Origin: Alistipes indistinctus YIT 12060
GTDB lineage: Bacteria > Bacteroidota > Bacteroidia > Bacteroidales > Rikenellaceae
Assembly (NCBI RefSeq): GCF_025144995.1
Contig: NZ_CP102250.1
Span: forward strand, 1,860,001 to 1,924,000
Direction of reading: 5' to 3'
DNA length: 64,000 nt
Shown: positions 1 through 64,000 of the stretch, piece after piece
Position numbering within the stretch: position 1 is the stretch's first letter
How the letters are laid out: the number at the start of each line of letters is the position of its first letter
Program-made: the position numbers and the translations under genes
The notes under the pieces: model-generated
Told to the model about the DNA's origin: nothing
Database searches by the model: none
The model's input: only the letters and a program-made list of their open reading frames with translations

Positions 1-314
1 ACCGTGGCAAAAAAAGTGAGGTTCTCTTCGACTGTCATGTCCTGGTAGAGGGAGAAGCGTCCCGGCATATAGCCCACGCAGTTGCGGATCGCTTTGTAGT
101 CGCGCACGATGTCGAGTCCGTCCACGCTGGCCGTACCGCTGTCGGGCAGGATCAGCGTTGTGAGGATCCGGAAGAGCGACGTTTTGCCTGCTCCGTCAGG
201 GCCGATGATCCCGAAGATCTCACCGTGCCCGGCCTCGAAGCTGACGCCGTGCAGCGCCTGCACGGCGCCTTTCCGGTAGCTTTTGACAATGTCGTGTACT
301 TCGACTGCAGCCAT
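1..314 (-). CDS. ABC transporter ATP-binding protein, 3'-truncated by the window edge
   Basis: The 104 visible residues are the N-terminal part of an ABC ATPase. The Walker A motif GPDGAGKTS is at about residues 39-47, and the Q-loop region reads GYMPGRFSLYQDMTVEENL, with Gly where many ABC ATPases have Gln. The signature motif and Walker B lie outside the window. Its ATG overlaps the stop of the upstream HlyD-like gene (TAATG on the minus strand), which indicates translational coupling. The order TetR, outer-membrane channel, adaptor, ATPase resembles the YbhGFSR/CecR type of efflux system of Enterobacteria, so I infer a drug or metabolite exporter whose permease genes follow beyond position 1. 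Confidence 0.88.
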   Translation of the reverse strand, partial: MAAVEVHDIVKSYRKGAVQALHGVSFEAGHGEIFGIIGPDGAGKTSLFRILTTLILPDSGTASVDGLDIVRDYKAIRNCVGYMPGRFSLYQDMTVEENLTFFAT

Positions 315-1207
315 TATTTCCCGAATTTTACATCTGCGTACATGCCGATCTTGAGCAGGCCGTCGTTCGGGACGGCGATTTTCACAGCATAGACCAGGTT
401 GGCGCGTTCGTCGCGCGTCTGGATTGTTTTGGGCGTGAATTCGGCCTTGTCGGCGATCCAGATTACCCGTCCTTCGTATTGGCGGCTCTCCTTGTCCCCC
501 GCATCCGCGAACACGCGTGCCGGGTCGCCCAGCTTCAGTTCGGTGAGTTGGCCCGAACTGATGTAGGCCCGCAGCTTCATGCTGTCCGTATCGGCGATCT
601 TGAACAGCGGTTTGCCCTGTGCAGTCACTTCGCCCCGTTCGGCGTATTTCGTCAGTACGGTCCCCGATATCGGGCTTTTGATCCGGCATTTGCCGAGCTG
701 GTCTTCGACTTGCGCAATCTGTATTTCAAGCCCCGAGCTCTCCTCGCTCACGCCCCGGTTGTTGTTCTCGAGCGTCGAACGCTGCGCGGCAAGCTGCTTT
801 TCGAGTACTGCGAGTTGCGAGTTGATGTCGTCGAGCTGCTTGGTGTTCGCCGCATTCGACCGGATCAGGTTCTGCACGCGGCGCTGTTCGAGTTTCTGCT
901 TGTCGATCTGTTCGAGGGTTGCGGCGATCTGCTTGGCAATGTCCTGACGGCGGCTCTGCGTCGCACCGATGCTCTTTTCGAGCTGCAGTTTCTTGAGGTA
1001 AAGCTGAATGCTGTCGATCGATCCTACTACCTCGCCTGCGGTGAGGCGCTGGCCCTCTTCGACGTCGAACCGTTCGATCCGGCCGTTGCCCTCGGCCGAA
1101 ACGATCACTTCGGTCGCTTCGAACGTCCCCGATGCGTCGTAATCCCCGTTGCGGTTCGAACAGGCTGCCGCCAGCAGTGCCAGCGCAATGAGTGCGGTTG
1201 TTTTCAT
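314..1207 (-). CDS. HlyD-family periplasmic adaptor lipoprotein
   Basis: A 297-residue membrane fusion protein. A lipoprotein signal ends in LLAAAC with the lipidated Cys at residue 16. Then come a first half of the lipoyl/barrel-sandwich domain (GRIERFDVEEGQRLTAGEVV, about 42-61), a long coiled-coil hairpin rich in Gln, Leu and Lys (about 68-160), the second lipoyl half (IKSPISGTVLTKYAERGE, about 175-192) and a beta-barrel domain. It would bridge an inner-membrane ABC exporter to the TolC-like channel encoded just upstream. It is separated from that channel gene by 90 bp and overlaps the ATPase start. No regulatory signal of its own is visible. Confidence 0.88.
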   Translation of the reverse strand: MKTTALIALALLAAACSNRNGDYDASGTFEATEVIVSAEGNGRIERFDVEEGQRLTAGEVVGSIDSIQLYLKKLQLEKSIGATQSRRQDIAKQIAATLEQIDKQKLEQRRVQNLIRSNAANTKQLDDINSQLAVLEKQLAAQRSTLENNNRGVSEESSGLEIQIAQVEDQLGKCRIKSPISGTVLTKYAERGEVTAQGKPLFKIADTDSMKLRAYISSGQLTELKLGDPARVFADAGDKESRQYEGRVIWIADKAEFTPKTIQTRDERANLVYAVKIAVPNDGLLKIGMYADVKFGK

Positions 1208-1297
1208 CTTTTTATCGGTATTTTATTATTATTCCGGTCGCTTATTGCCGGTTGCCGCTGTTGGCGGCCGGCGTGTTGTTTGATTTGTCGCGGGGTT

Positions 1298-2683
1298 TCA
1301 GTTGTTGGTCAGGTTTTTCAGGTTGTAAAGGCTCATCAGCAACTGCATGCGGTGCAAAGCTTGGTTCTGGCGTGCCGTTTCGGCTGCCGTCACGTCGTCC
1401 ATGTAATCCGTGACGCTCATCGTCCCTTCCGCCACTTTCGCCTCCGAAGCGCGCTTGATGTTGTCGCGCAGGGTGATGATTTCGCCGTCGTCGGCCAGCG
1501 TGCGGCGGTATTTTTCGATCTCGCCGTTCCCGGAGCTGATCTGCTGGCGCGTGTTGAACAGGAAGGTTTCACGCTGTACGGCGATGTTGTCCCGGTTTAC
1601 GTCGATTTGGCGCAGGTCGTTCCGTTTGGTATAGAAATTCCCGAAATTCCACGACAGCCGGATACCCCCGATCGCGTAGGCTTTGAAGCCGCTTTGCAGC
1701 ATATTGAGCCCCGGATTGCCGTAAGCACCCTGGATAAATGCGCTCAGGCGGGGCATATTTTTCGCGGTGACGGCTTTGGCCTGTGCGTCGAGCAGGCTGT
1801 TCTGCGCGTTGAACAAATGCAGTTCGGGGCGCCGGATTTCTGGAAGCGGCTGTTTGTCCGCTGCTATCGGTTGAATCAGCTCGGTGTGGGCCAGATCCGT
1901 TCCGGTGAAAGCCCCTAACATTTGCCGATAGGCCTTGCAGGTCGCTTCCAGTTCGGCGCGTCGCTGGCGGTTCGAGAGTTGTTCGACTTTTACGGCATCG
2001 AGATCGGCTGCATTCGCTACGCCGTTGGCGATAAAACTTTGGACCTTCTGGTAATTGCGGGTTAGCTCCTCGTCATAGAGCGTGTTCAGTTTCAACTGTT
2101 CTTCCAGTAACAATGTGCCGAAGAACAGCGAGTTGATCCGTTCACGGATCGCATACATATCGACTTGCTGCTGCTGGCGGTCTACTTCCGTCGAAGCGTT
2201 GATGTTGCGCTTTTGCGAACGGATCGTGCCGCCGTCCCAGATCACCTGATCCAGTTCGACGAGCGCCTGGTACTGGTCTTTGTTCAGCGTTGGGATATCG
2301 ACGCCGGGAATCGACACCGGAATCTTGGTTACGTCGGTCTGGTAAGTCGCTTTGGCCGAGAGGGAAAACTGCGGCAGGTATCCCTTGTTCGCATTGCTCA
2401 GGCTGTACTGTTCGGATTGCTGGATCAGCCCGTATCGGCTTACCAGCGGATAATTCGTCCCGGCCTTTGCATAGCACTCTTCGAGCGTAAGGCTGGAAGG
2501 CGTTTCGACCGGATGGGCCGCGATTGCGGTGGGGGCTGTCGTCATGGCCGGATTCTCCACGACAGATGCCTTTTCCCCGGGCGAGGATACGATGCCGGGC
2601 GTGACTGCTGTCGAAGAAAGCGGCCCCAGCGTAATCAGCGAGAGTAGCAGTACGGCATTTCGGATGATTTGCATGCTTTTCAT
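1298..2683 (-). CDS. TolC-like outer membrane efflux protein
   Basis: An outer membrane factor of about 461 residues. I chose the ATG giving MKSMQIIRNAVLLLSLITL because it opens a signal peptide; ATGs at 2707 and 2674 are alternatives. The mature protein shows the two homologous OEP repeats of this family: LTLEECYAKAGTNYPLV near the N-terminus, and in each half long amphipathic helices such as DLDAVKVEQLSNRQRRAEL, with a second-half equivalent near VTDYMDDVTAAETARQNQA at the C-terminal end. It should form the trimeric channel for the HlyD/ABC genes that follow. It lies 59 bp after the TetR gene, so all four genes are probably one transcript. Confidence 0.87.
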   Translation of the reverse strand: MKSMQIIRNAVLLLSLITLGPLSSTAVTPGIVSSPGEKASVVENPAMTTAPTAIAAHPVETPSSLTLEECYAKAGTNYPLVSRYGLIQQSEQYSLSNANKGYLPQFSLSAKATYQTDVTKIPVSIPGVDIPTLNKDQYQALVELDQVIWDGGTIRSQKRNINASTEVDRQQQQVDMYAIRERINSLFFGTLLLEEQLKLNTLYDEELTRNYQKVQSFIANGVANAADLDAVKVEQLSNRQRRAELEATCKAYRQMLGAFTGTDLAHTELIQPIAADKQPLPEIRRPELHLFNAQNSLLDAQAKAVTAKNMPRLSAFIQGAYGNPGLNMLQSGFKAYAIGGIRLSWNFGNFYTKRNDLRQIDVNRDNIAVQRETFLFNTRQQISSGNGEIEKYRRTLADDGEIITLRDNIKRASEAKVAEGTMSVTDYMDDVTAAETARQNQALHRMQLLMSLYNLKNLTNN

Positions 2684-2742
2684 GGCATTTGGTTTCAGCG
2701 GTGTCATATTTCAGGTGCGAAAGGTCGGTTTTTTTGTACACA

Positions 2743-3363
2743 CTAAGGTCTGAGGCTGTTGATTATTAGTTTTACGTTCTCTTCCTTGCGCCGGGCGATC
2801 AGTTTTTGTACCTCTTCGGGAGGCAGTGGCATCACCTCTTCGAGAATGGGGCGCAGCAGTTGCGGCAGCACGTTCAGCGACAGTACTGTAAGAATCAAGT
2901 CTAGGACGGTGATCGGCCGTACTTCGCCTTGGGCGATCGCTTCCTCCAGTTCTTCGTTTACTTTACGGATGATGCTTGCCGGATATTCGCCGATGCTTTT
3001 GTGCAGGGCTTTGATTCGCTGCGGATTCGTAGTGATTTCGTTGATGATCAGGAACGGAATCTTCGGGTTTTGGGCAATGATATCGAAATGCGCTTCAATC
3101 TTTCGTGTGAGTTTTTCGAGGAAAGTTCCCGGTTTTTCGTCGATGCTGAAGAAAGCACCGGCGAAAATTTTGATCTTTTCCTCGAAAATACGGATGAACA
3201 ATTGCTCTTTGGTGCGGAAGTAATAGTGCACGAGAGCCTGGTTACAGCCGGCTTCACGTGCGATTTCGGTGGTCGAGGTGAGTGCGAATCCTTTGTCGAG
3301 AAAGAGCCTTTCGGCCGTTTCGAGGATGATGCTTTCCATCGATTGTTCCCGTGTCTGTTCCAT
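2743..3363 (-). CDS. TetR/AcrR-family transcriptional regulator
   Basis: A 206-residue protein. Residues about 10-57 form the TetR-type helix-turn-helix (ILETAERLFLDKGF, TSTTEIAREAGCNQALVHYY, FRTKEQLF), and the rest is the all-helical ligand-binding and dimer domain. It is the first gene of the efflux operon, so autorepression together with the exporter genes is the usual arrangement for the family. The ligand cannot be told from the sequence. A consensus-like promoter sits about 60 bp upstream of the start. Confidence 0.9.
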   Translation of the reverse strand: MEQTREQSMESIILETAERLFLDKGFALTSTTEIAREAGCNQALVHYYFRTKEQLFIRIFEEKIKIFAGAFFSIDEKPGTFLEKLTRKIEAHFDIIAQNPKIPFLIINEITTNPQRIKALHKSIGEYPASIIRKVNEELEEAIAQGEVRPITVLDLILTVLSLNVLPQLLRPILEEVMPLPPEEVQKLIARRKEENVKLIINSLRP

Positions 3364-3419
3364 ATTTGTCCCCCATTTTTGGATTAATAGGTATGTTTAA
3401 TAAGTCTATTAATACACCG

Positions 3420-3449
3420 CAAATGTAACGAATATTTTTAAACTGCAAA
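3420..3449 (-). promoter_or_regulatory. Bacteroidota-type promoter of the efflux operon
   Basis: On the minus strand a -33 TTTG (3446-3449) is followed after 18 bp by TACATTTG (3420-3427), matching -7 TAnnTTTG. The TetR start is 56 bp downstream. The AT-rich stretch TTAATAGACTTATTAA just after it could hold the operator. Confidence 0.72.
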
Positions 3450-3473
3450 ATATTTGCAGGGAAATATGGAAAA

Positions 3474-3515
3474 ATTAAAAAATCCCGGACCTCATATCGA
3501 GGGTCCGGGATTTTG
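3474..3515 (-). terminator. Intrinsic terminator downstream of the GH106 gene
   Basis: Perfect 11-bp arms AATCCCGGACC (3481-3491) and GGTCCGGGATT (3502-3512) enclose a 10-nt loop, with A/T-rich runs on both sides. It ends minus-strand transcription from the GH106 gene just before the efflux promoter. Confidence 0.8.
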
Positions 3516-3551
3516 CATCATTCTTTATCTGTTCGTATCCGCACATAACGG

Positions 3552-6482
3552 TCAGAACAACCGTACCGGGCCGCCGAGTCCGAGCGGCAGGTAAGGTTGC
3601 CGTTGGGTCCATTGTTGTGCCGTAGCATTGTCCTTCAACGATTTGCAGTAGTTGCCGAGTACAGTCGTGACACGTACGGTAACGGTGTTTTTACCCGGAA
3701 GCAGTTTGCCGCCGATGTCGAATATCCGTTCGCCGTACCATTTGATGCCGGCCGACTGTCCATTTATAAGCAGTTCCGTAACGCCGTTGTACGTATTTCC
3801 GGCATCGAGTCGTGTCATTTGTTGCGGATCGTCGATGTTTACCGCGATCGTGTAATCGATCACTCCGGCGAAGTGGCGTAGTTCGGGCATCGGCAGCGTA
3901 TTGAAATCGACCAGGCTGTCGAGCGTGAGCGTACTCTTCTCCCCGGTTACGGCATGCGTCATCGTGACATTCCAGAGTCCGTCGAGCGTCTTTACCGGTG
4001 TACCGCTGCACGGGCCCGGGGCCGAAACATCTATGGTTTCCGCATTCGGATCATCGATCCGTACCTCTTCGAACACCAGCAGTTTGGATTCCTCGGGACC
4101 GAAGCGCATCGTCAGCTCCTTGCCGTTCCATCCGGCGATCCGGCTGCGGGTTCCAGTCTCCGGATCCCAGAGCCAGGCGGTTTTGTTTTGCAGTTCCGGG
4201 AGCGCAAAATCCAGTCGCAGCGTCCGTTCGTTCCGGGCATCGTAATTGACCAGGAAAAAGATATCCCGGTTGCCGTGTTTGTAATAGTTCTGGCTGAACA
4301 GTTGCGACGGGCGGTCGATTCCAACATAGGGGGTGATTCGTTGCTGCCGTTGCAGGTTCCGGTACCAGTCGAGCACGGATGCCGTGCTGTCGGGGGCCGC
4401 GACGGTGGTGAACCGTTGCGGATAACGCGCCTTGATCCGGGCGACGGTGGCCTGTACGCGGCGGTCGTTCGCTGCCGCATTTTGCAGGCCGACGCTTTGG
4501 TGCGGTTCCGTTCCGATACAGATCGCCTTGCCGCCGGCAGCGACAAACTTTTCCAGCGCTTCGGCCGCTTCGGGCCGGATACTCTCAACATCCATCAACA
4601 GGATCGTCTTGTAGGCGCGCGGGCCGTAGCGCAGTTCGCCGTTACGCGACCGGCCTTCGGTAAGGATTTTTTCGCTGATGTAGTCGCAGCCGTGTCCGTT
4701 CTGGTGCACCGCTTCCCACATCGTATTGGCGTACGTGGGGTAGGTGAGCTGCGGGAACGGATCGCGTTGCGAACCGAATTTCGACCACATATCTTCGACC
4801 GGCGGCAGGATCGCCACGTCGGCCTGCTGTTCGCTGTTCTGCAGCACGACCGAGAGGCGCGCCTTGTAGTCCATCCAGTGGCGTAGGTACGGCCACCACG
4901 GGTTGCGCTCGCTGAAATAGGTGCCGTAGCGCAGCCAGCCGGGGAACGGCGCCTCCTTGGGCGAGTAATTGAAGCCGTGGAAGATCGAGTGATTTACACC
5001 CGACAGGTTGCTCAGATCGCCCGTCAGTTTCAGTTTTTCGAGCGTCGCGTTGAAAACCCATCCGGTATTGGTGATCTCCTCGCAGCTCACGTTCGGATTG
5101 CCTGCGAGGTGGGCGGCCGACGATACGAACTTGTTGACCATCGTGTAACCGCGGCCCGCCATCGAATTGTCGGGAAAACTGGTGCCGTGGTGGTGCCCGA
5201 ACCAGGTTTCGCATTCCGGGATGTCGATGTACATGCTCGATTCGAGCGTGTGCAACCCGCGGCCGTAAGCCTGTACGCGGGAGAGCATGCCGTTGCGGTG
5301 GCACCATTTGTTATAGGGGATGGTAAATGCTTCGTGGAACAATTCGCGTTGGGTCAGGTCGAAGTCGTTGCGGACCCGGTTAATCACCTCCTCCTGTACT
5401 TCGGGCGAAAATTCAGAGCCGTACTTTTCCTTGACCGGATTGCCCATTTCACCTACCTTGAAAATCAGGTAGGGCAGGTAAGGTTCGAGCGAGTAGCCCC
5501 GCCGGCGCTTGAATTCGGCGAGCATGTTTTTGTCCCAGTTGGCCCCTTCGAGTTCGAAGCTGTCGGTGAAGGCGGCCCGCAGGTTGCTGCCGCCCATCCT
5601 GCCCAGCTTCGTGTTCATCCGGTCGGACATCCGGTTCAGGAACTGTTCGACGGCTACGCGGTCGAAGTGGTTCAATACGGGGCCTTTGGCGCCCGGAGCA
5701 CCGAGGATTACACTCATATAGCCGGTCAGTTTGACGAAACAATAAAGCACATGGTCGCCCGGCGGGACGTCGATCGTGATGGAGTGGCGTCCGGTCAGCG
5801 AATCGTAACGGATTCCTTCGGTGAAAGCGTCGATCTTTTTGGGCATCAGCCGCAGGTAGAGCAGCTCTTTTTGAGAGTCGCCGTATACCGAATGTATTTT
5901 GGGATTGACCCGCCGCAGGATTTCATCCCGGTCGATCGTGAATCTTTCTCCGCCTTTGAGGTCGATCGTCTCGATGGTGAGCATCTGCAACTGCTGGTCG
6001 CGCGTGAGGAACTCCGCTCCGTAAGGCCAACCCGACCCGACGATGATATCGGCTACCATACCGCGTTTGTGGCACCCTTCGATCGCGGTTTGCACCATGT
6101 CGAGCCACGGATCGCTGAGCCACGGCAATGCCGGGCAGCCGAGCGTATCGCCGCCCGGGAATGCGATGGTGTTGATCTCGACGCCGCCGATGCCCGCCTT
6201 ATACATCAGGTCGAGTTCGCGTTCGATTTCGGCTTTGGTCTGGCGTCCCCCGTTCCACCACCACCGGACATAAGGCCGGTATTTGGTCTCCGGGTTTTTA
6301 AAGATTTCGTACAAGCCGGGCTGTGAAGTGGCTTTTCCTTTTGGGGATGCGGTTGTCCCGGCAGTTTTTGATTTTGTGCTTCCGGCAGTCTTTGCCGTGG
6401 CGGTGCCGGCAACGCCGGTGCCTGCAAGCAGTCCGGTACAGCAAAACAGTACAGTGAGGGAGCGTGACAGTCTGTTTTTCAT
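3552..6482 (-). CDS. GH106-type alpha-L-rhamnosidase-like glycoside hydrolase
   Basis: A 976-residue secreted protein. The start is set at MKNRLSRSLTVLF because it opens a signal peptide and lies 5 bp after the stop of the preceding gene; the longer frame only overlaps that gene. After a Lys/Thr/Ala-rich linker comes the N-terminal signature of this family, YRPYVRWWWNGGRQTKAEI (about 65-85), then NPNVSCEEITNTGW (about 460-475) and HGFNYSPKEAPFPGWLRYGT, followed by C-terminal beta-sandwich modules. Known GH106 enzymes release L-rhamnose from pectic or other rhamnosylated glycans in the periplasm. It is co-transcribed with the DUF5107 gene. I did not locate the catalytic residues with certainty. 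Confidence 0.8.
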   Translation of the reverse strand: MKNRLSRSLTVLFCCTGLLAGTGVAGTATAKTAGSTKSKTAGTTASPKGKATSQPGLYEIFKNPETKYRPYVRWWWNGGRQTKAEIERELDLMYKAGIGGVEINTIAFPGGDTLGCPALPWLSDPWLDMVQTAIEGCHKRGMVADIIVGSGWPYGAEFLTRDQQLQMLTIETIDLKGGERFTIDRDEILRRVNPKIHSVYGDSQKELLYLRLMPKKIDAFTEGIRYDSLTGRHSITIDVPPGDHVLYCFVKLTGYMSVILGAPGAKGPVLNHFDRVAVEQFLNRMSDRMNTKLGRMGGSNLRAAFTDSFELEGANWDKNMLAEFKRRRGYSLEPYLPYLIFKVGEMGNPVKEKYGSEFSPEVQEEVINRVRNDFDLTQRELFHEAFTIPYNKWCHRNGMLSRVQAYGRGLHTLESSMYIDIPECETWFGHHHGTSFPDNSMAGRGYTMVNKFVSSAAHLAGNPNVSCEEITNTGWVFNATLEKLKLTGDLSNLSGVNHSIFHGFNYSPKEAPFPGWLRYGTYFSERNPWWPYLRHWMDYKARLSVVLQNSEQQADVAILPPVEDMWSKFGSQRDPFPQLTYPTYANTMWEAVHQNGHGCDYISEKILTEGRSRNGELRYGPRAYKTILLMDVESIRPEAAEALEKFVAAGGKAICIGTEPHQSVGLQNAAANDRRVQATVARIKARYPQRFTTVAAPDSTASVLDWYRNLQRQQRITPYVGIDRPSQLFSQNYYKHGNRDIFFLVNYDARNERTLRLDFALPELQNKTAWLWDPETGTRSRIAGWNGKELTMRFGPEESKLLVFEEVRIDDPNAETIDVSAPGPCSGTPVKTLDGLWNVTMTHAVTGEKSTLTLDSLVDFNTLPMPELRHFAGVIDYTIAVNIDDPQQMTRLDAGNTYNGVTELLINGQSAGIKWYGERIFDIGGKLLPGKNTVTVRVTTVLGNYCKSLKDNATAQQWTQRQPYLPLGLGGPVRLF

Positions 6483-6487
6483 TTCGG

Positions 6488-9400
6488 TCAGGGTTTTGTT
6501 TCGGGTTTCAGTAGGTTTTGGTGTCGCATCAACAATAGAAAGTCGCGGTCGTCGAAAAGGATTTCGTAAGGCAGCGGATTCAGTACCTCGTTCGGTTCCT
6601 GCTCGATGCGTTCGGCGGCGTTCCAATCGCCCCGGTATACGGCGTCGCACCAACGGGCTGATTTCTTGTCCGGAGCGCTGTGCAACCATTCGGCCATCAG
6701 CCGGTCACCTTTTTCGACCTGTCCCGCTTCACGCAGCATCAGTGCCGACAGCAGGTCTGCGGCCCGGTAGGGTTTATAGCCGGGTGTTTCGATCCGTGCC
6801 GCGATCCGGCTGGCAGCCGCCTCACCGTTGCGGTGCATTTGTAGCAGGCAGTACCGTTCGAGGAAATCCTCGACCCGTTCGTCGACCAGGTCGTCGTACG
6901 GTTTGCCGACGCCCATGTTCTCGGGCCAGAGGCGCGCCTGGGCAATGGCGTCGAGGGCCTTGCGGAATTGTTTCGCTCCGATCAGCGCGCAGGCGTAATC
7001 GAGGTTCGTTTCCCGCCACAGGTTGCGTCCTTCCTGCGCTCCTTCGTTCGGCAGCACGTCCAGGCTGCGCATCAGCGCTATGCTTTGCTGAAAAGCGCCT
7101 TGTGCGGCAAGGACTTTCGCCAGTTTCATGCCGGCGGTGTAGTCGCTCTTATCCACGGACAGCCGCCGGGTCAGGTATTTTTGTGCTTCGGCCCATTGGT
7201 TGCGGCCCGTATAGTGGTCGGCCAGCAACCATGTGGTGTGCGGATCGTCGGGCGCGATCCGGAAAGCCTCGAGCAGATCCGATTCGGCTCGGGAGGAGTC
7301 ACTTTGCAGCGAGGCCCGCAGGGCGAAATAGGGATAAAAATCGATTTTCGCAGAATCGCCTTTGGGATGGTTCAGCAATTCGAGCGCCTCGTCGCGGTGA
7401 CCGTCCTGCATTTTACAAAGCGCGAGGTAGTAGTTACCCTGCCACGACGGGAGCGTGTCGGCCAGCCAAGAGAACAGGTCGTATTCCGATCTGCGGAACG
7501 GAAAAACGAGAGAGGGGCGGGTCGCGGCAATCTTCGTCAGCAGCCGTTCGACTTCATCGTTGTGTCCGTTAAAATTCTGGAGGCACATCCAAAGCCACGC
7601 TTGCCAGCAGAGGATTTTAGGATGTTCCGGCGCGGCGGCCAGCAGGGTCAGCGCATCCCGCCAGCGGCCGGCCCGGTAGTAGAAGTCGGCGATGTGCAGG
7701 TAGCTCTCTGCAGCGAACGAGTTGCGGATTCCGTCGGTGAAAGCCTTTTTGTCCGCCTCGCGTCCGCTCAGCAGGTAGCGTTCCCACGCGGCGAAGTGGT
7801 TCAGCGGGTCGATCTGTTGCAGGCGGTCGAGCGAGGTTTGCGGAGCGGTTCCGGACGGGGCGGATGTACGGGATATGGAGGTCGTATCGGTTGTTGACGC
7901 ATTCGCTACGGAGCGCTCCCTTTCGATCCGGTCCAGCAGCACTTCGAGTTGCAACGCCGTCAGGTTGCGGGGATTGTATTCGAGGGCGCGCCGGGCGTAG
8001 TGGCGTGCTTTCGGATAAACCTGCTGTTCGCTGATCCACAGCCGTGCCATTTCGGTGCAGGCTGCCTCGCGGTATTCGGTCGATTGCGAGGCCAGCGCGA
8101 AACCTTCCATGGCGTTGGCGGGATCGAACTCTTCAGCGGCCCGCAGGCCCCACAGGTAGTTCGCCGCACCATCGTAAGTGTCGATCGCCAGCGCCCGGGC
8201 ACACAGTTCGAGGGCTTCGCCCGATTCGTGCCGTTGGAAACAAATGCCTGCAAGGCGCACCAGCGCCGGCTGGTAATTCGGATCTTTGGCAAGCGCTTCG
8301 CGGTATTTGTCTGCTGCGGCGGAGAGGAAAAACTGCCGTTCGAACTCACGGCCTTGCAGATAAAGCCCGTAGACCGACCCGTGGTCGAAGTTTTCGGGCA
8401 GCCGTTGCGGCCGCATCAGCGGCGTGTCGTGGAGTTCGAAACAGTAGAGGTTGCGTCCGTCGAGGTATAAATCGAGAAAATCCGGAACCTCCTGCACACC
8501 GAGTGGCAGCGAAAGGGTATCGGTGGGATCCAGCTCCAGCTGGCTGCGCAAGATCTCTTTGTTTCCGTCCGATGTCACCAGCAGTTCGCCGCTGACGGGA
8601 GCGATCGCATAGATTTTCAGCGTTTGCTGGCCGTTTCCCGGTACGATGTTGAATGCCAGTTCATCGGTCGCATAGAGAATACCGTCCGTGCCTCGTACCG
8701 GAAACCACCGTTCGCTCCACGCGTTCGTGACATAGGGCGACAGTGCGCCGTGTTTGAACGGCGTGCGGTAACTGGTGCCGATACTCTGGTTCAGCAGGCG
8801 TCCCGACTGTACCTCGGAGTACTGTCCGTCGGAATCGGTGAGCAGCTTCTCCCAGATCATGCCGTAGGGGGAGAGTCCCCATATCCATATTTTCTTGCCC
8901 GGCTTATCGGCGTATTCCGCCGTGTGGCCGAATCCGAACCCGTCGTCGTGCCAGTAGCCGCCCCAGAAGTCCGTGTATTCGCCCGTGACATGGTATGATT
9001 TATAGTGGCCGTGGTTGTTTTCTTCGTAACGGTTTAACCGGTAATCGGGATAACCCGTCGGCCAATGGCGGCTCGTGCCGTCGTGTTCGAGGTAGCGGAC
9101 GCCCGGAAAGGAGTATTCGAGGTTGCCGGCCGTCTTGATTCCGGCGTTCATCCACTGGTAGGCCGGGCGGTCCCATCCCGATCCATTGAACCACAGCACG
9201 TCGGTCTCGAAGAGAGCCTTGTCGGGCGGCAGCGTTATGCGAACGCGCCAGTCGGTGCCCAATGCAAGGTCGGTTCCTCCAACCGTGCAACTGACGCTGC
9301 CGTCGGCATTTTCCGCAATTGCGTAATCGACCCGGTCCGAGCACCACGGCGAGTGGCCGATGATGCCGAAATTCATCTCGATTCCGCCCGAAGTCCACGG

Positions 9401-9811
9401 CCCGCGCATTGCCACGTCGCGAAACTTCACCACATGGTTGAAGTAGATGAATTCGCGTCCGGTCCGCTTGTCTACGGCACCCCATATCTTGCCCCCCACA
9501 CCGGGCATGATCCACAGTTTGATGTAGTCGTTCTCCATTTCGACCATCTCCCATTTCTGCATGCGGCCTTCGGCCGTGTAACCGTCGTAACGGTGGTACG
9601 GGTAAATGCGTCCGAAATCGGGAACCTCCTTGGGGGCGGAGTAGGGGTAGGTGAGCATTTCTCGTTCGACCACCCGGACCGACGAACGGCCGGGTGCCGG
9701 AGTCGTCGTATTTCGGCCGGGTGTTTGTCCGTTGCCGGTTGTGCCGTGGCAAAGCGGCGCACAGAGGCAGAGTGAAGCGCCGAACAAAGGTAAAAGAAGA
9801 GATCTGGACAT
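6488..9811 (-). CDS. DUF5107-type protein with C-terminal TPR repeats
   Basis: An 1107-residue protein with a signal peptide (MSRSLLLPLFGASLCLC). Residues about 50-400 resemble the DUF5107 beta-sandwich module, rich in aromatic and acidic residues typical of carbohydrate-active folds (WIMPGVGGKIWGAVDKRTG, GPWTSGGIEMNFGIIGH, WGLSPYGMIWEKLL). Residues from about 480 to the end are tetratricopeptide-like helix pairs (YREALAKDPNYQPALVRLAG, ARHYARRALEYNPRNLTAL). Such proteins accompany glycoside hydrolases in Bacteroidota loci, but I cannot name a reaction. The start was chosen at the signal peptide rather than 40 codons upstream. It is followed 5 bp later by the GH106 gene. Confidence 0.72.
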   Translation of the reverse strand: MSRSLLLPLFGASLCLCAPLCHGTTGNGQTPGRNTTTPAPGRSSVRVVEREMLTYPYSAPKEVPDFGRIYPYHRYDGYTAEGRMQKWEMVEMENDYIKLWIMPGVGGKIWGAVDKRTGREFIYFNHVVKFRDVAMRGPWTSGGIEMNFGIIGHSPWCSDRVDYAIAENADGSVSCTVGGTDLALGTDWRVRITLPPDKALFETDVLWFNGSGWDRPAYQWMNAGIKTAGNLEYSFPGVRYLEHDGTSRHWPTGYPDYRLNRYEENNHGHYKSYHVTGEYTDFWGGYWHDDGFGFGHTAEYADKPGKKIWIWGLSPYGMIWEKLLTDSDGQYSEVQSGRLLNQSIGTSYRTPFKHGALSPYVTNAWSERWFPVRGTDGILYATDELAFNIVPGNGQQTLKIYAIAPVSGELLVTSDGNKEILRSQLELDPTDTLSLPLGVQEVPDFLDLYLDGRNLYCFELHDTPLMRPQRLPENFDHGSVYGLYLQGREFERQFFLSAAADKYREALAKDPNYQPALVRLAGICFQRHESGEALELCARALAIDTYDGAANYLWGLRAAEEFDPANAMEGFALASQSTEYREAACTEMARLWISEQQVYPKARHYARRALEYNPRNLTALQLEVLLDRIERERSVANASTTDTTSISRTSAPSGTAPQTSLDRLQQIDPLNHFAAWERYLLSGREADKKAFTDGIRNSFAAESYLHIADFYYRAGRWRDALTLLAAAPEHPKILCWQAWLWMCLQNFNGHNDEVERLLTKIAATRPSLVFPFRRSEYDLFSWLADTLPSWQGNYYLALCKMQDGHRDEALELLNHPKGDSAKIDFYPYFALRASLQSDSSRAESDLLEAFRIAPDDPHTTWLLADHYTGRNQWAEAQKYLTRRLSVDKSDYTAGMKLAKVLAAQGAFQQSIALMRSLDVLPNEGAQEGRNLWRETNLDYACALIGAKQFRKALDAIAQARLWPENMGVGKPYDDLVDERVEDFLERYCLLQMHRNGEAAASRIAARIETPGYKPYRAADLLSALMLREAGQVEKGDRLMAEWLHSAPDKKSARWCDAVYRGDWNAAERIEQEPNEVLNPLPYEILFDDRDFLLLMRHQNLLKPETKP

Positions 9812-9949
9812 GGTGGAGCGGATATATGTAGTGAGCGGATGTTTAACGGTTGCAGCATCAGAGCCGGGCGGTTCGTAAACCCGTAATCCCGGAAAATAGG
9901 AAGTCCGTTTTGCCGGATTTTTTATCGTCAAGTTGGCGGGTTCCCTATC

Positions 9950-9984
9950 ATAAAAAAGTCCCGGAGCAGGGAGGCTCCGGGACT
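9950..9984 (-). terminator. Intrinsic terminator after the TIM-barrel glycosidase-like gene
   Basis: 11-bp arms AGTCCCGGAGC (9957-9967) and GCTCCGGGACT (9974-9984) with a 6-nt loop. On the minus strand they are followed by TTTTTT. It separates the upstream genes from the DUF5107/GH106 pair, which therefore needs its own promoter in 9812-9950; I see no clear -7 element there. Confidence 0.82.
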
Positions 9985-9997
9985 GGGTTTAGGTTTT

Positions 9998-12701
9998 CTA
10001 TTTCAGGATGACAATATGCCCTTTGGTCGCCGGAATCTCGATCTCCCCGTTCAGGTCGATCTCTCCGGCCGGTTGCAACTCGTCGATCTCCGGCAGGTAG
10101 ACCTGCGTCGGACGGAACCCGAGTTTCTTCTCATCGATGCGGATGCGGCACTTTTGCGCATTGTCGTTGTCCCAATTGGCCATCGACAGCATGGCCGAAT
10201 GACCGGGCCGCAGGTAGGTCGTTACCGGGATCAGTTCGTTGTCGCTGCGGACCGGATTGCGGTCGTCCCAGTAGCCGTACATCTTCGCCTGGTCGATCCC
10301 GAAAGCGTCGAGCGCGCGCCACATCGGAACCGGGTTGCCGCTCCAGGGCAGGCGCGGCAGCATGCCGAACACCATGCCGCGGAAAACGTTGTGCGCGTCG
10401 AGCATCTCGCTCATCAGCCCGAACGGAATCCCGGACATTTCGACAAGCCAGAAATCACGCTTGTTGTAGTCGCGGAACAGTTCGCCGATCCAGAGCCGGT
10501 CGACGTAGGGCAGGCGGTCCAACGAGAGGTTGATGGAGTTCGCATAGCCGCCGTAAGGGTTCATGTGGTTCCATGTGTGCTGGTCTACCAGGCGGCGTTT
10601 GCCGTCCGCGTCGAAAATACGGCGTGCCCGGCGCATCGTCTCCCCGTCGAACGAACTGTCGTCGATGTAGACACCGTCGATGCCCATGTTTTTGATCATC
10701 CAGTTCAGTCCTTCGAGGTAATAGTTGTTCCAGCGCGACTCGGGATCGGTGATGACCGCGACATCGAGCTGACCCTTGTATTTGCCCTGTTCGAAGCCCG
10801 CATACCAGGCCGGAATATAGTTCTTGCGCATGTTATGGATGAGCCATGGTCTCGGACCGTTCGGATAGACGATCGTTCGGGTATCGTTACCGGGCCCGTC
10901 TTTGATGATCTCGTGGCCAAGGCTGCGGAGCATCCAGAATTCGGGGGTTTTGACCGTCAGCTCACGGCAGGTGTAATAGAGGCGTACTTTCAGGTCGTTC
11001 GCATGCGCTTTCGCGATGAAGGCTTTCATATCGGGCACGACCTCGTCTACCATCGGATAGTTGATGTAGGGATAGATGTCCGCTTTGTGGTGTACGTTGA
11101 TCCATTTCGCTCCGGCTTTCAGCGCCCGGGGAATGAATCCGCCGCTCGTGTCGGCGTTCAGGTGGTAGGGACGGTCGGCGAAATGAGCTTTCAGGTCGAT
11201 CGGTTTGACCGGCGTTACGAGCAGGTCGAAATCGAAATCGAGCTTTTCGCCCGTTTTGAGCGTTCTCTCTCCGCTGTATGCGTTCACCTGTGTGGCATTT
11301 GCCTGTTCGGTGATATTGATTCCTCCTTTATTGTCGTTACCCCACGAATGCGGGTACCGGATGCGTCCGAACTCGTAATAGATATTCACGAGCGGGCGTT
11401 TGTAGTTGCTGTCCTTGAAAACGACCTGCATACCCGCGTTGACATTACCCAGCCAGATGCGGTCCTGCTGTTTGATCGTATCCCATTTCCAGTCGATCGT
11501 CGAATCGGGGCGTGCGCCGCCTTTCACACCGAGGCCCATGATGTATTTCGATGCGTAGTGCGTATAATCGAATACCGTACGGATATCTTTGACCTGGACA
11601 TCGCGCAGTGCGGTCACTTTCAACTGGTAGTTGATCGTTCCGTCGAACAGCATTTTTGCAAGGCATTCCGCTTCTACGTCCGAACCTTTGAGCAGAACTT
11701 TCCACTCCAGTGTGGCCGGGGTCTGTTTGAGGAACTCGATTTTTGACGGCTTCAGTTTCTCGGTTCCCTTCGAAGTTTCGACCACGAAAGCAACCGGCTT
11801 GGCGAGCACTTCGTTCGAGATGCTGCGGTCGAGTTGGTTCGCCTGGTCGTAATTCGTCACGATGCTGGCGGGGAGTCCATCGGCCGAGAGCTTTACGGTA
11901 CCGCCGAGATAGCTGATTGTCTCTCCGTCGCGTTTAAGCGGAGTATAGGGTGCCGTAGGTGTTTCGGCGAAACCGATCGTCGAGTTGAGCCAGGTCATAC
12001 GGCTTTTGCGCCAGCTTTCGTCGCGGCCGCCGTTCTCGAGCACCGGTCCTCCTACGTTGAGCGTGATGTCGATCATCGTCGGTTCGGCGCCGTCCACTTC
12101 CAGCACCGCCTTGCCGCGGTAGGTTCCCGATGCGGTTTTCGGAATGTCGATCCCGCTCCAGAGTACCTGGATAAGGCCTTTGGGGATGTTGATCGTGTTC
12201 GTGAACGGTTTCCCGTGTTGATTGATGCCGCCCATGTTGAAGCATTGCATCGCCGCCGCACTGATCTTATCGCCTGCCGCATTGGTCAGGTCGCCGAAAA
12301 CTAACCGTATGTTGTCGAGCTTCTTGTAAGGCGCATAGACGCCCAGCTGCCACGGATAGTATTCTCCCGGTTGTGCCGAAGCTACCAGTACGTTGCGTTG
12401 TGAAACGGGGCGCTCGGCCCAGATTACCGGTAGCGAATCGTATTGGCGGATCTCCTTGTCACGCAGCTCGGCAAAGCAGAAATAACCTGCGGCGGGCTTC
12501 TCCTTGAGCAGTTTTTCCAACTGTACCGGGGTTACCAGCGTCAATTCGGTCGAGTCGATAAATTTTGCGTCCCGGTGCAGCTCGGCCATCGGGTCGACAC
12601 GCAACTCCTGATCCTGAGGGGGGGGCGCCGATAACCGGGACAGCCATTGCCGGAGCGAGGCAAAGGCCCAGTACGAAAATGAAAAATGGTTTGATCTTCA
12701 T
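9998..12701 (-). CDS. Secreted TIM-barrel glycoside-hydrolase-like protein, split by a frameshift at a C8 tract
   Basis: The signal peptide frame (MKIKPFFIFVLGLCLAPAMA, start 12701) and the main frame (from about 12604 down to 9998) are offset by one base at an 8-C run on the minus strand. Seven Cs would join them into a protein of about 900 residues. The N-terminal two thirds are beta-rich. A TIM-barrel-like part follows, with MKAFIAKAHANDLKVRLYYT, the acidic strand end GIDGVYIDDSSFDGE (about 670-685) and LVDQHTWNHMNPYGG. This resembles the large putative glycoside hydrolases of Bacteroidota loci (DUF6067 or GH123-like); I am sure of the fold class, not of the family. As written, only a cytosolic form could be made. 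Confidence 0.68.
12618..12625 (-). repeat. Homopolymer tract (C8 on the coding strand)
   Basis: Eight consecutive C on the minus strand lie immediately after the signal peptide codons. Losing one C, or gaining two, restores the reading frame into the mature protein. This could be a slippage-type phase switch, a fixed mutation, or a base-calling error. Confidence 0.8.
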
Positions 12702-12756
12702 AAGGTTAATTTCTTATTGATGGGTTCTTACCGGGAAAGTCTTGTTACAGTGTTAT

Positions 12757-14877
12757 CTATTGTTTGGGTTGCACTTTTCCGTCGCAGCACGGCCGTGGCC
12801 CGACCTGTGACAGGTCGATCTGGCGGAAGCCCAGCTTCAGTGCCGGCGAACCCGGTTTCAGCCGGAAATCGAACCTGCCGGGATCGACGAACATCGGGTC
12901 GGCATAGATCGAGTGGTGGTCCTTGCCTTCGGCGAGCCACTGCTCCCATGTGCGGCCGCTGAAATCGACCGCCGCGCGGGGCTTGTCCGGATTGTAGAAA
13001 ATATTCCAGTCGCTTACGAATGTAACGCTCGTATCGCGCGGTTGCGTATAGGGATTCACATATATTTTGTACGGTTCGTCCTGCCACTTGTATTCGTCGG
13101 CCAGCAACCGGCCCTGGGTCCAGTAGATGATATTTCCCTCGAAATAGACGGTCGTGTGCGGATCCCGCTTCGAGCGCGAAAGTTGCTGGAGCCGTCCCAA
13201 GGCAAATATGTTGTTGCGCACGACGAGGTCTTTCGCGTAGTGGATGTTGAACGTGCCGAACTTGGTATGGTAGACGATGTTGTTCTCGATCAGGATCGAA
13301 GTCGATCCCTCGTCGGTGTAGATGCCCCAACCTCCGTAACGGTTCGCGTTCACGTCGTGCACGAGGTTGTTGCTGATCACGGTACCGGGTGAGAGGCCCA
13401 GCGTGTAGATGCCGCCCATGTCCGAAAGCAGGTTGTTGTACCCGATATCGTGGATGTGGTTCTGCTCGATCCGGTTGCCGCGTGCCGCGCTGCGCAGGTA
13501 GCTCCACGACCAACCCACCGAAATGCCCGTGTAATCGCCGTGGTGGATCAGGTTGTGTGCAACCGTGTTGCAGTCGCTGTGCATCACCAGGACGCCGACG
13601 GCCGACGGATAGGTCAGGCCGTAGTAGCCGATCGTGTTGTCGCTGATCGTGTTGTTGCCGGTGCGCAGGGCCGGGTTGCCGCCCGGTTCCACGCCGCGCA
13701 GCCGGAAACCTCCCGCTGCGATCTGTTCGAGCGTGTTGCAGGTGAACCGGTTGAACGTGCAGCCGTCGAACAGTTCGAAACCGAACGTTCCGAGGTTGCG
13801 CAGCGAGCAGCGGTCGAACGAGCAGTTGCGTGCGCCTGAAAGGTTCACACAGGCGCTGACGCTTGCGCTGCCCTGTGCATTGTTGCAGTCTCCCCACGGC
13901 AGGTTGAAATTCGAATAGGCGAGTCCGAGTCCTTCGAAATTGAGGTATTCGACGAATTTCCCGTTCAACGGGTCTCCTTTGATCGAGATCAGTTCTTCGG
14001 TCGCCGGGGCGATTACTTCGGCGGAAGCCATATCTTCTCCGGAGAGCGGCATGTAGAACAGCCGCCCCGTGGAGCGTTCGAGCACCCATTCTCCGGGCAG
14101 GTCGAGCGCTTCGTAGATATTTTCGACCACATAGCGCGCTAGGTCGCCCTCGAAACCGTCGCGGAACACCTTACCCGACGGGTAGCCGAACGAGATGACG
14201 TTGCGTTTGCCGTCGATAGCCTTGATCGGCAGGTGGGTATCGGTCCAATAGTGGTAGATGATCGCTTCTCCGTTTTCGGGATGCTTCCATTTCGGATCCA
14301 GGTCGCCGGTATTGAATACGAACGAATCGCTCGCGACTTGATAGCTGCGCTGGCTGGTGGTGGTATCGGTCGTCGCTTTGATTTCGAACACTCCCTGGTT
14401 CGGGGTACGGGCCCGGCCCCGAAGATTCCCGTTCACGTAAAGCTGGCGGAACCACCATTCTCCCGCTTGCACTTCCGGCAGCGTGGCTACCCAGATGTTG
14501 CCTTTGTAACGTTTCCATCCCGTAACCTTTCGGCCGCCGCTCAGCAGGGCTTTCTCACCTTGTGCGGCTTTGTAGGTGATCGGACAGGTTTCGGTACCCG
14601 AATCTTCCGGCGTAAATTTCAGCGCTTCGCTGATCGGATAGACTCCTTCGCTCAGGTATACGGTGACCGGTTCGGTCAGCGGTCCGCGCTGTTTGAGTTC
14701 GCGGACAGCTTGCTGTGCACGCTGGACGGTCAAAAAAGGCTGTGCAGGCGAGGTCCCGTTCTGGGCATCGCTGCCGGAAGGAGCCACATAGAAACGGATT
14801 TCGGCGCGGGCTACCGGACTTGCCAGCATGAGCAGCAAAGCTGCGGTGATCAGGGCAAATTTGGAGTTGGATCGCAT
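12757..14877 (-). CDS. Secreted right-handed parallel beta-helix protein, GH141-like
   Basis: A 706-residue protein with a signal peptide (MRSNSKFALITAALLLMLA, cleavage near SPVARA). FYVAPSGSDAQNGTSPAQPF, FLTVQRAQQAVRELK and ITYKAAQGEKALLSGG are the start of a pectate-lyase-like beta-helix. The solenoid continues with coils such as NTVAHNLIHHGDYTGISVGW and NRIEQNHIHDIGYNNLLSDM. Characterised GH141 enzymes of this architecture attack fucosylated or xylosyl linkages in complex pectin. The family match is by overall pattern only. It lies between the TIM-barrel lipoprotein gene and the C8-tract gene on the same strand. A related but broken gene sits on the far side of the SusC/SusD array. Confidence 0.75.
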   Translation of the reverse strand: MRSNSKFALITAALLLMLASPVARAEIRFYVAPSGSDAQNGTSPAQPFLTVQRAQQAVRELKQRGPLTEPVTVYLSEGVYPISEALKFTPEDSGTETCPITYKAAQGEKALLSGGRKVTGWKRYKGNIWVATLPEVQAGEWWFRQLYVNGNLRGRARTPNQGVFEIKATTDTTTSQRSYQVASDSFVFNTGDLDPKWKHPENGEAIIYHYWTDTHLPIKAIDGKRNVISFGYPSGKVFRDGFEGDLARYVVENIYEALDLPGEWVLERSTGRLFYMPLSGEDMASAEVIAPATEELISIKGDPLNGKFVEYLNFEGLGLAYSNFNLPWGDCNNAQGSASVSACVNLSGARNCSFDRCSLRNLGTFGFELFDGCTFNRFTCNTLEQIAAGGFRLRGVEPGGNPALRTGNNTISDNTIGYYGLTYPSAVGVLVMHSDCNTVAHNLIHHGDYTGISVGWSWSYLRSAARGNRIEQNHIHDIGYNNLLSDMGGIYTLGLSPGTVISNNLVHDVNANRYGGWGIYTDEGSTSILIENNIVYHTKFGTFNIHYAKDLVVRNNIFALGRLQQLSRSKRDPHTTVYFEGNIIYWTQGRLLADEYKWQDEPYKIYVNPYTQPRDTSVTFVSDWNIFYNPDKPRAAVDFSGRTWEQWLAEGKDHHSIYADPMFVDPGRFDFRLKPGSPALKLGFRQIDLSQVGPRPCCDGKVQPKQ

Positions 14878-14948
14878 GTTCGGGTCAAAATACATTTAAT
14901 TCGGTATGCCGCGAGCGGCATGCCTGATTGTATTATTTTTATGGAATT

Positions 14949-14989
14949 ACGGCTTGTCCGGTTCGGAAAATTGAACGCAGACAAGCCGT
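14949..14989 (-). terminator. Possible weak terminator hairpin
   Basis: 10-bp arms ACGGCTTGTC (14949-14958) and GACAAGCCGT (14980-14989) with a 21-nt loop lie just after the stop of the TIM-barrel lipoprotein gene. The run that follows on the minus strand is A/T-rich but not a clean U tract, so read-through into the beta-helix gene is likely. Confidence 0.45.
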
Positions 14990-14999
14990 ATTTAAAGAA

Positions 15000-16676
15000 T
15001 TAAAAGTAGCCGTTCGTTTCGACATCCCCGTATTTGAGCGCCACTTCGACGCGCTGAACGACGAAATAGTTGTCGAGGGTTTTATCGACCATCCGGATCA
15101 TATTGTCTCCTTTGCGGATCGATCCGGCGGGAAGAATGAACGCATACATCTGTTCGCCGTCGCGCATCCCGCGGTCGCGGTTATACAGCTTCACGTACTC
15201 CGGTTTCTGTTCGGTCACTTCGATACCGTTCACTTCGAGCCAGAATTTAGCCGGTCGGTCGGTGCGCAGGAACAGGATCATCTCCTGCGGTACGATTTCC
15301 TGGGTGTCGTCGGCAATAAAGAGGGGCAATACGGTCTCGCGGCCGTTGCTTACCGCTGCGGGCAGCGGAGCGATGCCCAGCGCACGGTATGCATCGGTTA
15401 CACCGTCCGACATGCAGTAGATCTTGTTGCGTCCTTTGAGCGTTTCGAGCGAACCGAGTTCGTTGAGCAGCTCCGGAGTCCGTGCGCGCGTTACCTGGCC
15501 GCCCTCTTCCAACAACGGGATGCCGGCTATTTTTCTGTCGCTGATTTCGCCGAAATAGTAATTGAAGAGGTATACGCCGTCCGCGCCTTGTCCGAGGATG
15601 TGCGAAGCCATACCGCGGTACATGCCGTCCGAGTAGAATTCACGCGGCAGGTATCCGCCGTCGTCGATCGATGCGTAGAGCGGAATGTCGTCGTATCCGA
15701 AATCCTTGCGGAATTTCGCCACCGGAATACCCGTGTCTCCGCGCCAGTGTACGCCGATGGTGATAAAATCGATCAGTCCCTCTTTGGCCCACTGCTTCAC
15801 GTCGAGACCCTTTCCCAGCGCGCCTTCTACCGTAACGGGGACACGTACCGCCAGCAGGATCTTGTGACCGCGAACTTCGGAGAGCGAGTCGATCGTCCGT
15901 TTCACTTCACGCACCATGTCGGTGATCAGCGGGGCTTTCTCTTTGCCTTCGCCGCTTTTGAACAGCACGATAAAGCGCATGAAATCGAGCTCGTAACCGT
16001 CGATCATGTCGTATTTTTCGAGTTGCTCCTTAATCAGGTTCAGCTTGTGCTGCCGTACTTCCGGATAACTGAAATCGAGAGCCTGTGCACTGTGCCATCC
16101 CTGGGTCGAATCACCGGTCCAGTATTCGGGATGTTCGATCCAGAAATCGGGGAACGTAGCCGGATTGCCCGATGACGAATCGGCAAAGTGCAGGTCATTG
16201 ACGCGGTAAGTGATAAACGCCTCCATACCGTGCATTTTCGCGCGCTCGAGCGAAGCCTTGATCACGTCGGTTCCCTCGGCCTCGAGATTGCGGACGCTCT
16301 GTCCGCCCAGTTGCCACACTTTTTTCGTCGCACTGTCGGCATAAGGCATCGTGCCGTTCTTGTCGTCCCCGAAGTAACGGCCGTATTTGGAAGAGGGGTA
16401 GTAGATGAAATCGCTGCCGGAACACATCATAAATGTGGTCACTTGTGTGCGGCCTTTCGATGTTTCGGCGACCATATCCACATAGCGGTCGATGTCGGCT
16501 TTGTGGGCCGGATGTCCTCCGAACCAACGGTTCAGCAGCGCGTCGCTGCCGTCGTTGTTGTGGATGAACCGGTGGCGGGAAGGTTGATCTTTTGCTGTTT
16601 TGTTGCAACTGGTCACGGTCAGTGCCAACATCCCGCACAGCGGGAACAGCAGACGGCTTGCGAAGTCTCTTTTCAT
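15000..16676 (-). CDS. TIM-barrel glycosidase-like surface or periplasmic lipoprotein
   Basis: A 558-residue lipoprotein; the signal ends LALTVTSC with Cys24. The start was set there because the 56-codon upstream extension runs through the promoter region. Strand-end acidic motifs of a beta/alpha barrel are visible: DGYELDFMRFIVLF (about 223-236), then LLAVRVPVTVEG, LIDFITIGVHWRG and GADGVYLFNYYFGE. It resembles the GHL10/glycosyl-hydrolase-like barrels found in Bacteroidota gene clusters; substrate unknown. It is the first enzyme gene after cassette 1 and has its own promoter-like -7 element, so it may be expressed independently of which SusC/SusD cassette is on. Confidence 0.68.
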   Translation of the reverse strand: MKRDFASRLLFPLCGMLALTVTSCNKTAKDQPSRHRFIHNNDGSDALLNRWFGGHPAHKADIDRYVDMVAETSKGRTQVTTFMMCSGSDFIYYPSSKYGRYFGDDKNGTMPYADSATKKVWQLGGQSVRNLEAEGTDVIKASLERAKMHGMEAFITYRVNDLHFADSSSGNPATFPDFWIEHPEYWTGDSTQGWHSAQALDFSYPEVRQHKLNLIKEQLEKYDMIDGYELDFMRFIVLFKSGEGKEKAPLITDMVREVKRTIDSLSEVRGHKILLAVRVPVTVEGALGKGLDVKQWAKEGLIDFITIGVHWRGDTGIPVAKFRKDFGYDDIPLYASIDDGGYLPREFYSDGMYRGMASHILGQGADGVYLFNYYFGEISDRKIAGIPLLEEGGQVTRARTPELLNELGSLETLKGRNKIYCMSDGVTDAYRALGIAPLPAAVSNGRETVLPLFIADDTQEIVPQEMILFLRTDRPAKFWLEVNGIEVTEQKPEYVKLYNRDRGMRDGEQMYAFILPAGSIRKGDNMIRMVDKTLDNYFVVQRVEVALKYGDVETNGYF

Positions 16677-16715
16677 ATTCAGATGTTTGGATGCGATTGG
16701 AGTTAGTTTGGCAAA

Positions 16716-16723
16716 CAAAGTTA
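16716..16723 (-). promoter_or_regulatory. Promoter -7 element ahead of the enzyme genes
   Basis: TAACTTTG on the minus strand matches TAnnTTTG, 39 bp before the lipoprotein start. No good -33 TTTG is seen; TTTCG about 21 bp further upstream is the nearest. Confidence 0.5.
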
Positions 16724-16779
16724 GTAAAACATTTGAAATATCAGCGAAACATGCTGCAAAGGCCGTTTGGGACGGATAT

Positions 16780-16815
16780 AAAAAATCAGGGCAGAACCGC
16801 AAGTTTCTGCCCTGA
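16780..16815 (-). terminator. Terminator of SusC/SusD cassette 1
   Basis: Arms TCAGGGCAGAA and TTCTGCCCTGA enclose the loop region ccgcaagt, followed on the minus strand by a T6 run. It is a shortened version of the terminator block found after the other SusD genes. It lies 25 bp from the SusD1 stop and lacks the long stem-loop seen in the other cassettes. It insulates the enzyme genes from cassette 1. Confidence 0.82.
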
Positions 16816-16840
16816 AGGAAAGTTAGATTAATCAGCGAGA

Positions 16841-18487
16841 TCAAGGATTCTGTACAACCAGCGGGTTGTAGTTGATCTCGTTTTCCGGAATCTTACAAAC
16901 CATCCCGCTGACAGGGAAGGTAAGCGTAGTTGCGTTCGGATGGTAATCCTTGTTGCGGTTGATCGGAATGTTCCAACGCTTGTTGTTGTAGAACTCACGG
17001 CCTTCGCCCCACATCTCGATGCGGTACTGCAGTTTGATCATCTCCCACAGGTCGCCGCCGCCGTTGTAGTTGGAAGCATCTTTCGCACCGTCGGTACGGG
17101 CGCTGATCAGTTTGTTCAGCGTGGTTGCCGCATCGCCGGTGGCTCCGCTGCGGTACTGGGCCTCGGCGAGCATCAGGTAAGCTTCCGAAGCGCGCATCAC
17201 ATACTGGCCGACCTGGTCTACCGTGCTGCTGCTGAGCGCTTCGCCTGCTTTGCCGGCAATGCCGTAAGTGTTGGCCCATTTGAAGTTCACCCAGGCAGGT
17301 ACGTTTGCACGCGTTCCGTTGGGCGGATAGGCGTAGCTGCCGTAAGCGGTCGTTGCGAACAGGTTTTTGCGGTAATCGTCGTCGTCCATCTTGTTGTAGA
17401 GGGACTGGTCGATGGCGCTGAACAGTCCGCCGCCGCCTTTACCGAACGGGTTCATCCAGATACAGGTCGGTTCGATGTTGCTGCTACCCACGCTCTGAAC
17501 AGCAGCCTGGGCATAAGGCCAGCCCATGATTACCTCCGGGTTGTTGGTTACATCGAGGAAGTAGTTGCCGGATGCCGGAATGCTGATCGGATTCTGCAGG
17601 TTGCCGGTCTTGCTTCCCTGCCAGCCGTAGTTGGCTTTCGGGATGAATTTCGTGTACTGCGCTACGAGTTCGTTGCCGGCGGTAATGGCGGTCGTCCAAT
17701 CGCCTGCGCACAGCGCTACCCGCAGCAGGTTGAAGTTGCAGACGCCCAGGTCGATATCGGTGATATCGTTGGTATAGCCTACCTCTGCCTCCTTCATCAG
17801 CGTTACGGCCTCCTTCGACCATTTCAGGATCGAATCGTAGGTTTCCGCTGCCGAAGCGCGGGCCTTGTACGGTTGCTGGGGATCGAAAGAGGTGTAGAGC
17901 ATCATACCCAGTTTGTTGTCGTAGTTGGCCTGTCCGTCGAGCATGTAGGCCTGCTGGAAGTTCTCCATCAGGTAGTTGTAGAAATACGCCCGCGTAACCA
18001 GACCCATTGCCCGGTACTGTTTCAGCTTTTTGTTGTCGCCTACGGTCGACATGGGGAGGTTGTCCAGCAATTTGTTCGCTGCGGTGATGTTGTCCCAGCA
18101 CAGGTACCAGTAGGGAGGAACTTTGTCGTCATGTTCGCCGAATACGGTGATGAGGTTGTATTCCGCCATCCCCCAGACACTGCCGCTGAGGTCCGTACCC
18201 ATCGCAGCGATGTCGTTGGCTTCGAGGTTACGCATGCAGGCGACATCGGCATAGTTGTAGTAACGCGTGTCGGCACTACCCATGTCGCGGATGTCCTTTT
18301 CGTGGAACAGGGGCACCATACCGGCGGCGACACTGCTCATGATCGCTTCCGCCTTTTCCGGATCGCTTTTCAGCAGCTCCTGGATCTGGTCGTTCGTAAT
18401 CCGGTTGGGGGGCGCGATATTCAGTTTTTCATAACACGAAGTGGTCGCGAATCCCACCAACGCAAGCGCTATTAAATACTTTTTCAT
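16841..18487 (-). CDS. SusD-family surface glycan-binding lipoprotein, cassette 1
   Basis: A 548-residue SusD/RagB homologue with lipobox Cys18 (ALVGFATTSC) followed by YEKLNIAPPNRITNDQIQEL, the segment shared by all six paralogues here. The family's helical TPR-like scaffold is visible (RAMGLVTRAYFYNYLMENFQ, VMRASEAYLMLAEAQYRSGA), and the C-terminal RIEMWGEGREFYNNKRW motif is present. It should cap the SusC1 barrel on the cell surface. It starts 13 bp after the SusC1 stop. The middle of the protein, where glycan binding would occur, differs strongly from the other five. Confidence 0.95.
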   Translation of the reverse strand: MKKYLIALALVGFATTSCYEKLNIAPPNRITNDQIQELLKSDPEKAEAIMSSVAAGMVPLFHEKDIRDMGSADTRYYNYADVACMRNLEANDIAAMGTDLSGSVWGMAEYNLITVFGEHDDKVPPYWYLCWDNITAANKLLDNLPMSTVGDNKKLKQYRAMGLVTRAYFYNYLMENFQQAYMLDGQANYDNKLGMMLYTSFDPQQPYKARASAAETYDSILKWSKEAVTLMKEAEVGYTNDITDIDLGVCNFNLLRVALCAGDWTTAITAGNELVAQYTKFIPKANYGWQGSKTGNLQNPISIPASGNYFLDVTNNPEVIMGWPYAQAAVQSVGSSNIEPTCIWMNPFGKGGGGLFSAIDQSLYNKMDDDDYRKNLFATTAYGSYAYPPNGTRANVPAWVNFKWANTYGIAGKAGEALSSSTVDQVGQYVMRASEAYLMLAEAQYRSGATGDAATTLNKLISARTDGAKDASNYNGGGDLWEMIKLQYRIEMWGEGREFYNNKRWNIPINRNKDYHPNATTLTFPVSGMVCKIPENEINYNPLVVQNP

Positions 18488-18500
18488 ACTGTTTGAGGTT

Positions 18501-21500
18501 TTAGAAAGTTACGTTAACACCCAGGGACATGGTACGCATGTAGGGATAGGCATAGGCACCTACTTCGTAACCGCCGACCAGCGACATGCGCGGGTCGATG
18601 CCGGCATGCTGGGTCCACATCCACACGTTGTCGGCCGAAGCGTAAACGCGGATGCCGCCGATGCCGATCTTGTCCATCCATTTCTGCGGCAGGTTGTAGC
18701 CGAGGGTCAGGTTCTTCACGTTCAGATACGAGGCGCTGAACAGCGACATGTCGGTATACATCCAGCTGCCGATTTCGGCACCGTTGGTGTAAGTGGTTCC
18801 GTACATCTGCATCGGGAATTTGGCTCCGGTGTTGTCCGGGGTCCAGGTATTGCCTTTCATTTCAGCGGAAAGTGCGCCGGCTAGTTTCTGGTTGTTATAA
18901 AGGTTGAGTGCGTATTCGTTGCTGAAGAACTTACCGCCGCACTGGAATGCGAACGTAGCCGCGAAGTCGAGGTCTTTCCAACGGAACGAGGTGCTGAAGC
19001 CGCCGATGAACTTCGGAGTGGCCGAGCCGAACTCCTGGCGGGTAGCCAGCGAGTAGTCGGTCGTATAGACTACATTGCCCTCCTTGATGTCACCGTAAAC
19101 GTGCGACGCCTTTTGCAGCTTGTCGATGTTGGACGAAGAGACGGTGGAAGCGAACAGCGGAAGACCGGAAGCCTGGTCTACGCCGCCGTATTTGAACAGG
19201 TACATGTTGTACAGGTCCTTGCCTTTGCCGCGCAGGTAGACGATGTTTCCAACAGCTCCGCCGCCGCCTTTACTCCAGGCATCGACTCCTGCCGTCCAAC
19301 CCCCGTTCAAAGCTTCGGTTCCGATTCCTTCGGGGACACCGATGATTTTGTTGGTGTAGTGCGTGCCGTTTACAGAGAACGACCAGAGGATATCCGGGGT
19401 CTTGATGATGTCTACGCCCAATTCGATTTCGATACCCTGGTTGCGCATCTTCGCGTTGTTGCGGTCGATCGAAGGCTGGCCGAGACTGATGGCGATCGGT
19501 TGAGCCCAGATCATGTCGTCGACGGTGATGTTGTAGTAGTCGATCGTACCGTAGAAGCGATCCCACAGGCGGAAGTCGAGGCCGATGTCGAAGGTCTTTT
19601 TCTTCTCCCAGGTCAGGCCGGAGTTTACGTAGTTGCCGAGACCCAACGTGATGTTGGCCGGAACGACGTTGGTCCCGCTGTAAGTATATCCGTTGGCCCC
19701 GTAGCTCCAGGTCTGATAGCCCGAGTAGCGGTCCACACCATTCTGGTTACCCATTATACCGTAGTCGGCGCGCAGTTTCAAGTCTGTCAGCCAGGTCGCA
19801 TCGGCCAGCCAGGATTCGCCCGAAAGACGCCATGCGCCGCCTACGGACCAGAAGGTGCCCCAGCGGGTGTCGTTGTACCGGAATTTCGAAGAACCGTCGG
19901 TACGAACCGATGCCGTTACGTAGTATTTGTTATCGTAGTTGTAGTTCGCCCGCATGAAGTAGCCTTCGAGAGCTTCCTCATCGATACCGCCTCCGATGCC
20001 GCTGAAAGTGGCGCCGCCGTTCAGTGCGAGGAAGTTCGTGAATGCCTGGAAGTCGGGAATGATCGAACTTTGCGTCTTGTAGTTCAGGCTGTAACCGCGG
20101 TTCCAGTTGAACTCGTGCCCGATCATGGCGTCCACGTGGTGCTTGCCGTAATCGTGGGCCCAGTTCAGGGTCTGCTGCGTGTTGATGTTGTTGTATTCGT
20201 TGTAGTTCTGGCCCCATGCGCCGCCGGTCGATACGGCACTGCCGGTTACGGGGTTCCAGTAGCGGCTGCGCATCGCAAAGGTCTGGTCGGTCGAAAGGTT
20301 GGCCTGGAATGTGAAGTCTTTGAGGAACTTGGCTTCCACATAACCGCGGATGTTGATGTCGTTCGAGATCGTCTCGTCCTTGTCGTGGTTCAGGATGTAA
20401 TCCAGATTTGCGGTCGAGGTGGGACCGCCGGTCGGACCGACTACCGATCCGTTCTGTTCCGCTGCAGAGGTGTATTGTTTGTTGCCTGCGGCATCCAGGA
20501 TGTAGGAGCCGTCGGCGTTGCGTTGGAAGAGCGGAATCAGGGCGCTCTGACCGTTCACCCACCGGAATACGTTGGCGACGGCGCTGCCCGGGTTACGGCC
20601 GTAGCGCGTTGCCGGGGACTGTACGGCCCGGCGGCTGTAAGCCATGTTGATACCGGCCTTCAGCCATTTGGTGATCTGCGAGTTGATGTTGCTGCGGACG
20701 TTGTAGCGGTTGAACTGCGATCCCTGAATGTAAGAGGGGTCTTCCAGGTAACCGGCCGAGATGAAATAGTCGGTCTTGTCGGTGGCGCCGCTGACAGAAA
20801 CGTTGTACTCCTGGCGGAAACGGTTCTGCAGGAAATGGCCGTCCCAGGGATCCCAGTAAAGCAATTCAGCGTTCGGGTTGAGTTTGCCGGTCATCGGATC
20901 GATCAGGTAAGCACCCGTCATCGTCGAACTGGCCGACGAACCGCTGCCGGTAGAGATGTATTTTGCCCCCGGAACGTTGTAGAGCATATAGTTGCCCAAA
21001 GAGTTTTGTGCAAACCCTGAGGTTTTGCCCAGAGCCGGTGCGTCGAACAGGTGCTGGCTGGCGAAGAGGGCCGCCTCTTCGTGGCTCATGTTCGGGTTCT
21101 TTACGTTGGTCGTGAAGTCCTTGCCGCCGTAAAAACGGGCCGTGTTGTAGATCGACTGCCATGCCCATTCGTACAGACTGGCCGGATCGTCGATCTTTTC
21201 ATACGTGAACGGTCCCTGCTGGTTGATGCCCCAGCGGCCTTCGAAAGTCACTTTGGCGCGCCCCTGCTGGCCTTTCTTGGTCGTTACCATCACGACGCCG
21301 TTGGCGCCGCGCGAACCCCACAGGGCGGTCGAAGCGGCATCTTTCAATACCGTGATCGATTCGATATCTTTCGGGTTCAACGAGGAAAGCGCGTTCGAGT
21401 TCGTGTTAGGCACACCGTCGATCACGATCAGTGCGTCCGAGTTGTTCTGGGTCCCGGAACCGATACCGCGGACACGGATACCCATGTCGACACCGGGCTG

Positions 21501-21971
21501 TCCGTCGATCGAAGCCACCTGCAAACCGGGGATTGCGCCCTCGAGTGCACGCGACAGCGTCGAGTTGGATTGTGAGCTGATCAGTTTCGAGTCGATCGAG
21601 CTGACGGCACCGGTCAGGTCTTTTTTCTTGGCGGTACCGAAAGCCTGTACAACGACTTCGTCCAATGCCGTGGCATCGTCCTCGAGGGTGACGTTGATGG
21701 TGGAGCTGGTACTCGCGGTAGCCGTCACGGACTTCGTACCCAGGAAAGAGAATTTGATTTTGCTTCCTTGGTTGGCTTTGATGGTGTAGTCACCGTCCAA
21801 GCCCGTCGAAGTACCTACGGTGGTACCCACCACTTCCACGCTGGCGCCGATGATCGGTTGCCCGTCACTGCCCTTCACCACGCCGGAGTAAGTCCGCTCC
21901 TGCGCCTGAACCAGCGTCATGCTTAACACTGCCATACACAGCGTTAAAAACAATCGTAGAGTTCCTTTCAT
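18501..21971 (-). CDS. SusC-family TonB-dependent outer membrane transporter, cassette 1
   Basis: 1156 residues from the ATG opening MKGTLRLFLTLCMAVLSM. The signal peptide (cleavage after LVQA) is followed by a carboxypeptidase-regulatory-like domain (about 25-105), a TonB-box-like EVVVQAFGTAKKKDL, the plug (DGVPNTNSNAL, WGSRGANGVVMVTTKKGQQG) and a barrel ending in GVNVTF. There is no N-terminal STN signalling domain. An in-frame ATG 48 bp upstream (MQFLGVYLF) is an alternative start within the leader. It carries leader type A and signal-peptide allele 'LTLCMAV', shared with cassette 2. No consensus promoter is seen upstream, so it is predicted silent in this arrangement. Confidence 0.95.
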   Translation of the reverse strand: MKGTLRLFLTLCMAVLSMTLVQAQERTYSGVVKGSDGQPIIGASVEVVGTTVGTSTGLDGDYTIKANQGSKIKFSFLGTKSVTATASTSSTINVTLEDDATALDEVVVQAFGTAKKKDLTGAVSSIDSKLISSQSNSTLSRALEGAIPGLQVASIDGQPGVDMGIRVRGIGSGTQNNSDALIVIDGVPNTNSNALSSLNPKDIESITVLKDAASTALWGSRGANGVVMVTTKKGQQGRAKVTFEGRWGINQQGPFTYEKIDDPASLYEWAWQSIYNTARFYGGKDFTTNVKNPNMSHEEAALFASQHLFDAPALGKTSGFAQNSLGNYMLYNVPGAKYISTGSGSSASSTMTGAYLIDPMTGKLNPNAELLYWDPWDGHFLQNRFRQEYNVSVSGATDKTDYFISAGYLEDPSYIQGSQFNRYNVRSNINSQITKWLKAGINMAYSRRAVQSPATRYGRNPGSAVANVFRWVNGQSALIPLFQRNADGSYILDAAGNKQYTSAAEQNGSVVGPTGGPTSTANLDYILNHDKDETISNDINIRGYVEAKFLKDFTFQANLSTDQTFAMRSRYWNPVTGSAVSTGGAWGQNYNEYNNINTQQTLNWAHDYGKHHVDAMIGHEFNWNRGYSLNYKTQSSIIPDFQAFTNFLALNGGATFSGIGGGIDEEALEGYFMRANYNYDNKYYVTASVRTDGSSKFRYNDTRWGTFWSVGGAWRLSGESWLADATWLTDLKLRADYGIMGNQNGVDRYSGYQTWSYGANGYTYSGTNVVPANITLGLGNYVNSGLTWEKKKTFDIGLDFRLWDRFYGTIDYYNITVDDMIWAQPIAISLGQPSIDRNNAKMRNQGIEIELGVDIIKTPDILWSFSVNGTHYTNKIIGVPEGIGTEALNGGWTAGVDAWSKGGGGAVGNIVYLRGKGKDLYNMYLFKYGGVDQASGLPLFASTVSSSNIDKLQKASHVYGDIKEGNVVYTTDYSLATRQEFGSATPKFIGGFSTSFRWKDLDFAATFAFQCGGKFFSNEYALNLYNNQKLAGALSAEMKGNTWTPDNTGAKFPMQMYGTTYTNGAEIGSWMYTDMSLFSASYLNVKNLTLGYNLPQKWMDKIGIGGIRVYASADNVWMWTQHAGIDPRMSLVGGYEVGAYAYPYMRTMSLGVNVTF

Positions 21972-22053
21972 AATTAATTGTTTAAGGTTAATAAAAAGGT
22001 ATACGCCGAGAAACTGCATGACGAACAGCCTTGTAAAGACCGTTTTAGCAGTT
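21972..22053 (-). promoter_or_regulatory. SusC1 5' leader, type A hairpin
   Basis: 82 nt between the 11-mer and the ATG. Arms AAACTGC and GCAGTTT (22011-22017, 22048-22054) pair around a 30-nt loop. The proximal part reads TCGGCGTATACC, then the constant TTAACCTTAAACAATTAATT before ATG. The upper part is nearly identical to the SusC4 leader. Confidence 0.65.
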
Positions 22054-22064
22054 TTAATCGTTCG
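22054..22064 (-). repeat. 11-bp SusC-associated site 1 (putative recombination site)
   Basis: CGAACGATTAA reading toward SusC1. Flanks are AAA upstream and AACTGC downstream. One of six identical copies, one per SusC gene. Confidence 0.8.
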
Positions 22065-22146
22065 TTTGAAGCACGCCTTTTCGGCACGCCTAAACAGCGT
22101 ATTTAAAGACCTAAAAACAACATTATGAAGTGTCTTAAAAAGTCCA
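22065..22146 (-). repeat. Conserved block upstream of site 1
   Basis: About 80 bp shared with the regions upstream of sites 2 and 5. It includes GTTGTTTTTAGGTCTTTAAA and the direct repeat GGCGTGCC-gaaaa-GGCGTGC next to the site. The nearest promoter-like string is TAATGTTG, one mismatch from TAnnTTTG and without a -33 element. Confidence 0.6.
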
Positions 22147-22171
22147 GATAATAATTTATTTAGGTGTAGTG

Positions 22172-22215
22172 AAAAGCCGGAGGGTAGTGGCAGTAATCGC
22201 CACTACCCTCCGGCT
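22172..22215 (-). terminator. Second terminator between SusD2 and SusC1
   Basis: 17-bp arms AGCCGGAGGGTAGTGGC (22175-22191) and GCCACTACCCTCCGGCT (22199-22215), 7-nt loop, then TTTTC on the minus strand. It stops transcripts from cassette 2 before site 1. Confidence 0.8.
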
Positions 22216-22263
22216 GATTTGGCGGAATATGCAGATTCGTTAAATCGGGCGGAGTGATCAAAC

Positions 22264-22361
22264 AAAAACCAGGGCGGAACTTGCGGTTCCGCCCTGGCCA
22301 GCTGTGAGACTGATTAATCTAACCTATTAATTATTTGAGAAGTAAAAAAGGTTAGGCAAAA
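22264..22361 (-). terminator. Conserved 3' block of cassette 2 with strong intrinsic terminator
   Basis: The terminator has 12-bp arms CCAGGGCGGAAC (22269-22280) and GTTCCGCCCTGG (22286-22297) and a T5 run (22264-22268). Upstream in the transcript, CTAACC and GGTTAG form a smaller hairpin around ttacttctcaaataattaat. The whole block of about 100 bp recurs after SusD3, 4, 5 and 6. Confidence 0.85.
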
Positions 22362-22435
22362 TGAAAGTAGAATGAAAGTTGTTAAATTATTTAAGTTTGT
22401 TGATGTGTTAAGGTTGGTTGACTTTAAGCAGAATT

Positions 22436-22508
22436 GCGACAGAACTGGGTTCGACAAATGAATAATGATATGCTCTCCTCTGCTCTTTCTCGTTCCCAAT
22501 TCTGTCGC
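22436..22508 (-). other. Stem-loop element in the SusD2 3' region
   Basis: Arms GCGACAGAACTGGG (22436-22449) and CCCAATTCTGTCGC (22495-22508) pair with one mismatch across a 45-nt loop. An outer, weaker pair lies at about 22417-22428 and 22548-22560. Same position and size as the elements after the other SusD genes, but an unrelated stem sequence. Confidence 0.6.
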
Positions 22509-22563
22509 AGACCTTAAAACTTACGATTTGTTGACGCGTTGATTGATTTTAAAGGTCAACTTA

Positions 22564-24201
22564 TTAGTTATCCTGTACAATCAGATCATTATAATTCGTC
22601 GATTCTTCCGGAATCTGCAAAGCCATATTTGGAACGGTCAGGGTCGTGGCTTTAATCCAGTGTACATTGGATCCGTTACGATCTACTGGCTTATTCCAAC
22701 GTTTGTTGTTGTAATATTCCAGACCGTTTTCACCCCACATTTCGATGCGGGTCTGAAGTTGAACCATTTCCAATGCAGACAGGCCTTTCATTTCCGTGTA
22801 GGAATCGCAGGTTAATGGCGTGGCTCTTTCTTTGGTACGAGCTGCCAATAGGATATTCAACGTAGCTTTTGCATCCCCTGTGCCGCTCTGCGCTTCCGCT
22901 TCCGCTTTCATGAGGTAAACCTCCGAAAGACGCATCAGAATAACGTCTGTAAAAAATGAGGTCGCTTTCGCCTGAGACGGATCGGTCCCGCCGCCTGTTC
23001 CCACGGTGCAGGCGAACTTCAGGTTCGAGTACGGAAGGATTTTGGTAGAAGTTCCGTTAGCATATTCATAATCTGTATCAGGTAAACCGGTTACCCAGAA
23101 ATTCTGTTTGCGGTAGTCATTCTCGTTGATCTTGTCATAGAGGCGATCGTCGATACGGGCATAATTGCCGCCCGAACCGCCGCTGCAACATCCGTAAGTA
23201 TTGAAAAAATAAACCAGGTAAGCTTTGTCTTTGGTCTGGGCAAGAGGCCATCCTAAAATACATTCGGGATTCTGTGCCAGTGACAGAAAACCTGAATTAA
23301 CGGCATAGTATTGGGCTTTCCCTGTCGCATCCGGAATATTCTGGGCCACATACTGTCCCTGCGACATAAATTGAGCCCCATATACGGCGATGATCTGGTC
23401 GCATGCATGAATAGCCGTACTCCACTGGCCTGTAGCCAGCGCTACTTTAGCTTTCAGGAAGTAGGCTACACCGGCATCGAGATCGTCTTTAGCCTCGGTA
23501 AAACCGTTCGACCCGTCGGCCGTGAACCCGGCAATCGCTTTGTCCAGATCTTTGTTGATCGAATCGTAGCAGTTTTGCAGAGAAGCACGAGCCTGATAGG
23601 GCTGAGCAGGATTGTAGTAAGAATAGTACGGAACGCCGAGTTTGTCTTTGCCTCCAGCCATATATGCTTGCTGATAGTTATCCACCAACCAGTTATAGGC
23701 ATAAGCCCGGATTAGATAAGCCCAAGCTTGGTACTTCTTCATCGTCGCATTGTTACCTACTGTCTTGTCATCAACGACATTGAGCACTTTGTTGGCATCA
23801 GTTACCCAAACCCAACCTTGTTCCCAGTAAGGATAGTTTCTGGTTGAATTGGCAGTTCGGAAATCCGTCAAAGCATACTCGTCGCGGCCAAACCCGCTTG
23901 CGGTCGCTTGTTGTCCGAACACGACATCATTACCTTCGAAGCTACGCATGGGCAACATTCCGAAATACGAGCCATAACGATATTCCAAAGCTCCACCCTT
24001 GGAATTGTTTTTGAGTATCTCTGTAGGCAGTCCGCCAGCGACTCCGCCCAAAATGACTTCGATCGTTTCATCATCCGCGGTGGCAAGTAACTCCTTTACC
24101 TGTTCGTCGGTGATGGCGTTGGGAGGAGCAATATTCAGCTTTTCGTAGCATGAAGAGGTGACTAACCCCACCAATGAAAGTGCTATTAAGTATTTTTTCA
24201 T
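22564..24201 (-). CDS. SusD-family surface glycan-binding lipoprotein, cassette 2
   Basis: 545 residues; lipobox SLVGLVTSSC (Cys18), then YEKLNIAPPNAITDEQVKEL. SusD scaffold motifs include KYQAWAYLIRAYAYNWLVDN, LMRLSEVYLMKAEAEAQSGT and the near-C-terminal RIEMWGENGLEYYNNKRW. It starts 12 bp after SusC2. The coding sequence is visibly more AT-rich than cassette 5. A Gly/Cys-rich surface loop (TYGCCSGGSGGNYARI) is unique to this member. Confidence 0.95.
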   Translation of the reverse strand: MKKYLIALSLVGLVTSSCYEKLNIAPPNAITDEQVKELLATADDETIEVILGGVAGGLPTEILKNNSKGGALEYRYGSYFGMLPMRSFEGNDVVFGQQATASGFGRDEYALTDFRTANSTRNYPYWEQGWVWVTDANKVLNVVDDKTVGNNATMKKYQAWAYLIRAYAYNWLVDNYQQAYMAGGKDKLGVPYYSYYNPAQPYQARASLQNCYDSINKDLDKAIAGFTADGSNGFTEAKDDLDAGVAYFLKAKVALATGQWSTAIHACDQIIAVYGAQFMSQGQYVAQNIPDATGKAQYYAVNSGFLSLAQNPECILGWPLAQTKDKAYLVYFFNTYGCCSGGSGGNYARIDDRLYDKINENDYRKQNFWVTGLPDTDYEYANGTSTKILPYSNLKFACTVGTGGGTDPSQAKATSFFTDVILMRLSEVYLMKAEAEAQSGTGDAKATLNILLAARTKERATPLTCDSYTEMKGLSALEMVQLQTRIEMWGENGLEYYNNKRWNKPVDRNGSNVHWIKATTLTVPNMALQIPEESTNYNDLIVQDN

Positions 24202-24213
24202 AATTGTGTTGTT

Positions 24214-27200
24214 TTAGAAAGTTACGTTAACACCCAGCGAGCAGGTCTTCATGTAAGGATAAGTTCCTCGACCGACAGCCCAACCTCCGGTGATATCCAT
24301 ACGCGGGTCAATGCCGGACTGACTGGTAATCAGCCACATGTTGTCGAGCGATGCGTAGACGCGGATGCCGCCGATGCCGATCTTGTCCATCCACCGTTGC
24401 GGGAAATTATAGCCTACCGTAATGTTCTTGACGCTCAAGTATGAGGCATTGAACAACGACATATCGGTATATTGCCATGAGCTACCCCATGCGATACCGC
24501 TGGCAGGCCAGCTGGCACCGTTCGGATTGGCATAAATCTGCATCGGGAATTTGGCGCCCGTATTCGTGTAGGTGGCATTGGCATTGGCACCGGCCGGCGA
24601 CCAAGTGTTATTCTTCATATCTGCCGAAACGGGTTTACCTATCTTTTGGTTATTATACCAGCCATCATAACCGTAATCGGCACTGAAGAATTTACCTCCG
24701 ATCTGGAATGCAAATGTTGCGGCAATATCGAAGTTTTTGTAAGTAAAGCTAGTACTGAAGCCGCCGATAAAGTCAGGAGTAGCATCGCCCAGTTCGACCC
24801 GGTCGGCAATCGAGTAGTTGGTCGTTCCAACCAAATCACCCTCTTTAGCGGAGCCGAAAGTCCCGGCAGTCGCTTCTGCTGCAGTTACGTAATGCGAATA
24901 AAGGGGCAAACCCGTTGTTTGGTCAACACCCATGTATCTTACCTGATAAATGTTGTAGTAGGGTTTGCCTTCCCCGCGCAAATAAATGATACCGGCACCA
25001 CCGCCCACGCCGGACATGCTCCATGCGTCCGAAGTTGCAGTCCAACAGTTATTCAGTTTCGGATCGCCTACGCCTTCAGGGGTATTGGCCATCGTGCTTT
25101 TATAATGTCCGCCATTTACGGAGAACGACCAAAGGATATCCGGAGTCTTGATGATATCCACGCCCAAATCGAACTCAATACCCCATGTTTTCATTTTAGC
25201 GGAGTTTGCAGCGATCGTGGTCTGTCCTTTTTCGATAGACATCGGAACATTCCACAGCATGTCATCGGTCATGCTGCGATACCAGTCGATCGTACCGTAG
25301 AAACGGTCCCACAGACGGAAATCCAGACCTACATCCCATGTCTTTTTCGTCTCCCAGGTCAGCGATGAGTTGGCCATGGCATTCTGAGTCAGTTTCCAAC
25401 CCGAAGGCATCGACGCACCTGAATTCAGCCAGCCTGTTGCAGCGTATCCCCATGTCGTATAGCCGGCATAATTTCCAATGCCGCTCTGGTTACCGGTAGT
25501 GCCATAATCAGCACGTAATTTCAGGTCGGTCAGCCAGGATGCATCTTTGATCCATTCTTCATTCGAGATACGCCAGGCACCTCCCAATGACCAGAACCAT
25601 CCCCAACGGTCCGATACGTTTTTGAATTTCGAAGACCCGTCGGTACGGACACTGGCGCTTATAAAATAGCGGCTATCATAGTTGTAATTTGCACGCAGGA
25701 AATAACCCTCCAGAGCGATCTGGTCCTCACCGCCACCGTTGCTACCCAGTGAAGCCTGGGCCGCAGCCGAAGTATTCAATGCGATGAAGTTGGCGAATGT
25801 ATTGAAGTTAGGAATCAAACTCATTGAACTTACATAGTTCAATGAAGAGCTGCGGGTCCAGTTAAATTCATGACCGAGCAAGGCATCTACATGATGTTTC
25901 CCGTAATCATGACTCCAGTTCAAAGTCTGGAGAGCGTTGATATTCATGTAATCCCAGTAGTTGCGGGCGAAACCTCCGCCAGATGTGCGGTAACGCCCCG
26001 TCTCTTTGTTGAAATAGCGAGATTTCATCATATAAGTCTCGTCAACAGCCAAAGAGGTGCGGAAAGTGAAATCTTTCAAGAATTTGGCCTCCAGATAACC
26101 GTTCATGTTAATATCGTTGTAAATGCTCTCGTTGATATTATCATGAGCGATTTTAATCGGGTCGTACTGGTTGGCCATCGGCGGAGCCGTTTGACCCAGC
26201 GGAGAATATACCACTCCGGTACGGTCGTTGACCAGCTTATTTCCGGCATCATCGCGCAATACCTCGCCGTTTTCATTGTATCGCCAAATGGGAGCCAGCA
26301 TATTGTCATCGTTGAACCAGATAAAAATATTCTCGTTCGTATCACCCGGGTTGCGTCCCCAACGGGTACCCGGCGACTGCATTGCGCGGCGGCTGTACGA
26401 CATGTTGATACCGGCTCTCAACCATTTTGTGACCTGCGTGTTGATATTACTACGAATATTGTAGCGGTTAAATTTTGATCCCATGATGTACGAGGGATCT
26501 TCGAGGTAACCGCCTGAAATGTAATAATCCGTTTTATCGGTTGCACCGCTGACCGAGATGTTGTACTCCTGACGGAATTTATTTTGCAGAAAGTAGTCAC
26601 GCCAATTGTCATAATAAAGCAATTGAGCGTTCGGGTTCAGTTTACCGTCTGTACCTACCAGGAACGTATTATTCATTGTAGAGCTTGCCGCTGTGCCCGT
26701 ACCCGTGGTAGTCAGATTACCGGCATCGGTCAATCCTGGCACTTTGTACAACAGATAGTTGTCCAAATCGTTCTTACTGCTGAAATCCGTAGTGCTTCCC
26801 GTATAGTTGAACAGGTGCTGGCTGGCGAACTTGGCCGCTTCTTCGTGCGACATATTCGGATTCTGCACATTAGTTGTGTACAGGTCGTTGCTAGCATAAC
26901 GGGCGGAGTTGTAAATTGAGCGCCAAGCCCACTCATAGATACTCTGCGGATCATCAATCAAATCGGGGTATCCCGACTGCCCGCACATGTTAATGCCCCA
27001 TTTGCCTTCAAATGTGATTTTAGCTTTACCCTGCTGACCTTTTTTAGTGGTTACGACCACGACGCCATTGGCACCACGCGAACCGTATAGAGAGGTCGAT
27101 GCCGCATCTTTTAAGACTGATATCGATTCCACATCTTTCGGGTTGATCGTCGAAAGGATATTTTTGTTTTGGTCGCTGTAGGGTACACCGTCGACTACAA

Positions 27201-27744
27201 TCAACGGATTCGAGTTATTCTGGTTGGCAGTACCGATACCGCGGATACGGATAGCCATATCCTGCCCCGGCTGACCATCTACAGAAGATACCTGAATACC
27301 AGGGATTGAGCCTTCAAGTGCTTTAGACAACGTTGAATTGGCTTGTGAACTGATAAGTTTCGAATCAATGGAACTAATCGAACCGGTTAGATCCTTTTTC
27401 TTCGCAGTTCCGTACGCAACAACAACTACATCTTCAAGAGATTGTGCGTCATCTTCCAATGTGACGTTAATAGTCGTGCTGGCTCCCGCGGTAGCCGTCA
27501 CGGATTTCGTACCCAGGAAAGAGAATTTGATTTTGCTCCCTTGGTTGGCTTTGATGGTGTAGTCACCGTCTAGGCCCGTCGAAGTGCCTACCGTGGTACC
27601 CACCACTTCCACGCTGGCGCCGATGATCGGTTGCCCGTCACTGCCCTTCACCACGCCGGAGTAAGTCCGCTCCTGCGCCTGAACCAGCGTCATGCTTAAC
27701 ACTGCCATACACAGCGTTAAAAACAATCGTAGAGTTCCTTTCAT
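24214..27744 (-). CDS. SusC-family TonB-dependent outer membrane transporter, cassette 2
   Basis: 1176 residues from MKGTLRLFLTLCMAV; an in-frame ATG at 27807 (MYNAVNHEFIGVF) lies in the leader. Signal peptide, carboxypeptidase-regulatory-like domain, TonB-box-like VVVVAYGTAKKKDL, then plug with a SDQNKNILSTINPKDVESI variant and YGSRGANGVVVVTTKKGQQ where the others have WGSRGANG. The barrel ends in the common GVNVTF. The signal-peptide allele equals SusC1, but the leader is type B like SusC3, a sign of past exchange between leaders and coding regions. No consensus promoter upstream; two terminators lie between it and cassette 3. Confidence 0.95.
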   Translation of the reverse strand: MKGTLRLFLTLCMAVLSMTLVQAQERTYSGVVKGSDGQPIIGASVEVVGTTVGTSTGLDGDYTIKANQGSKIKFSFLGTKSVTATAGASTTINVTLEDDAQSLEDVVVVAYGTAKKKDLTGSISSIDSKLISSQANSTLSKALEGSIPGIQVSSVDGQPGQDMAIRIRGIGTANQNNSNPLIVVDGVPYSDQNKNILSTINPKDVESISVLKDAASTSLYGSRGANGVVVVTTKKGQQGKAKITFEGKWGINMCGQSGYPDLIDDPQSIYEWAWRSIYNSARYASNDLYTTNVQNPNMSHEEAAKFASQHLFNYTGSTTDFSSKNDLDNYLLYKVPGLTDAGNLTTTGTGTAASSTMNNTFLVGTDGKLNPNAQLLYYDNWRDYFLQNKFRQEYNISVSGATDKTDYYISGGYLEDPSYIMGSKFNRYNIRSNINTQVTKWLRAGINMSYSRRAMQSPGTRWGRNPGDTNENIFIWFNDDNMLAPIWRYNENGEVLRDDAGNKLVNDRTGVVYSPLGQTAPPMANQYDPIKIAHDNINESIYNDINMNGYLEAKFLKDFTFRTSLAVDETYMMKSRYFNKETGRYRTSGGGFARNYWDYMNINALQTLNWSHDYGKHHVDALLGHEFNWTRSSSLNYVSSMSLIPNFNTFANFIALNTSAAAQASLGSNGGGEDQIALEGYFLRANYNYDSRYFISASVRTDGSSKFKNVSDRWGWFWSLGGAWRISNEEWIKDASWLTDLKLRADYGTTGNQSGIGNYAGYTTWGYAATGWLNSGASMPSGWKLTQNAMANSSLTWETKKTWDVGLDFRLWDRFYGTIDWYRSMTDDMLWNVPMSIEKGQTTIAANSAKMKTWGIEFDLGVDIIKTPDILWSFSVNGGHYKSTMANTPEGVGDPKLNNCWTATSDAWSMSGVGGGAGIIYLRGEGKPYYNIYQVRYMGVDQTTGLPLYSHYVTAAEATAGTFGSAKEGDLVGTTNYSIADRVELGDATPDFIGGFSTSFTYKNFDIAATFAFQIGGKFFSADYGYDGWYNNQKIGKPVSADMKNNTWSPAGANANATYTNTGAKFPMQIYANPNGASWPASGIAWGSSWQYTDMSLFNASYLSVKNITVGYNFPQRWMDKIGIGGIRVYASLDNMWLITSQSGIDPRMDITGGWAVGRGTYPYMKTCSLGVNVTF

Positions 27745-27821
27745 AATTAATTGTTTAAGGTTAATAACAAATACGCCGATAAATTCATGATTAACAGCAT
27801 TGTACATTTGTTATCATCGAA
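27745..27821 (-). promoter_or_regulatory. SusC2 5' leader, type B
   Basis: 77 nt from site 2 to the ATG. GATTAACA (27789-27796) can pair with TGTTATC (27809-27815) with one bulged base. The proximal part is TCGGCGTATTTGTTATTAACC, identical to SusC3. Confidence 0.55.
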
Positions 27822-27832
27822 TTAATCGTTCG
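27822..27832 (-). repeat. 11-bp SusC-associated site 2 (putative recombination site)
   Basis: CGAACGATTAA reading toward SusC2. The upstream flank GCTTCAAA is as at sites 1 and 5; the downstream flank TTCGATG is as at site 3. Confidence 0.8.
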
Positions 27833-27915
27833 TTTGAAGCACGCCTTTCTTACATGTCTAAACAGCGTATTTAAAGACCTAAAAACAACATTATTATATA
27901 GGTTAAAAAGTCCGG
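27833..27915 (-). repeat. Conserved block upstream of site 2
   Basis: Same sequence family as the blocks upstream of sites 1 and 5 (GTTGTTTTTAGGTCTTTAAA and GGCGTGCTTC next to the site). No TAnnTTTG match. Confidence 0.6.
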
Positions 27916-27937
27916 ATTGTATTGTATTTAGACGCAT

Positions 27938-27982
27938 TAAACAAACCGAAGGTTAGTAACTGGAAAAGCTACTAACCTTCGG
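27938..27982 (-). terminator. Second terminator between SusD3 and SusC2
   Basis: 13-bp arms CCGAAGGTTAGTA (27946-27958) and TACTAACCTTCGG (27970-27982), 11-nt loop, then TTTGTTT on the minus strand. It occupies the position of the AGCCGGAGGG hairpin of cassettes 1 and 5 with a different stem. Confidence 0.78.
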
Positions 27983-28040
27983 CTTGAATCTTCCGGCTTT
28001 TGTCGGAGTGTCGTATTGTGGAGACACCCGGATGTATCAA

Positions 28041-28139
28041 ACAAAAACCAGGGCGGAACTTGCGGTTCCGCCCTGGCCAGCTGTGAGACTGATTAATCTA
28101 ACCTATTAATTATTGAGAAGTAAAAAAGGTTAGGCAAAA
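28041..28139 (-). terminator. Conserved 3' block of cassette 3 with strong intrinsic terminator
   Basis: CCAGGGCGGAAC (28048-28059) pairs with GTTCCGCCCTGG (28065-28076), followed by T5 on the minus strand. The CTAACC/GGTTAG hairpin is also present. Confidence 0.85.
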
Positions 28140-28198
28140 ATGAATTTTAATAAAGAGTACTACAATGTCCTATACTTGTTGTTTGCGATACTTGTAAG

Positions 28199-28285
28199 AA
28201 TTGCAGCAGGATCGTGTCGAGAAAGATTAACCCTAATTTATTTAGTGGCTCCCTACAACCTTCCTTTCATGATCCTGCCACAATT
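28199..28285 (-). other. Stem-loop element A in the SusD3 3' region
   Basis: Arms AATTGCAGCAGGATCGTG (28199-28216) and CATGATCCTGCCACAATT (28268-28285) pair with few mismatches across about 51 nt. Same family as the GGATCGTG stems after SusD4, 5 and 6. Confidence 0.62.
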
Positions 28286-28324
28286 CTGTGAGAGTTTAGG
28301 AATTCCGTACACCTGATGGAAAAT

Positions 28325-28422
28325 GAATATTGTAAATAGAACCAGTTCCGCAAAGGTTAACACTTTGTTTAGATTAAGTGTTACTCTCCCTCCTTTCATT
28401 ACTAGTCCTATTTACAATATTC
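28325..28422 (-). other. Stem-loop element B immediately after SusD3
   Basis: Perfect 15-bp arms GAATATTGTAAATAG (28325-28339) and CTATTTACAATATTC (28408-28422), beginning 7 bp after the SusD3 stop. The loop on the transcript side has the AAAGGAGGGAGAG string also seen in the other elements. Cassette 3 is the only one with two such stem-loops. Confidence 0.62.
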
Positions 28423-28429
28423 TTTCATT

Positions 28430-30067
28430 TTAATTTTGTACAATCAAAGGATTCGTCTGAGTCTCCTGGTCCGGCAGAGGCAGGGTCATACCCGATACAG
28501 GATAAGTGAGTCCCGGATTGTGATGATCCAACGATCCGGAGCGATTGACCGGAATATTCCAACGGCGGTTGTTGTACCATTCCAGACCGCGTTCACCCCA
28601 CATTTCGATACGGGTTTGCAGTTGTACCATCTCCAATGCGGTCATTCCGGCCATAGAGGAGTAATTATCGCACGTCAACAGAGCTCCGGCTTTGGCACGT
28701 TTGGCTAACAACAGATTCAATACTTCCTTAGCCGGTCCATCCTGTCCCTGCTGAGCCAATGCCTCTGCTTTCATCAGGTAGGCTTCTGCCACTCGGAACA
28801 TGGAGTAATCGATAATGCTAGGATCTGATACGGTGGTATTGCCGATTGCCATCCCCACGCCCACATTCGCAGCGAACTTTACATTGAGGTAACTGCTAAG
28901 AGTGAGTTGATTTCCTTCTGTAAAACCAGTCGATGAAGGCGCGCCGTATTCCATGCCGTCAAAGTCCTGGAAGTTAGCCCGCCGATAGTCATTCGCATCG
29001 ATCAGATCGTACAACCGGTTGTCGATACGCATCTGGTAACTGCCCAGCATCACGTTGAACAGCGAGTTCTGAGAACCGTAGGCTTTGTTCGAATTGGTAT
29101 ATCCGAAAATATTTTCAGGATTCGCATTCAGGCACGTAAAACCGCTATTACTTGCGTAATAGACGAAAGGATAACCGGTATCGTCGTTTTTATTCTGTGC
29201 GACATACTGATCCTCAGTCATCAGGTTAGGATAGTTCTTGATCAGTTCATCGCAAGCCGAAACGGCTACATCCCATTTATGGGCACACAATGCGGCACGG
29301 GCCTGAATGAAGTAGGCAAAACCGAGGTTGATCTTTCCTTCGCCGTTCTGGGTAAAGTTATTTCCCTGATCAACAGCCCCCTCTTTCATGTAAGCGATAC
29401 CTTTATCCAGCCATTTGAAAATGGAATCGTAGACTTCGGTCTGAGGCGCACGTGCTTTCAGCGGCTGGGCATCGGAATATACGGTGTAAATGGGTACGCC
29501 CAACTGCGACGCATTGCTCGGATCGTAGGGATAGGCGAAGTTCTCCATCAGCCAGAGATACCCGTAAGCGCGAGTGATATAACCCCACCCCGCATACGAT
29601 TTCAGGGCTTTACTCGGACTGTTGTCCACCATCTCTTCGGTCAAAATGTTGAATACCTTATTGGCCGCATGGACCAGCGCGTAACCGCGTTTCCAATAGC
29701 CCAGAAGGTCGTCGCCCGCAGGATTGGTCAAGTTAGTGCAGCTGTACAGGTTACCAATATCGCCGCCTGGCGTGGTACGTCCCAGGACGACGTCGTTTCC
29801 GCTCACTTCACGGATAGTTCCCTGCGATTGGTAGTTGTATGCATAATACGGTTGATTGAAGGTAACGTATCCGCCCCCTTTGATCTGGGCGGGCAGAGCT
29901 TCCGCCAATGCACCCATGATGCTTGTGACGGTCTCGTCGTTACCCGTCCGGAGCAATTCCATCACTTGCTCGTTGGTGATGGAGTTGGGGGGAGCGATGT
30001 TCAACTTCTCATAACATGAGGTCGAAACGAGGCCCACCAACGAAAGTGCTATCAAGTATTTTTTCAT
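28430..30067 (-). CDS. SusD-family surface glycan-binding lipoprotein, cassette 3
   Basis: 545 residues; lipobox SLVGLVSTSC with Cys18, then YEKLNIAPPNSITNEQVMEL. Scaffold motifs include LKSYAGWGYITRAYGYLWLM, SMFRVAEAYLMKAEALAQQG and RIEMWGERGLEWYNNRRW. It starts 13 bp after the SusC3 stop. Being part of the cassette that faces the invertible promoter segment, it is predicted to be switched on by a single inversion between 33680 and 33958. Confidence 0.95.
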   Translation of the reverse strand: MKKYLIALSLVGLVSTSCYEKLNIAPPNSITNEQVMELLRTGNDETVTSIMGALAEALPAQIKGGGYVTFNQPYYAYNYQSQGTIREVSGNDVVLGRTTPGGDIGNLYSCTNLTNPAGDDLLGYWKRGYALVHAANKVFNILTEEMVDNSPSKALKSYAGWGYITRAYGYLWLMENFAYPYDPSNASQLGVPIYTVYSDAQPLKARAPQTEVYDSIFKWLDKGIAYMKEGAVDQGNNFTQNGEGKINLGFAYFIQARAALCAHKWDVAVSACDELIKNYPNLMTEDQYVAQNKNDDTGYPFVYYASNSGFTCLNANPENIFGYTNSNKAYGSQNSLFNVMLGSYQMRIDNRLYDLIDANDYRRANFQDFDGMEYGAPSSTGFTEGNQLTLSSYLNVKFAANVGVGMAIGNTTVSDPSIIDYSMFRVAEAYLMKAEALAQQGQDGPAKEVLNLLLAKRAKAGALLTCDNYSSMAGMTALEMVQLQTRIEMWGERGLEWYNNRRWNIPVNRSGSLDHHNPGLTYPVSGMTLPLPDQETQTNPLIVQN

Positions 30068-30080
30068 AATTTATCGATTT

Positions 30081-33000
30081 TTAGAAAGTTACATTAACAC
30101 CTAAAGAGCAGGTACGCATATACGGATAAGCCATAGCACCGACATCCATACCACCAACCAACGACATGCGCGGATCGATGCCTTTATGAGTCGTAAGCAT
30201 CCAGAAGTTATCGAACGAAGCATACACGCGGATACCGCCGATACCGATCTTGTCCATCCATTTCTGCGGGAAGTTGTAACCGAGGGTGAGGTTCTTCACG
30301 TTCAGGTACGAAGCGCTGTAAAGGGCCATATCGGTATATGCCCAGCTGCCGATGGTAGAGCCTCCCGTATAACCGTTACTGTTGGGGTTGTTCAAGATGA
30401 CCATCGGATACCTTGCGCCGGTGTTGGAAGCTGTGAAGGTATTGCCTTTCAGGTCGGCAGACATGTGATAGTAACCGGTCTGATCACTGCGATAGTAGTG
30501 GTTCGCATCGGCGACAGACAGGAATTTACCGCCGATCTGGAATGCGAACTGAGCCGAGAAATCGAGGTTTTTCCATTTGAGAGAAGTTCCGAAACCGCCG
30601 ATGAAATCGGGAGTTGCATCGCCGAATTCCTGGCGGGTAGCCAGCGTATAGTCGGTCGTGTAAACCGTGTTGCCTTCTACGATATCCCCGTATACGTTCC
30701 CCGACGTTTTCTTCAGGTTGTCGATATTGTCTTTCGATACGGTCGAAGCAATCAACGGAAGGCCGGAAGCCGGGTCTACGCCGCCGTATTTGTAGATGTA
30801 CATGTTGTAATACGGTTTGCCGATACCGCGCAAATAGGTAATATTATTGCTGGTACCACCTGTGCCGGCGATGCTCCAAGCATCCGCCGGTGCCGTCCAG
30901 CAACCATTCAGTTGGGCAGAACCGGTTCCTTCCGGAACTTCGAGTATCGTAGTATAGTAGGTCGAACCGTTCACGTTGAACGACCACAATGTATTCGGAG
31001 TTTTGATGATGTCGACGCCCAACTCCAACTCGAAACCGCGGGTGCGCATTCTGGCACTATTAGCAGCAAGAGTCGTTTGACCCGACATTGCATAAGAGAT
31101 GGGAGCGTTCCATGCTACGTCATCCGTATTGGTCTGGTACCAGTCCATCGTACCGTAGAAGCGGTCCCACAGACGGAAGTCAAGACCTACGTCGACAGTT
31201 TTTTTCTTTTCCCAGGTCAACGGGGTCGTGAAGCCATTTTGAGAGAGTTTCCAGCCTGCCGGGCTGTAGCTGCCCGGAGTGGTATAACCGGTTGCAGAGT
31301 AACTCCATGTTTGGTAGCCCGAATAGCGGCCGATGCCGTTCTGGTTGCCGATCACACCGTAGTCGGCACGCAGTTTCAGGTCGGTCAGCCAGGTAGCATC
31401 CGCGGCCCAAGGTTCGGCAGAGATACGCCAAGCGCCGCCTACGCTCCAGAATACGCCCCAACGGTCGTCGTTGTAACGGAATTTCGAAGAACCGTCGGCA
31501 CGAACGGAGCCTGTTACATAATACTTGTTGTCGTAGTTGTAGTTCGCACGCAGGAAATAACCCTCCAATGCTTCCTGATCTTCACCTCCACCAATACCGG
31601 AGAAAGTTCCTCCCGAGTTGGGGAAAATATAGTTGGCGAACGTATCGAAGCCCTCGATCAAGCTGTAAGCGGCCTTGTAGTTCAGCGAAGAGGTACGCAT
31701 CCAGTTGAACTCATGGCCGATCAGGGCATCTACGTGGTGTTTGCCGTAATCGTGCGCCCAGTTCAGCGTCTGCTGGCTGTTGATGTTCTGGTAATCGCTG
31801 TACGACCGTCCAAAAGCGCCTTTTTCGCGGACACCGGCACCGTGCAGTTTGCTGATGTAGCGGTAACGCATCGCCCAGGTGTTGTCGACGGCCAGGTTGG
31901 CCTGGAATGTGAAGTCTTTGAGGAACTTGGCTTCCACATATCCGCGCATGTTCAGGTCGTTGTAGATCGTTTCGTCCTTATCGTTTTCCAACTGGTATTT
32001 CAGGTCGTATGCTGAAGTACGGCTAGTTACGGGATAACGGCCCAGGACGGCGCTACCGTCTGGATTCAGCGGTGAAGGCTGCACGCCGGGACCATCGACA
32101 ACAATTTTATTCCCATTGTCGTCGTACATGAAATTACCTTTGAGATCCCGCGCATAATACGAAGCGAGCGGCATGTACAGGTTGACCCACTGGAACACGT
32201 TCTGTACGGTGGTACCCGGGTTACGGCCGTAACGCGTTGCAGGAGACTGCGTGGCACGGCGGCTGTACGCTACGTTGACGCCGGCTTTCAGCCATTTGGT
32301 GACTTGCGTGTTGATGTTGGTGCGCAGGTTGTAACGGTTGAAGATCGATCCTTCGACATACGACGGGTCATCCAGCCAACCGGCGGAAATGTAATAATCG
32401 GTTTTGTCCGTGGCGCCGCTAACGGTTGCCGTATATTCCTGACGGAACTGATTGTTGTATGCGATGTCTTCCCAGTCGTCGACATTCCATAGTTTCCTGG
32501 CATTGGCATTGATCTTGCCGGTGGTCGGATCGATCAGGTAGGCGTCCAGCATCGTAGCCGAAGCGGAAGTACCTGAACCGGTAAATTCGTATTTAGCCCC
32601 CGGCACGTCATAGTACATCCAGTTTGTCAAATTGTTTGCACTGTTGAAAGTTGTCGTGCTACCCGTGTAGTTGAACAGGTGCTGGCTGGCGAACAGGGCC
32701 GCCTCCTTATGGCTCATGTTCGGATTCTGATAATTGGTCTGGTAGTTTTTCTTGCTTCCGTAACGAACCGAGTTGTAAATGCCCTCCCAGGTCATTTCAT
32801 AGTAATCGGCCGGATCGCGGAGCAAATCGGGTTTACCGTTGCTGCCGATCATGTTGATGCCCCATTTAGCGTCAAACGTGACTTTGGCTTTGCCCTGCTG
32901 GCCTTTCTTGGTCGTTACCATCACGACGCCGTTGGCGCCGCGCGAACCCCACAGGGCGGTCGAAGCGGCATCTTTCAATACCGTGATCGATTCCACATCC

Positions 33001-33602
33001 CGCGGGTTCATCATGGTCAAGGCATTGGAGTTCGTGTTCGGTACCCCGTCGATTACGATCAGCGCATTGGCGTTGTTCTGGCTGGATGTGCCAATACCAC
33101 GAACACGGATACCCATGTCGACACCGGGTTGACCGTCGACAGAAGATACCTGCAAGCCCGGGATGGCTCCCTCTAACGCTTTGGATAGCGTCGAGTTCGA
33201 TTGAGAACTGATCAGTTTCGAGTCGATCGAACTGATTGAACCCGTCAGGTCCTTCTTCTTAACGGTACCGAAAGCCTGTACCACGACTTCGTCCAATGCC
33301 GTGGCATCGTCTTCGAGGGTGACGTTAATGGTCGTGCTGGCTCCCGCGGTAACCGTCACGGACTTCGTACCCAGGAAAGAGTACTTGATTTTGCTTCCCT
33401 GTTTGGCTTTGATGGTGTAGTCTCCGTCAAGGCCCGTCGAAGTGCCTACCGTGGTACCCACCACTTCCACGCTGGCGCCGATGACCGGTTGCCCGTCACT
33501 GCCCTTCACCACGCCGGAGTAAGTCCGCTCCTGCGCCTGAACCAGCGTCATGCTTAATGCTGTGATACACAGCACTAAAAACAATCGTAGAGTTCCTTTC
33601 AT
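30081..33602 (-). CDS. SusC-family TonB-dependent outer membrane transporter, cassette 3
   Basis: 1173 residues. Signal peptide allele MKGTLRLFLVLCITALSM, carboxypeptidase-regulatory-like domain with the KAKQGSKIKYSF variant shared only with SusC4, TonB-box-like EVVVQAFGTVKKKDL, plug (TNSNALTMMNPRDVESI, WGSRGANGVVMV) and barrel ending MRTCSLGVNVTF. It is divergent from SusC4, with 435 bp between the two start codons. It is the only SusC here without an upstream in-frame ATG in the leader. Upstream of its site there is no promoter match, so it is predicted off in the present orientation. Confidence 0.95.
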   Translation of the reverse strand: MKGTLRLFLVLCITALSMTLVQAQERTYSGVVKGSDGQPVIGASVEVVGTTVGTSTGLDGDYTIKAKQGSKIKYSFLGTKSVTVTAGASTTINVTLEDDATALDEVVVQAFGTVKKKDLTGSISSIDSKLISSQSNSTLSKALEGAIPGLQVSSVDGQPGVDMGIRVRGIGTSSQNNANALIVIDGVPNTNSNALTMMNPRDVESITVLKDAASTALWGSRGANGVVMVTTKKGQQGKAKVTFDAKWGINMIGSNGKPDLLRDPADYYEMTWEGIYNSVRYGSKKNYQTNYQNPNMSHKEAALFASQHLFNYTGSTTTFNSANNLTNWMYYDVPGAKYEFTGSGTSASATMLDAYLIDPTTGKINANARKLWNVDDWEDIAYNNQFRQEYTATVSGATDKTDYYISAGWLDDPSYVEGSIFNRYNLRTNINTQVTKWLKAGVNVAYSRRATQSPATRYGRNPGTTVQNVFQWVNLYMPLASYYARDLKGNFMYDDNGNKIVVDGPGVQPSPLNPDGSAVLGRYPVTSRTSAYDLKYQLENDKDETIYNDLNMRGYVEAKFLKDFTFQANLAVDNTWAMRYRYISKLHGAGVREKGAFGRSYSDYQNINSQQTLNWAHDYGKHHVDALIGHEFNWMRTSSLNYKAAYSLIEGFDTFANYIFPNSGGTFSGIGGGEDQEALEGYFLRANYNYDNKYYVTGSVRADGSSKFRYNDDRWGVFWSVGGAWRISAEPWAADATWLTDLKLRADYGVIGNQNGIGRYSGYQTWSYSATGYTTPGSYSPAGWKLSQNGFTTPLTWEKKKTVDVGLDFRLWDRFYGTMDWYQTNTDDVAWNAPISYAMSGQTTLAANSARMRTRGFELELGVDIIKTPNTLWSFNVNGSTYYTTILEVPEGTGSAQLNGCWTAPADAWSIAGTGGTSNNITYLRGIGKPYYNMYIYKYGGVDPASGLPLIASTVSKDNIDNLKKTSGNVYGDIVEGNTVYTTDYTLATRQEFGDATPDFIGGFGTSLKWKNLDFSAQFAFQIGGKFLSVADANHYYRSDQTGYYHMSADLKGNTFTASNTGARYPMVILNNPNSNGYTGGSTIGSWAYTDMALYSASYLNVKNLTLGYNFPQKWMDKIGIGGIRVYASFDNFWMLTTHKGIDPRMSLVGGMDVGAMAYPYMRTCSLGVNVTF

Positions 33603-33679
33603 AATTAATTGTTTAAGGTTAATAACAAATACGCCGATAAATTCATGATTAACAGCATTATAATGCTTTCGACATCGAA
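33603..33679 (-). promoter_or_regulatory. SusC3 5' leader, type B with perfect palindrome
   Basis: 77 nt from site 3 to the ATG. It contains the 14-bp palindrome AGCATTATAATGCT (33654-33667). The rest matches the SusC2 leader except for about 20 bp around this palindrome. Confidence 0.62.
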
Positions 33680-33690
33680 TTAATCGTTCG
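33680..33690 (-). repeat. 11-bp SusC-associated site 3; left arm of the invertible segment
   Basis: CGAACGATTAA reading toward SusC3. With site 4 it makes an inverted repeat. Its upstream flank AAAT differs from the AAA of the other copies. Confidence 0.82.
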
Positions 33691-33799
33691 ATTTATCTGG
33701 ATAGGGGCTTCGGCTGGTTTTTAGGCAGGATTTCAGGCTGAGAAAATCGGGGGAAAAGTGTGCTGTTTTTGGGTAGGCCAATTCCTTTCGAAAAATTTG

Positions 33800-33818
33800 T
33801 TGTCACTTCGAATGACAA
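33800..33818. promoter_or_regulatory. Inverted repeat inside the invertible segment
   Basis: TTGTCA-cttcgaa-TGACAA. It is symmetric and sits centrally, about 90-130 bp from either arm. It could be an operator or an accessory protein-binding site; nothing else identifies it. Confidence 0.4.
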
Positions 33819-33907
33819 ATAGGATTTTTAATGCCAGGAGAAACTTTTCAGATGTCAAAAACAAAAGGGTCGAGACAAAAATGAAAGGAATATTTTAGGG
33901 CTAAAGT

Positions 33908-33936
33908 GTTGTTATAAAAAAAAACTTTTATATTTG
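33908..33936 (+). promoter_or_regulatory. Bacteroidota-type promoter driving SusC4
   Basis: TATATTTG at 33929-33936 is a full match to -7 TAnnTTTG. GTTG at 33908-33911, 17 bp upstream, is the best -33 candidate. Transcription would begin about 5-10 bp before site 4, so the site and hairpin leader are in the mRNA. This is the only TAnnTTTG match found next to any of the six sites. Confidence 0.72.
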
Positions 33937-33947
33937 TAATTAGAAAA

Positions 33948-33958
33948 CGAACGATTAA
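33948..33958 (+). repeat. 11-bp SusC-associated site 4; right arm of the invertible segment
   Basis: CGAACGATTAA reading toward SusC4, flanked by GAAAA upstream and AACTGC downstream as at site 1. Confidence 0.82.
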
Positions 33959-34037
33959 AACTGCTAAAACGGTCTTTACAAGGCTGTTTGTCATGCAGTT
34001 TTTCGGCGTATTTGTTATTAACCTTAAACAATTAATT
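33959..34037 (+). promoter_or_regulatory. SusC4 5' leader, type A hairpin with type B proximal end
   Basis: Arms AAACTGC (33958-33964) and GCAGTTT (33995-34001). The upper part matches the SusC1 leader; from TCGGCGTA on it has TTTGTTATTAACC as in SusC2 and SusC3. The leader is therefore a mosaic. Confidence 0.62.
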
Positions 34038-37000
34038 ATGAAAGGAACTCTACGATTGTTTTTAGTGCTGTGTATCACAGCATTAAGCATGACGCTGGTT
34101 CAGGCGCAGGAGCGGACTTACTCCGGCGTGGTGAAAGGCAGTGACGGGCAACCGGTCATCGGCGCCAGCGTGGAAGTGGTGGGTACTACCGTAGGCACTT
34201 CGACGGGCTTGGACGGTGACTACACCATCAAAGCCAAACAGGGAAGCAAGATCAAATACTCCTTCCTGGGCACGAAATCCGTAACGGTTACCGCAGGTGG
34301 TAGTACCACCATTAACGTTACCCTAGAGGATGATGCGCAGGCACTTGACGATGTGGTTGTGGTTGCTTTCGGTTCTACCAAAAAGAAAGACCTGACGGGT
34401 TCGATTAGCACGATCGATTCGAAGCTGATCAGTTCGCAGGCCAATTCAACGCTGTCCAAAGCTCTGGAGGGTGCCATTCCGGGCTTACAGGTATCCTCTG
34501 TCGACGGTCAACCCGGTCTGGATATGGGTATCCGTATCCGTGGTATCGGTACTGCCAGCCAGAACAACTCGAATGCATTGGTTGTAATCGACGGGGTACC
34601 GAATACGAACTCCAGTGTATTAGCAACACTAAACCCGAAAGATGTCGAATCGATCACGGTTCTGAAAGATGCCGCTTCGACCGCCCTGTGGGGTTCGCGC
34701 GGTGCCAACGGTGTTATCATGGTAACCACCAAGCGCGGCCAGCAGGGTAAAGCCAAAGTAACTTTCGAAGGTAAATGGGGTATCAACATGATCAGCAACA
34801 ACGGTTCTCCCGATCTGATGCGCGATCCGGCTGATTACTACGAAATGGCTTGGCAAGGCATTTATAACTCGGTTCGCTACGGAGCTCAGGATCAGTATAC
34901 AACTAATCTGAAAAGTCCGAATATGAGCCACGAAGAGGCGGCCCTGTTCGCCAGTCAACACCTGTTCAACTACACGGGAAGTACGACTGATTTTACAGGT
35001 CGCAACGGACTATACAATTGGATGTACTATGATGTTCCGGGAGCGACGTATGAAAGTACCGGCTCAGGCGTCAACAGGTCGGCAACGATGACAGGTGCTT
35101 ATCTAATCGATCCCGCTACGGGAAAAATCAGTGCAGACGCCCGCCGCCTCTACGACCCCGACGATTGGGAGGATATGTTATATAAAAAAGCTTTCCGTCA
35201 GGAATACAACGTTTCCGTCAGCGGTGCGACTGACAAGACCGATTACTATATCTCTGCCGGATACCTACAGGATCCGTCGTACATCGAAGGTTCGCATTTT
35301 GACCGTTACAACGTACGCAGCAACATCAATACCCAGGTCACCAAATGGTTGAAAGCAGGTATCAATATGGGTTACAGCCGCCGTTCGATCCAATCTCCCG
35401 CAACGCGTTACGGCCGCAACTCAGGTGCTGCCGTACAGAATGTGTTCTTGTGGGCGAACGGTTATTCGCCGATGGCATCGATGTATGCACGCGACAAAAA
35501 CGGGAACTATGTCCTCGATGAAAAAACCGGAGACAAGGTCGTTGTTGACGGTCCTGGCGTACAATATTCTCCACTCGATCCTACAGGAGGAAGCGTCTTA
35601 GGACGTTATCCCGTCACTTCGCGTGCTAATGCATATGATGTTCTGTATCAGTTGGAAAATGACAAGGATCAAACGATCTATAACGACCTGAACATGCGAG
35701 GTTATGTTGAAGCTAAATTCCTGAAAGATTTTACGTTTAACGCCAATTTGGCTGTCGACGAATCGTTTTCCGTCCGCGATCGCTACAACAATAAACTTCA
35801 CGGTGCAGGTGTCAGCGAGAGGGGTTCTATGGGACGTATCTATGGCGACTACATGAACATCAACAGCCAGCAAACTCTGAACTGGGCGCACGACTATGGA
35901 AAACATCACGTGGATGCCCTGATCGGCCACGAATTCAACTGGATGCGCACATCCAGTATGAATTACAAAGCCTCCTATTCGCTGATCGATGGCTTCAACA
36001 CCTTTGCCAACTTCATCAATATCAATGGTTCCACCAGCCCGCTTTCCGGTGTCGGTGGCGGTGAAGACAAAGAAGCCCTTGAAGGCTACTTCGCCCGTGC
36101 GAACTACGTATACGATAATAAGTATTATGCAACGGCCAGCCTCCGTTTCGACGGTTCTTCAAAGTTCCGGAATGTAAGCGATCAGTGGGGAACTTTCTGG
36201 AGCGTCGGAGGTGCATGGCGCATTTCCGCTGAGAATTGGATGCAGGACGCCACATGGCTGACCGACCTGAAAATCCGTGCCGATTACGGTGTAATCGGCA
36301 ACCAGAACGGTATCGGCCGTTACGCAGGCTACCAAACGTGGACATATGCCGCAACCGGTTATACCACACCTGGCTCTTATACTCCCTCAGGCTGGAAATT
36401 GACGCAGGGTGCTTTTGCTAATGAGAATCTGACATGGGAAAAGAAAAAGACCGTCGATGTAGGCCTTGATTTCCGTCTGTGGGACCGTTTCTATGGCACA
36501 CTCGATTGGTATCAGACGATTACCGACGACGCGATCTGGGATGCGCCTGTCTCTTACGCAATGACCGGACAAAGAACACTGCCGATGAACTCGGCCCGGA
36601 TGCGCAACCGCGGTTTCGAATTGGAACTGGGTGTGGATATCATCAAAACCCCGGACATTCTTTGGTCGTTCGGCGTAAACGGAGGTACGTACAGCACTAC
36701 GGTGCTTGAAGTCCCCGAAGGCACCGGCTCGGACGCATACGGTGGAAACTGGACCGCGTCCATCGACAAATGGGATGTTCAAGGAGCATATCTGAACGGA
36801 TCTCCAGTCATCTATCTTCGTGGAATTGGCAAACCCTATTACAACCTGTACATGTACAAATACGGTGGCGTAGATTCGAATACAGGTCTGCCTTTGTACG
36901 CCTCCACCGTATCGAAGGATAATATAAGCGCCCTGCAACAGGCAAAACATGTGTACGGAGAAATTAGGGAAGGCAATACGGTCTATACGACAGACTATAC

Positions 37001-37571
37001 ACTCGCAACACGTCAGGAATTCGGCGATGTGACTCCGGATTTCGTCGGCGGCTTCAACACATCGTTCCGCTATAAGAATTTCGATCTCGCGGCGACTTTC
37101 GCATTCCAGATCGGTGGTTATTTCTATAGTAACAACTACTCCGACTGGTGGTACAATCCCCAGAACAATGATGGTATCGGCAGCTCGCACTTGTCGAAAG
37201 AGTTGAAAGGCAATACCTGGACCCCCGACAATACCGGCGCGAAATTCCCGATGGTATTCGCCTATTCTACGACTGACAAAGTGCACGGCGCAAATATCGG
37301 CAGCGATGAGAGCATGAAGACAGACCTCGCTCTGTTCAAAGCTTCGTACCTGAATGTCAAGAATATCACCGTAGGTTACAATTTCCCGCAGAAATGGATG
37401 GACAAGATCGGTATCGGCGGCATCCGTGTATACGCTTCGCTGGATAACTTCTGGATGATTTGCAAGAACGGTATCGACCCGCGCATGTCGCTAACCGGCG
37501 GTCTCGATGTGGGAGCCATGTCCTATCCGTACATGCGTACCTGCTCGCTGGGTGTTAACGTAACTTTCTAA
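34038..37571 (+). CDS. SusC-family TonB-dependent outer membrane transporter, cassette 4 (predicted expressed)
   Basis: 1177 residues from MKGTLRLFLVLCITALSM; an in-frame ATG at 33993 (MQFFGVFVINL) lies in the leader. Carboxypeptidase-regulatory-like domain (KAKQGSKIKYSF), TonB-box-like DVVVVAFGSTKKKDL, plug with TNSSVLATLNPKDVESI and WGSRGANGVIMVTTKRGQQG, and a 22-strand-type barrel ending GVNVTF. It is the only SusC directly downstream of a consensus-like promoter. The first 500 bp or so and the last 200 bp are close to the paralogues; the middle is divergent, consistent with a different glycan ligand. Confidence 0.95.
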   Translation: MKGTLRLFLVLCITALSMTLVQAQERTYSGVVKGSDGQPVIGASVEVVGTTVGTSTGLDGDYTIKAKQGSKIKYSFLGTKSVTVTAGGSTTINVTLEDDAQALDDVVVVAFGSTKKKDLTGSISTIDSKLISSQANSTLSKALEGAIPGLQVSSVDGQPGLDMGIRIRGIGTASQNNSNALVVIDGVPNTNSSVLATLNPKDVESITVLKDAASTALWGSRGANGVIMVTTKRGQQGKAKVTFEGKWGINMISNNGSPDLMRDPADYYEMAWQGIYNSVRYGAQDQYTTNLKSPNMSHEEAALFASQHLFNYTGSTTDFTGRNGLYNWMYYDVPGATYESTGSGVNRSATMTGAYLIDPATGKISADARRLYDPDDWEDMLYKKAFRQEYNVSVSGATDKTDYYISAGYLQDPSYIEGSHFDRYNVRSNINTQVTKWLKAGINMGYSRRSIQSPATRYGRNSGAAVQNVFLWANGYSPMASMYARDKNGNYVLDEKTGDKVVVDGPGVQYSPLDPTGGSVLGRYPVTSRANAYDVLYQLENDKDQTIYNDLNMRGYVEAKFLKDFTFNANLAVDESFSVRDRYNNKLHGAGVSERGSMGRIYGDYMNINSQQTLNWAHDYGKHHVDALIGHEFNWMRTSSMNYKASYSLIDGFNTFANFININGSTSPLSGVGGGEDKEALEGYFARANYVYDNKYYATASLRFDGSSKFRNVSDQWGTFWSVGGAWRISAENWMQDATWLTDLKIRADYGVIGNQNGIGRYAGYQTWTYAATGYTTPGSYTPSGWKLTQGAFANENLTWEKKKTVDVGLDFRLWDRFYGTLDWYQTITDDAIWDAPVSYAMTGQRTLPMNSARMRNRGFELELGVDIIKTPDILWSFGVNGGTYSTTVLEVPEGTGSDAYGGNWTASIDKWDVQGAYLNGSPVIYLRGIGKPYYNLYMYKYGGVDSNTGLPLYASTVSKDNISALQQAKHVYGEIREGNTVYTTDYTLATRQEFGDVTPDFVGGFNTSFRYKNFDLAATFAFQIGGYFYSNNYSDWWYNPQNNDGIGSSHLSKELKGNTWTPDNTGAKFPMVFAYSTTDKVHGANIGSDESMKTDLALFKASYLNVKNITVGYNFPQKWMDKIGIGGIRVYASLDNFWMICKNGIDPRMSLTGGLDVGAMSYPYMRTCSLGVNVTF

Positions 37572-37583
37572 AATTAACGAATT

Positions 37584-39179
37584 ATGAAAAAATACTTGAT
37601 AGCACTTTCGCTGGTGGGACTGGTCACCACCTCATGCTACGAAAAGCTAAACATCACTCCTCCCAATGCAATTACGAATGAACAGGTGTTGGAGTTGCTG
37701 AAAAACGGCAATGACGAAACCGTAACGACCATTATGGGAGCTCTGGCGGACGGTTTGAATGCCGAGTTCAAGCATACCGGTTCTTTGAACGGTTGGAGCA
37801 ATGAATATTACACTTATGCCCAGGCGCTCGATGTCAATCGCAGTTTTGCGGGTAACGATATGGTATTGTCCGCTCAACCGCCCACTGGGGATGATCTGGC
37901 CATGTATAATTTTACCGGCCTTCGGACTTCCGATAATGTTACTAATGAGCCGTTTTGGATCCGGGGTTATGATTTGGTCCAAGCCGCAAATAAGGTTTTC
38001 AACCTATTGACCGACGAACTGGTAGCTGCAAACGGCAATGTCAAACTGAAGGAATATCAAGGCCGTGCTTACCTTACGCGTGCCTATGGCTATCTCTTCC
38101 TGATGGAGAACTATGGAACCGATGAATTGGGTGTTCCCATTTATACACGTTACACCCTGGCCCAGGAAGTTCAGGCTCGTGCTTCAGCTGCCGCGACATT
38201 CGATTCCATTATCCTTTGGACGAAAAAAGCCGTATCATTGTTCGAAGCGGCCGGGATCGGATACACTCAAAACGTTAACGGCGATCTGAACCTGGGTGTT
38301 GCAAATTACGTGCTGGCACGCGCTGCGCTCTGGAAACAGGATTGGGCAACCGCAATCACTGCTTGCGACAAACTGATCGCCAATTACTCCCTGATGAACG
38401 AGCAGCAGTATGTAGCCCGCAACGAACCAGGGGAAAGCGGAGAAAAGTATGTCTATTATGCAGAGAGCCGGGGATTCACGAACCTAAAGGCTAATCCGGA
38501 ATGTATTATGGGTTGGGACAATGCCAATAAAGGCAGGGAGTCCGCCAACTACTGGCTGAATTTCATGGCCAACGGTAAACAAGCCCGTATCGACAACCGA
38601 CTTTATGAGAAGATTGCTGATCAAGACTATCGCAAAGCGAACTTCCAGAAAGCAGCTTTCGGAAAATTCATTGCACCGAGCACAAATGGTTTTGCAACCG
38701 ACGGTAGCGAATATGACATCGGATCGTACATCAATCTCAAATTCGCAGCCAATGTAGGTATCGGCGGGAAAATCGGAAATACCACTGTATCGCAACCCGG
38801 TATTATCGATTACAGCCTCTTCCGTGTTTCGGAAGCCTATCTAATGAAGGCTGAAGCTCAGGCTCAGAGCGGTCAGGGGGATCCGAAAGCCACGCTGAAC
38901 ATCCTGATCAGTGCCCGCACCAACGGTGCTCTGGACTGCGACAGCTATCCGAGCATGAGCGGTATGAGTGCACTGGATATGGTAAAATTACAAACCCGTA
39001 TCGAAATGTGGGGTGAGCATTCGTTGGAATTTTACAACAACCGGCGTTGGAAAGTCAATGTAGATCGCAGCGGTTCGACCGTTCACCATACTGCAGGACA
39101 AATTCCATATGCACAGTTAGTATTGCAAATCCCACAGCAAGAGATCAATACCAACAATTTGATCGTACAAAATCCGTAA
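37584..39179 (+). CDS. SusD-family surface glycan-binding lipoprotein, cassette 4 (predicted expressed)
   Basis: 531 residues, the shortest SusD here; lipobox SLVGLVTTSC, Cys18, then YEKLNITPPNAITNEQVLEL (Thr where the others have Ala). Scaffold motifs include LKEYQGRAYLTRAYGYLFLM, SLFRVSEAYLMKAEAQAQSG and RIEMWGEHSLEFYNNRRW. It starts 12 bp after the SusC4 stop, so it is translated from the same mRNA. Confidence 0.95.
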   Translation: MKKYLIALSLVGLVTTSCYEKLNITPPNAITNEQVLELLKNGNDETVTTIMGALADGLNAEFKHTGSLNGWSNEYYTYAQALDVNRSFAGNDMVLSAQPPTGDDLAMYNFTGLRTSDNVTNEPFWIRGYDLVQAANKVFNLLTDELVAANGNVKLKEYQGRAYLTRAYGYLFLMENYGTDELGVPIYTRYTLAQEVQARASAAATFDSIILWTKKAVSLFEAAGIGYTQNVNGDLNLGVANYVLARAALWKQDWATAITACDKLIANYSLMNEQQYVARNEPGESGEKYVYYAESRGFTNLKANPECIMGWDNANKGRESANYWLNFMANGKQARIDNRLYEKIADQDYRKANFQKAAFGKFIAPSTNGFATDGSEYDIGSYINLKFAANVGIGGKIGNTTVSQPGIIDYSLFRVSEAYLMKAEAQAQSGQGDPKATLNILISARTNGALDCDSYPSMSGMSALDMVKLQTRIEMWGEHSLEFYNNRRWKVNVDRSGSTVHHTAGQIPYAQLVLQIPQQEINTNNLIVQNP

Positions 39180-39189
39180 TTCTTACAGA

Positions 39190-39268
39190 CTGTGGTAGGA
39201 TCGTGAAAAGAGAGGTTGGGGAGAGGCAACTGTTGTTGTTAACCTCTCCGGACACGGTCCTGCTACAG
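39190..39268 (+). other. Stem-loop element in the SusD4 3' region
   Basis: Arms CTGTGGTAGGATCGTG (39190-39205) and CACGGTCCTGCTACAG (39253-39268), with a G-U pair and one mismatch. The loop contains a second pairing, GGAGAGG with CCTCTCC. Confidence 0.62.
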
Positions 39269-39324
39269 AATCTGTATTAACAAGATCAACACCAATTTAC
39301 ACCCTTAACACCTTTTACAACAAA

Positions 39325-39425
39325 TTTTGCCTAACCTTTTTTACTTCTCAAATAATTAATAGGTTAGATTAATCAGTTTCACAGCTGGCCAGGGCGGAAC
39401 CGCAAGTTCCGCCCTGGTTTTTGTT
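39325..39425 (+). terminator. Conserved 3' block of cassette 4 with strong intrinsic terminator
   Basis: TTTTGCCTAACC begins the block. The terminator arms are CCAGGGCGGAAC (39389-39400) and GTTCCGCCCTGG (39406-39417), followed by TTTTTGTTT. Confidence 0.86.
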
Positions 39426-39470
39426 TGATCACTCCGCCCGATTTAACGAATCTGCATATCCCGCCAAATC

Positions 39471-39514
39471 AGCCGGAGGGTAGTGGCGATTACGGCCACT
39501 ACCCTCCGGCTTTT
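39471..39514 (+). terminator. Second terminator between SusD4 and SusC5
   Basis: 17-bp arms AGCCGGAGGGTAGTGGC (39471-39487) and GCCACTACCCTCCGGCT (39495-39511), then TTTT. Nearly the same sequence as the hairpin upstream of SusC1. Confidence 0.8.
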
Positions 39515-39540
39515 CAATACACCTAAATAAATTATTATCT

Positions 39541-39621
39541 GGACTTTTTAAGACATTTCATAATGTTGTTTTTAGGTCTTTAAATGCGCTGTTTAGGCAT
39601 GCCAAAAAGGCGTGCTTCAAA
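39541..39621 (+). repeat. Conserved block upstream of site 5
   Basis: Matches the blocks before sites 1 and 2 (GTTGTTTTTAGGTCTTTAAA, GGCGTGCTTCAAA). No consensus promoter. Confidence 0.6.
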
Positions 39622-39632
39622 CGAACGATTAA
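39622..39632 (+). repeat. 11-bp SusC-associated site 5 (putative recombination site)
   Basis: CGAACGATTAA reading toward SusC5. The downstream flank AACACACAAG is identical to site 6. Confidence 0.8.
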
Positions 39633-39714
39633 AACACACAAGACACTGTATAACAGCTTGTTACATAGTGGTTTAATCGGCGTATACCTTTTTATTAACC
39701 TTAAACAATTAATT
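39633..39714 (+). promoter_or_regulatory. SusC5 5' leader, type C hairpin
   Basis: Arms CACTGTATAACA (39644-39655) and TGTTACATAGTG (39659-39670) pair with one mismatch and a short loop. The proximal part TCGGCGTATACC is as in SusC1. Identical to the SusC6 leader. Confidence 0.65.
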
Positions 39715-42700
39715 ATGAAAGGAACTCTACGATTGTTTTTAGTGCTGTGTATCACAGCATTAAGCATGACGCTGGTTCAGGCGCAGGAGCGGACTTACTC
39801 CGGCGTGGTGAAGGGCAGTGACGGGCAACCGATCATCGGCGCCAGCGTGGAAGTGGTGGGTACCACCGTAGGTACTTCGACGGGCCTTGACGGTGACTAC
39901 ACCATCAAAGCCAACCAAGGGAGCAAGATCAAATACTCCTTCCTGGGCACGAAGTCCGTGACGGTTACCGCAGGTGGCAGCACTACCATTAACGTCACCC
40001 TCGAAGACGATGCCACGGCATTGGACGAGGTTGTAGTACAGGCTTTCGGTACGATTAAGAAAAAAGACCTGACGGGCTCCATCAGTACGATCGACTCGAA
40101 GCTGATCAGCTCGCAGTCTAACTCGACGCTGTCCAATGCATTGGAGGGAGCCATCCCGGGTATCCAAGTATCTTCTGTCGACGGTCAGCCGGGTTTGGAT
40201 ATGGGTATCCGTGTCCGCGGTATCGGTTCCGCCAGCCAGAGCAATGCGAACGCCTTGATCGTTGTGGACGGTGTGCCTTATGCTAATACTTACGGGTACG
40301 GCAAGAACGTCCTCTCAACGATGAACCCGAAAGATGTGGAATCGATCACGGTTCTGAAAGATGCCGCTTCGACCGCCCTGTGGGGTTCGCGTGGTGCCAA
40401 CGGTGTGATTATGGTAACCACCAAGCGCGGCCAGCAGGGCAAAGCGAAGATCACCTTCGAAGGCAAATGGGGTATCAACATGATCGCAGACAACCAGCCG
40501 AACCTGATCCGCGGCGTGGAAGACAACTACGAGATGATGTGGGAAGGTATCTACAACTCGGTACGTTACGGCAGCAAGGAGTTGTACACGACCAACTTCA
40601 GCAATCCGAACATGAGCCATGAGGATGCGGCCCTGTTCGCCAGCCAGCACCTGTTCGACTATAACGGCAGTACGACTTTATTCGCCAGGAATACCCTCGG
40701 CAACTGGATGTATTACGATGTCCCGGGCGCCAACTACGTGACCACCGGTACGGGCACCAACACCTCGGCCACCATGATGGACGCCTACCTGATCGATCCG
40801 GCCACCGGCAGGATCAATGCCAATGCCAGGAAACTGTGGAATGTCGACGACTGGCGCGACCTCGTCTACAAGCGGCAGTTCCGCCAGGAGTACACGGTGA
40901 CCGCCAGCGGTGCCACGGACAAAACCGACTACTTCCTTTCGGCCGGTTATATGTCGGACCCCTCCTACATCGACAACTCGCACTTCAACCGCTACAGTGT
41001 CCGCTCAAACATCAATACACAGGTGACCAAATGGTTGAAAGCCGGACTGAACATGTCTTACAGCCGCCGGTCGACCCAGATGCAGAACGGCCGCTACAGC
41101 TCCCGTAACCCGGGCGCCATGGTGCAGAACGTATTTACCTGGACCAATATCTACAATCCGCTGGCATCGATCTACCAGCGCGACGCGCAGGGTAACATGA
41201 TGTACGATGAGGAAGGAAACAAACAGGTGATCCACTATTACGATCAGCAGTACTCTCCGGTAGGTCCCGTCGTGCCGAAATGGGGCGGTACTTCTAAAAC
41301 CACCGGTTATGACCTGCAGTACCAGATGGATAACTCCAAAACGGAGTACATTCAGAACGACATCTCGACGATCGGTTACGTGGAGGCCAAATTCCTCAAG
41401 GACTTCACCTTCAATGCCCGCATGTCCTACGATCAATCCTACGGCATGCGCTACATCTACCTGCCCAAGAAATGGGGAGAGTCGGCCGGCACCGAACAGG
41501 GTATGATGGGACGTAACTATCATCAAACAAACACAATCAACGCGCAGCAGACCCTGAATTGGGGCCACGACTACGGTAAACACCACGTAGACGCCATCAT
41601 CGGTCATGAATTCGACTGGATGAATTCCCAGAATTTGAACTACAAGAGCTCTTTGTCCCTGATCGACGGCTTCGACACGTTCGCCAACTTCATCTACCTG
41701 AACAACGGCGGTACCTTCTCGGGCGTCGGCGGCGGCGAGGATCAGGAGGCCCTGGAAGGTTACTTCGGCCGCGCCAACTACATCTACGACAACAAATACT
41801 ACCTGACCGCTTCGCTCCGTACCGACGGTTCCTCGAAGTTCAAAGAGATGGACAAACGCTGGGGCGTCTTCTGGAGCGTCGGCGGTGCATGGCGTATCTC
41901 GGCCGAAAACTGGATGCAGAGCGCTTCCAGCTGGCTGACCGACCTGAAGATCCGTGCCGACTACGGCGTGATCGGCAACCAGAGCGGTATCGGACGATAC
42001 GGCGGCTACCAGACCTGGTCTTACGGTGCGACGGGTTACACCACACCGGGTTCTTACGCTCCGAAAGGTTGGAAATTGACCCAGAATGCCGCTCCCAACA
42101 CGGCCCTGACCTGGGAGAAGAGGAAAACGGTCGATGTCGGACTCGACTTCCGCCTGTGGGACCGCTTCTACGGTACGTTGGACTGGTACCAGACCAACAC
42201 GACCGACTTGCTGCTGGCTGCTCCGATCTCGTATGCCATGTCGGGACAGAACTCGCTGCTGCAAAACGTCGGTGAACTGCGTACCCGCGGTTTCGAGTTC
42301 GACCTGGGCGTAGACATCATCAAAACGCCGGACATCCTCTGGTCGTTTGCAGTAAACGGTGCGCATTACAAAGTCAAGATGATGAAGGCGCCCGAATCGA
42401 TGATTAACCAGGAGGACGCGCTGCACTCGCAGAAATGGTGGTATGCGACCGCCGATGCGTGGAACGCTACCGGCGGTACCGGTTCGGGTTCTGCGGCCGC
42501 TTACCGCCGCTGGATCGGAGGCGATTACTACAATATCATCGCCGCCAAATACATGGGCGTGGACAAAACGACCGGTCTGCCGCTGTTCGGCGCGCTGGTG
42601 ACCGAGTCGAACCAAAGCAAATTCCCCAACGCCAAAGTGGGTGAGGTCGTCGCTACGACCGACTATTCGGAGGCTTACATGTTCGATCTGGGCGATGCCA

Positions 42701-43236
42701 CTCCCGACCTGATGGGCGGTTTCAGCACCTCGTTCCGCTGGAAAGACCTCGACTTCTCGGCCCAGTTCGCCTTCCAGATCGGAGGCAAGTTCTTTAGCCA
42801 CCTGTACGGCGACTATGCATACGACGTATCGGGTATGGGTAACCGAAACCTTTCACAGGAATTGCTCGGCAATACCTTCAATGCGGAGAACACCAACGCC
42901 AAATTCCCGATGCTGATGAAATATTCGCCTAACGGCAGTAATACCTATTTGGGCGGTAACCGTGTTAGTAGCGGAAACACCTATACAGATCTGGCGGTCT
43001 TCAGCGCTTCTTACCTGAGTGTGAAGAACATTACCGTGGGATACAGTTTCCCGCAGAAATGGATGGACAAGATCGGTATCGGCGGCATCCGCGTATACGC
43101 TTCGCTGGACAACATGTGGCTGTTCTGCAAAAACGGTATCGATCCGCGCAACTCGATCACCGGCGGTTTCGACATCGGACCGATGGTTTATCCGATGATG
43201 CGCTCCTGCTCACTGGGTGTTAACGTAACTTTCTAA
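39715..43236 (+). CDS. SusC-family TonB-dependent outer membrane transporter, cassette 5
   Basis: 1173 residues from MKGTLRLFLVLCITALSM; an in-frame ATG at 39658 (MLHSGLIGVYLF) lies in the leader. KANQGSKIKYSF allele as in SusC6, TonB-box-like EVVVQAFGTIKKKDL, plug with the insertion YANTYGYGKNVLSTMNPKDV resembling the SusC2 variant, WGSRGANGVIMV, barrel ending MRSCSLGVNVTF. The sequence is visibly more GC-rich than cassettes 2 and 3, suggesting a separate history. It is preceded by two terminators and no consensus promoter. Confidence 0.95.
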   Translation: MKGTLRLFLVLCITALSMTLVQAQERTYSGVVKGSDGQPIIGASVEVVGTTVGTSTGLDGDYTIKANQGSKIKYSFLGTKSVTVTAGGSTTINVTLEDDATALDEVVVQAFGTIKKKDLTGSISTIDSKLISSQSNSTLSNALEGAIPGIQVSSVDGQPGLDMGIRVRGIGSASQSNANALIVVDGVPYANTYGYGKNVLSTMNPKDVESITVLKDAASTALWGSRGANGVIMVTTKRGQQGKAKITFEGKWGINMIADNQPNLIRGVEDNYEMMWEGIYNSVRYGSKELYTTNFSNPNMSHEDAALFASQHLFDYNGSTTLFARNTLGNWMYYDVPGANYVTTGTGTNTSATMMDAYLIDPATGRINANARKLWNVDDWRDLVYKRQFRQEYTVTASGATDKTDYFLSAGYMSDPSYIDNSHFNRYSVRSNINTQVTKWLKAGLNMSYSRRSTQMQNGRYSSRNPGAMVQNVFTWTNIYNPLASIYQRDAQGNMMYDEEGNKQVIHYYDQQYSPVGPVVPKWGGTSKTTGYDLQYQMDNSKTEYIQNDISTIGYVEAKFLKDFTFNARMSYDQSYGMRYIYLPKKWGESAGTEQGMMGRNYHQTNTINAQQTLNWGHDYGKHHVDAIIGHEFDWMNSQNLNYKSSLSLIDGFDTFANFIYLNNGGTFSGVGGGEDQEALEGYFGRANYIYDNKYYLTASLRTDGSSKFKEMDKRWGVFWSVGGAWRISAENWMQSASSWLTDLKIRADYGVIGNQSGIGRYGGYQTWSYGATGYTTPGSYAPKGWKLTQNAAPNTALTWEKRKTVDVGLDFRLWDRFYGTLDWYQTNTTDLLLAAPISYAMSGQNSLLQNVGELRTRGFEFDLGVDIIKTPDILWSFAVNGAHYKVKMMKAPESMINQEDALHSQKWWYATADAWNATGGTGSGSAAAYRRWIGGDYYNIIAAKYMGVDKTTGLPLFGALVTESNQSKFPNAKVGEVVATTDYSEAYMFDLGDATPDLMGGFSTSFRWKDLDFSAQFAFQIGGKFFSHLYGDYAYDVSGMGNRNLSQELLGNTFNAENTNAKFPMLMKYSPNGSNTYLGGNRVSSGNTYTDLAVFSASYLSVKNITVGYSFPQKWMDKIGIGGIRVYASLDNMWLFCKNGIDPRNSITGGFDIGPMVYPMMRSCSLGVNVTF

Positions 43237-43248
43237 ATTTTACGAATT

Positions 43249-44892
43249 ATGAAAAAATACTTGATAGCACTTTCCGCGCTGGCCTTCGCGACCACGTCGT
43301 GTTATGAGAAACTGAATATCGCTCCGCCCAACGCCATCTCCAACGAACAGGTGCAGGAGTTGCTGAAAACGGCGGACGATGAAACGATCGAAACCATCCT
43401 GGGGGCGATCGCCAACACGCTGAAACCCGAGATGTACGGCAGCGGATACAATTTCCGCTACTCCGGTAACCTCGACGGAACCTGGAGCGGACAGTTCATC
43501 GCCCGCCTCAGTTGCGGTAACGATATCGTAAAAGGTAACTGGCAAAACCCTGGGGATGACTATTACAACGGTGAAAACATCACTGGAGAAACCAATGCCA
43601 ACAACCCGAGTTGGTGGCACCGGGCTTTCAGAATGACCACGACCGCCAACAAAGCGGCCACCATGATCAACGAAGAGCTGATTGCGGAAAACCCGAGCAA
43701 TCTGTTAAAAAAGTACCTGGGAGGGATCTATGTTATCCGTGCATTCGGGTATCTCTATGCCCAGGAGACCTTCGGGACCAACAGCCTGGGTATGCCGATC
43801 TATACGAAATACGATATCAGTCAGCCGGCAGTGGCCCGTGCTTCGGCCAAAGAGACCCTCGACTCGGTAATCCGGTGGGCTACCCGCGCGGATGCACTCT
43901 TCGAAGCTGCCGGAGTCGGTTTCAAAGCGACGCCGGCCAGTGACCTGACCCGCGGCCTGACCAATTACGTCATCGCCCGTGCCGCGCTGCTGGCTGTCGA
44001 GGCCGAAGGGGCGAATGCAAGCACCTATTTCGCAACGGCATCGGCCGCCTGCGACAAGATGTTGGGTGCAGGAGCGTCTCTGATGACCGAAGAGCAATAT
44101 GTACAAAAGCAGTCCGGCGTTACGACGATCGAAGGGGCCGACTATCCTGTCTGGAAAGCTGCGACCAGCGGTTTCATGAACTTCGAGCTGAACCCTGAAG
44201 CGCTTTACGGTTTCGGCTGGCAGTACGGCGGCGGCGGGCAGATCGTTACCTATGCCAATACATGGGGTGGTTCGTACCGTATTGACGACCGGCTTTACAA
44301 CAAGATCGATCCGAACGACTACCGCAAGGATAACTTCCATCCGCAGATTCCGGCCGACTTCCCGACGATCTCTTATGCAGGTGCCAGCTCGTTTATCGAC
44401 GGAGGTACCAGTGAAGTTCCGACTTACTGGACTTCGAAATTCACGAACAACGTAGGTCTCGGCGGAGAAGTCGGCAACTCGAATGTAACCGTACGCAACC
44501 GTGTTGACTACGCTTTTATCCGTTTGTCCGAGATTTACCTGATGAAGGCTGAAATTCAAGCCCGTACCGGAGATGAAGGAGGGGCGAAAAATACGCTGAA
44601 CACGTTGCTGAACGCCCGTACCAAAGCCGGAGCTACTCCGCTGACCTGCGACAACTATCAGGGCATGAGTGGACTGAGCGCTCTGCAGATGGTGCAGCTC
44701 CAGTCCCGCATCGAACTGTGGGGTGAAGGTGGCCTCGAGTGGTTCAACAACCGCCGCTGGAACATTCCGGTGAACCGTCAGGGTTCTACGGTACACTGGA
44801 ATCCTGCGATGACCTATCCGGTTTCACAGATGACCATGAAGATTCCTTCGGAGGAGATTTCATCGAACCCGAACTGTCAGCAAAATCCTTGA
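43249..44892 (+). CDS. SusD-family surface glycan-binding lipoprotein, cassette 5
   Basis: 547 residues; lipobox ALAFATTSC with Cys18, then YEKLNIAPPNAISNEQVQEL. Scaffold motifs include LKKYLGGIYVIRAFGYLYAQ, YAFIRLSEIYLMKAEIQART and RIELWGEGGLEWFNNRRW. It starts 12 bp after SusC5 and runs convergently toward SusD6, whose 3' region has the same terminator family in opposite orientation. Confidence 0.95.
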   Translation: MKKYLIALSALAFATTSCYEKLNIAPPNAISNEQVQELLKTADDETIETILGAIANTLKPEMYGSGYNFRYSGNLDGTWSGQFIARLSCGNDIVKGNWQNPGDDYYNGENITGETNANNPSWWHRAFRMTTTANKAATMINEELIAENPSNLLKKYLGGIYVIRAFGYLYAQETFGTNSLGMPIYTKYDISQPAVARASAKETLDSVIRWATRADALFEAAGVGFKATPASDLTRGLTNYVIARAALLAVEAEGANASTYFATASAACDKMLGAGASLMTEEQYVQKQSGVTTIEGADYPVWKAATSGFMNFELNPEALYGFGWQYGGGGQIVTYANTWGGSYRIDDRLYNKIDPNDYRKDNFHPQIPADFPTISYAGASSFIDGGTSEVPTYWTSKFTNNVGLGGEVGNSNVTVRNRVDYAFIRLSEIYLMKAEIQARTGDEGGAKNTLNTLLNARTKAGATPLTCDNYQGMSGLSALQMVQLQSRIELWGEGGLEWFNNRRWNIPVNRQGSTVHWNPAMTYPVSQMTMKIPSEEISSNPNCQQNP

Positions 44893-44905
44893 TCCGTTTA
44901 CAGAA

Positions 44906-44985
44906 CTGTAGCGGGATCGTGAAAGGAGGGGTGTGGGAGAGCCAACAGTTTGTTGTTGACCTCTCCGGACACGGTCCTGCCACAG
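44906..44985 (+). other. Stem-loop element in the SusD5 3' region
   Basis: Arms CTGTAGCGGGATCGTG (44906-44921) and CACGGTCCTGCCACAG (44970-44985), with a wobble and a mismatch. The loop contains GGGAGAG/CTCTCC and the string CCAACAGTTTGTTGTTGAC, shared with cassettes 4 and 6. Confidence 0.62.
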
Positions 44986-45040
44986 ATCTGTATTAACGAG
45001 ATCAACTCCAATTTACACCCTTAACACTTTTTACAACAAA

Positions 45041-45140
45041 TTTTGCCTAACCTTTTTTACTTCTCAAATAATTAATAGGTTAGATTAATCAGTTTCACAG
45101 CTGGCCAGGGCAGAACCGCAAGTTCCGCCCTGGTTTTGTA
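45041..45140 (+). terminator. Conserved 3' block of cassette 5 with intrinsic terminator
   Basis: Block from TTTTGCCTAACC. Arms CCAGGGCAGAAC (45105-45116) and GTTCCGCCCTGG (45122-45133) with one mismatch, then TTTT. Confidence 0.83.
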
Positions 45141-45301
45141 TTATAACCCTAAGCTATGTCAGCAGGCATATCTAATACAAATTCACTGATTATTAAATTA
45201 ATGTATACTTTGCTATTCTCGTTTAAAAACGAGGAGATGATAAAATTTTAAATTTCCTACAAACCGGGAACAGATATCGAGTGCAGGTAAAACAACAATA
45301 C
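45141..45301. other. Convergent spacer between cassettes 5 and 6
   Basis: About 160 AT-rich bp between two oppositely oriented terminators, not repeated elsewhere in the window. It holds a small hairpin CTCGTTT-aa-AAACGAG (45218-45233). I see no ORF, promoter or site here. Confidence 0.5.
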
Positions 45302-45399
45302 AAAAACCAAGGCGGAACTTGCGGTTCCGCCCTGGCCAGCTGTGAAACTGATTAATCTAACCTATTAATTATTTGAGAAGTAAAAAAGGTTAGGCAAAA
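45302..45399 (-). terminator. Conserved 3' block of cassette 6 with intrinsic terminator
   Basis: Arms CCAAGGCGGAAC (45307-45318) and GTTCCGCCCTGG (45324-45335) with one mismatch, T5 run on the minus strand. The upstream CTAACC/GGTTAG hairpin is present. Confidence 0.83.
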
Positions 45400-45430
45400 T
45401 TTGTTGTAAAAGGTGTTACTGTTTTAAGTC

Positions 45431-45508
45431 CTGTAGCAGGATCGTGCAGGAGACGTTAACAACAACTGTTGGCTCTCCCACGCCCTCCTTGCACGATCCC
45501 AGCCACAG
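45431..45508 (-). other. Stem-loop element in the SusD6 3' region
   Basis: Arms CTGTAGCAGGATCGTGCAGGA (first 20 bases pair best; 45431-45451) and a partner at 45486-45508 that includes TTGCACGATCCCAGCCACAG. The loop holds the CCAACAGTTGTTGTTAAC string of this element family. Confidence 0.63.
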
Positions 45509-45516
45509 TCCTTTGA

Positions 45517-47133
45517 TTAATCCAGTACAAGATTAGGATTGGTATTGATTTCCTGCATCGGAATGCTCATGGTCATTTGCGATACGGAGAACTGCATGGC
45601 AGGATTCCAATGGTTCGCAGAACCCTGGCGGTTCACCGGAATGTTCCAGCGGTGGTTGTTGAACCACTCGAGGCCACTCTCACCCCACATCTCGATACGG
45701 GTCTGCAACTGAACCTTCTGCAATTCCGTCGTCACGTCCGACGGATAAGGATAGGTGGCAGCCGTATACCTTCCGTTCGTACGCTCCTGAATCAGCGGAT
45801 CCAAAGCGGCATTCGCACTGCCACCCTGTTGTGCCAAAGCTTCGGCTTTCATCAGGATCACCTCCGATACGCGGAACATGCAGTAGTCGATGTTCAAGGA
45901 GGTGCTCGACGCGGTTTCGACCGTCTGGCCGATACCGACGTTGGCCGCGAATTTCACGTTCATATACGGTCCCATCTGATACGTCGTACCGTCGTTGATC
46001 TTATTCAGGGGAGTGGTATACGATCCCCAAACATCCTTGTGGAAATTATCCTTACGGTAGTCTCCTTCGGCAATCTTGTCATACAACCGGGTGTCGATGC
46101 TGGCGATATTCGGAGTTGCCAGGTTGTTCGTCCAGTAGCTTGCCGAGCCGTAAGCTTTGTTGTTGTAAGGATAACCCAGAATTACTTCGGGGTTCTGCTG
46201 CAGGCAGGTAAATCCTTTGTGCTCGGCAAAGTAAGCAACGTAATCGGCGCCAGATGGAGCTTCGTTGACACCCACGTACTGCGACTCATTCATCAGCGTC
46301 GGGTAAGCGGCCAGAATCTCGTCGCAGGCACTGATCACGGTCGCCCAATCACCGGCGCACAGGGCCGCACGTGCCAGTACGAAATTGGCAACGCCCAGGT
46401 CGATATCGGTCGGATCGTCTTTGGTGTAACCCACCTGCGCGTCCTTAAGCAGCTTAACGCCGTCTTTCGCCCAGGTCAGGATCGAATCGTAAGTTTCCTT
46501 GGCCGAAGAACGCGCCACCGGAGGATTGTTGATGCTGTACTTGGTATAGATGGACAACCCGAGTTTCGAACTGCCACCGTTGGTGTACGAGTCAACATAA
46601 CACTCCATCAGGTAGTTGTATGCATACGCCCGCATCACCTGGCCCCAGCCTTTGTACTTGCGGAGCGTAAGCGAAGCATTTTCATTCAACAGCTCGTCGG
46701 TCAGGTAATTCATAACCTTGTTCGTGCTGGTAATGAGGCTGTAGCCGCGAGTCCAGTAAGCTGAAGAGACTTCCTCGGAAGCACCGTTCAGGTTGATACC
46801 CGCATAGAGGTTACCGTGGTCACCGCTCGGAGCCGTATAATCGGAAGCGCTCGTTACCAAGTCGTTACCGGTTATATTGCGGCAAAGGAGCTGTGCCTGG
46901 TAGTTGTAGAAATATTGGTTGTTGAACGTGGTATAACCGCCGCCTTTGAAGAGGGTCGGGATGTTATCGGCCATACCTCCCAATATCGTCACCACAGTCG
47001 CTTCGTCCGCTGTTTTCAGCAGTGCCTGTACCTGTTCATCGGTAATGGCGTTGGGGGGAGCGATATTCAGTTTTTCGTAACACGAGGTCGTGGCAAGGCC
47101 TACCAACGAAAGTGCTATCAGATATTTTTTCAT
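45517..47133 (-). CDS. SusD-family surface glycan-binding lipoprotein, cassette 6
   Basis: 538 residues; lipobox SLVGLATTSC with Cys18, then YEKLNIAPPNAITDEQVQAL. Scaffold motifs include LRKYKGWGQVMRAYAYNYLM, YCMFRVSEVILMKAEALAQQ and RIEMWGESGLEWFNNHRW. It starts 26 bp after the SusC6 stop, a wider gap than the 12-13 bp of the other five pairs, and ends in VLD rather than the VQN/VQNP seen in most paralogues. Confidence 0.95.
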   Translation of the reverse strand: MKKYLIALSLVGLATTSCYEKLNIAPPNAITDEQVQALLKTADEATVVTILGGMADNIPTLFKGGGYTTFNNQYFYNYQAQLLCRNITGNDLVTSASDYTAPSGDHGNLYAGINLNGASEEVSSAYWTRGYSLITSTNKVMNYLTDELLNENASLTLRKYKGWGQVMRAYAYNYLMECYVDSYTNGGSSKLGLSIYTKYSINNPPVARSSAKETYDSILTWAKDGVKLLKDAQVGYTKDDPTDIDLGVANFVLARAALCAGDWATVISACDEILAAYPTLMNESQYVGVNEAPSGADYVAYFAEHKGFTCLQQNPEVILGYPYNNKAYGSASYWTNNLATPNIASIDTRLYDKIAEGDYRKDNFHKDVWGSYTTPLNKINDGTTYQMGPYMNVKFAANVGIGQTVETASSTSLNIDYCMFRVSEVILMKAEALAQQGGSANAALDPLIQERTNGRYTAATYPYPSDVTTELQKVQLQTRIEMWGESGLEWFNNHRWNIPVNRQGSANHWNPAMQFSVSQMTMSIPMQEINTNPNLVLD

Positions 47134-47159
47134 AATTCTCTCGTTTTTATCACTCTATT

Positions 47160-50100
47160 TTAGAAAGTTATGTTAACACCCAGCGAGCAGGTGCGCATCT
47201 GAGGATAACCCATAGCGCCAACCTCCATACCACCGACCAAAGACTGACGAGGATCGATACCTGACTTGCTGGTAATCAGCCACATATTATCCAACGAGGC
47301 GTATACGCGGATACCGCCGATACCGATTTTGTCCATCCATTTCTGCGGGAAGTTATAGCCCACGGTAATGTTTTTCACACTCAGGTAAGAAGCATCGAAC
47401 AGCGACATGTCGGTGTAAGCCCAGCTGCCGATCGATGCGCCGTAAGTATAGCTGTCACCGTTCGGATTGGCATACATCATCATCGGGTATTTCGCACTGG
47501 TATTGGTCGCGGTCCAGGTATTGTTTCTCAAATCTTCCGAAACCAAATAGCCGGGGGTCGTATCATCGTAGTAATACAGCGCATAGCTATTGCTGAAGAA
47601 TTTACCGCCGATCTGGAATGCGAAAGTAGCCGAGAAGTCGAGGTCTTTCCAACGGAAAGAGGTATTGAAACCGCCGATAAGTTTCGGAGTAGCGTCGCCG
47701 ATCTCCTGCCGGGTGGCCAGCGAGTGGTTCGTGGTGTATACCATATTGCCCTCTTTCAGTTCCCCCACATAGTGCGATGCGCGCAGTGCCTCGATATTCT
47801 CCGAAGTTACCGTCGAAGAGATCAGCGGCAGACCGGTAGCCTGGTCAACGCCGCCGTACAGATACTGGTAGACGTTGTAATAGGGTTTACCCACGCCGCG
47901 CAGGTAGAACGCACCGTTACTGATCGTACCGGTACCGGCTGCAGTCCAGCCGTCGGGATTGGCTTCCCACATACCGTTCAGTTTGTCCGAACCGGTGCCT
48001 TCGGGCACTTTCGTCAGGATCGTCTTATAGTGCGCCCCGTTTACACCGAACGACCAAAGGATGTCCGGTGTTTTGATGATATCCACACCCAGTTCGAATT
48101 CGAAACCGCGCGTGCGCAACTCGGCCGAGTTCGCAGCGATCGAAGACTGACCGGTAGCGGCATAGTTCGTCGGTGCGTTCCAGATCATATCGGTGGTATT
48201 GGTCTGATACCAGTCCAAAGTACCGTAGAAACGGTCCCACAGACGGAAATCCAAACCTACGTCGACGGTCTTTTTCTTCTCCCAGGTCAGAGCGGCAGCC
48301 GCACTACCCTGCGAGATTTTCCAACCGTCGGGTTTAAAACTGCCCGGGGTGCTGTTACCCGTTGAGCCGTAGCTCCAGGTCAGGTAGCCTGCATAACGGC
48401 CGATACCGTTCTGGTTGCCGATCACACCGTAGTCGGCACGAAGTTTCAGGTCGGTCAGCCAGGTAGCATCTGCGAGCCAAGATTCCGAAGAGAGACGCCA
48501 TGCGCCGCCCACGCTCCAGAACACGCCCCAACGGTCGTCGTTGTAGCGGAATTTCGAAGAACCGTCGGCACGAATGGAAGCCGTTACATAGTACTTGTTA
48601 TCGAAGTTGTAATTTGCGCGGGCGAAGTAACCCTCGAGGGCCTCTTGGTCCTCGCCGCCGCCACCACCTGAGAAGGGGCTATCGCCACCGTTGAGCCACA
48701 GGAAGTTGGCAAACGTGTCAAACCCGTTGATCAGTGAATACGCGCTTTTGAAGTTCAGCGAAGAAGAGCGGTTCCAGTTGAACTCGTGACCGATCAGGGC
48801 GTCTACGTGGTGTTTTCCGTAATCGTGTGCCCAAGTCAGCAATTGCTGGCTGTTGATGTTCATGTAGTCGCTGTAGTTACGACCCATCGTACCGCCGTAA
48901 GACTTGGAAGCTCCGGTTTCCTTGTTGGCATAGCGTTCGCGCATCGCAAAAGTTTCATCCACGGCGATATTAGCACGGAACGTGAAATCTTTCAGGAATT
49001 TGGCTTCTACATAACCGCTCATGTTCAAGTCGTTGTAGATCGTTTGATCCTTATCGTCCTGAAGCTGCTGGATCAGGTTGTAACCGTTGGCCGGATAACG
49101 CGCATTGACGTATCCCAGCGGAGAGTACTGTTGCCCGTTGTTTCCGACAAAGATTTTTTCGCCGGTCTTTTCATCGTACATCAACGCACCGTTCTCGTCG
49201 CGCTGCCACATCTGGGCCAAGGCGTTCCGGGCATAGAGCCAATAAAAGACGTTCTGTACGGTCGTACCCGGGTTACGTCCCCAACGGGTAGCCATCGATT
49301 GCTGGGCACGACGGCTGTAAGCAATATTTACACCGGCTTTCAACCATTTATTAATCTGCGTATTGACATTGGAACGCAAGTTATAGCGGTTGAATTTAGA
49401 CGAAACGAAATAAGAGGGATCGGACAGGTAGCCGGCTGAAATGAAATAGTCGGTTTTGTCGGTCGCACCGCTGACGGTAACGTTATACTCCTGGCGGAAA
49501 GATTTTTGGAAAACGGCGTCTTCCCAGTCGTCATTATACATCAGGGTGGCGTTCGGATTGAGCTTGCCATCGGTTCCTACCAGGAAAATATTCTTCAAAG
49601 TAGAGCTGGCATTGGATCCGGAGCCGGTTTTGATCAGGTTCTCTTCTGCGGTCAGGCCCGGAACGTTGTACAGCAACCAGTTGCTCATCGGGTTTTTGCC
49701 GTCAAACTTCGTTGTGCTTCCGGTGTAGTTGAACAGGTGCTGGCTGGCGAAGAGGGCTGCCTCTTCGTGAGTCATGTTCGGATTCTGCACATTGGTCGTG
49801 TAGTTCTGATTGCTGCCATAGCGAGCCGAATTGTAAATCGCCTGCCAGGCATTCTCATAAATATCAGCAGGGCTGTCCATCAGTTCTGCCTGATTGCTGC
49901 CGATCATGTTCATACCCCACTTACCTTCGAAAGTAACCCGGGCTTTGCCCTGCTGGCCGCGCTTGGTCGTTACCATCACGACGCCGTTGGCGCCGCGCGA
50001 ACCCCACAGGGCTGTCGAAGCGGCATCCTTCAGAACGGTGATCGATTCCACATCCTTCGGGTTCAGGGTTGCCAGTACATTGGAGTTTGTATTGGGCACC

Positions 50101-50657
50101 CCATCGATTACGATCAACGCATTCGCATTGTTCTGGCTGGCAGTACCGATACCGCGGATACGGATACCCATATCGGTACCAGGCTGGCCGTCGACCGAAG
50201 ATACCTGCAGACCCGGGATAGAGCCTTCCAGGGCTTTGGACAGCGTCGAGTTAGACTGTGAGCTGATCAGTTTCGAGTCGATCGAGCTGACTGAACCCGT
50301 CAGGTCTTTTTTCTTCGCGGTACCGAAAGCCTGAACAACGACTTCCTCCAAGCCCATCGCATCGTCTTCGAGGGTGACGTTAATGGTAGTGCTGCCACCT
50401 GCGGTAACCGTCACGGACTTCGTGCCCAGGAAGGAGTATTTGATCTTGCTCCCTTGGTTGGCTTTGATGGTGTAGTCACCGTCAAGGCCCGTCGAAGTAC
50501 CTACGGTGGTACCCACCACTTCCACGCTGGCGCCGATGATCGGTTGCCCGTCACTGCCCTTCACCACGCCGGAGTAAGTCCGCTCCTGCGCCTGAACCAG
50601 CGTCATGCTTAATGCTGTGATACACAGCACTAAAAACAATCGTAGAGTTCCTTTCAT
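47160..50657 (-). CDS. SusC-family TonB-dependent outer membrane transporter, cassette 6
   Basis: 1165 residues from MKGTLRLFLVLCITALSM; an in-frame ATG at 50714 (MLHSGLIGVYLF) lies in the leader. KANQGSKIKYSF allele as in SusC5, TonB-box-like EVVVQAFGTAKKKDL as in SusC1, plug TNSNVLATLNPKDVESI, WGSRGANGVVMV, barrel ending GVNITF. Its upstream region has neither the conserved block of cassettes 1, 2 and 5 nor a TAnnTTTG promoter. The divergent beta-helix gene lies beyond. Confidence 0.95.
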   Translation of the reverse strand: MKGTLRLFLVLCITALSMTLVQAQERTYSGVVKGSDGQPIIGASVEVVGTTVGTSTGLDGDYTIKANQGSKIKYSFLGTKSVTVTAGGSTTINVTLEDDAMGLEEVVVQAFGTAKKKDLTGSVSSIDSKLISSQSNSTLSKALEGSIPGLQVSSVDGQPGTDMGIRIRGIGTASQNNANALIVIDGVPNTNSNVLATLNPKDVESITVLKDAASTALWGSRGANGVVMVTTKRGQQGKARVTFEGKWGMNMIGSNQAELMDSPADIYENAWQAIYNSARYGSNQNYTTNVQNPNMTHEEAALFASQHLFNYTGSTTKFDGKNPMSNWLLYNVPGLTAEENLIKTGSGSNASSTLKNIFLVGTDGKLNPNATLMYNDDWEDAVFQKSFRQEYNVTVSGATDKTDYFISAGYLSDPSYFVSSKFNRYNLRSNVNTQINKWLKAGVNIAYSRRAQQSMATRWGRNPGTTVQNVFYWLYARNALAQMWQRDENGALMYDEKTGEKIFVGNNGQQYSPLGYVNARYPANGYNLIQQLQDDKDQTIYNDLNMSGYVEAKFLKDFTFRANIAVDETFAMRERYANKETGASKSYGGTMGRNYSDYMNINSQQLLTWAHDYGKHHVDALIGHEFNWNRSSSLNFKSAYSLINGFDTFANFLWLNGGDSPFSGGGGGEDQEALEGYFARANYNFDNKYYVTASIRADGSSKFRYNDDRWGVFWSVGGAWRLSSESWLADATWLTDLKLRADYGVIGNQNGIGRYAGYLTWSYGSTGNSTPGSFKPDGWKISQGSAAAALTWEKKKTVDVGLDFRLWDRFYGTLDWYQTNTTDMIWNAPTNYAATGQSSIAANSAELRTRGFEFELGVDIIKTPDILWSFGVNGAHYKTILTKVPEGTGSDKLNGMWEANPDGWTAAGTGTISNGAFYLRGVGKPYYNVYQYLYGGVDQATGLPLISSTVTSENIEALRASHYVGELKEGNMVYTTNHSLATRQEIGDATPKLIGGFNTSFRWKDLDFSATFAFQIGGKFFSNSYALYYYDDTTPGYLVSEDLRNNTWTATNTSAKYPMMMYANPNGDSYTYGASIGSWAYTDMSLFDASYLSVKNITVGYNFPQKWMDKIGIGGIRVYASLDNMWLITSKSGIDPRQSLVGGMEVGAMGYPQMRTCSLGVNITF

Positions 50658-50739
50658 AATTAATTGTTTAAGGTTAATAAAAAGGTATACGCCGATTAAA
50701 CCACTATGTAACAAGCTGTTATACAGTGTCTTGTGTGTT
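50658..50739 (-). promoter_or_regulatory. SusC6 5' leader, type C hairpin
   Basis: Arms CACTATGTAACA (50702-50713) and TGTTATACAGTG (50717-50728). Identical to the SusC5 leader over its whole 82 nt. Confidence 0.65.
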
Positions 50740-50750
50740 TTAATCGTTCG
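50740..50750 (-). repeat. 11-bp SusC-associated site 6 (putative recombination site)
   Basis: CGAACGATTAA reading toward SusC6. The upstream flank TTTTAAA differs from all other copies. Confidence 0.8.
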
Positions 50751-50986
50751 TTTAAAACGGTCTGTTTTTGGCGTGACTAAAAGTGTTATTATTCGGGCTT
50801 AAAATGCTATTTTTAAAAAAGGTTTTTATGGCCGATCCCATCTCTTTCGGAATCTATTTTTGATACTGAAGGATGATGGCTATTTCCGGTTCGGCCGGAT
50901 GGTTTGGAGGGTGTTTTTTGGAGCGGGTAGGGAGGTGGTTTCAGGAATTGGTGTATCTTTGTCTGCAAAACCTGAAATTGACAGTG
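50751..50986. other. Divergent intergenic region between cassette 6 and the beta-helix gene
   Basis: Beyond site 6 the sequence (AAAACGGTCTG, then an A/T-rich stretch to about 50830) matches no other cassette apart from a short AAAACGGTCT string also found in the type A leader. No terminator or promoter toward SusC6 is recognisable. Confidence 0.5.
50954..50961 (+). promoter_or_regulatory. Promoter -7 element of the beta-helix gene
   Basis: TATCTTTG matches TAnnTTTG, 25 bp before the ATG. There is no convincing -33 element at the right distance. Confidence 0.55.
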
Positions 50987-53121
50987 ATGATGCGATTGTT
51001 GACTTTTTTTCTCTGCTGCTGGATCAGCAGTAGCGTTTGGGCGGCCGACCGGGTGGTATGTGTAACCCGTGACCGGGCCGAGGCACCTCAAGGCGCCGTA
51101 ATTGCCTCTACGTTGCAAAAGGGAATTGTGTTGGCCGGGAAGTACAAGCAGAAAGGCGACGATGTAACGTTGCTTGTGGCTGGAGGTACTTATCGGCTTG
51201 ACAAAACGCTGGAGATGACAGCCAGGGAGTTGGGGTTGACCGCCGGCAGTTTGGTTGTGCGTCCGTTGGACGGCGCGAAAGTGATTTTTTACGGAGGGGT
51301 GGAGATTCCTGTGCAATATATCGAACAGGCTCCCGCTTCGGAAAGCCGCATCCGTCCCGAGATGCGTGGTAAAATCGTCAAAGTGGATCTGCGCAAGGCG
51401 GGAATCACTGCGCTCGGCGAGTTGCGGAATTCCGGTTTTTCGCGCCCGGCAGTCCCGGCGTGGACCGAAGTGTTTGTGAACGATCAGGTCCAGAAACTTT
51501 CCCGATGGCCCAACGATACGATGGCCCTGATGGGGGAAGTCGTTGAGACCGGCTCGGTGAAATGGATAATAGGGGCGGTACATTCCGGTATTTCGGCGAC
51601 CGGCCTTCGCAATGGAAGAGCGGGGATCCGAAATGGATTGCGGGTTATTTCGCATGGGGCTATGCCGACGACATGGTGCGTATAGCCCAGATCGATACGA
51701 CCGATAAGACCATTAAACTCGACGAAGCGGTGATGTACGGCCTGATCTCCGGCGCCGATTACAATCGCTGGTATGTAGTGAACCTGCTCGAAGAGGTGGA
51801 TGTGCCGGGCGAGTATTACATCGACTATCCGAACATGACTCTTTGGTTGTATCCGTCCGAGAAGATCGAAAAATTGTCGTTGTCGCTGCTGGCCGAACCG
51901 ATGCTGGCGTTGGAAGGGGTGAAAAATGTCGAGGTGCAGCATATCGACTTCGAGTGCTCGCGGGGCATGGGTGTCTATATGGAGCGTACCGAGAATGTCA
52001 TATTGCGCGGTTGCCGTTTCCATAATCTCGGTGCGACAGCCGTTTGTATCGGCAAAGGGGTCAAACCTTACGACCAGTATGCCCATACCGGCGAGACGAA
52101 CATTCCGGTTTCACGGATGATCGGCAACCTGGCCCAATATATTTATAAGAATCCGGTATTCGACCGGGAGGCAGGCCGTAACAATGGCATCGTGGATTGT
52201 GTGATCGAAGAGGTCGGTGCAGGCGGCATCAACATGGGCGGCGGTAACCGGATTACACTGGAACCCGGGGGCAATTACGTGCAGAACTGTCGGATTTCAC
52301 GCTACAACCGCGTTGAAAAATCATACCGTCCGGCAATCCAGTTGACAGGTGCGGGCAATCGGGTGTCGAATTGTGAAATTTTCGATGCGCCGTCGTCGGC
52401 TATCCTCATCCAGGGTAATGACCACCTGGTCGAATATTGCGATATCCATAACGTCTGCAACGAGATCGATGACCTCGGGGCGGTGTATTACGGCCGTGAC
52501 CAAAGTGAGCAGGGCAACAAGTTGATGTTTAACTATGTGCATGACCTGAGTGCCAAACACCGCGTGACCGGGTTCTACCATGACGATGGGGCGTGCGGGA
52601 TGTATGTCTACGGGAATATCCTTTACAAAGCCGGTTTACAGCCGGTATTATTGGGGGGAGGCTCGGACAACCATTATAAAAATAATATCTTTATTGGTAC
52701 GCCTTACGGCCTCTATGTCGATAACCGTCTGGAGAACTGGGCGAAAGGGACGATTGATATTATCAAGGAGCGGCTGGAGATGGTTAACTACGAGAGCGGT
52801 CCGTTCAAAGAAAAGTATCCGTGGGCAGCGAACTATGTCAGCGAAGGGATTGCCACTCCGAAGCGCAACGTAGCGGAGCGCAACCTTTTCTACGATATTT
52901 CGAAACTGCTGATTTGTCCCGGCGAACGGCCCTACGAGCGTGCGTACATGGAGATGTACGACAACTGGATTACCTGGAGCGGCAAGGGTTTCGACGAACC
53001 CGGATTCGTGGATGAAAAAAACGGAAACTGGAACCTGAAGCCCGATGCGGCCATCTTCAAATATATTCCCGGTTTCGAGGCGATTCCGGTCGACAAGATC
53101 GGATGTACGTTGCCCAAATAG
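50987..53121 (+). pseudogene. Beta-helix glycosidase-like gene with a -1 frameshift near 51560
   Basis: The first frame gives a signal peptide (MMRLLTFFLCCWISSSVWA) and residues to about GEVVETGSVK. The second frame continues from 51562 as MDNRGGTFRYFGDRPSQW through to 53121. Together they make one right-handed beta-helix protein of about 711 residues related to the one at 12757-14877 (shared features: VYVNDQ/LYVNG segment, RYFGDRP, RIEQNHIHDIG-like coils such as RVSNCEIFDAPSSAILIQ). One extra A in the AAA run at 51560-51562 would restore the frame. As written, the product would be truncated after about 230 residues. It could be a true pseudogene or a sequencing error. Confidence 0.7.
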
Positions 53122-53146
53122 AACGATGGAGTAGCGAGGGGACTTG

Positions 53147-53180
53147 AAGGGGCGCGCGGACAATTTTCGTGCGCCTCTTT
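53147..53180 (+). terminator. Possible terminator after the beta-helix gene
   Basis: AAGGGGCGCGCG (53147-53158) and CGTGCGCCTCTT (53168-53179) can pair with a wobble and a mismatch, followed by TTTC. Confidence 0.45.
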
Positions 53181-53259
53181 CGGCAGGGGATGCCGTTACC
53201 CGGATGCTGCGCTGTTGATGGTGTTGAATTCCTAAACTTTAAATAACTAACTGGAAACG

Positions 53260-55398
53260 ATGAAGAAAAAACTATGGACCTGGGCGGCCGCCGTCCTGAT
53301 GCTTCCGCTGGTTGTGGACGGTTCCACGAATCATTCTGTGAATTATGCCGGAGAGGCAGCCGGAAATATCGCCGGAAACGGCGTCAGTCGTGCAGCTGGC
53401 AAACGTACCGCCGGTCCGGTATCCGTTCAGCCCGATTATCTGGAAATCTGCCGGGGAATCTTACAGCAGAAGCTGGAGCATCCCTACCTGGTCTTTACCA
53501 ACGAGAGCAAGAAAGAGATTCTCGAACGGGTCAGGACCGATCCGTTCGCTGCCGAAGTGATGGCGTTGCTCAAGCATTACGGGGAGCGTTCTATGCTGAC
53601 GACCGTCGAGCCGGAGCTGACGATCAACGATCCGGCGGCGCGTTACACCGAGACCAATCCCTACCTCGATTACCAGATGTTCTACCTGAACGGAGCCTAC
53701 AACCTCGCATTCCTGTACCAGATGACCGGGGAGCAGGCGTATGCCGACCGGGCGTTCTATTTCGTCAACAAGCTTTGCGCGATGGATACCTGGGTACAGA
53801 GCGCACACTATTTCGAAATCATCTATCCGAGGGTGTGGCCTTACGGGGTCCCCGACGATCAGGTGTCGTTCTCTTACGATATTTCCGTAGCCGACTGCGC
53901 CTATGTCGTGGGCCTGGTTTACGACTGGCTCTACCCGGCGCTCGCCAAACCGCAGCGTGACCGTATCCGCGGTGCCCTGCTCGAAAAGGCGATCACGCGC
54001 GTCAGGGGGAACTACGAGTACCAGTGGTGGGCGACGGCCTATAAATGCAACTGGTCGGGGATCTGTCATTCGGGTGTGGGTATGGCGGCCCTGGCGCTGC
54101 TGACCGAAGAGCCGCGCCTGATCGATGTACTGGCCCGCAGTTGCGAAGGGGTCGCCGGGATGTTTGCGCATCTGGGTGCCGACAACGGCTGGGGCGAGGG
54201 CCGTGGGTATGCCGGGTACGGATTGGGGCAGTCGATCTATTTCATGGATGCGATTAAAAAGGTGTCGGGCGGGAAGATCGACCTGTTCGACACCGAAGGA
54301 TTGAAGCATCCGGCCGATTTCGCGCTGTTCGGACTGACCGGCAGTTTCAACGACGGCGAGGCGGCCGGCCCGATCGGAACGTCGTACCATTATAATAAAC
54401 TGGTAGAAGAGTCGCAGGATCCGACCGCGATGTACTACCTCGAGACCTATCTGAACGGAGATCGCCGCGCTAAAAATATGTGGGAACTGATCTGGCCGCG
54501 TCCTACCGATATCCCTGCCGTGAAGCCCGGCGAGGCTTCGAAATATTTTCCCAGCATCGACTGGGCTTTTATGCGCCGCGATTTTTCGGACAGCTGTATG
54601 CAGGTGGCGGCGAAATGCGCTCTGGCCGACGACCCGCACCATGGACACCTCGATGCCGGGTCCGTCAACCTGACCTGGATGGGAGACACGTTCGTCGGCG
54701 AAGTGCCCCAGCGCTACTACGACCAATATTTTTTCAACGAAATGCGCTGGGATTACCTCTATGTCAAGAGCTCGGGGCACAATACGGTAATTGTCGACGG
54801 CGAGGAGCAGGTTTCGGGCAAGCATAAGGACCAACCCTGGCAGCCTGGCGTGGGCGGCCGGATCGAGAAGTTCGTCACCGGACCCGCATTCGACTATGTG
54901 GTGATGGATGCGACGAAGGCCTATCCGGGTGAGAAACTCAAATCGTGGAAGCGTACCGTGATCCTTGACAAACAGACCGACGCGGTGTTGGTGCTCGACC
55001 GGGTGGGATGTGCCAAAGGGGCGAAGATCGAGGTGCTGTTTCATCCGCTGGTCGATGCAACCGTTCACGACGGGGAATCAGTTACGCTGACTGGGAAACA
55101 TGCGTCCGTCGACATGCAGACGCTTAGCGAAGCCCCTTACTGGACGACGCTCGAGAAGCAGATGAGCTTCCGTATCGTGAAGAACGATCCGGTTCAGTAT
55201 CATCCCTGTCTGTACACGACGCTAACGGCTCCCTCGGAGATGAATGTGATCGGGACGGTCTTTTATCCGTCGGCCCGGAAAGCTGCGGGGGCCGTCTATA
55301 CCCTGGAGCGCAGCGGCAAGGTACCGGTGATCGCCTGCACGGCCGGAGGGGTTACTACGCGTTATGCGGTTGCGGAAGACGGCGTGACCCGTTTATAA
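53260..55398 (+). CDS. Heparinase II/III-type polysaccharide lyase
   Basis: 712 residues with a signal peptide (MKKKLWTWAAAVLMLPLVV). The N-terminal half is an alpha/alpha toroid (YLVFTNESKKEILERV, NPYLDYQMFYLNGAYNLAFL). NWSGICHSG at about 263-271 holds the Asn and His typical of these lyases. The C-terminal beta-sheet domain has HHGHLDAGS at about 460-468 and a nearby YYDQYFF. Enzymes of PL12/15/17/21 with this architecture cleave uronate-containing glycans by beta-elimination, using Tyr/His as base or acid. The substrate cannot be fixed from sequence. With the rhamnosidase it suggests an acidic, rhamnose-bearing polysaccharide. Confidence 0.82.
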   Translation: MKKKLWTWAAAVLMLPLVVDGSTNHSVNYAGEAAGNIAGNGVSRAAGKRTAGPVSVQPDYLEICRGILQQKLEHPYLVFTNESKKEILERVRTDPFAAEVMALLKHYGERSMLTTVEPELTINDPAARYTETNPYLDYQMFYLNGAYNLAFLYQMTGEQAYADRAFYFVNKLCAMDTWVQSAHYFEIIYPRVWPYGVPDDQVSFSYDISVADCAYVVGLVYDWLYPALAKPQRDRIRGALLEKAITRVRGNYEYQWWATAYKCNWSGICHSGVGMAALALLTEEPRLIDVLARSCEGVAGMFAHLGADNGWGEGRGYAGYGLGQSIYFMDAIKKVSGGKIDLFDTEGLKHPADFALFGLTGSFNDGEAAGPIGTSYHYNKLVEESQDPTAMYYLETYLNGDRRAKNMWELIWPRPTDIPAVKPGEASKYFPSIDWAFMRRDFSDSCMQVAAKCALADDPHHGHLDAGSVNLTWMGDTFVGEVPQRYYDQYFFNEMRWDYLYVKSSGHNTVIVDGEEQVSGKHKDQPWQPGVGGRIEKFVTGPAFDYVVMDATKAYPGEKLKSWKRTVILDKQTDAVLVLDRVGCAKGAKIEVLFHPLVDATVHDGESVTLTGKHASVDMQTLSEAPYWTTLEKQMSFRIVKNDPVQYHPCLYTTLTAPSEMNVIGTVFYPSARKAAGAVYTLERSGKVPVIACTAGGVTTRYAVAEDGVTRL

Positions 55399-55419
55399 AA
55401 GAAGACTCCGCGCAAAAGT

Positions 55420-55449
55420 AAAAGCCGACCCGTAAGGGCCGGCTTTTTT
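55420..55449. terminator. Bidirectional terminator between lyase and histone-like genes
   Basis: AAAGCCGACCC and GGGCCGGCTTT pair around GTAA with one mismatch. There is a T6 run on the plus strand and an A/T-rich flank on the other, between two convergent genes. Confidence 0.75.
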
Positions 55450-55473
55450 GGGAGGAAATATCGGATGAAACGA

Positions 55474-55647
55474 TTATTTCGAAGCCTCTACAGATGCCTT
55501 TCTGAAATCCTTCATCAGCTTGCTCAACTCCAGAGCGGCCTTGCGTGCGCGGGTACCTGCGGCTTTGTTATTTTTTTCTACCTGGGCTTTAGCATTTTCA
55601 GTAAACAGGGCGATCTGCTCGTTGATCTGTTCGATTAATTTCTGCAT
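55474..55647 (-). CDS. Small histone H1-like DNA-binding protein
   Basis: 57 residues, MQKLIEQINEQIALFTENAK followed by a Lys/Ala-rich helix (AQVEKNNKAAGTRARKAALE) and ending KDFRKASVEASK. This matches the short Hc1/histone H1-like proteins that are common and conserved in Bacteroidales, thought to bind DNA through basic helices. It is a free-standing gene with a promoter-like pair upstream and a shared terminator downstream. Confidence 0.85.
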   Translation of the reverse strand: MQKLIEQINEQIALFTENAKAQVEKNNKAAGTRARKAALELSKLMKDFRKASVEASK

Positions 55648-55680
55648 GGTATTAAGTATTAAGGATTAATAATTCTGGGC

Positions 55681-55712
55681 TAAAAGTACGTCGCTTTAGC
55701 TGAATCTCCAAA
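55681..55712 (-). promoter_or_regulatory. Promoter of the histone H1-like gene
   Basis: On the minus strand TTTG (55709-55712), 20 bp spacer, then TACTTTTA (55681-55688), one mismatch from TAnnTTTG, 33 bp before the ATG. Confidence 0.55.
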
Positions 55713-55891
55713 TTAATTAGCTTTTTTTTACGCTAAGACACGCATTTTATCTGCTTCTGGAGCTTATTGAGCCGGATAGTATACTTCGTTTTTTGTCATT
55801 TCGGGATGCCGGCATAATAGCGGAGTTTTTACGCTAAGTACCGCGTCGGGAGATCCCGCCCCGGGTCGTAGGATGCGGCGGAATGCCCGGT

Positions 55892-56677
55892 TCAGAGTCC
55901 GCCCCCGCTGTGACGGCCGAACAGCTCGTGAGCCGATACGGCCAACGTACAGACGCTGATACGGCAGGAAGGGCATGCGTGTAGGATGGTTTCCGCGCAC
56001 GAGATCAGCGTAGCGCCCGTCGTCAGCACATCGTCGACCAGCAGGATGTGGCGTCCGTCCAACGCTTCGGGGTGCCTGACGGAAAAGATGTTTTTTACGT
56101 TATCCCAACGTTCGTCGCGTACGCGGGTCGAAGCTTGCGAACGGTTGTGGCGGCTGCGTACCACATTTCCCGTGCAGAGCGGTTTGCCCAATCCGCATGC
56201 GATTCCCTCGGCGAGGTATTCCGCCTGGTTGTAGCCGCGCCTCAGCCGCCGCATGGAGTGCAACGGTACGGGAACAACCGCATCCACGCTGTCGTACAGG
56301 CCGCTTTCATGCAATGCGTCGCCCATGAGCGAACCCAATTTCCGGCTGATTTCCCATTGGCCCCGGTACTTGAACGAGTGGATCATGTCGCGGTAACGGC
56401 TGTGGGAGACGAAGAAAAGCCACGAAGAGGCTTCGGCGACGGGAAGCAGGCCGCCGAACTTGCGGTATACGGGATTGTCGTGCACGCCGCAATAGCCCGT
56501 CAGCGGCATGTCCCACCGGCAGTGCGGACAAAGCAGGTACGACCCGTCGGGCAGTACGTTGCCGCAGGCGGCACACCGTTCGGGAAAGAACAGCCGGAAA
56601 ATTTCAGTGAAGTAACCGGGCACGGTAGGATAAGGTTGTTTGGATTGCCGGATATAATAATAAGAATAACGATGCAC
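55892..56677 (-). CDS. comF: ComF-family phosphoribosyltransferase-like protein
   Basis: 261 residues. An N-terminal zinc-ribbon (CAACG ... CPHC, about 35-55) is followed by the type I phosphoribosyltransferase fold. Motifs include SFKYRGQWEI, VVPVPLHSMRRLRRGYNQAE (about 134-154), NRSQASTRVRDER and the PRPP loop ILLVDDVLTTGATL (about 216-229). ComF proteins are needed for DNA uptake in naturally competent bacteria but are widespread without competence. No competence genes are near. The start is the first ATG; a start at a later residue is possible. Confidence 0.9.
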   Translation of the reverse strand: MHRYSYYYIRQSKQPYPTVPGYFTEIFRLFFPERCAACGNVLPDGSYLLCPHCRWDMPLTGYCGVHDNPVYRKFGGLLPVAEASSWLFFVSHSRYRDMIHSFKYRGQWEISRKLGSLMGDALHESGLYDSVDAVVPVPLHSMRRLRRGYNQAEYLAEGIACGLGKPLCTGNVVRSRHNRSQASTRVRDERWDNVKNIFSVRHPEALDGRHILLVDDVLTTGATLISCAETILHACPSCRISVCTLAVSAHELFGRHSGGGL

Positions 56678-57143
56678 TCCACCCGTTCTGCGAAGAGAAT
56701 TTTACTTTCAAAGTTCCATACAGCAGGCCATTTTGCAACGATACACCCCAGGCGGGGGCATCGTTGAGATGAGCAGTATAGGGTACACCAATACAATACC
56801 CGTTCTAAGCGGTGTACGTATTGCCTTGATGAATAAAACTCTCTTCGCTGAAACAAAGATAGGAAAAGATTCCCTGATTCTGCCGGATGGCGGGAATTTT
56901 GCCGCTACCGTGCGCCCGCATCATGCCGGTTCGTGTGGACGCTTGCAAAACCTGCGGGTACCCCCAACGGATCGTAATACCGAAATATCCGACCGGATGT
57001 CCAACCGAAAGGCATTCCCGGCTGAACTGTCTATGTTATAAATGATTACCCGGCAAAAAACGGTAGCCAGGCCCCCAAAACAGGTAGGATGCTTCGGATC
57101 CGAACCGGCCCGGGAACGCTATCCCGCGACATTTCTCCGGAGG
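56678..57143. other. Intergenic region between ComF and YitT-family genes
   Basis: 466 bp with no convincing gene. GTACACC ... GGTGTAC (about 56786-56819) is a weak inverted repeat. I see no tRNA, terminator with a U run, or promoter I would defend. Short ORFs here lack codon structure. Confidence 0.45.
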
Positions 57144-58037
57144 CTATTTTTTCAACGCCTCGAAGCCCAGCCCGTATACCCCCATCACGCTGCCGAAGGT
57201 CATAAATGCGTTGGGATCGACCTCTTTGATGACTTGGAAAAGGATGTTCGATTCGTTTTTGCGGCAGACCACCATTACCAATTTTAAAGGTTTTTTGCTG
57301 TACCAGCCCTGTCCGTCGATCAGCGTCACGCCGCGGTGCATCGCGTCGTAGATGCGCGAGGCGATCTCTTCCCATTTCTGCGAGACGATCAGGATTTGCG
57401 TGGACTGGCGGTTGCCGGCCATCACCGCATCGATCGTATAACCGAAGGTGGCGACCATCACGAAACCGTAGATTGCGGCCGAAACTTCACCGAGGACGAA
57501 AATCGAACAGCCGATGGTGATCATGTCGATCGTCATCAGGATCCGGCCGTAGCTGATCGTCTTGTATTTATTGATGATCATCGCGATAATGTCCATGCCG
57601 CCCGAGTTGCCGCCCTGCATGAAACAGATGCTGACTCCTGCGCCGGCCACTGCGCCGCCGAGGATTGCCGAAAGCATCTTATCGTTAGCCAGGCCGAGCA
57701 GGTCGCTGGGCAGCACGCCCTGCAGGAAGCCGAGCGAAGCCGAAAGGAACAGGATCGCATAAACCGTTTTGGCTCCGACCCGCAGGCTGATCAGCAGCGA
57801 ACCGAGCAGTACGAACAGGCCGTTGATTACCAGGAATGTGATACCCAGCGGTACGCCGCCGTTCGGGCCTCCGGTCCCGTAGTAGATCAGCAGTCCCACC
57901 CCGTTCACGCCGCCGCCCATCACTTCGGCGGGCATCAGGATGCATATCCAGGCGAAGGCGTACATCAGCAGTCCCACCGAGATGAGGAAATACTCTTTGA
58001 AAGTTCTCAGAACGGACTGTCTATCCAGTTGTTTCAT
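57144..58037 (-). CDS. YitT-family membrane protein (DUF161/DUF2179)
   Basis: 297 residues from MKQLDRQSVLRTFKEYFLIS; the ATG 14 codons upstream is less likely because it precedes a basic segment typical of the family's start. Five to six hydrophobic segments are visible (LISVGLLMYAFAWICILM, LGITFLVINGLFVLLGSLLI, AILGGAVAGAGVSICFM with the GGNSGGMDIIA motif, IDMITIGCSIFVLGE). A soluble C-terminal DUF2179 domain follows (about 205-295, QILIVSQKWEEIASRIY to LVMVVCRKNESN). Function in the family is not settled; transport of a small solute is one idea. Confidence 0.88.
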   Translation of the reverse strand: MKQLDRQSVLRTFKEYFLISVGLLMYAFAWICILMPAEVMGGGVNGVGLLIYYGTGGPNGGVPLGITFLVINGLFVLLGSLLISLRVGAKTVYAILFLSASLGFLQGVLPSDLLGLANDKMLSAILGGAVAGAGVSICFMQGGNSGGMDIIAMIINKYKTISYGRILMTIDMITIGCSIFVLGEVSAAIYGFVMVATFGYTIDAVMAGNRQSTQILIVSQKWEEIASRIYDAMHRGVTLIDGQGWYSKKPLKLVMVVCRKNESNILFQVIKEVDPNAFMTFGSVMGVYGLGFEALKK

Positions 58038-58142
58038 AACGTAAAAGCCGATTCGGTTTGCGGGGACAAATATCAGCAAGATTTTTCAAAACGGCAATGG
58101 TTTGTAACAGAATTTAACAGCCGGGATTGATAAAAAATGGGC

Positions 58143-58150
58143 TATCTTTG
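58143..58150 (+). promoter_or_regulatory. Promoter -7 element of priA
   Basis: TATCTTTG, about 50 bp before the preferred priA ATG at 58201. The -33 element is not clear. Confidence 0.5.
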
Positions 58151-58200
58151 TCCGATCCGGGCAGGAAACTGTCCCGTGCCGTTTTTTGACGTTGAAGCTC

Positions 58201-60594
58201 ATGCGATATGCCGATGTAATACTTCCGCTGGCCACCCCGCCGATGACGTTCGCGGTGGACGAAGCGATGCGTCCCGGCCTGAGGACGGGCATGCGGGTGA
58301 TGGTACAGCTCGGTGCGCGGAAGTTTTACGCCGGAATCGTCAGCCGGTTGCATGACGAACCGCCGGCGTACAAAACTATTAAACCCATCGTCCGGATCGT
58401 CGATGAGCGCGAAGCGGCCACGCCCGAACAGCTGCGGCTGTGGGAGTGGATCAGCTCTTATTATATGTGTCCCCCGGGAATGGTGATGCGTGCGGCGCTG
58501 CCGGCCAAACTCAAACTCGACGGTTACTCCGAGGACGAGACGCTGCGCAGTGGCTACCGGGCGCCTCTCGTGCCGTACATCGGCCTGCATCCGGCTGTCG
58601 GCAGCGAGGAGCAGTTGCATGTCGCGCTCGATTCGCTGTCGCGTGCGCGTACCCAGCATCGTGCGGTAGTGGAATACCTGGCCCGCGCGGGATTTTTGCC
58701 CGGGGAAGAGGATGATTCTCGATCCCCTGAGGCGTCTCCGGCAGCGCAATACCCCGCAGGAGATCTTCCGGACGGGGAGATTCCGGTTGGAACGCCGGGG
58801 AAAGGCGGATTCGCTTTCGGCGAGGCTCCGCTGGTTCCCCGGGCGGCGCTGGGTGTTTCGTCCGCTGTGATCCGGGCGCTGGTCGAACGCGGGATTTTCC
58901 GGCAGGTCGATCTGGAGCGGCAGCCGGGCGGGGAGGATTCTTTTGCCGTAGAGGGTGCCGTGATCGCTCCGCTGCCGGTGCTGACCGACTCCCAGCAGCA
59001 GGCGTATGAGGCGATCCGCAGCGGATTTGCCGGGAAGGAGGTGGTGTTGCTGCACGGGGTGACGGGCAGCGGCAAGACGGAAATTTATATTCATTTGATG
59101 GCCGAAAGGCTCGCCGCAGGCGGCAATGTCCTTTACATGCTTCCCGAGATTGCGCTGACGGCCCAGTTGATCGAGCGGATGCGCGGTTATTTCGGCGATA
59201 GGGTGGTCGTTTATCATTCGCGTCTCAGCGACAACCGCCGGGCCGAAGTCTACCGCGAACTGCTCGCTTCGCAGGGCGGGCGGCTGGTCGTCGGCGTGCG
59301 CTCGTCGGTCTTGCTGCCGTTGCCGCACCTGTCGCTGGTTGTCGTGGATGAGGAGCATGAGAACAGCTTCAAGCAGGCCGACAGCGCGCCGCGCTATCAG
59401 GCCCGCGATACGGCGGTCGTGCTGGCGGGACTCTGCGGAGCCAAAACATTGCTCGGCAGTGCGACGCCGTCGATGGAGTCTTACTACAATGCGCTTTGCG
59501 GCAAATATGTATTGGTGGCGCTCACGGAACGTTACAGCGGCGTATCGCTGCCGCAGGTGCTGCTGTCCGATACCTTGCGGGCTGCCCGGCGCGGCGAGAA
59601 ACGCTCCCATTTCAATAAACTGCTGCTCGACCGCATAGAGGAGGCCCTCGTGCGGGGGCGGCAGGTGATGCTGTTCCAGAACCGGCGCGGGTTTTCCCCG
59701 TTCGTCGAGTGCGGAAACTGCGGCTGGACCGCCTCGTGTCCCGATTGTAACGTGACGCTGACCTACCACAAAAGCGACGGTTCTCTGCGCTGTCACTACT
59801 GCGGCTACCACACGCCGCTGCCGCCGCGCTGTCCCTCCTGCGGAGCCGACGACCTGCAACCGCGCGGGTTCGGCACCGAAAAGATCGAAGAGGCGCTCGC
59901 AGAAATCTTCCCGGATGCGGTGATCGACCGGCTCGATGCCGACACTTCGCGCACGGCGCATGGCTACCGGCGCATTATTTCGGCTTTTGAACGCGGCCAA
60001 ACCGATATCCTGATCGGCACCCAGATGATTACCAAGGGTTTTGATTTCGGGAATGTGTCTCTGGTCGGGATCCTCAATGCCGATAATCTGCTGAACTATC
60101 CCGACTTCCGGGCGGGAGAGCGTGCTTTCCAACTGATGATGCAGGTCGGGGGGCGAGCCGGGCGGCGCAGCGAGCAGGGTACCGTCGTGATCCAGACCGG
60201 GCAGCCGTCGCATCCGGTGCTCGCGCAGGTGTGCAGCGGGGATTACGAGGCGATGGCCCGCATGCAGCTCGCCGAGCGGCAGTCGTTCCTCTATCCCCCC
60301 TATTGCAGACTGATCTCGCTGACGTTGCGGCACCGCGATAGGACTTTGCTTTGGGAAGCGGCAAACCGGTTCGGCGACAGCCTTCGCCGCGTGTTCGGCC
60401 GCCGCCTGCTCGGGCCCGAGGCGCCTCCTGTAGATCGTATCCGTGGACAATACCTCGTCCGTTTCCTGCTCAAAATCGAAAAACAGAGTTCGGCGGCCGA
60501 AGCGAAACGACTGCTTGCAGGACTGTTCGATACGCTGCACCGCGACAAGGCTTACCGGGCCGTCGAGCTGATTCCCGATGTCGATCCGCAGTGA
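58201..60594 (+). CDS. priA: Primosomal protein N' (replication restart helicase PriA)
   Basis: 797 residues from ATG 58201 (MRYADVILPLATPPMTFAVD); a TTG at 58186 is an in-frame alternative. N-terminal DNA-binding domain; helicase motifs GVTGSGKTEIY (Walker A, about 285) and VVDEEHE (about 380); GSATPSMESYY; eight zinc-binding Cys between about 503 and 548 (ECGNCGWTASCPDC, CHYCGYHTPLPPRCPSC); and IGTQMITKGFDF with a C-terminal helicase core. PriA reloads the replisome at collapsed forks. An Asp/Glu/Pro-rich insertion at about 165-205 (EEDDSRSPEASPAAQYPAGD) is longer than in E. coli. Confidence 0.95.
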   Translation: MRYADVILPLATPPMTFAVDEAMRPGLRTGMRVMVQLGARKFYAGIVSRLHDEPPAYKTIKPIVRIVDEREAATPEQLRLWEWISSYYMCPPGMVMRAALPAKLKLDGYSEDETLRSGYRAPLVPYIGLHPAVGSEEQLHVALDSLSRARTQHRAVVEYLARAGFLPGEEDDSRSPEASPAAQYPAGDLPDGEIPVGTPGKGGFAFGEAPLVPRAALGVSSAVIRALVERGIFRQVDLERQPGGEDSFAVEGAVIAPLPVLTDSQQQAYEAIRSGFAGKEVVLLHGVTGSGKTEIYIHLMAERLAAGGNVLYMLPEIALTAQLIERMRGYFGDRVVVYHSRLSDNRRAEVYRELLASQGGRLVVGVRSSVLLPLPHLSLVVVDEEHENSFKQADSAPRYQARDTAVVLAGLCGAKTLLGSATPSMESYYNALCGKYVLVALTERYSGVSLPQVLLSDTLRAARRGEKRSHFNKLLLDRIEEALVRGRQVMLFQNRRGFSPFVECGNCGWTASCPDCNVTLTYHKSDGSLRCHYCGYHTPLPPRCPSCGADDLQPRGFGTEKIEEALAEIFPDAVIDRLDADTSRTAHGYRRIISAFERGQTDILIGTQMITKGFDFGNVSLVGILNADNLLNYPDFRAGERAFQLMMQVGGRAGRRSEQGTVVIQTGQPSHPVLAQVCSGDYEAMARMQLAERQSFLYPPYCRLISLTLRHRDRTLLWEAANRFGDSLRRVFGRRLLGPEAPPVDRIRGQYLVRFLLKIEKQSSAAEAKRLLAGLFDTLHRDKAYRAVELIPDVDPQ

Positions 60595-60644
60595 TGCGGA
60601 TTGTCCTTTGCATTTTGGGCATTGTAGAAATTTCGGGGTGGTTT

Positions 60645-60676
60645 ATTGTGTTTTCCCGCTGAAAAACGTACCTTCG
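60645..60676 (+). promoter_or_regulatory. Promoter of metG
   Basis: ATTG (60645-60648), 20 bp spacer, TACCTTCG (60669-60676), a common variant of the Bacteroidota -7 element. The metG ATG is 104 bp downstream. Confidence 0.6.
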
Positions 60677-60780
60677 CAAGGTTAACTTCGCCCGTTCTAA
60701 CCGGGCGCCCGAGCTTGTTCCTTATGTGCCCGCAGGAGAGGGTAAAGCGGCAGGCTCCAATATTTTAGCTGATCCTTACG

Positions 60781-62820
60781 ATGAAGAAATTCAAACGCTA
60801 CCTGGTTACTTCGGCGCTTCCGTACGCCAACGGTCCCGTACATATCGGCCACCTGGCCGGAGTCTATATTCCTTCGGACATCTATACGCGTTACCTGCGC
60901 CTGCGGGGCGAGGATGTCATTTCGGTTTGCGGATCGGACGAACACGGCGTACCCATTACGATAAAGGCCCGCCAGGAGGGGGTTTCCCCGCAGGATATCG
61001 TCGACAAGTACCACGGCATTATCAAGGAGTCGTTCCGCCGTTTGGGCATGTCGTTCGACATCTATTCGCGCACCACGTCCCCCACGCACCACAAGACCGC
61101 ATCGGACTTTTTCCGGAAGCTTTACGACGACGGTAAATTTATCGAGCAGACTTCGCAGCAATATTACGATGAGGAGGCGGGACAGTTCCTCGCCGACCGC
61201 TATATCGTCGGCACCTGCCCGCATTGCCAGAACGAACGCGCCTACGGCGACCAGTGTGAAAAGTGCGGCAGTACGCTCAACGCCACCGACCTGATCGGTC
61301 CCAAAAGCGCGATCACCGGGTCGACGCCCGTGCTGCGCGAAACGAAGCACTGGTTCTTGCCGCTGGACCGGTACGAAGAGTTCCTGCGCAAATGGATTCT
61401 CGATGGCCATAAGGAGTGGAAGAGTAACGTATACGGCCAGTGTAAGAGTTGGCTCGATCTGGGCCTGCAGCCGCGGGCGGTGAGCCGCGACCTGGATTGG
61501 GGGATTCCGGTTCCGGTCGAAGGGGCCGACGGCAAGGTGCTGTATGTCTGGTTCGATGCGCCGATCGGATATATCTCGGCTACGAAAGAGCTGACTCCCG
61601 ACTGGGAAAAGTACTGGAAGGACGAGGATACGAAGATGGTACACTTCATCGGCAAGGACAACATTGTATTCCACTGCATCGTCTTCCCGTCGATGCTGCG
61701 TGCGCACGGGGGGTACATCCTGCCCGAAAACGTTCCAGCCAACGAGTTCCTGAACCTCGAGGGCGACAAGATTTCGACTTCGCGCAACTGGGCCGTCTGG
61801 CTCCACGAATACCTAGAAGAGTTCCCCGGCAAGGAGGACGTGTTGCGCTACGTGCTTTGCGCCAATGCTCCCGAGACGAAAGACAACGACTTCACGTGGA
61901 AGGATTTCCAGGCCCGCAACAACAACGAACTGGTGGCCGTGCTGGGCAACTTCGTGAACCGTGCGTTGGTGTTGACACAGAAATATTACGGCGGGGCCGT
62001 TCCCCCTGCAGGCGAACTGACCGCTTACGACCGGGAGACGGTCGCCGAAATTCCGGTTATCAAAAAATCGCTCGAAGAGAATATCGAGAACTACCGTTTC
62101 CGCGAAGCGCTCAAGGATGCGATGAACCTCGCGCGTCTCGGCAACAAGTACCTCGCCGACAGCGAACCGTGGAAACTGGTCAAGACCGATCCCGAACGTG
62201 TGAAGACGATCCTGAACGTCGCGTTGCAGATCACGGCGAACATTGCCGTTGCCATCGAGCCGTTTATGCCGTTCACTGCGGAAAAAGTGCTGAAACTGCT
62301 CCAAATCGGCAAGCCGGGTTGGGATGAACTCGGCAGTACCGCACTGCTTGAGGCAGGGCATGTGATTGGGACGCCTGAGTTGCTGTTCGAAAAGATCGAA
62401 GACAGCGTGATCGAGGCGCAGCTCGAAAAGCTGGCCACTACCAAACAGGCCAACCTTGCCGCCGAAATGGGCAAGGAGGTGACGCCGCAGAAAGAGGTCG
62501 TCTCGTTCGACGATTTCGGCAAGATGGATATCCGCGTGGTGACGATCAAAGAGGCCGAGAAGATCGCGAAGACCAAGAAGCTGTTGAAGCTGACGATCGA
62601 TACCGGTATCGATACCCGGACGATCGTGTCCGGCATTGCTGAATATTACACGCCCGAGGAGCTGGTGGGACGGCAGGTGCTCGTATTGGTCAACCTCGAA
62701 CCGCGCGAACTGAAAGGCGTCCTTTCGCAGGGTATGATCCTGATGGGGCAGGACGCCACCGGCAAGCTGGTATTGCTCTCGCCGACCGACAAAGTGGGCA
62801 GCGGAACGATCGTGGGCTGA
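60781..62820 (+). CDS. metG: Methionyl-tRNA synthetase
   Basis: 679 residues. Class I signature [14 protein letters not shown] (HIGH at about 22-25), zinc knuckle CPHCQ ... CEKCG (about 145-163), KISTS as the KMSKS equivalent (about 329-333), the anticodon-binding helical domain, and a C-terminal EMAP/Trbp111-type tRNA-binding OB-fold from about residue 575 ([18 protein letters not shown] to the end). It charges tRNA(Met) with methionine in the cytoplasm. The fused C-terminal domain mediates dimerisation and tRNA binding. Confidence 0.97.
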
Positions 62821-62979
62821 TTTTCTGTCGTGTTTCGTAGGAATGTGTATAACGTTCTTTGGTTTAAGATATGGGAAGCATCGTTGAGATGCAGAATAGC
62901 CGGTGCATGGGTTATGACGGTATGTACGACGGATATTCTTCGCAAGATCATTTTTCGCGTTTTGTAAAACAATGATATT

Positions 62980-64000
62980 ATGGCAACAACTGTAGACTTG
63001 GATTGGAAAAATCTCTCCTTCGGTTATCTGAAGACCGATTACAACATACGCAGCTACTTCCGTAACGGCGCATGGACGACCCCCGAAATGACCTCGGACG
63101 AGACGGTAAACCTGCACATGGCCGCTACCGGCCTGCATTACGGGCAGGAGGCGTTCGAAGGGCTTAAGGCTTTCCGCGGCGTGGACGGCCAGGTGCGCAT
63201 CTTCCGTGCCGACGAGAACGGCAAACGCCTTGCGTCTTCGGCCGAATACCTGCGCATGGCGGTGCCCCCGCTCGAACTGTTCATCGATATGGTCAAGCAG
63301 GTGGTGAAGGCCAACGAGCGCTTTATCCCGCCTTACGGCACGGGCGCATCGCTGTACATCCGTCCGGTGCTTTTCGGCAGTGGGCCGCAGGTGGGTGTGA
63401 AGCCGGCGGACGAGTACCTGTTGATTATTTTCGTTACGCCGGTGGGCCCTTACTACAAAGAGGGCTTCAACCCGATCCGGGTGATCATCGACCGCGACCA
63501 CGACCGTGCCGCACCGCTGGGGACGGGACATATCAAAGCGGGCGGTAATTACGGCGCGAGCCTCATTTCGTCGGAAGAGGCGCACGACAAAGGTTATCCG
63601 AGCGTGCTGTACCTCGACGCGAAGGAGAAAAAACACATCGATGAGTGCGGGGCTGCGAATTTCTTCGGTATCCGTGACGGTCGTTACATTACGCCCAAAT
63701 CCCATTCGGTACTGCCGTCGATTACGAACATGAGCCTGATGACGCTGGCGGCCGATCTGGGTCTGAAGGTGGAGTCACGTCCCGTTGAGGCCGAAGAGCT
63801 TTCGACTTTCAGCGAAGCGGGTGCCTGCGGTACCGCCGCCGTTATTTCGCCGATCGGCAGTATTTACGATCCCGAGACGAACCACACTTACACTTACAAC
63901 AACGGCGAACCGGGCGAGTGGAGCAAGAAGCTTTACCACAAGCTGCGTGCGATCCAGTACGGCGAGGAGCCCGACACGCACGGCTGGAACCTGGTTCTGG
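62980..64000 (+). CDS. ilvE: Branched-chain amino acid aminotransferase, 3'-truncated by the window edge
   Basis: 340 residues are visible of a fold-type IV PLP enzyme, probably lacking only the last few. Motifs include HYGQEAFEGLKAFRG (about 48-62), RPVLFGSG, the PLP-lysine segment GTGHIKAGGNYGASL (Lys about 187), ECGAANFFGI and EAGACGTAAVISPIG near the C-terminus. It interconverts Leu, Ile and Val with their 2-oxo acids, the last step of their synthesis. The upstream 159-bp gap holds no promoter I would defend. Confidence 0.95.
   Translation, partial: MATTVDLDWKNLSFGYLKTDYNIRSYFRNGAWTTPEMTSDETVNLHMAATGLHYGQEAFEGLKAFRGVDGQVRIFRADENGKRLASSAEYLRMAVPPLELFIDMVKQVVKANERFIPPYGTGASLYIRPVLFGSGPQVGVKPADEYLLIIFVTPVGPYYKEGFNPIRVIIDRDHDRAAPLGTGHIKAGGNYGASLISSEEAHDKGYPSVLYLDAKEKKHIDECGAANFFGIRDGRYITPKSHSVLPSITNMSLMTLAADLGLKVESRPVEAEELSTFSEAGACGTAAVISPIGSIYDPETNHTYTYNNGEPGEWSKKLYHKLRAIQYGEEPDTHGWNLVL

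Follow-up and report, generated by a model that had tools for sequence, protein, structure and literature searches.

Organization of the Locus

The window analyzed is a stretch of 64,000 nucleotides from Alistipes indistinctus YIT 12060 (NZ_CP102250.1, positions 1,860,001–1,924,000). Six SusC/SusD pairs are found in this window, and the reading frames of all six SusC and all six SusD genes are open. The cassettes are paralogs, and the 5′ ends of the SusC genes and the cassette tails are nearly identical. The coordinates of the genes, sites, and hairpins are presented in Table 1.

The sequence CGAACGATTAA occurs as six exact copies within the window, which start at 22054 (−), 27822 (−), 33680 (−), 33948 (+), 39622 (+), and 50740 (−). 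By chance 0.06 copies would be expected, and six copies were reached in none of 100 shuffles. No additional site was found in the window when one mismatch was tolerated. As the initial annotation had described, all six copies were recovered at these positions, each lies ahead of one SusC gene in a constant orientation relative to that gene, and genes and sites alike follow the order −−−++−. The distance from the 11-mer to the ATG of SusC is 77–82 bp in all six cassettes, and the six proteins share the start MKGTLRLF at this point. The alternative longer SusC frames begin inside the leader in five of the six cases.

A terminator-like hairpin is predicted after every SusC/SusD pair (6/6). An operon comprising cassette 1 and the glycosidase genes was considered and rejected because a hairpin with a T-run lies 3′ of SusD1. 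No site occurs between the tails of cassettes 5 and 6. These two cassettes form a single convergent unit with a leader at both ends, and this unit would therefore move as a block.

Table 1. Features of the SusC/SusD array (positions within the window)
Feature	Position	Strand	Remarks
SusD1	16841..18487	−	548 aa
SusC1	18501..21971	−	1156 aa
Site s1	22054..22067	−	AAACGAACGATTAA; ahead of SusC1; leader type a, upstream type A
SusD2	22564..24201	−	545 aa
SusC2	24214..27744	−	1176 aa
Site s2	27822..27835	−	AAACGAACGATTAA; ahead of SusC2; leader type b, upstream type A
SusD3	28430..30067	−	545 aa; assigned by alignment
SusC3	30081..33602	−	1173 aa; assigned by alignment
Site s3	33680..33693	−	AATCGAACGATTAA; ahead of SusC3; leader type b; left end of P
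Promoter segment P	33691..33947	+	257 bp, 35% GC; inverted sites s3 and s4 at its ends
−7 box TATATTTG	33929..33936	+	Bacteroidetes-type (TAnnTTTG); faces s4
Site s4	33945..33958	+	AAACGAACGATTAA; ahead of SusC4; leader type a; right end of P, promoter side
SusC4	34038..37571	+	1177 aa; behind promoter in present assembly
SusD4	37584..39179	+	531 aa
Site s5	39619..39632	+	AAACGAACGATTAA; ahead of SusC5; leader type c, upstream type A
SusC5	39715..43236	+	1173 aa
SusD5	43249..44892	+	547 aa; assigned by alignment
SusD6	45517..47133	−	538 aa; assigned by alignment
SusC6	47160..50657	−	1165 aa
Site s6	50740..50753	−	AAACGAACGATTAA, extended TTAAACGAACGATTAA; ahead of SusC6; leader type c; right end of array
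Hairpin after SusD1	16766..16835	−	related, with T-run; −19.3 kcal/mol, predicted fold
Hairpin after SusD2	22270..22296	−	terminator-like, with T-run
Hairpin after SusD3	28049..28075	−	terminator-like, with T-run
Hairpin after SusD4	39390..39416	+	terminator-like, with T-run
Hairpin after SusD5	45106..45132	+	terminator-like, with T-run
Hairpin after SusD6	45308..45334	−	terminator-like, with T-run
Second hairpin, cassette 2 tail	22160..22230	−	longer
Second hairpin, cassette 3 tail	27930..28005	−	longer; stem sequence differs
Second hairpin, cassette 4 tail	39450..39525	+	longer

Site Boundaries and the Promoter Segment

Every one of the six sites is the exact boundary between upstream DNA and the SusC leader. 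By likeness the leaders fall into the pairs s1/s4, s2/s3, and s5/s6 (91–100%), and the upstream DNA is alike at s1, s2, and s5 (82–96%). Upstream types and leader types are thus recombined exactly at the site, and the 11-mer remains constant between unlike flanks. The longer form AA(A/T)CGAACGATTAA fits 6/6 array sites and has no further exact copy elsewhere in this genome. The 11-mer itself appears seven times in the whole genome; the search for additional copies that had been proposed returned a single one outside the array, an unrelated occurrence between rpoA and rplQ.

An exact TAnnTTTG box appears only once within the 120 nt upstream of the six sites, at s4. Judged from its sequence, segment P is a two-ended inverton bounded by s3 and s4.

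It was also considered that the 11-mer is a transcription-start element or the conserved beginning of a 5′ leader with RNA structure, and that duplicated cassettes were reoriented by rare homologous recombination. The paralogy of the cassettes with their near-identical SusC 5′ ends and tails would suit this explanation, as would the predicted leader folds (z from −0.95 to −2.94); in five of the six, bases farther downstream pair with the 11-mer. Covariation support for the leader RNA from RNAalifold was almost nil, however, and the constancy of the 11-mer between unlike flanks also argues against this explanation, as do the inverted pairs found elsewhere around promoter segments that invert between species (see below). 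We regard it as quite improbable.

Relation to Mpi-Type Repeats and Candidate Recombinases

The initial annotation had left the nature of the 11-mer motif unspecified; the motif belongs to the Mpi type. It closely matches the Mpi-type repeats ARACGTTCGTN and GTTCGTTTAA given in the cited report (PMC8375218). The Bacteroides intestinalis repeat, in the form quoted there, is contained exactly in s6, and the other sites differ from it by at least one base. In a 16-mer search of the genome that allowed up to three mismatches, s6 appears with 0, s1, s2, and s5 with 1, and s3 and s4 with 2 mismatches. The total number of matches at this threshold was near that of the control (33 versus 29), and additional 16-mer sites in the genome are not indicated.

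Neither a tyrosine (PF00589) nor a serine (PF00239) recombinase was found within the window. The whole genome provides 16 tyrosine recombinase matches and one serine recombinase match. One clear Mpi-family gene is present, unlinked to the array at a distance of about 0.8 Mb. Its product scores 248.7 bits (4e-74) against NF009949, which is below the equivalog cutoff of 272 bits; the distance and the score both weigh against its assignment to the array. An Mpi-type serine invertase acting in trans is nevertheless the probable enzyme of the array.

The 16 tyrosine recombinase matches remain candidates and count against an Mpi-type enzyme. The same shufflon could be operated by one of these enzymes encoded elsewhere, as in the SusC/SusD shufflons of Bacteroides fragilis, where Tsr0667 is reported to perform such switching (PMC4747536). 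The lack of any such match in the window weighs against this alternative, as do the resemblance of the site to Mpi-type repeats and the site pairs that adjoin Mpi-family genes in relatives. Tyrosine recombinases need a common overlap of 6–8 bp between two bound arms, whereas only about 14 bp are common among the array sites. A tyrosine recombinase is, on balance, unlikely.

The Same Site in Related Genomes

In other family genomes, promoter segments are flanked by inverted pairs of the sequence AA(A/T)CGAACG(A/T/G)TTAA. With at most one mismatch per site, inverted pairs were detected at 4 of 30 Mpi loci of relatives and direct pairs at none; both counts, and the 30 loci scanned, refer to the matches listed. 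The reversed-pattern control and five shuffles provided no site pair at the Mpi loci at this threshold. With at most two mismatches, eight inverted pairs were obtained but also two direct pairs, which counts against the assignment. Three loci of the A. indistinctus genome itself were left out of the site-pair scan of the 30 listed family site loci. Seven loci (L094–L098, L108, and L125) were scanned for sites and are absent from the protein identity list, in which 25 relatives were compared, because the search motif found no protein there. At L094–L098, which represent five relatives above the NF009949 cutoff, no such site pair was found, and this too counts against the assignment.

A TAnnTTTG box lies at −25, toward one end only, in all six segments inspected (four Mpi loci together with L158 and L166). 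The mpi locus was compared among four species in six comparisons. Both flanks are collinear in 6/6, and the segment is forward in two comparisons and reversed in four. A second pair of loci, L172 and L173, was set aside as evidence of inversion; with the left flank taken as reference the segment has the reverse orientation, yet the loci may be paralogs. The four-species comparison is the cleaner of the two.

In genus g8 the same 14-mer ends dispersed hairpin elements of about 300 bp, and the site is therefore not confined to promoter invertons. Five g8 genomes carry 5–11 copies of the site; the nearest two copies in one of them (G034) are 12 kb apart.

No array-like cluster of sites was found among 268 genomes of the family or 393 genomes of the order, two sets that overlap; this absence weighs against the proposed reading. 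A search of 150 family genomes with the leader DNA returned two matches, the A. indistinctus genome and, weakly, G007 (CALVFO010000003.1). The latter encodes a related SusC (81%), and no 11-mer occurs in the 23.6 kb inspected there. The search for homologous arrays in viral contigs gave no match.

Simulated Inversions and Proposed Mechanism

Inversions of the array were simulated. Eight one-step inversions are available, and inversions alone lead to 240 arrangements, each with a single cassette of the six downstream of the promoter; all six ON states are reachable in this way. The movable units are 2, 3, 4, P, and 5-6, whereas cassette 1 stays in place, as does the right flank. The inversions suggested earlier as examples (1×4, 2×4, 3×4 followed by 3×5, and 5×6) agree with this enumeration.

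We consider it likely that the six cassettes make up a SusC/SusD shufflon, served by one invertible promoter and an Mpi-family serine invertase encoded elsewhere. Each cassette would consist of a SusC/SusD pair with a leader that starts at the recombination site and a tail closed by a terminator. The single promoter would reside on P, a short segment flanked by a site on either side. The invertase would recombine inverted site pairs in A. indistinctus and flip P, lone cassettes, or blocks, so that one cassette at a time stands behind the promoter and the other five are presumably silent. A central AA, at which crossover may occur, would divide every site into two halves, an upstream one that faces the promoter or a cassette tail and a downstream one that faces the leader. 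If recombination always joins an upstream half to a downstream half, then 240 arrangements and six ON states follow.

The initial annotation had proposed a shufflon in which every cassette has its own site and all share a single promoter. This reading is well supported by the anatomy and by the occurrence of the same site at invertible promoters of relatives. It required revision in that P is two-ended and cassettes 5 and 6 are one unit.

A former shufflon that is now frozen with cassette 4 on would fit the lack of a site between the tails of cassettes 5 and 6. Decay would be expected in five permanently silent cassettes, however, and the twelve genes are open and the six sites identical at the 11-mer. 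Such a relic is very improbable.

Comparison with Known Systems

The initial annotation had taken a six-cassette, single-promoter importer array to be undescribed in this form. The array is not new in kind, because SusC/SusD shufflons with an invertible promoter have already been described in B. fragilis. In region EE of that organism, large segments invert and thereby place alternative SusC/SusD (ragA/ragB) pairs downstream of an invertible promoter (PMC5729914), and Tsr0667 is the tyrosine recombinase of the shufflon clusters (PMC4747536). Like a shufflon of the B. fragilis kind, the array has several pairs in mixed orientation, one promoter, and an inverted repeat ahead of every SusC gene. 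As far as these accounts describe it, the B. fragilis system uses a tyrosine recombinase, and its inverted repeats are extensive and cover the susC start codon. In the array the site spans about 14 bp and precedes the leader, and the enzyme is probably a serine invertase. Three gene pairs are given for strain 638R and six genes for HMW615; here six pairs share one promoter.

The Mpi-type invertible promoters of B. fragilis and B. intestinalis capsule loci have a nearly identical short inverted repeat that flanks the promoter segment, as s3 and s4 flank P, and an Mpi-family gene in the genome that acts in trans, as proposed here (PMC8375218; PMC4747536). In the capsule switches as reported, one locus with two sites belongs to each promoter segment, whereas six sites and six alternative operons are combined here with one promoter. 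The Rci shufflon of plasmid R64 and similar multisite systems also generate many arrangements from several inverted sites, as here, according to the cited description (PMC11852207). The array differs from that shufflon in its enzyme and in that whole operons are exchanged behind a promoter. Rci swaps alternative gene ends.

With somewhat less assurance, we favor the view that an Mpi-type invertase runs this six-way SusC/SusD selector, with its one promoter and 240 arrangements, as a second independent origin beside the tyrosine recombinase shufflon of B. fragilis. Importer selectors of one kind would then have arisen with two unrelated recombinase families. For long-read data, the half-site rule provides exact, countable predictions. 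If the switching is true, one strain would be a mixture of cells with six importers on one frame, hidden by a single reference genome. This would matter for immune recognition as well as for phage entry and the use of nutrients; the benefit to the organism may be a choice of nutrients or escape from phages or immunity.

Putative Recombination Sites and SusC/SusD Genes

The 11-mer occurs at the six window positions assigned to it in the initial annotation, compared with 0.06 expected copies, and no further copies appear in the window at one mismatch. The genome-wide search for copies (2.86 Mb) returned a single 11-mer outside the array, a seventh copy between rpoA and rplQ that is unrelated to it. 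The 14-mer AA(A/T)CGAACG(A/T)TTAA is found six times in the genome, in each case inside the array. One site (s1 to s6) precedes each of SusC1 to SusC6 in constant relative orientation, as had been proposed, and the ATG lies 77-82 bp past the site. Reading frames are open in all six SusC (1156-1177 aa) and all six SusD genes (531-548 aa). Identity among the SusC proteins is 63-76% and averages 91% across the first 150 alignment columns; among the SusD proteins it is only 36-54%. Seven of the twelve proteins (4 SusC, 3 SusD) were covered by a Pfam scan. Plug and CarboxypepD-like domains were identified in all four SusC proteins, the barrel domain in three of them, and SusD domains in all three SusD proteins. 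Genes to the left of the array encode, among others, GH106, GH123 and GH141-type proteins; those to its right include genes for beta-helix proteins and heparinase-like ones. None of the other genomes searched carries such an array. Coordinates are collected in the table.

Positions of the array features and of related loci (plain numbers count from the window start; G000 is the A. indistinctus genome)
Feature	Position	Genome or genome position	Remark
s1	22054, -		
s2	27822, -		
s3	33680, -		
s4	33948, +		
s5	39622, +		
s6	50740, -		
P, promoter segment	s3 to s4 (33691..33947)		257 bp, 35% GC
Junction of cassette 5 and 6 tails	45138-45300		163 bp
Predicted leader folds (examples)	33605-33690, 33948-34030, 39622-39710		
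Own Mpi-family gene	L063 9830-10507	G000:C1:2726830-2727507	
235-aa gene pair	L124 7264-9074	G000:C1:2067264-2069074	weak match to Mpi C-terminal part
Mpi loci with inverted pair	L099, L101, L102, L105	G070, G053, G074, G065 (respectively)	
Dispersed elements, genus g8	L155, L159, L160, L164, L167, L170	G015, G070, G065, G034	
Inverted AAACGAACGATTAA pair		G373:C1:502097-502235	111 bp apart

Borders and Promoter Segment

Each array site forms a sharp border between upstream DNA and a SusC leader. There are three leader types in two copies each, with identities over 46 nt of 96% (s1/s4), 91% (s2/s3) and 100% (s5/s6); the remaining leader pairs are 61-76% identical. Upstream, a tail type is common to s1, s2 and s5 (82-96% over 100 nt), and the remaining pairs (65-79%) are near the level of shuffled sequence (60-78%). 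Since the leader and upstream pairings differ, the same leader type is joined to different upstream DNA and a single upstream type is joined to all three leaders, with the switch at the 11-mer.

Segment P contains one TAnnTTTG box, directed at s4 and located 16 nt ahead of the s4 14-mer. The exact box is absent from the 120 nt upstream of s1, s2, s3, s5 and s6. A near-identical hairpin followed by a U-run lies downstream of SusD2 to SusD6, and a related hairpin lies downstream of SusD1. Cassettes 2, 3 and 4 each have a second, longer hairpin further on, whose stem in cassette 3 differs in sequence. Cassettes 5 and 6 are convergent, with no site between their tails. The segment where these tails meet is unlike the other tails and lacks both a recombination site and the long second hairpin of cassettes 2-4. 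The three unlike leader types are predicted to fold as hairpins, in most of which the 11-mer is paired with bases downstream; covariation support for these folds was looked for and not found.

The Same Site in Related Genomes

PMC8375218 gives the Mpi-type repeat as ARACGTTCGTN in B. fragilis and as the 10-bp GTTCGTTTAA in B. intestinalis. The exact complement of GTTCGTTTAA is contained in s6. The 14-mer acts as an inversion site in related genomes. When the 30 loci drawn from around Mpi-family genes were scanned with at most one mismatch per site, 4 contained an inverted pair and none a direct pair; controls for these pairs (reversed pattern, five shuffles) gave zero. At up to two mismatches, the same loci yield 8 inverted vs 2 direct pairs. 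The five loci with a gene above the curated Mpi cut-off (L094-L098) contain no site pair. In a second set of 27 loci found through the site itself, own genome excluded, the inverted to direct ratio is 6:0 at one mismatch and 13:2 at two; some of these pairs bound the dispersed hairpin elements found in genus g8.

The four one-mismatch Mpi loci are one and the same mpi locus in four species. Its far and near flanks align forward in all six pairwise comparisons. The segment between the sites is forward within L099/L101 and L102/L105 and reversed in the four cross comparisons (scores of 23.0 to 47.5 reversed vs -4.0 to 5.0 forward). With the flanks collinear and the segment reversed, the site-bounded segment has therefore been inverted between species, beside an Mpi-family gene. 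The segment is likewise reversed, relative to one flank, between loci L172 and L173.

The segments of these four loci and of L158 and L166 measure 156-157 bp and carry a TAnnTTTG box that faces one end only. They share the layout of P, but the box is at -25 in all six and at -16 in P. The L171 segment (107 bp) has no TAnnTTTG box. The g8 elements (~300-330 bp) are ended by inverted 14-mer copies, have hairpins within and lie near housekeeping genes, e.g., metK and argC; the central loop is oppositely oriented in L164 and L170. The exact AAACGAACGATTAA pair from another family of the order is perhaps another inverton; its sites point inwards, whereas those of P point outwards.

Candidate Recombinases

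A PF00239 search of the A. indistinctus genome identified one serine recombinase, ~0.8 Mb from the array. It matches the Mpi family (248.7 bits, 4e-74), under the equivalog cut-off of 272, and shares 62-70% identity with 24 of the 25 relatives compared and 51% with the other. This gene adjoins sugar-nucleotide and glycosyltransferase genes, and in the 20 kb read around it the array site does not occur as an inverted pair. Two further Mpi matches are weak and C-terminal and belong to two similar 235-aa genes; these lie next to a palindrome, TTAAACGTACGTTTTA, and to a gene for a tyrosine recombinase. From this inventory of genome and window, an Mpi-family enzyme in trans is the most likely worker of the array. 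A tyrosine recombinase ranks next; the genome has 16 matches to such enzymes, but none is within the window.

Proposed Working of the Array and Known Systems

Each site would consist of an upstream and a downstream half about a central AA, and every recombination event would link one upstream half to one downstream half. Under this rule the movable units would be cassettes 2, 3 and 4, P and the 5-6 block, and cassette 1 and the right flank would stay fixed. When inversions between oppositely oriented sites were enumerated, 240 arrangements proved reachable, with eight possible first moves and at most six steps. Any cassette can reach the promoter in this enumeration: cassette 4 is already there, 1, 2, 3 and 6 need one inversion, and 5 needs two. 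Direct site pairs could also cause cassette deletion; serine invertases usually avoid deletion between direct sites. Switching in A. indistinctus itself, represented here by a single strain, is inferred.

In B. fragilis region EE, inversion of large segments puts alternative SusC/SusD pairs behind an invertible promoter (PMC5729914). The tyrosine recombinase Tsr0667 operates three SusC/SusD clusters in B. fragilis (PMC4747536), and an inverton survey describes TonB receptor and SusD genes as enriched near its largest Bacteroidota group (PMC11892184). No such array was found in the partly covered literature on Alistipes and on Mpi, where an earlier notice is possible; the sole mention of Alistipes in PMC10939037 is about abundance. 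The initial annotation had regarded the form of the array as not described, as far as it was aware. The kind of system is already known, since SusC/SusD shufflons have been described in B. fragilis. Novel features of this array are a single promoter serving six pairs, a short site of Mpi type, an enzyme that is probably a serine invertase and the Alistipes host.
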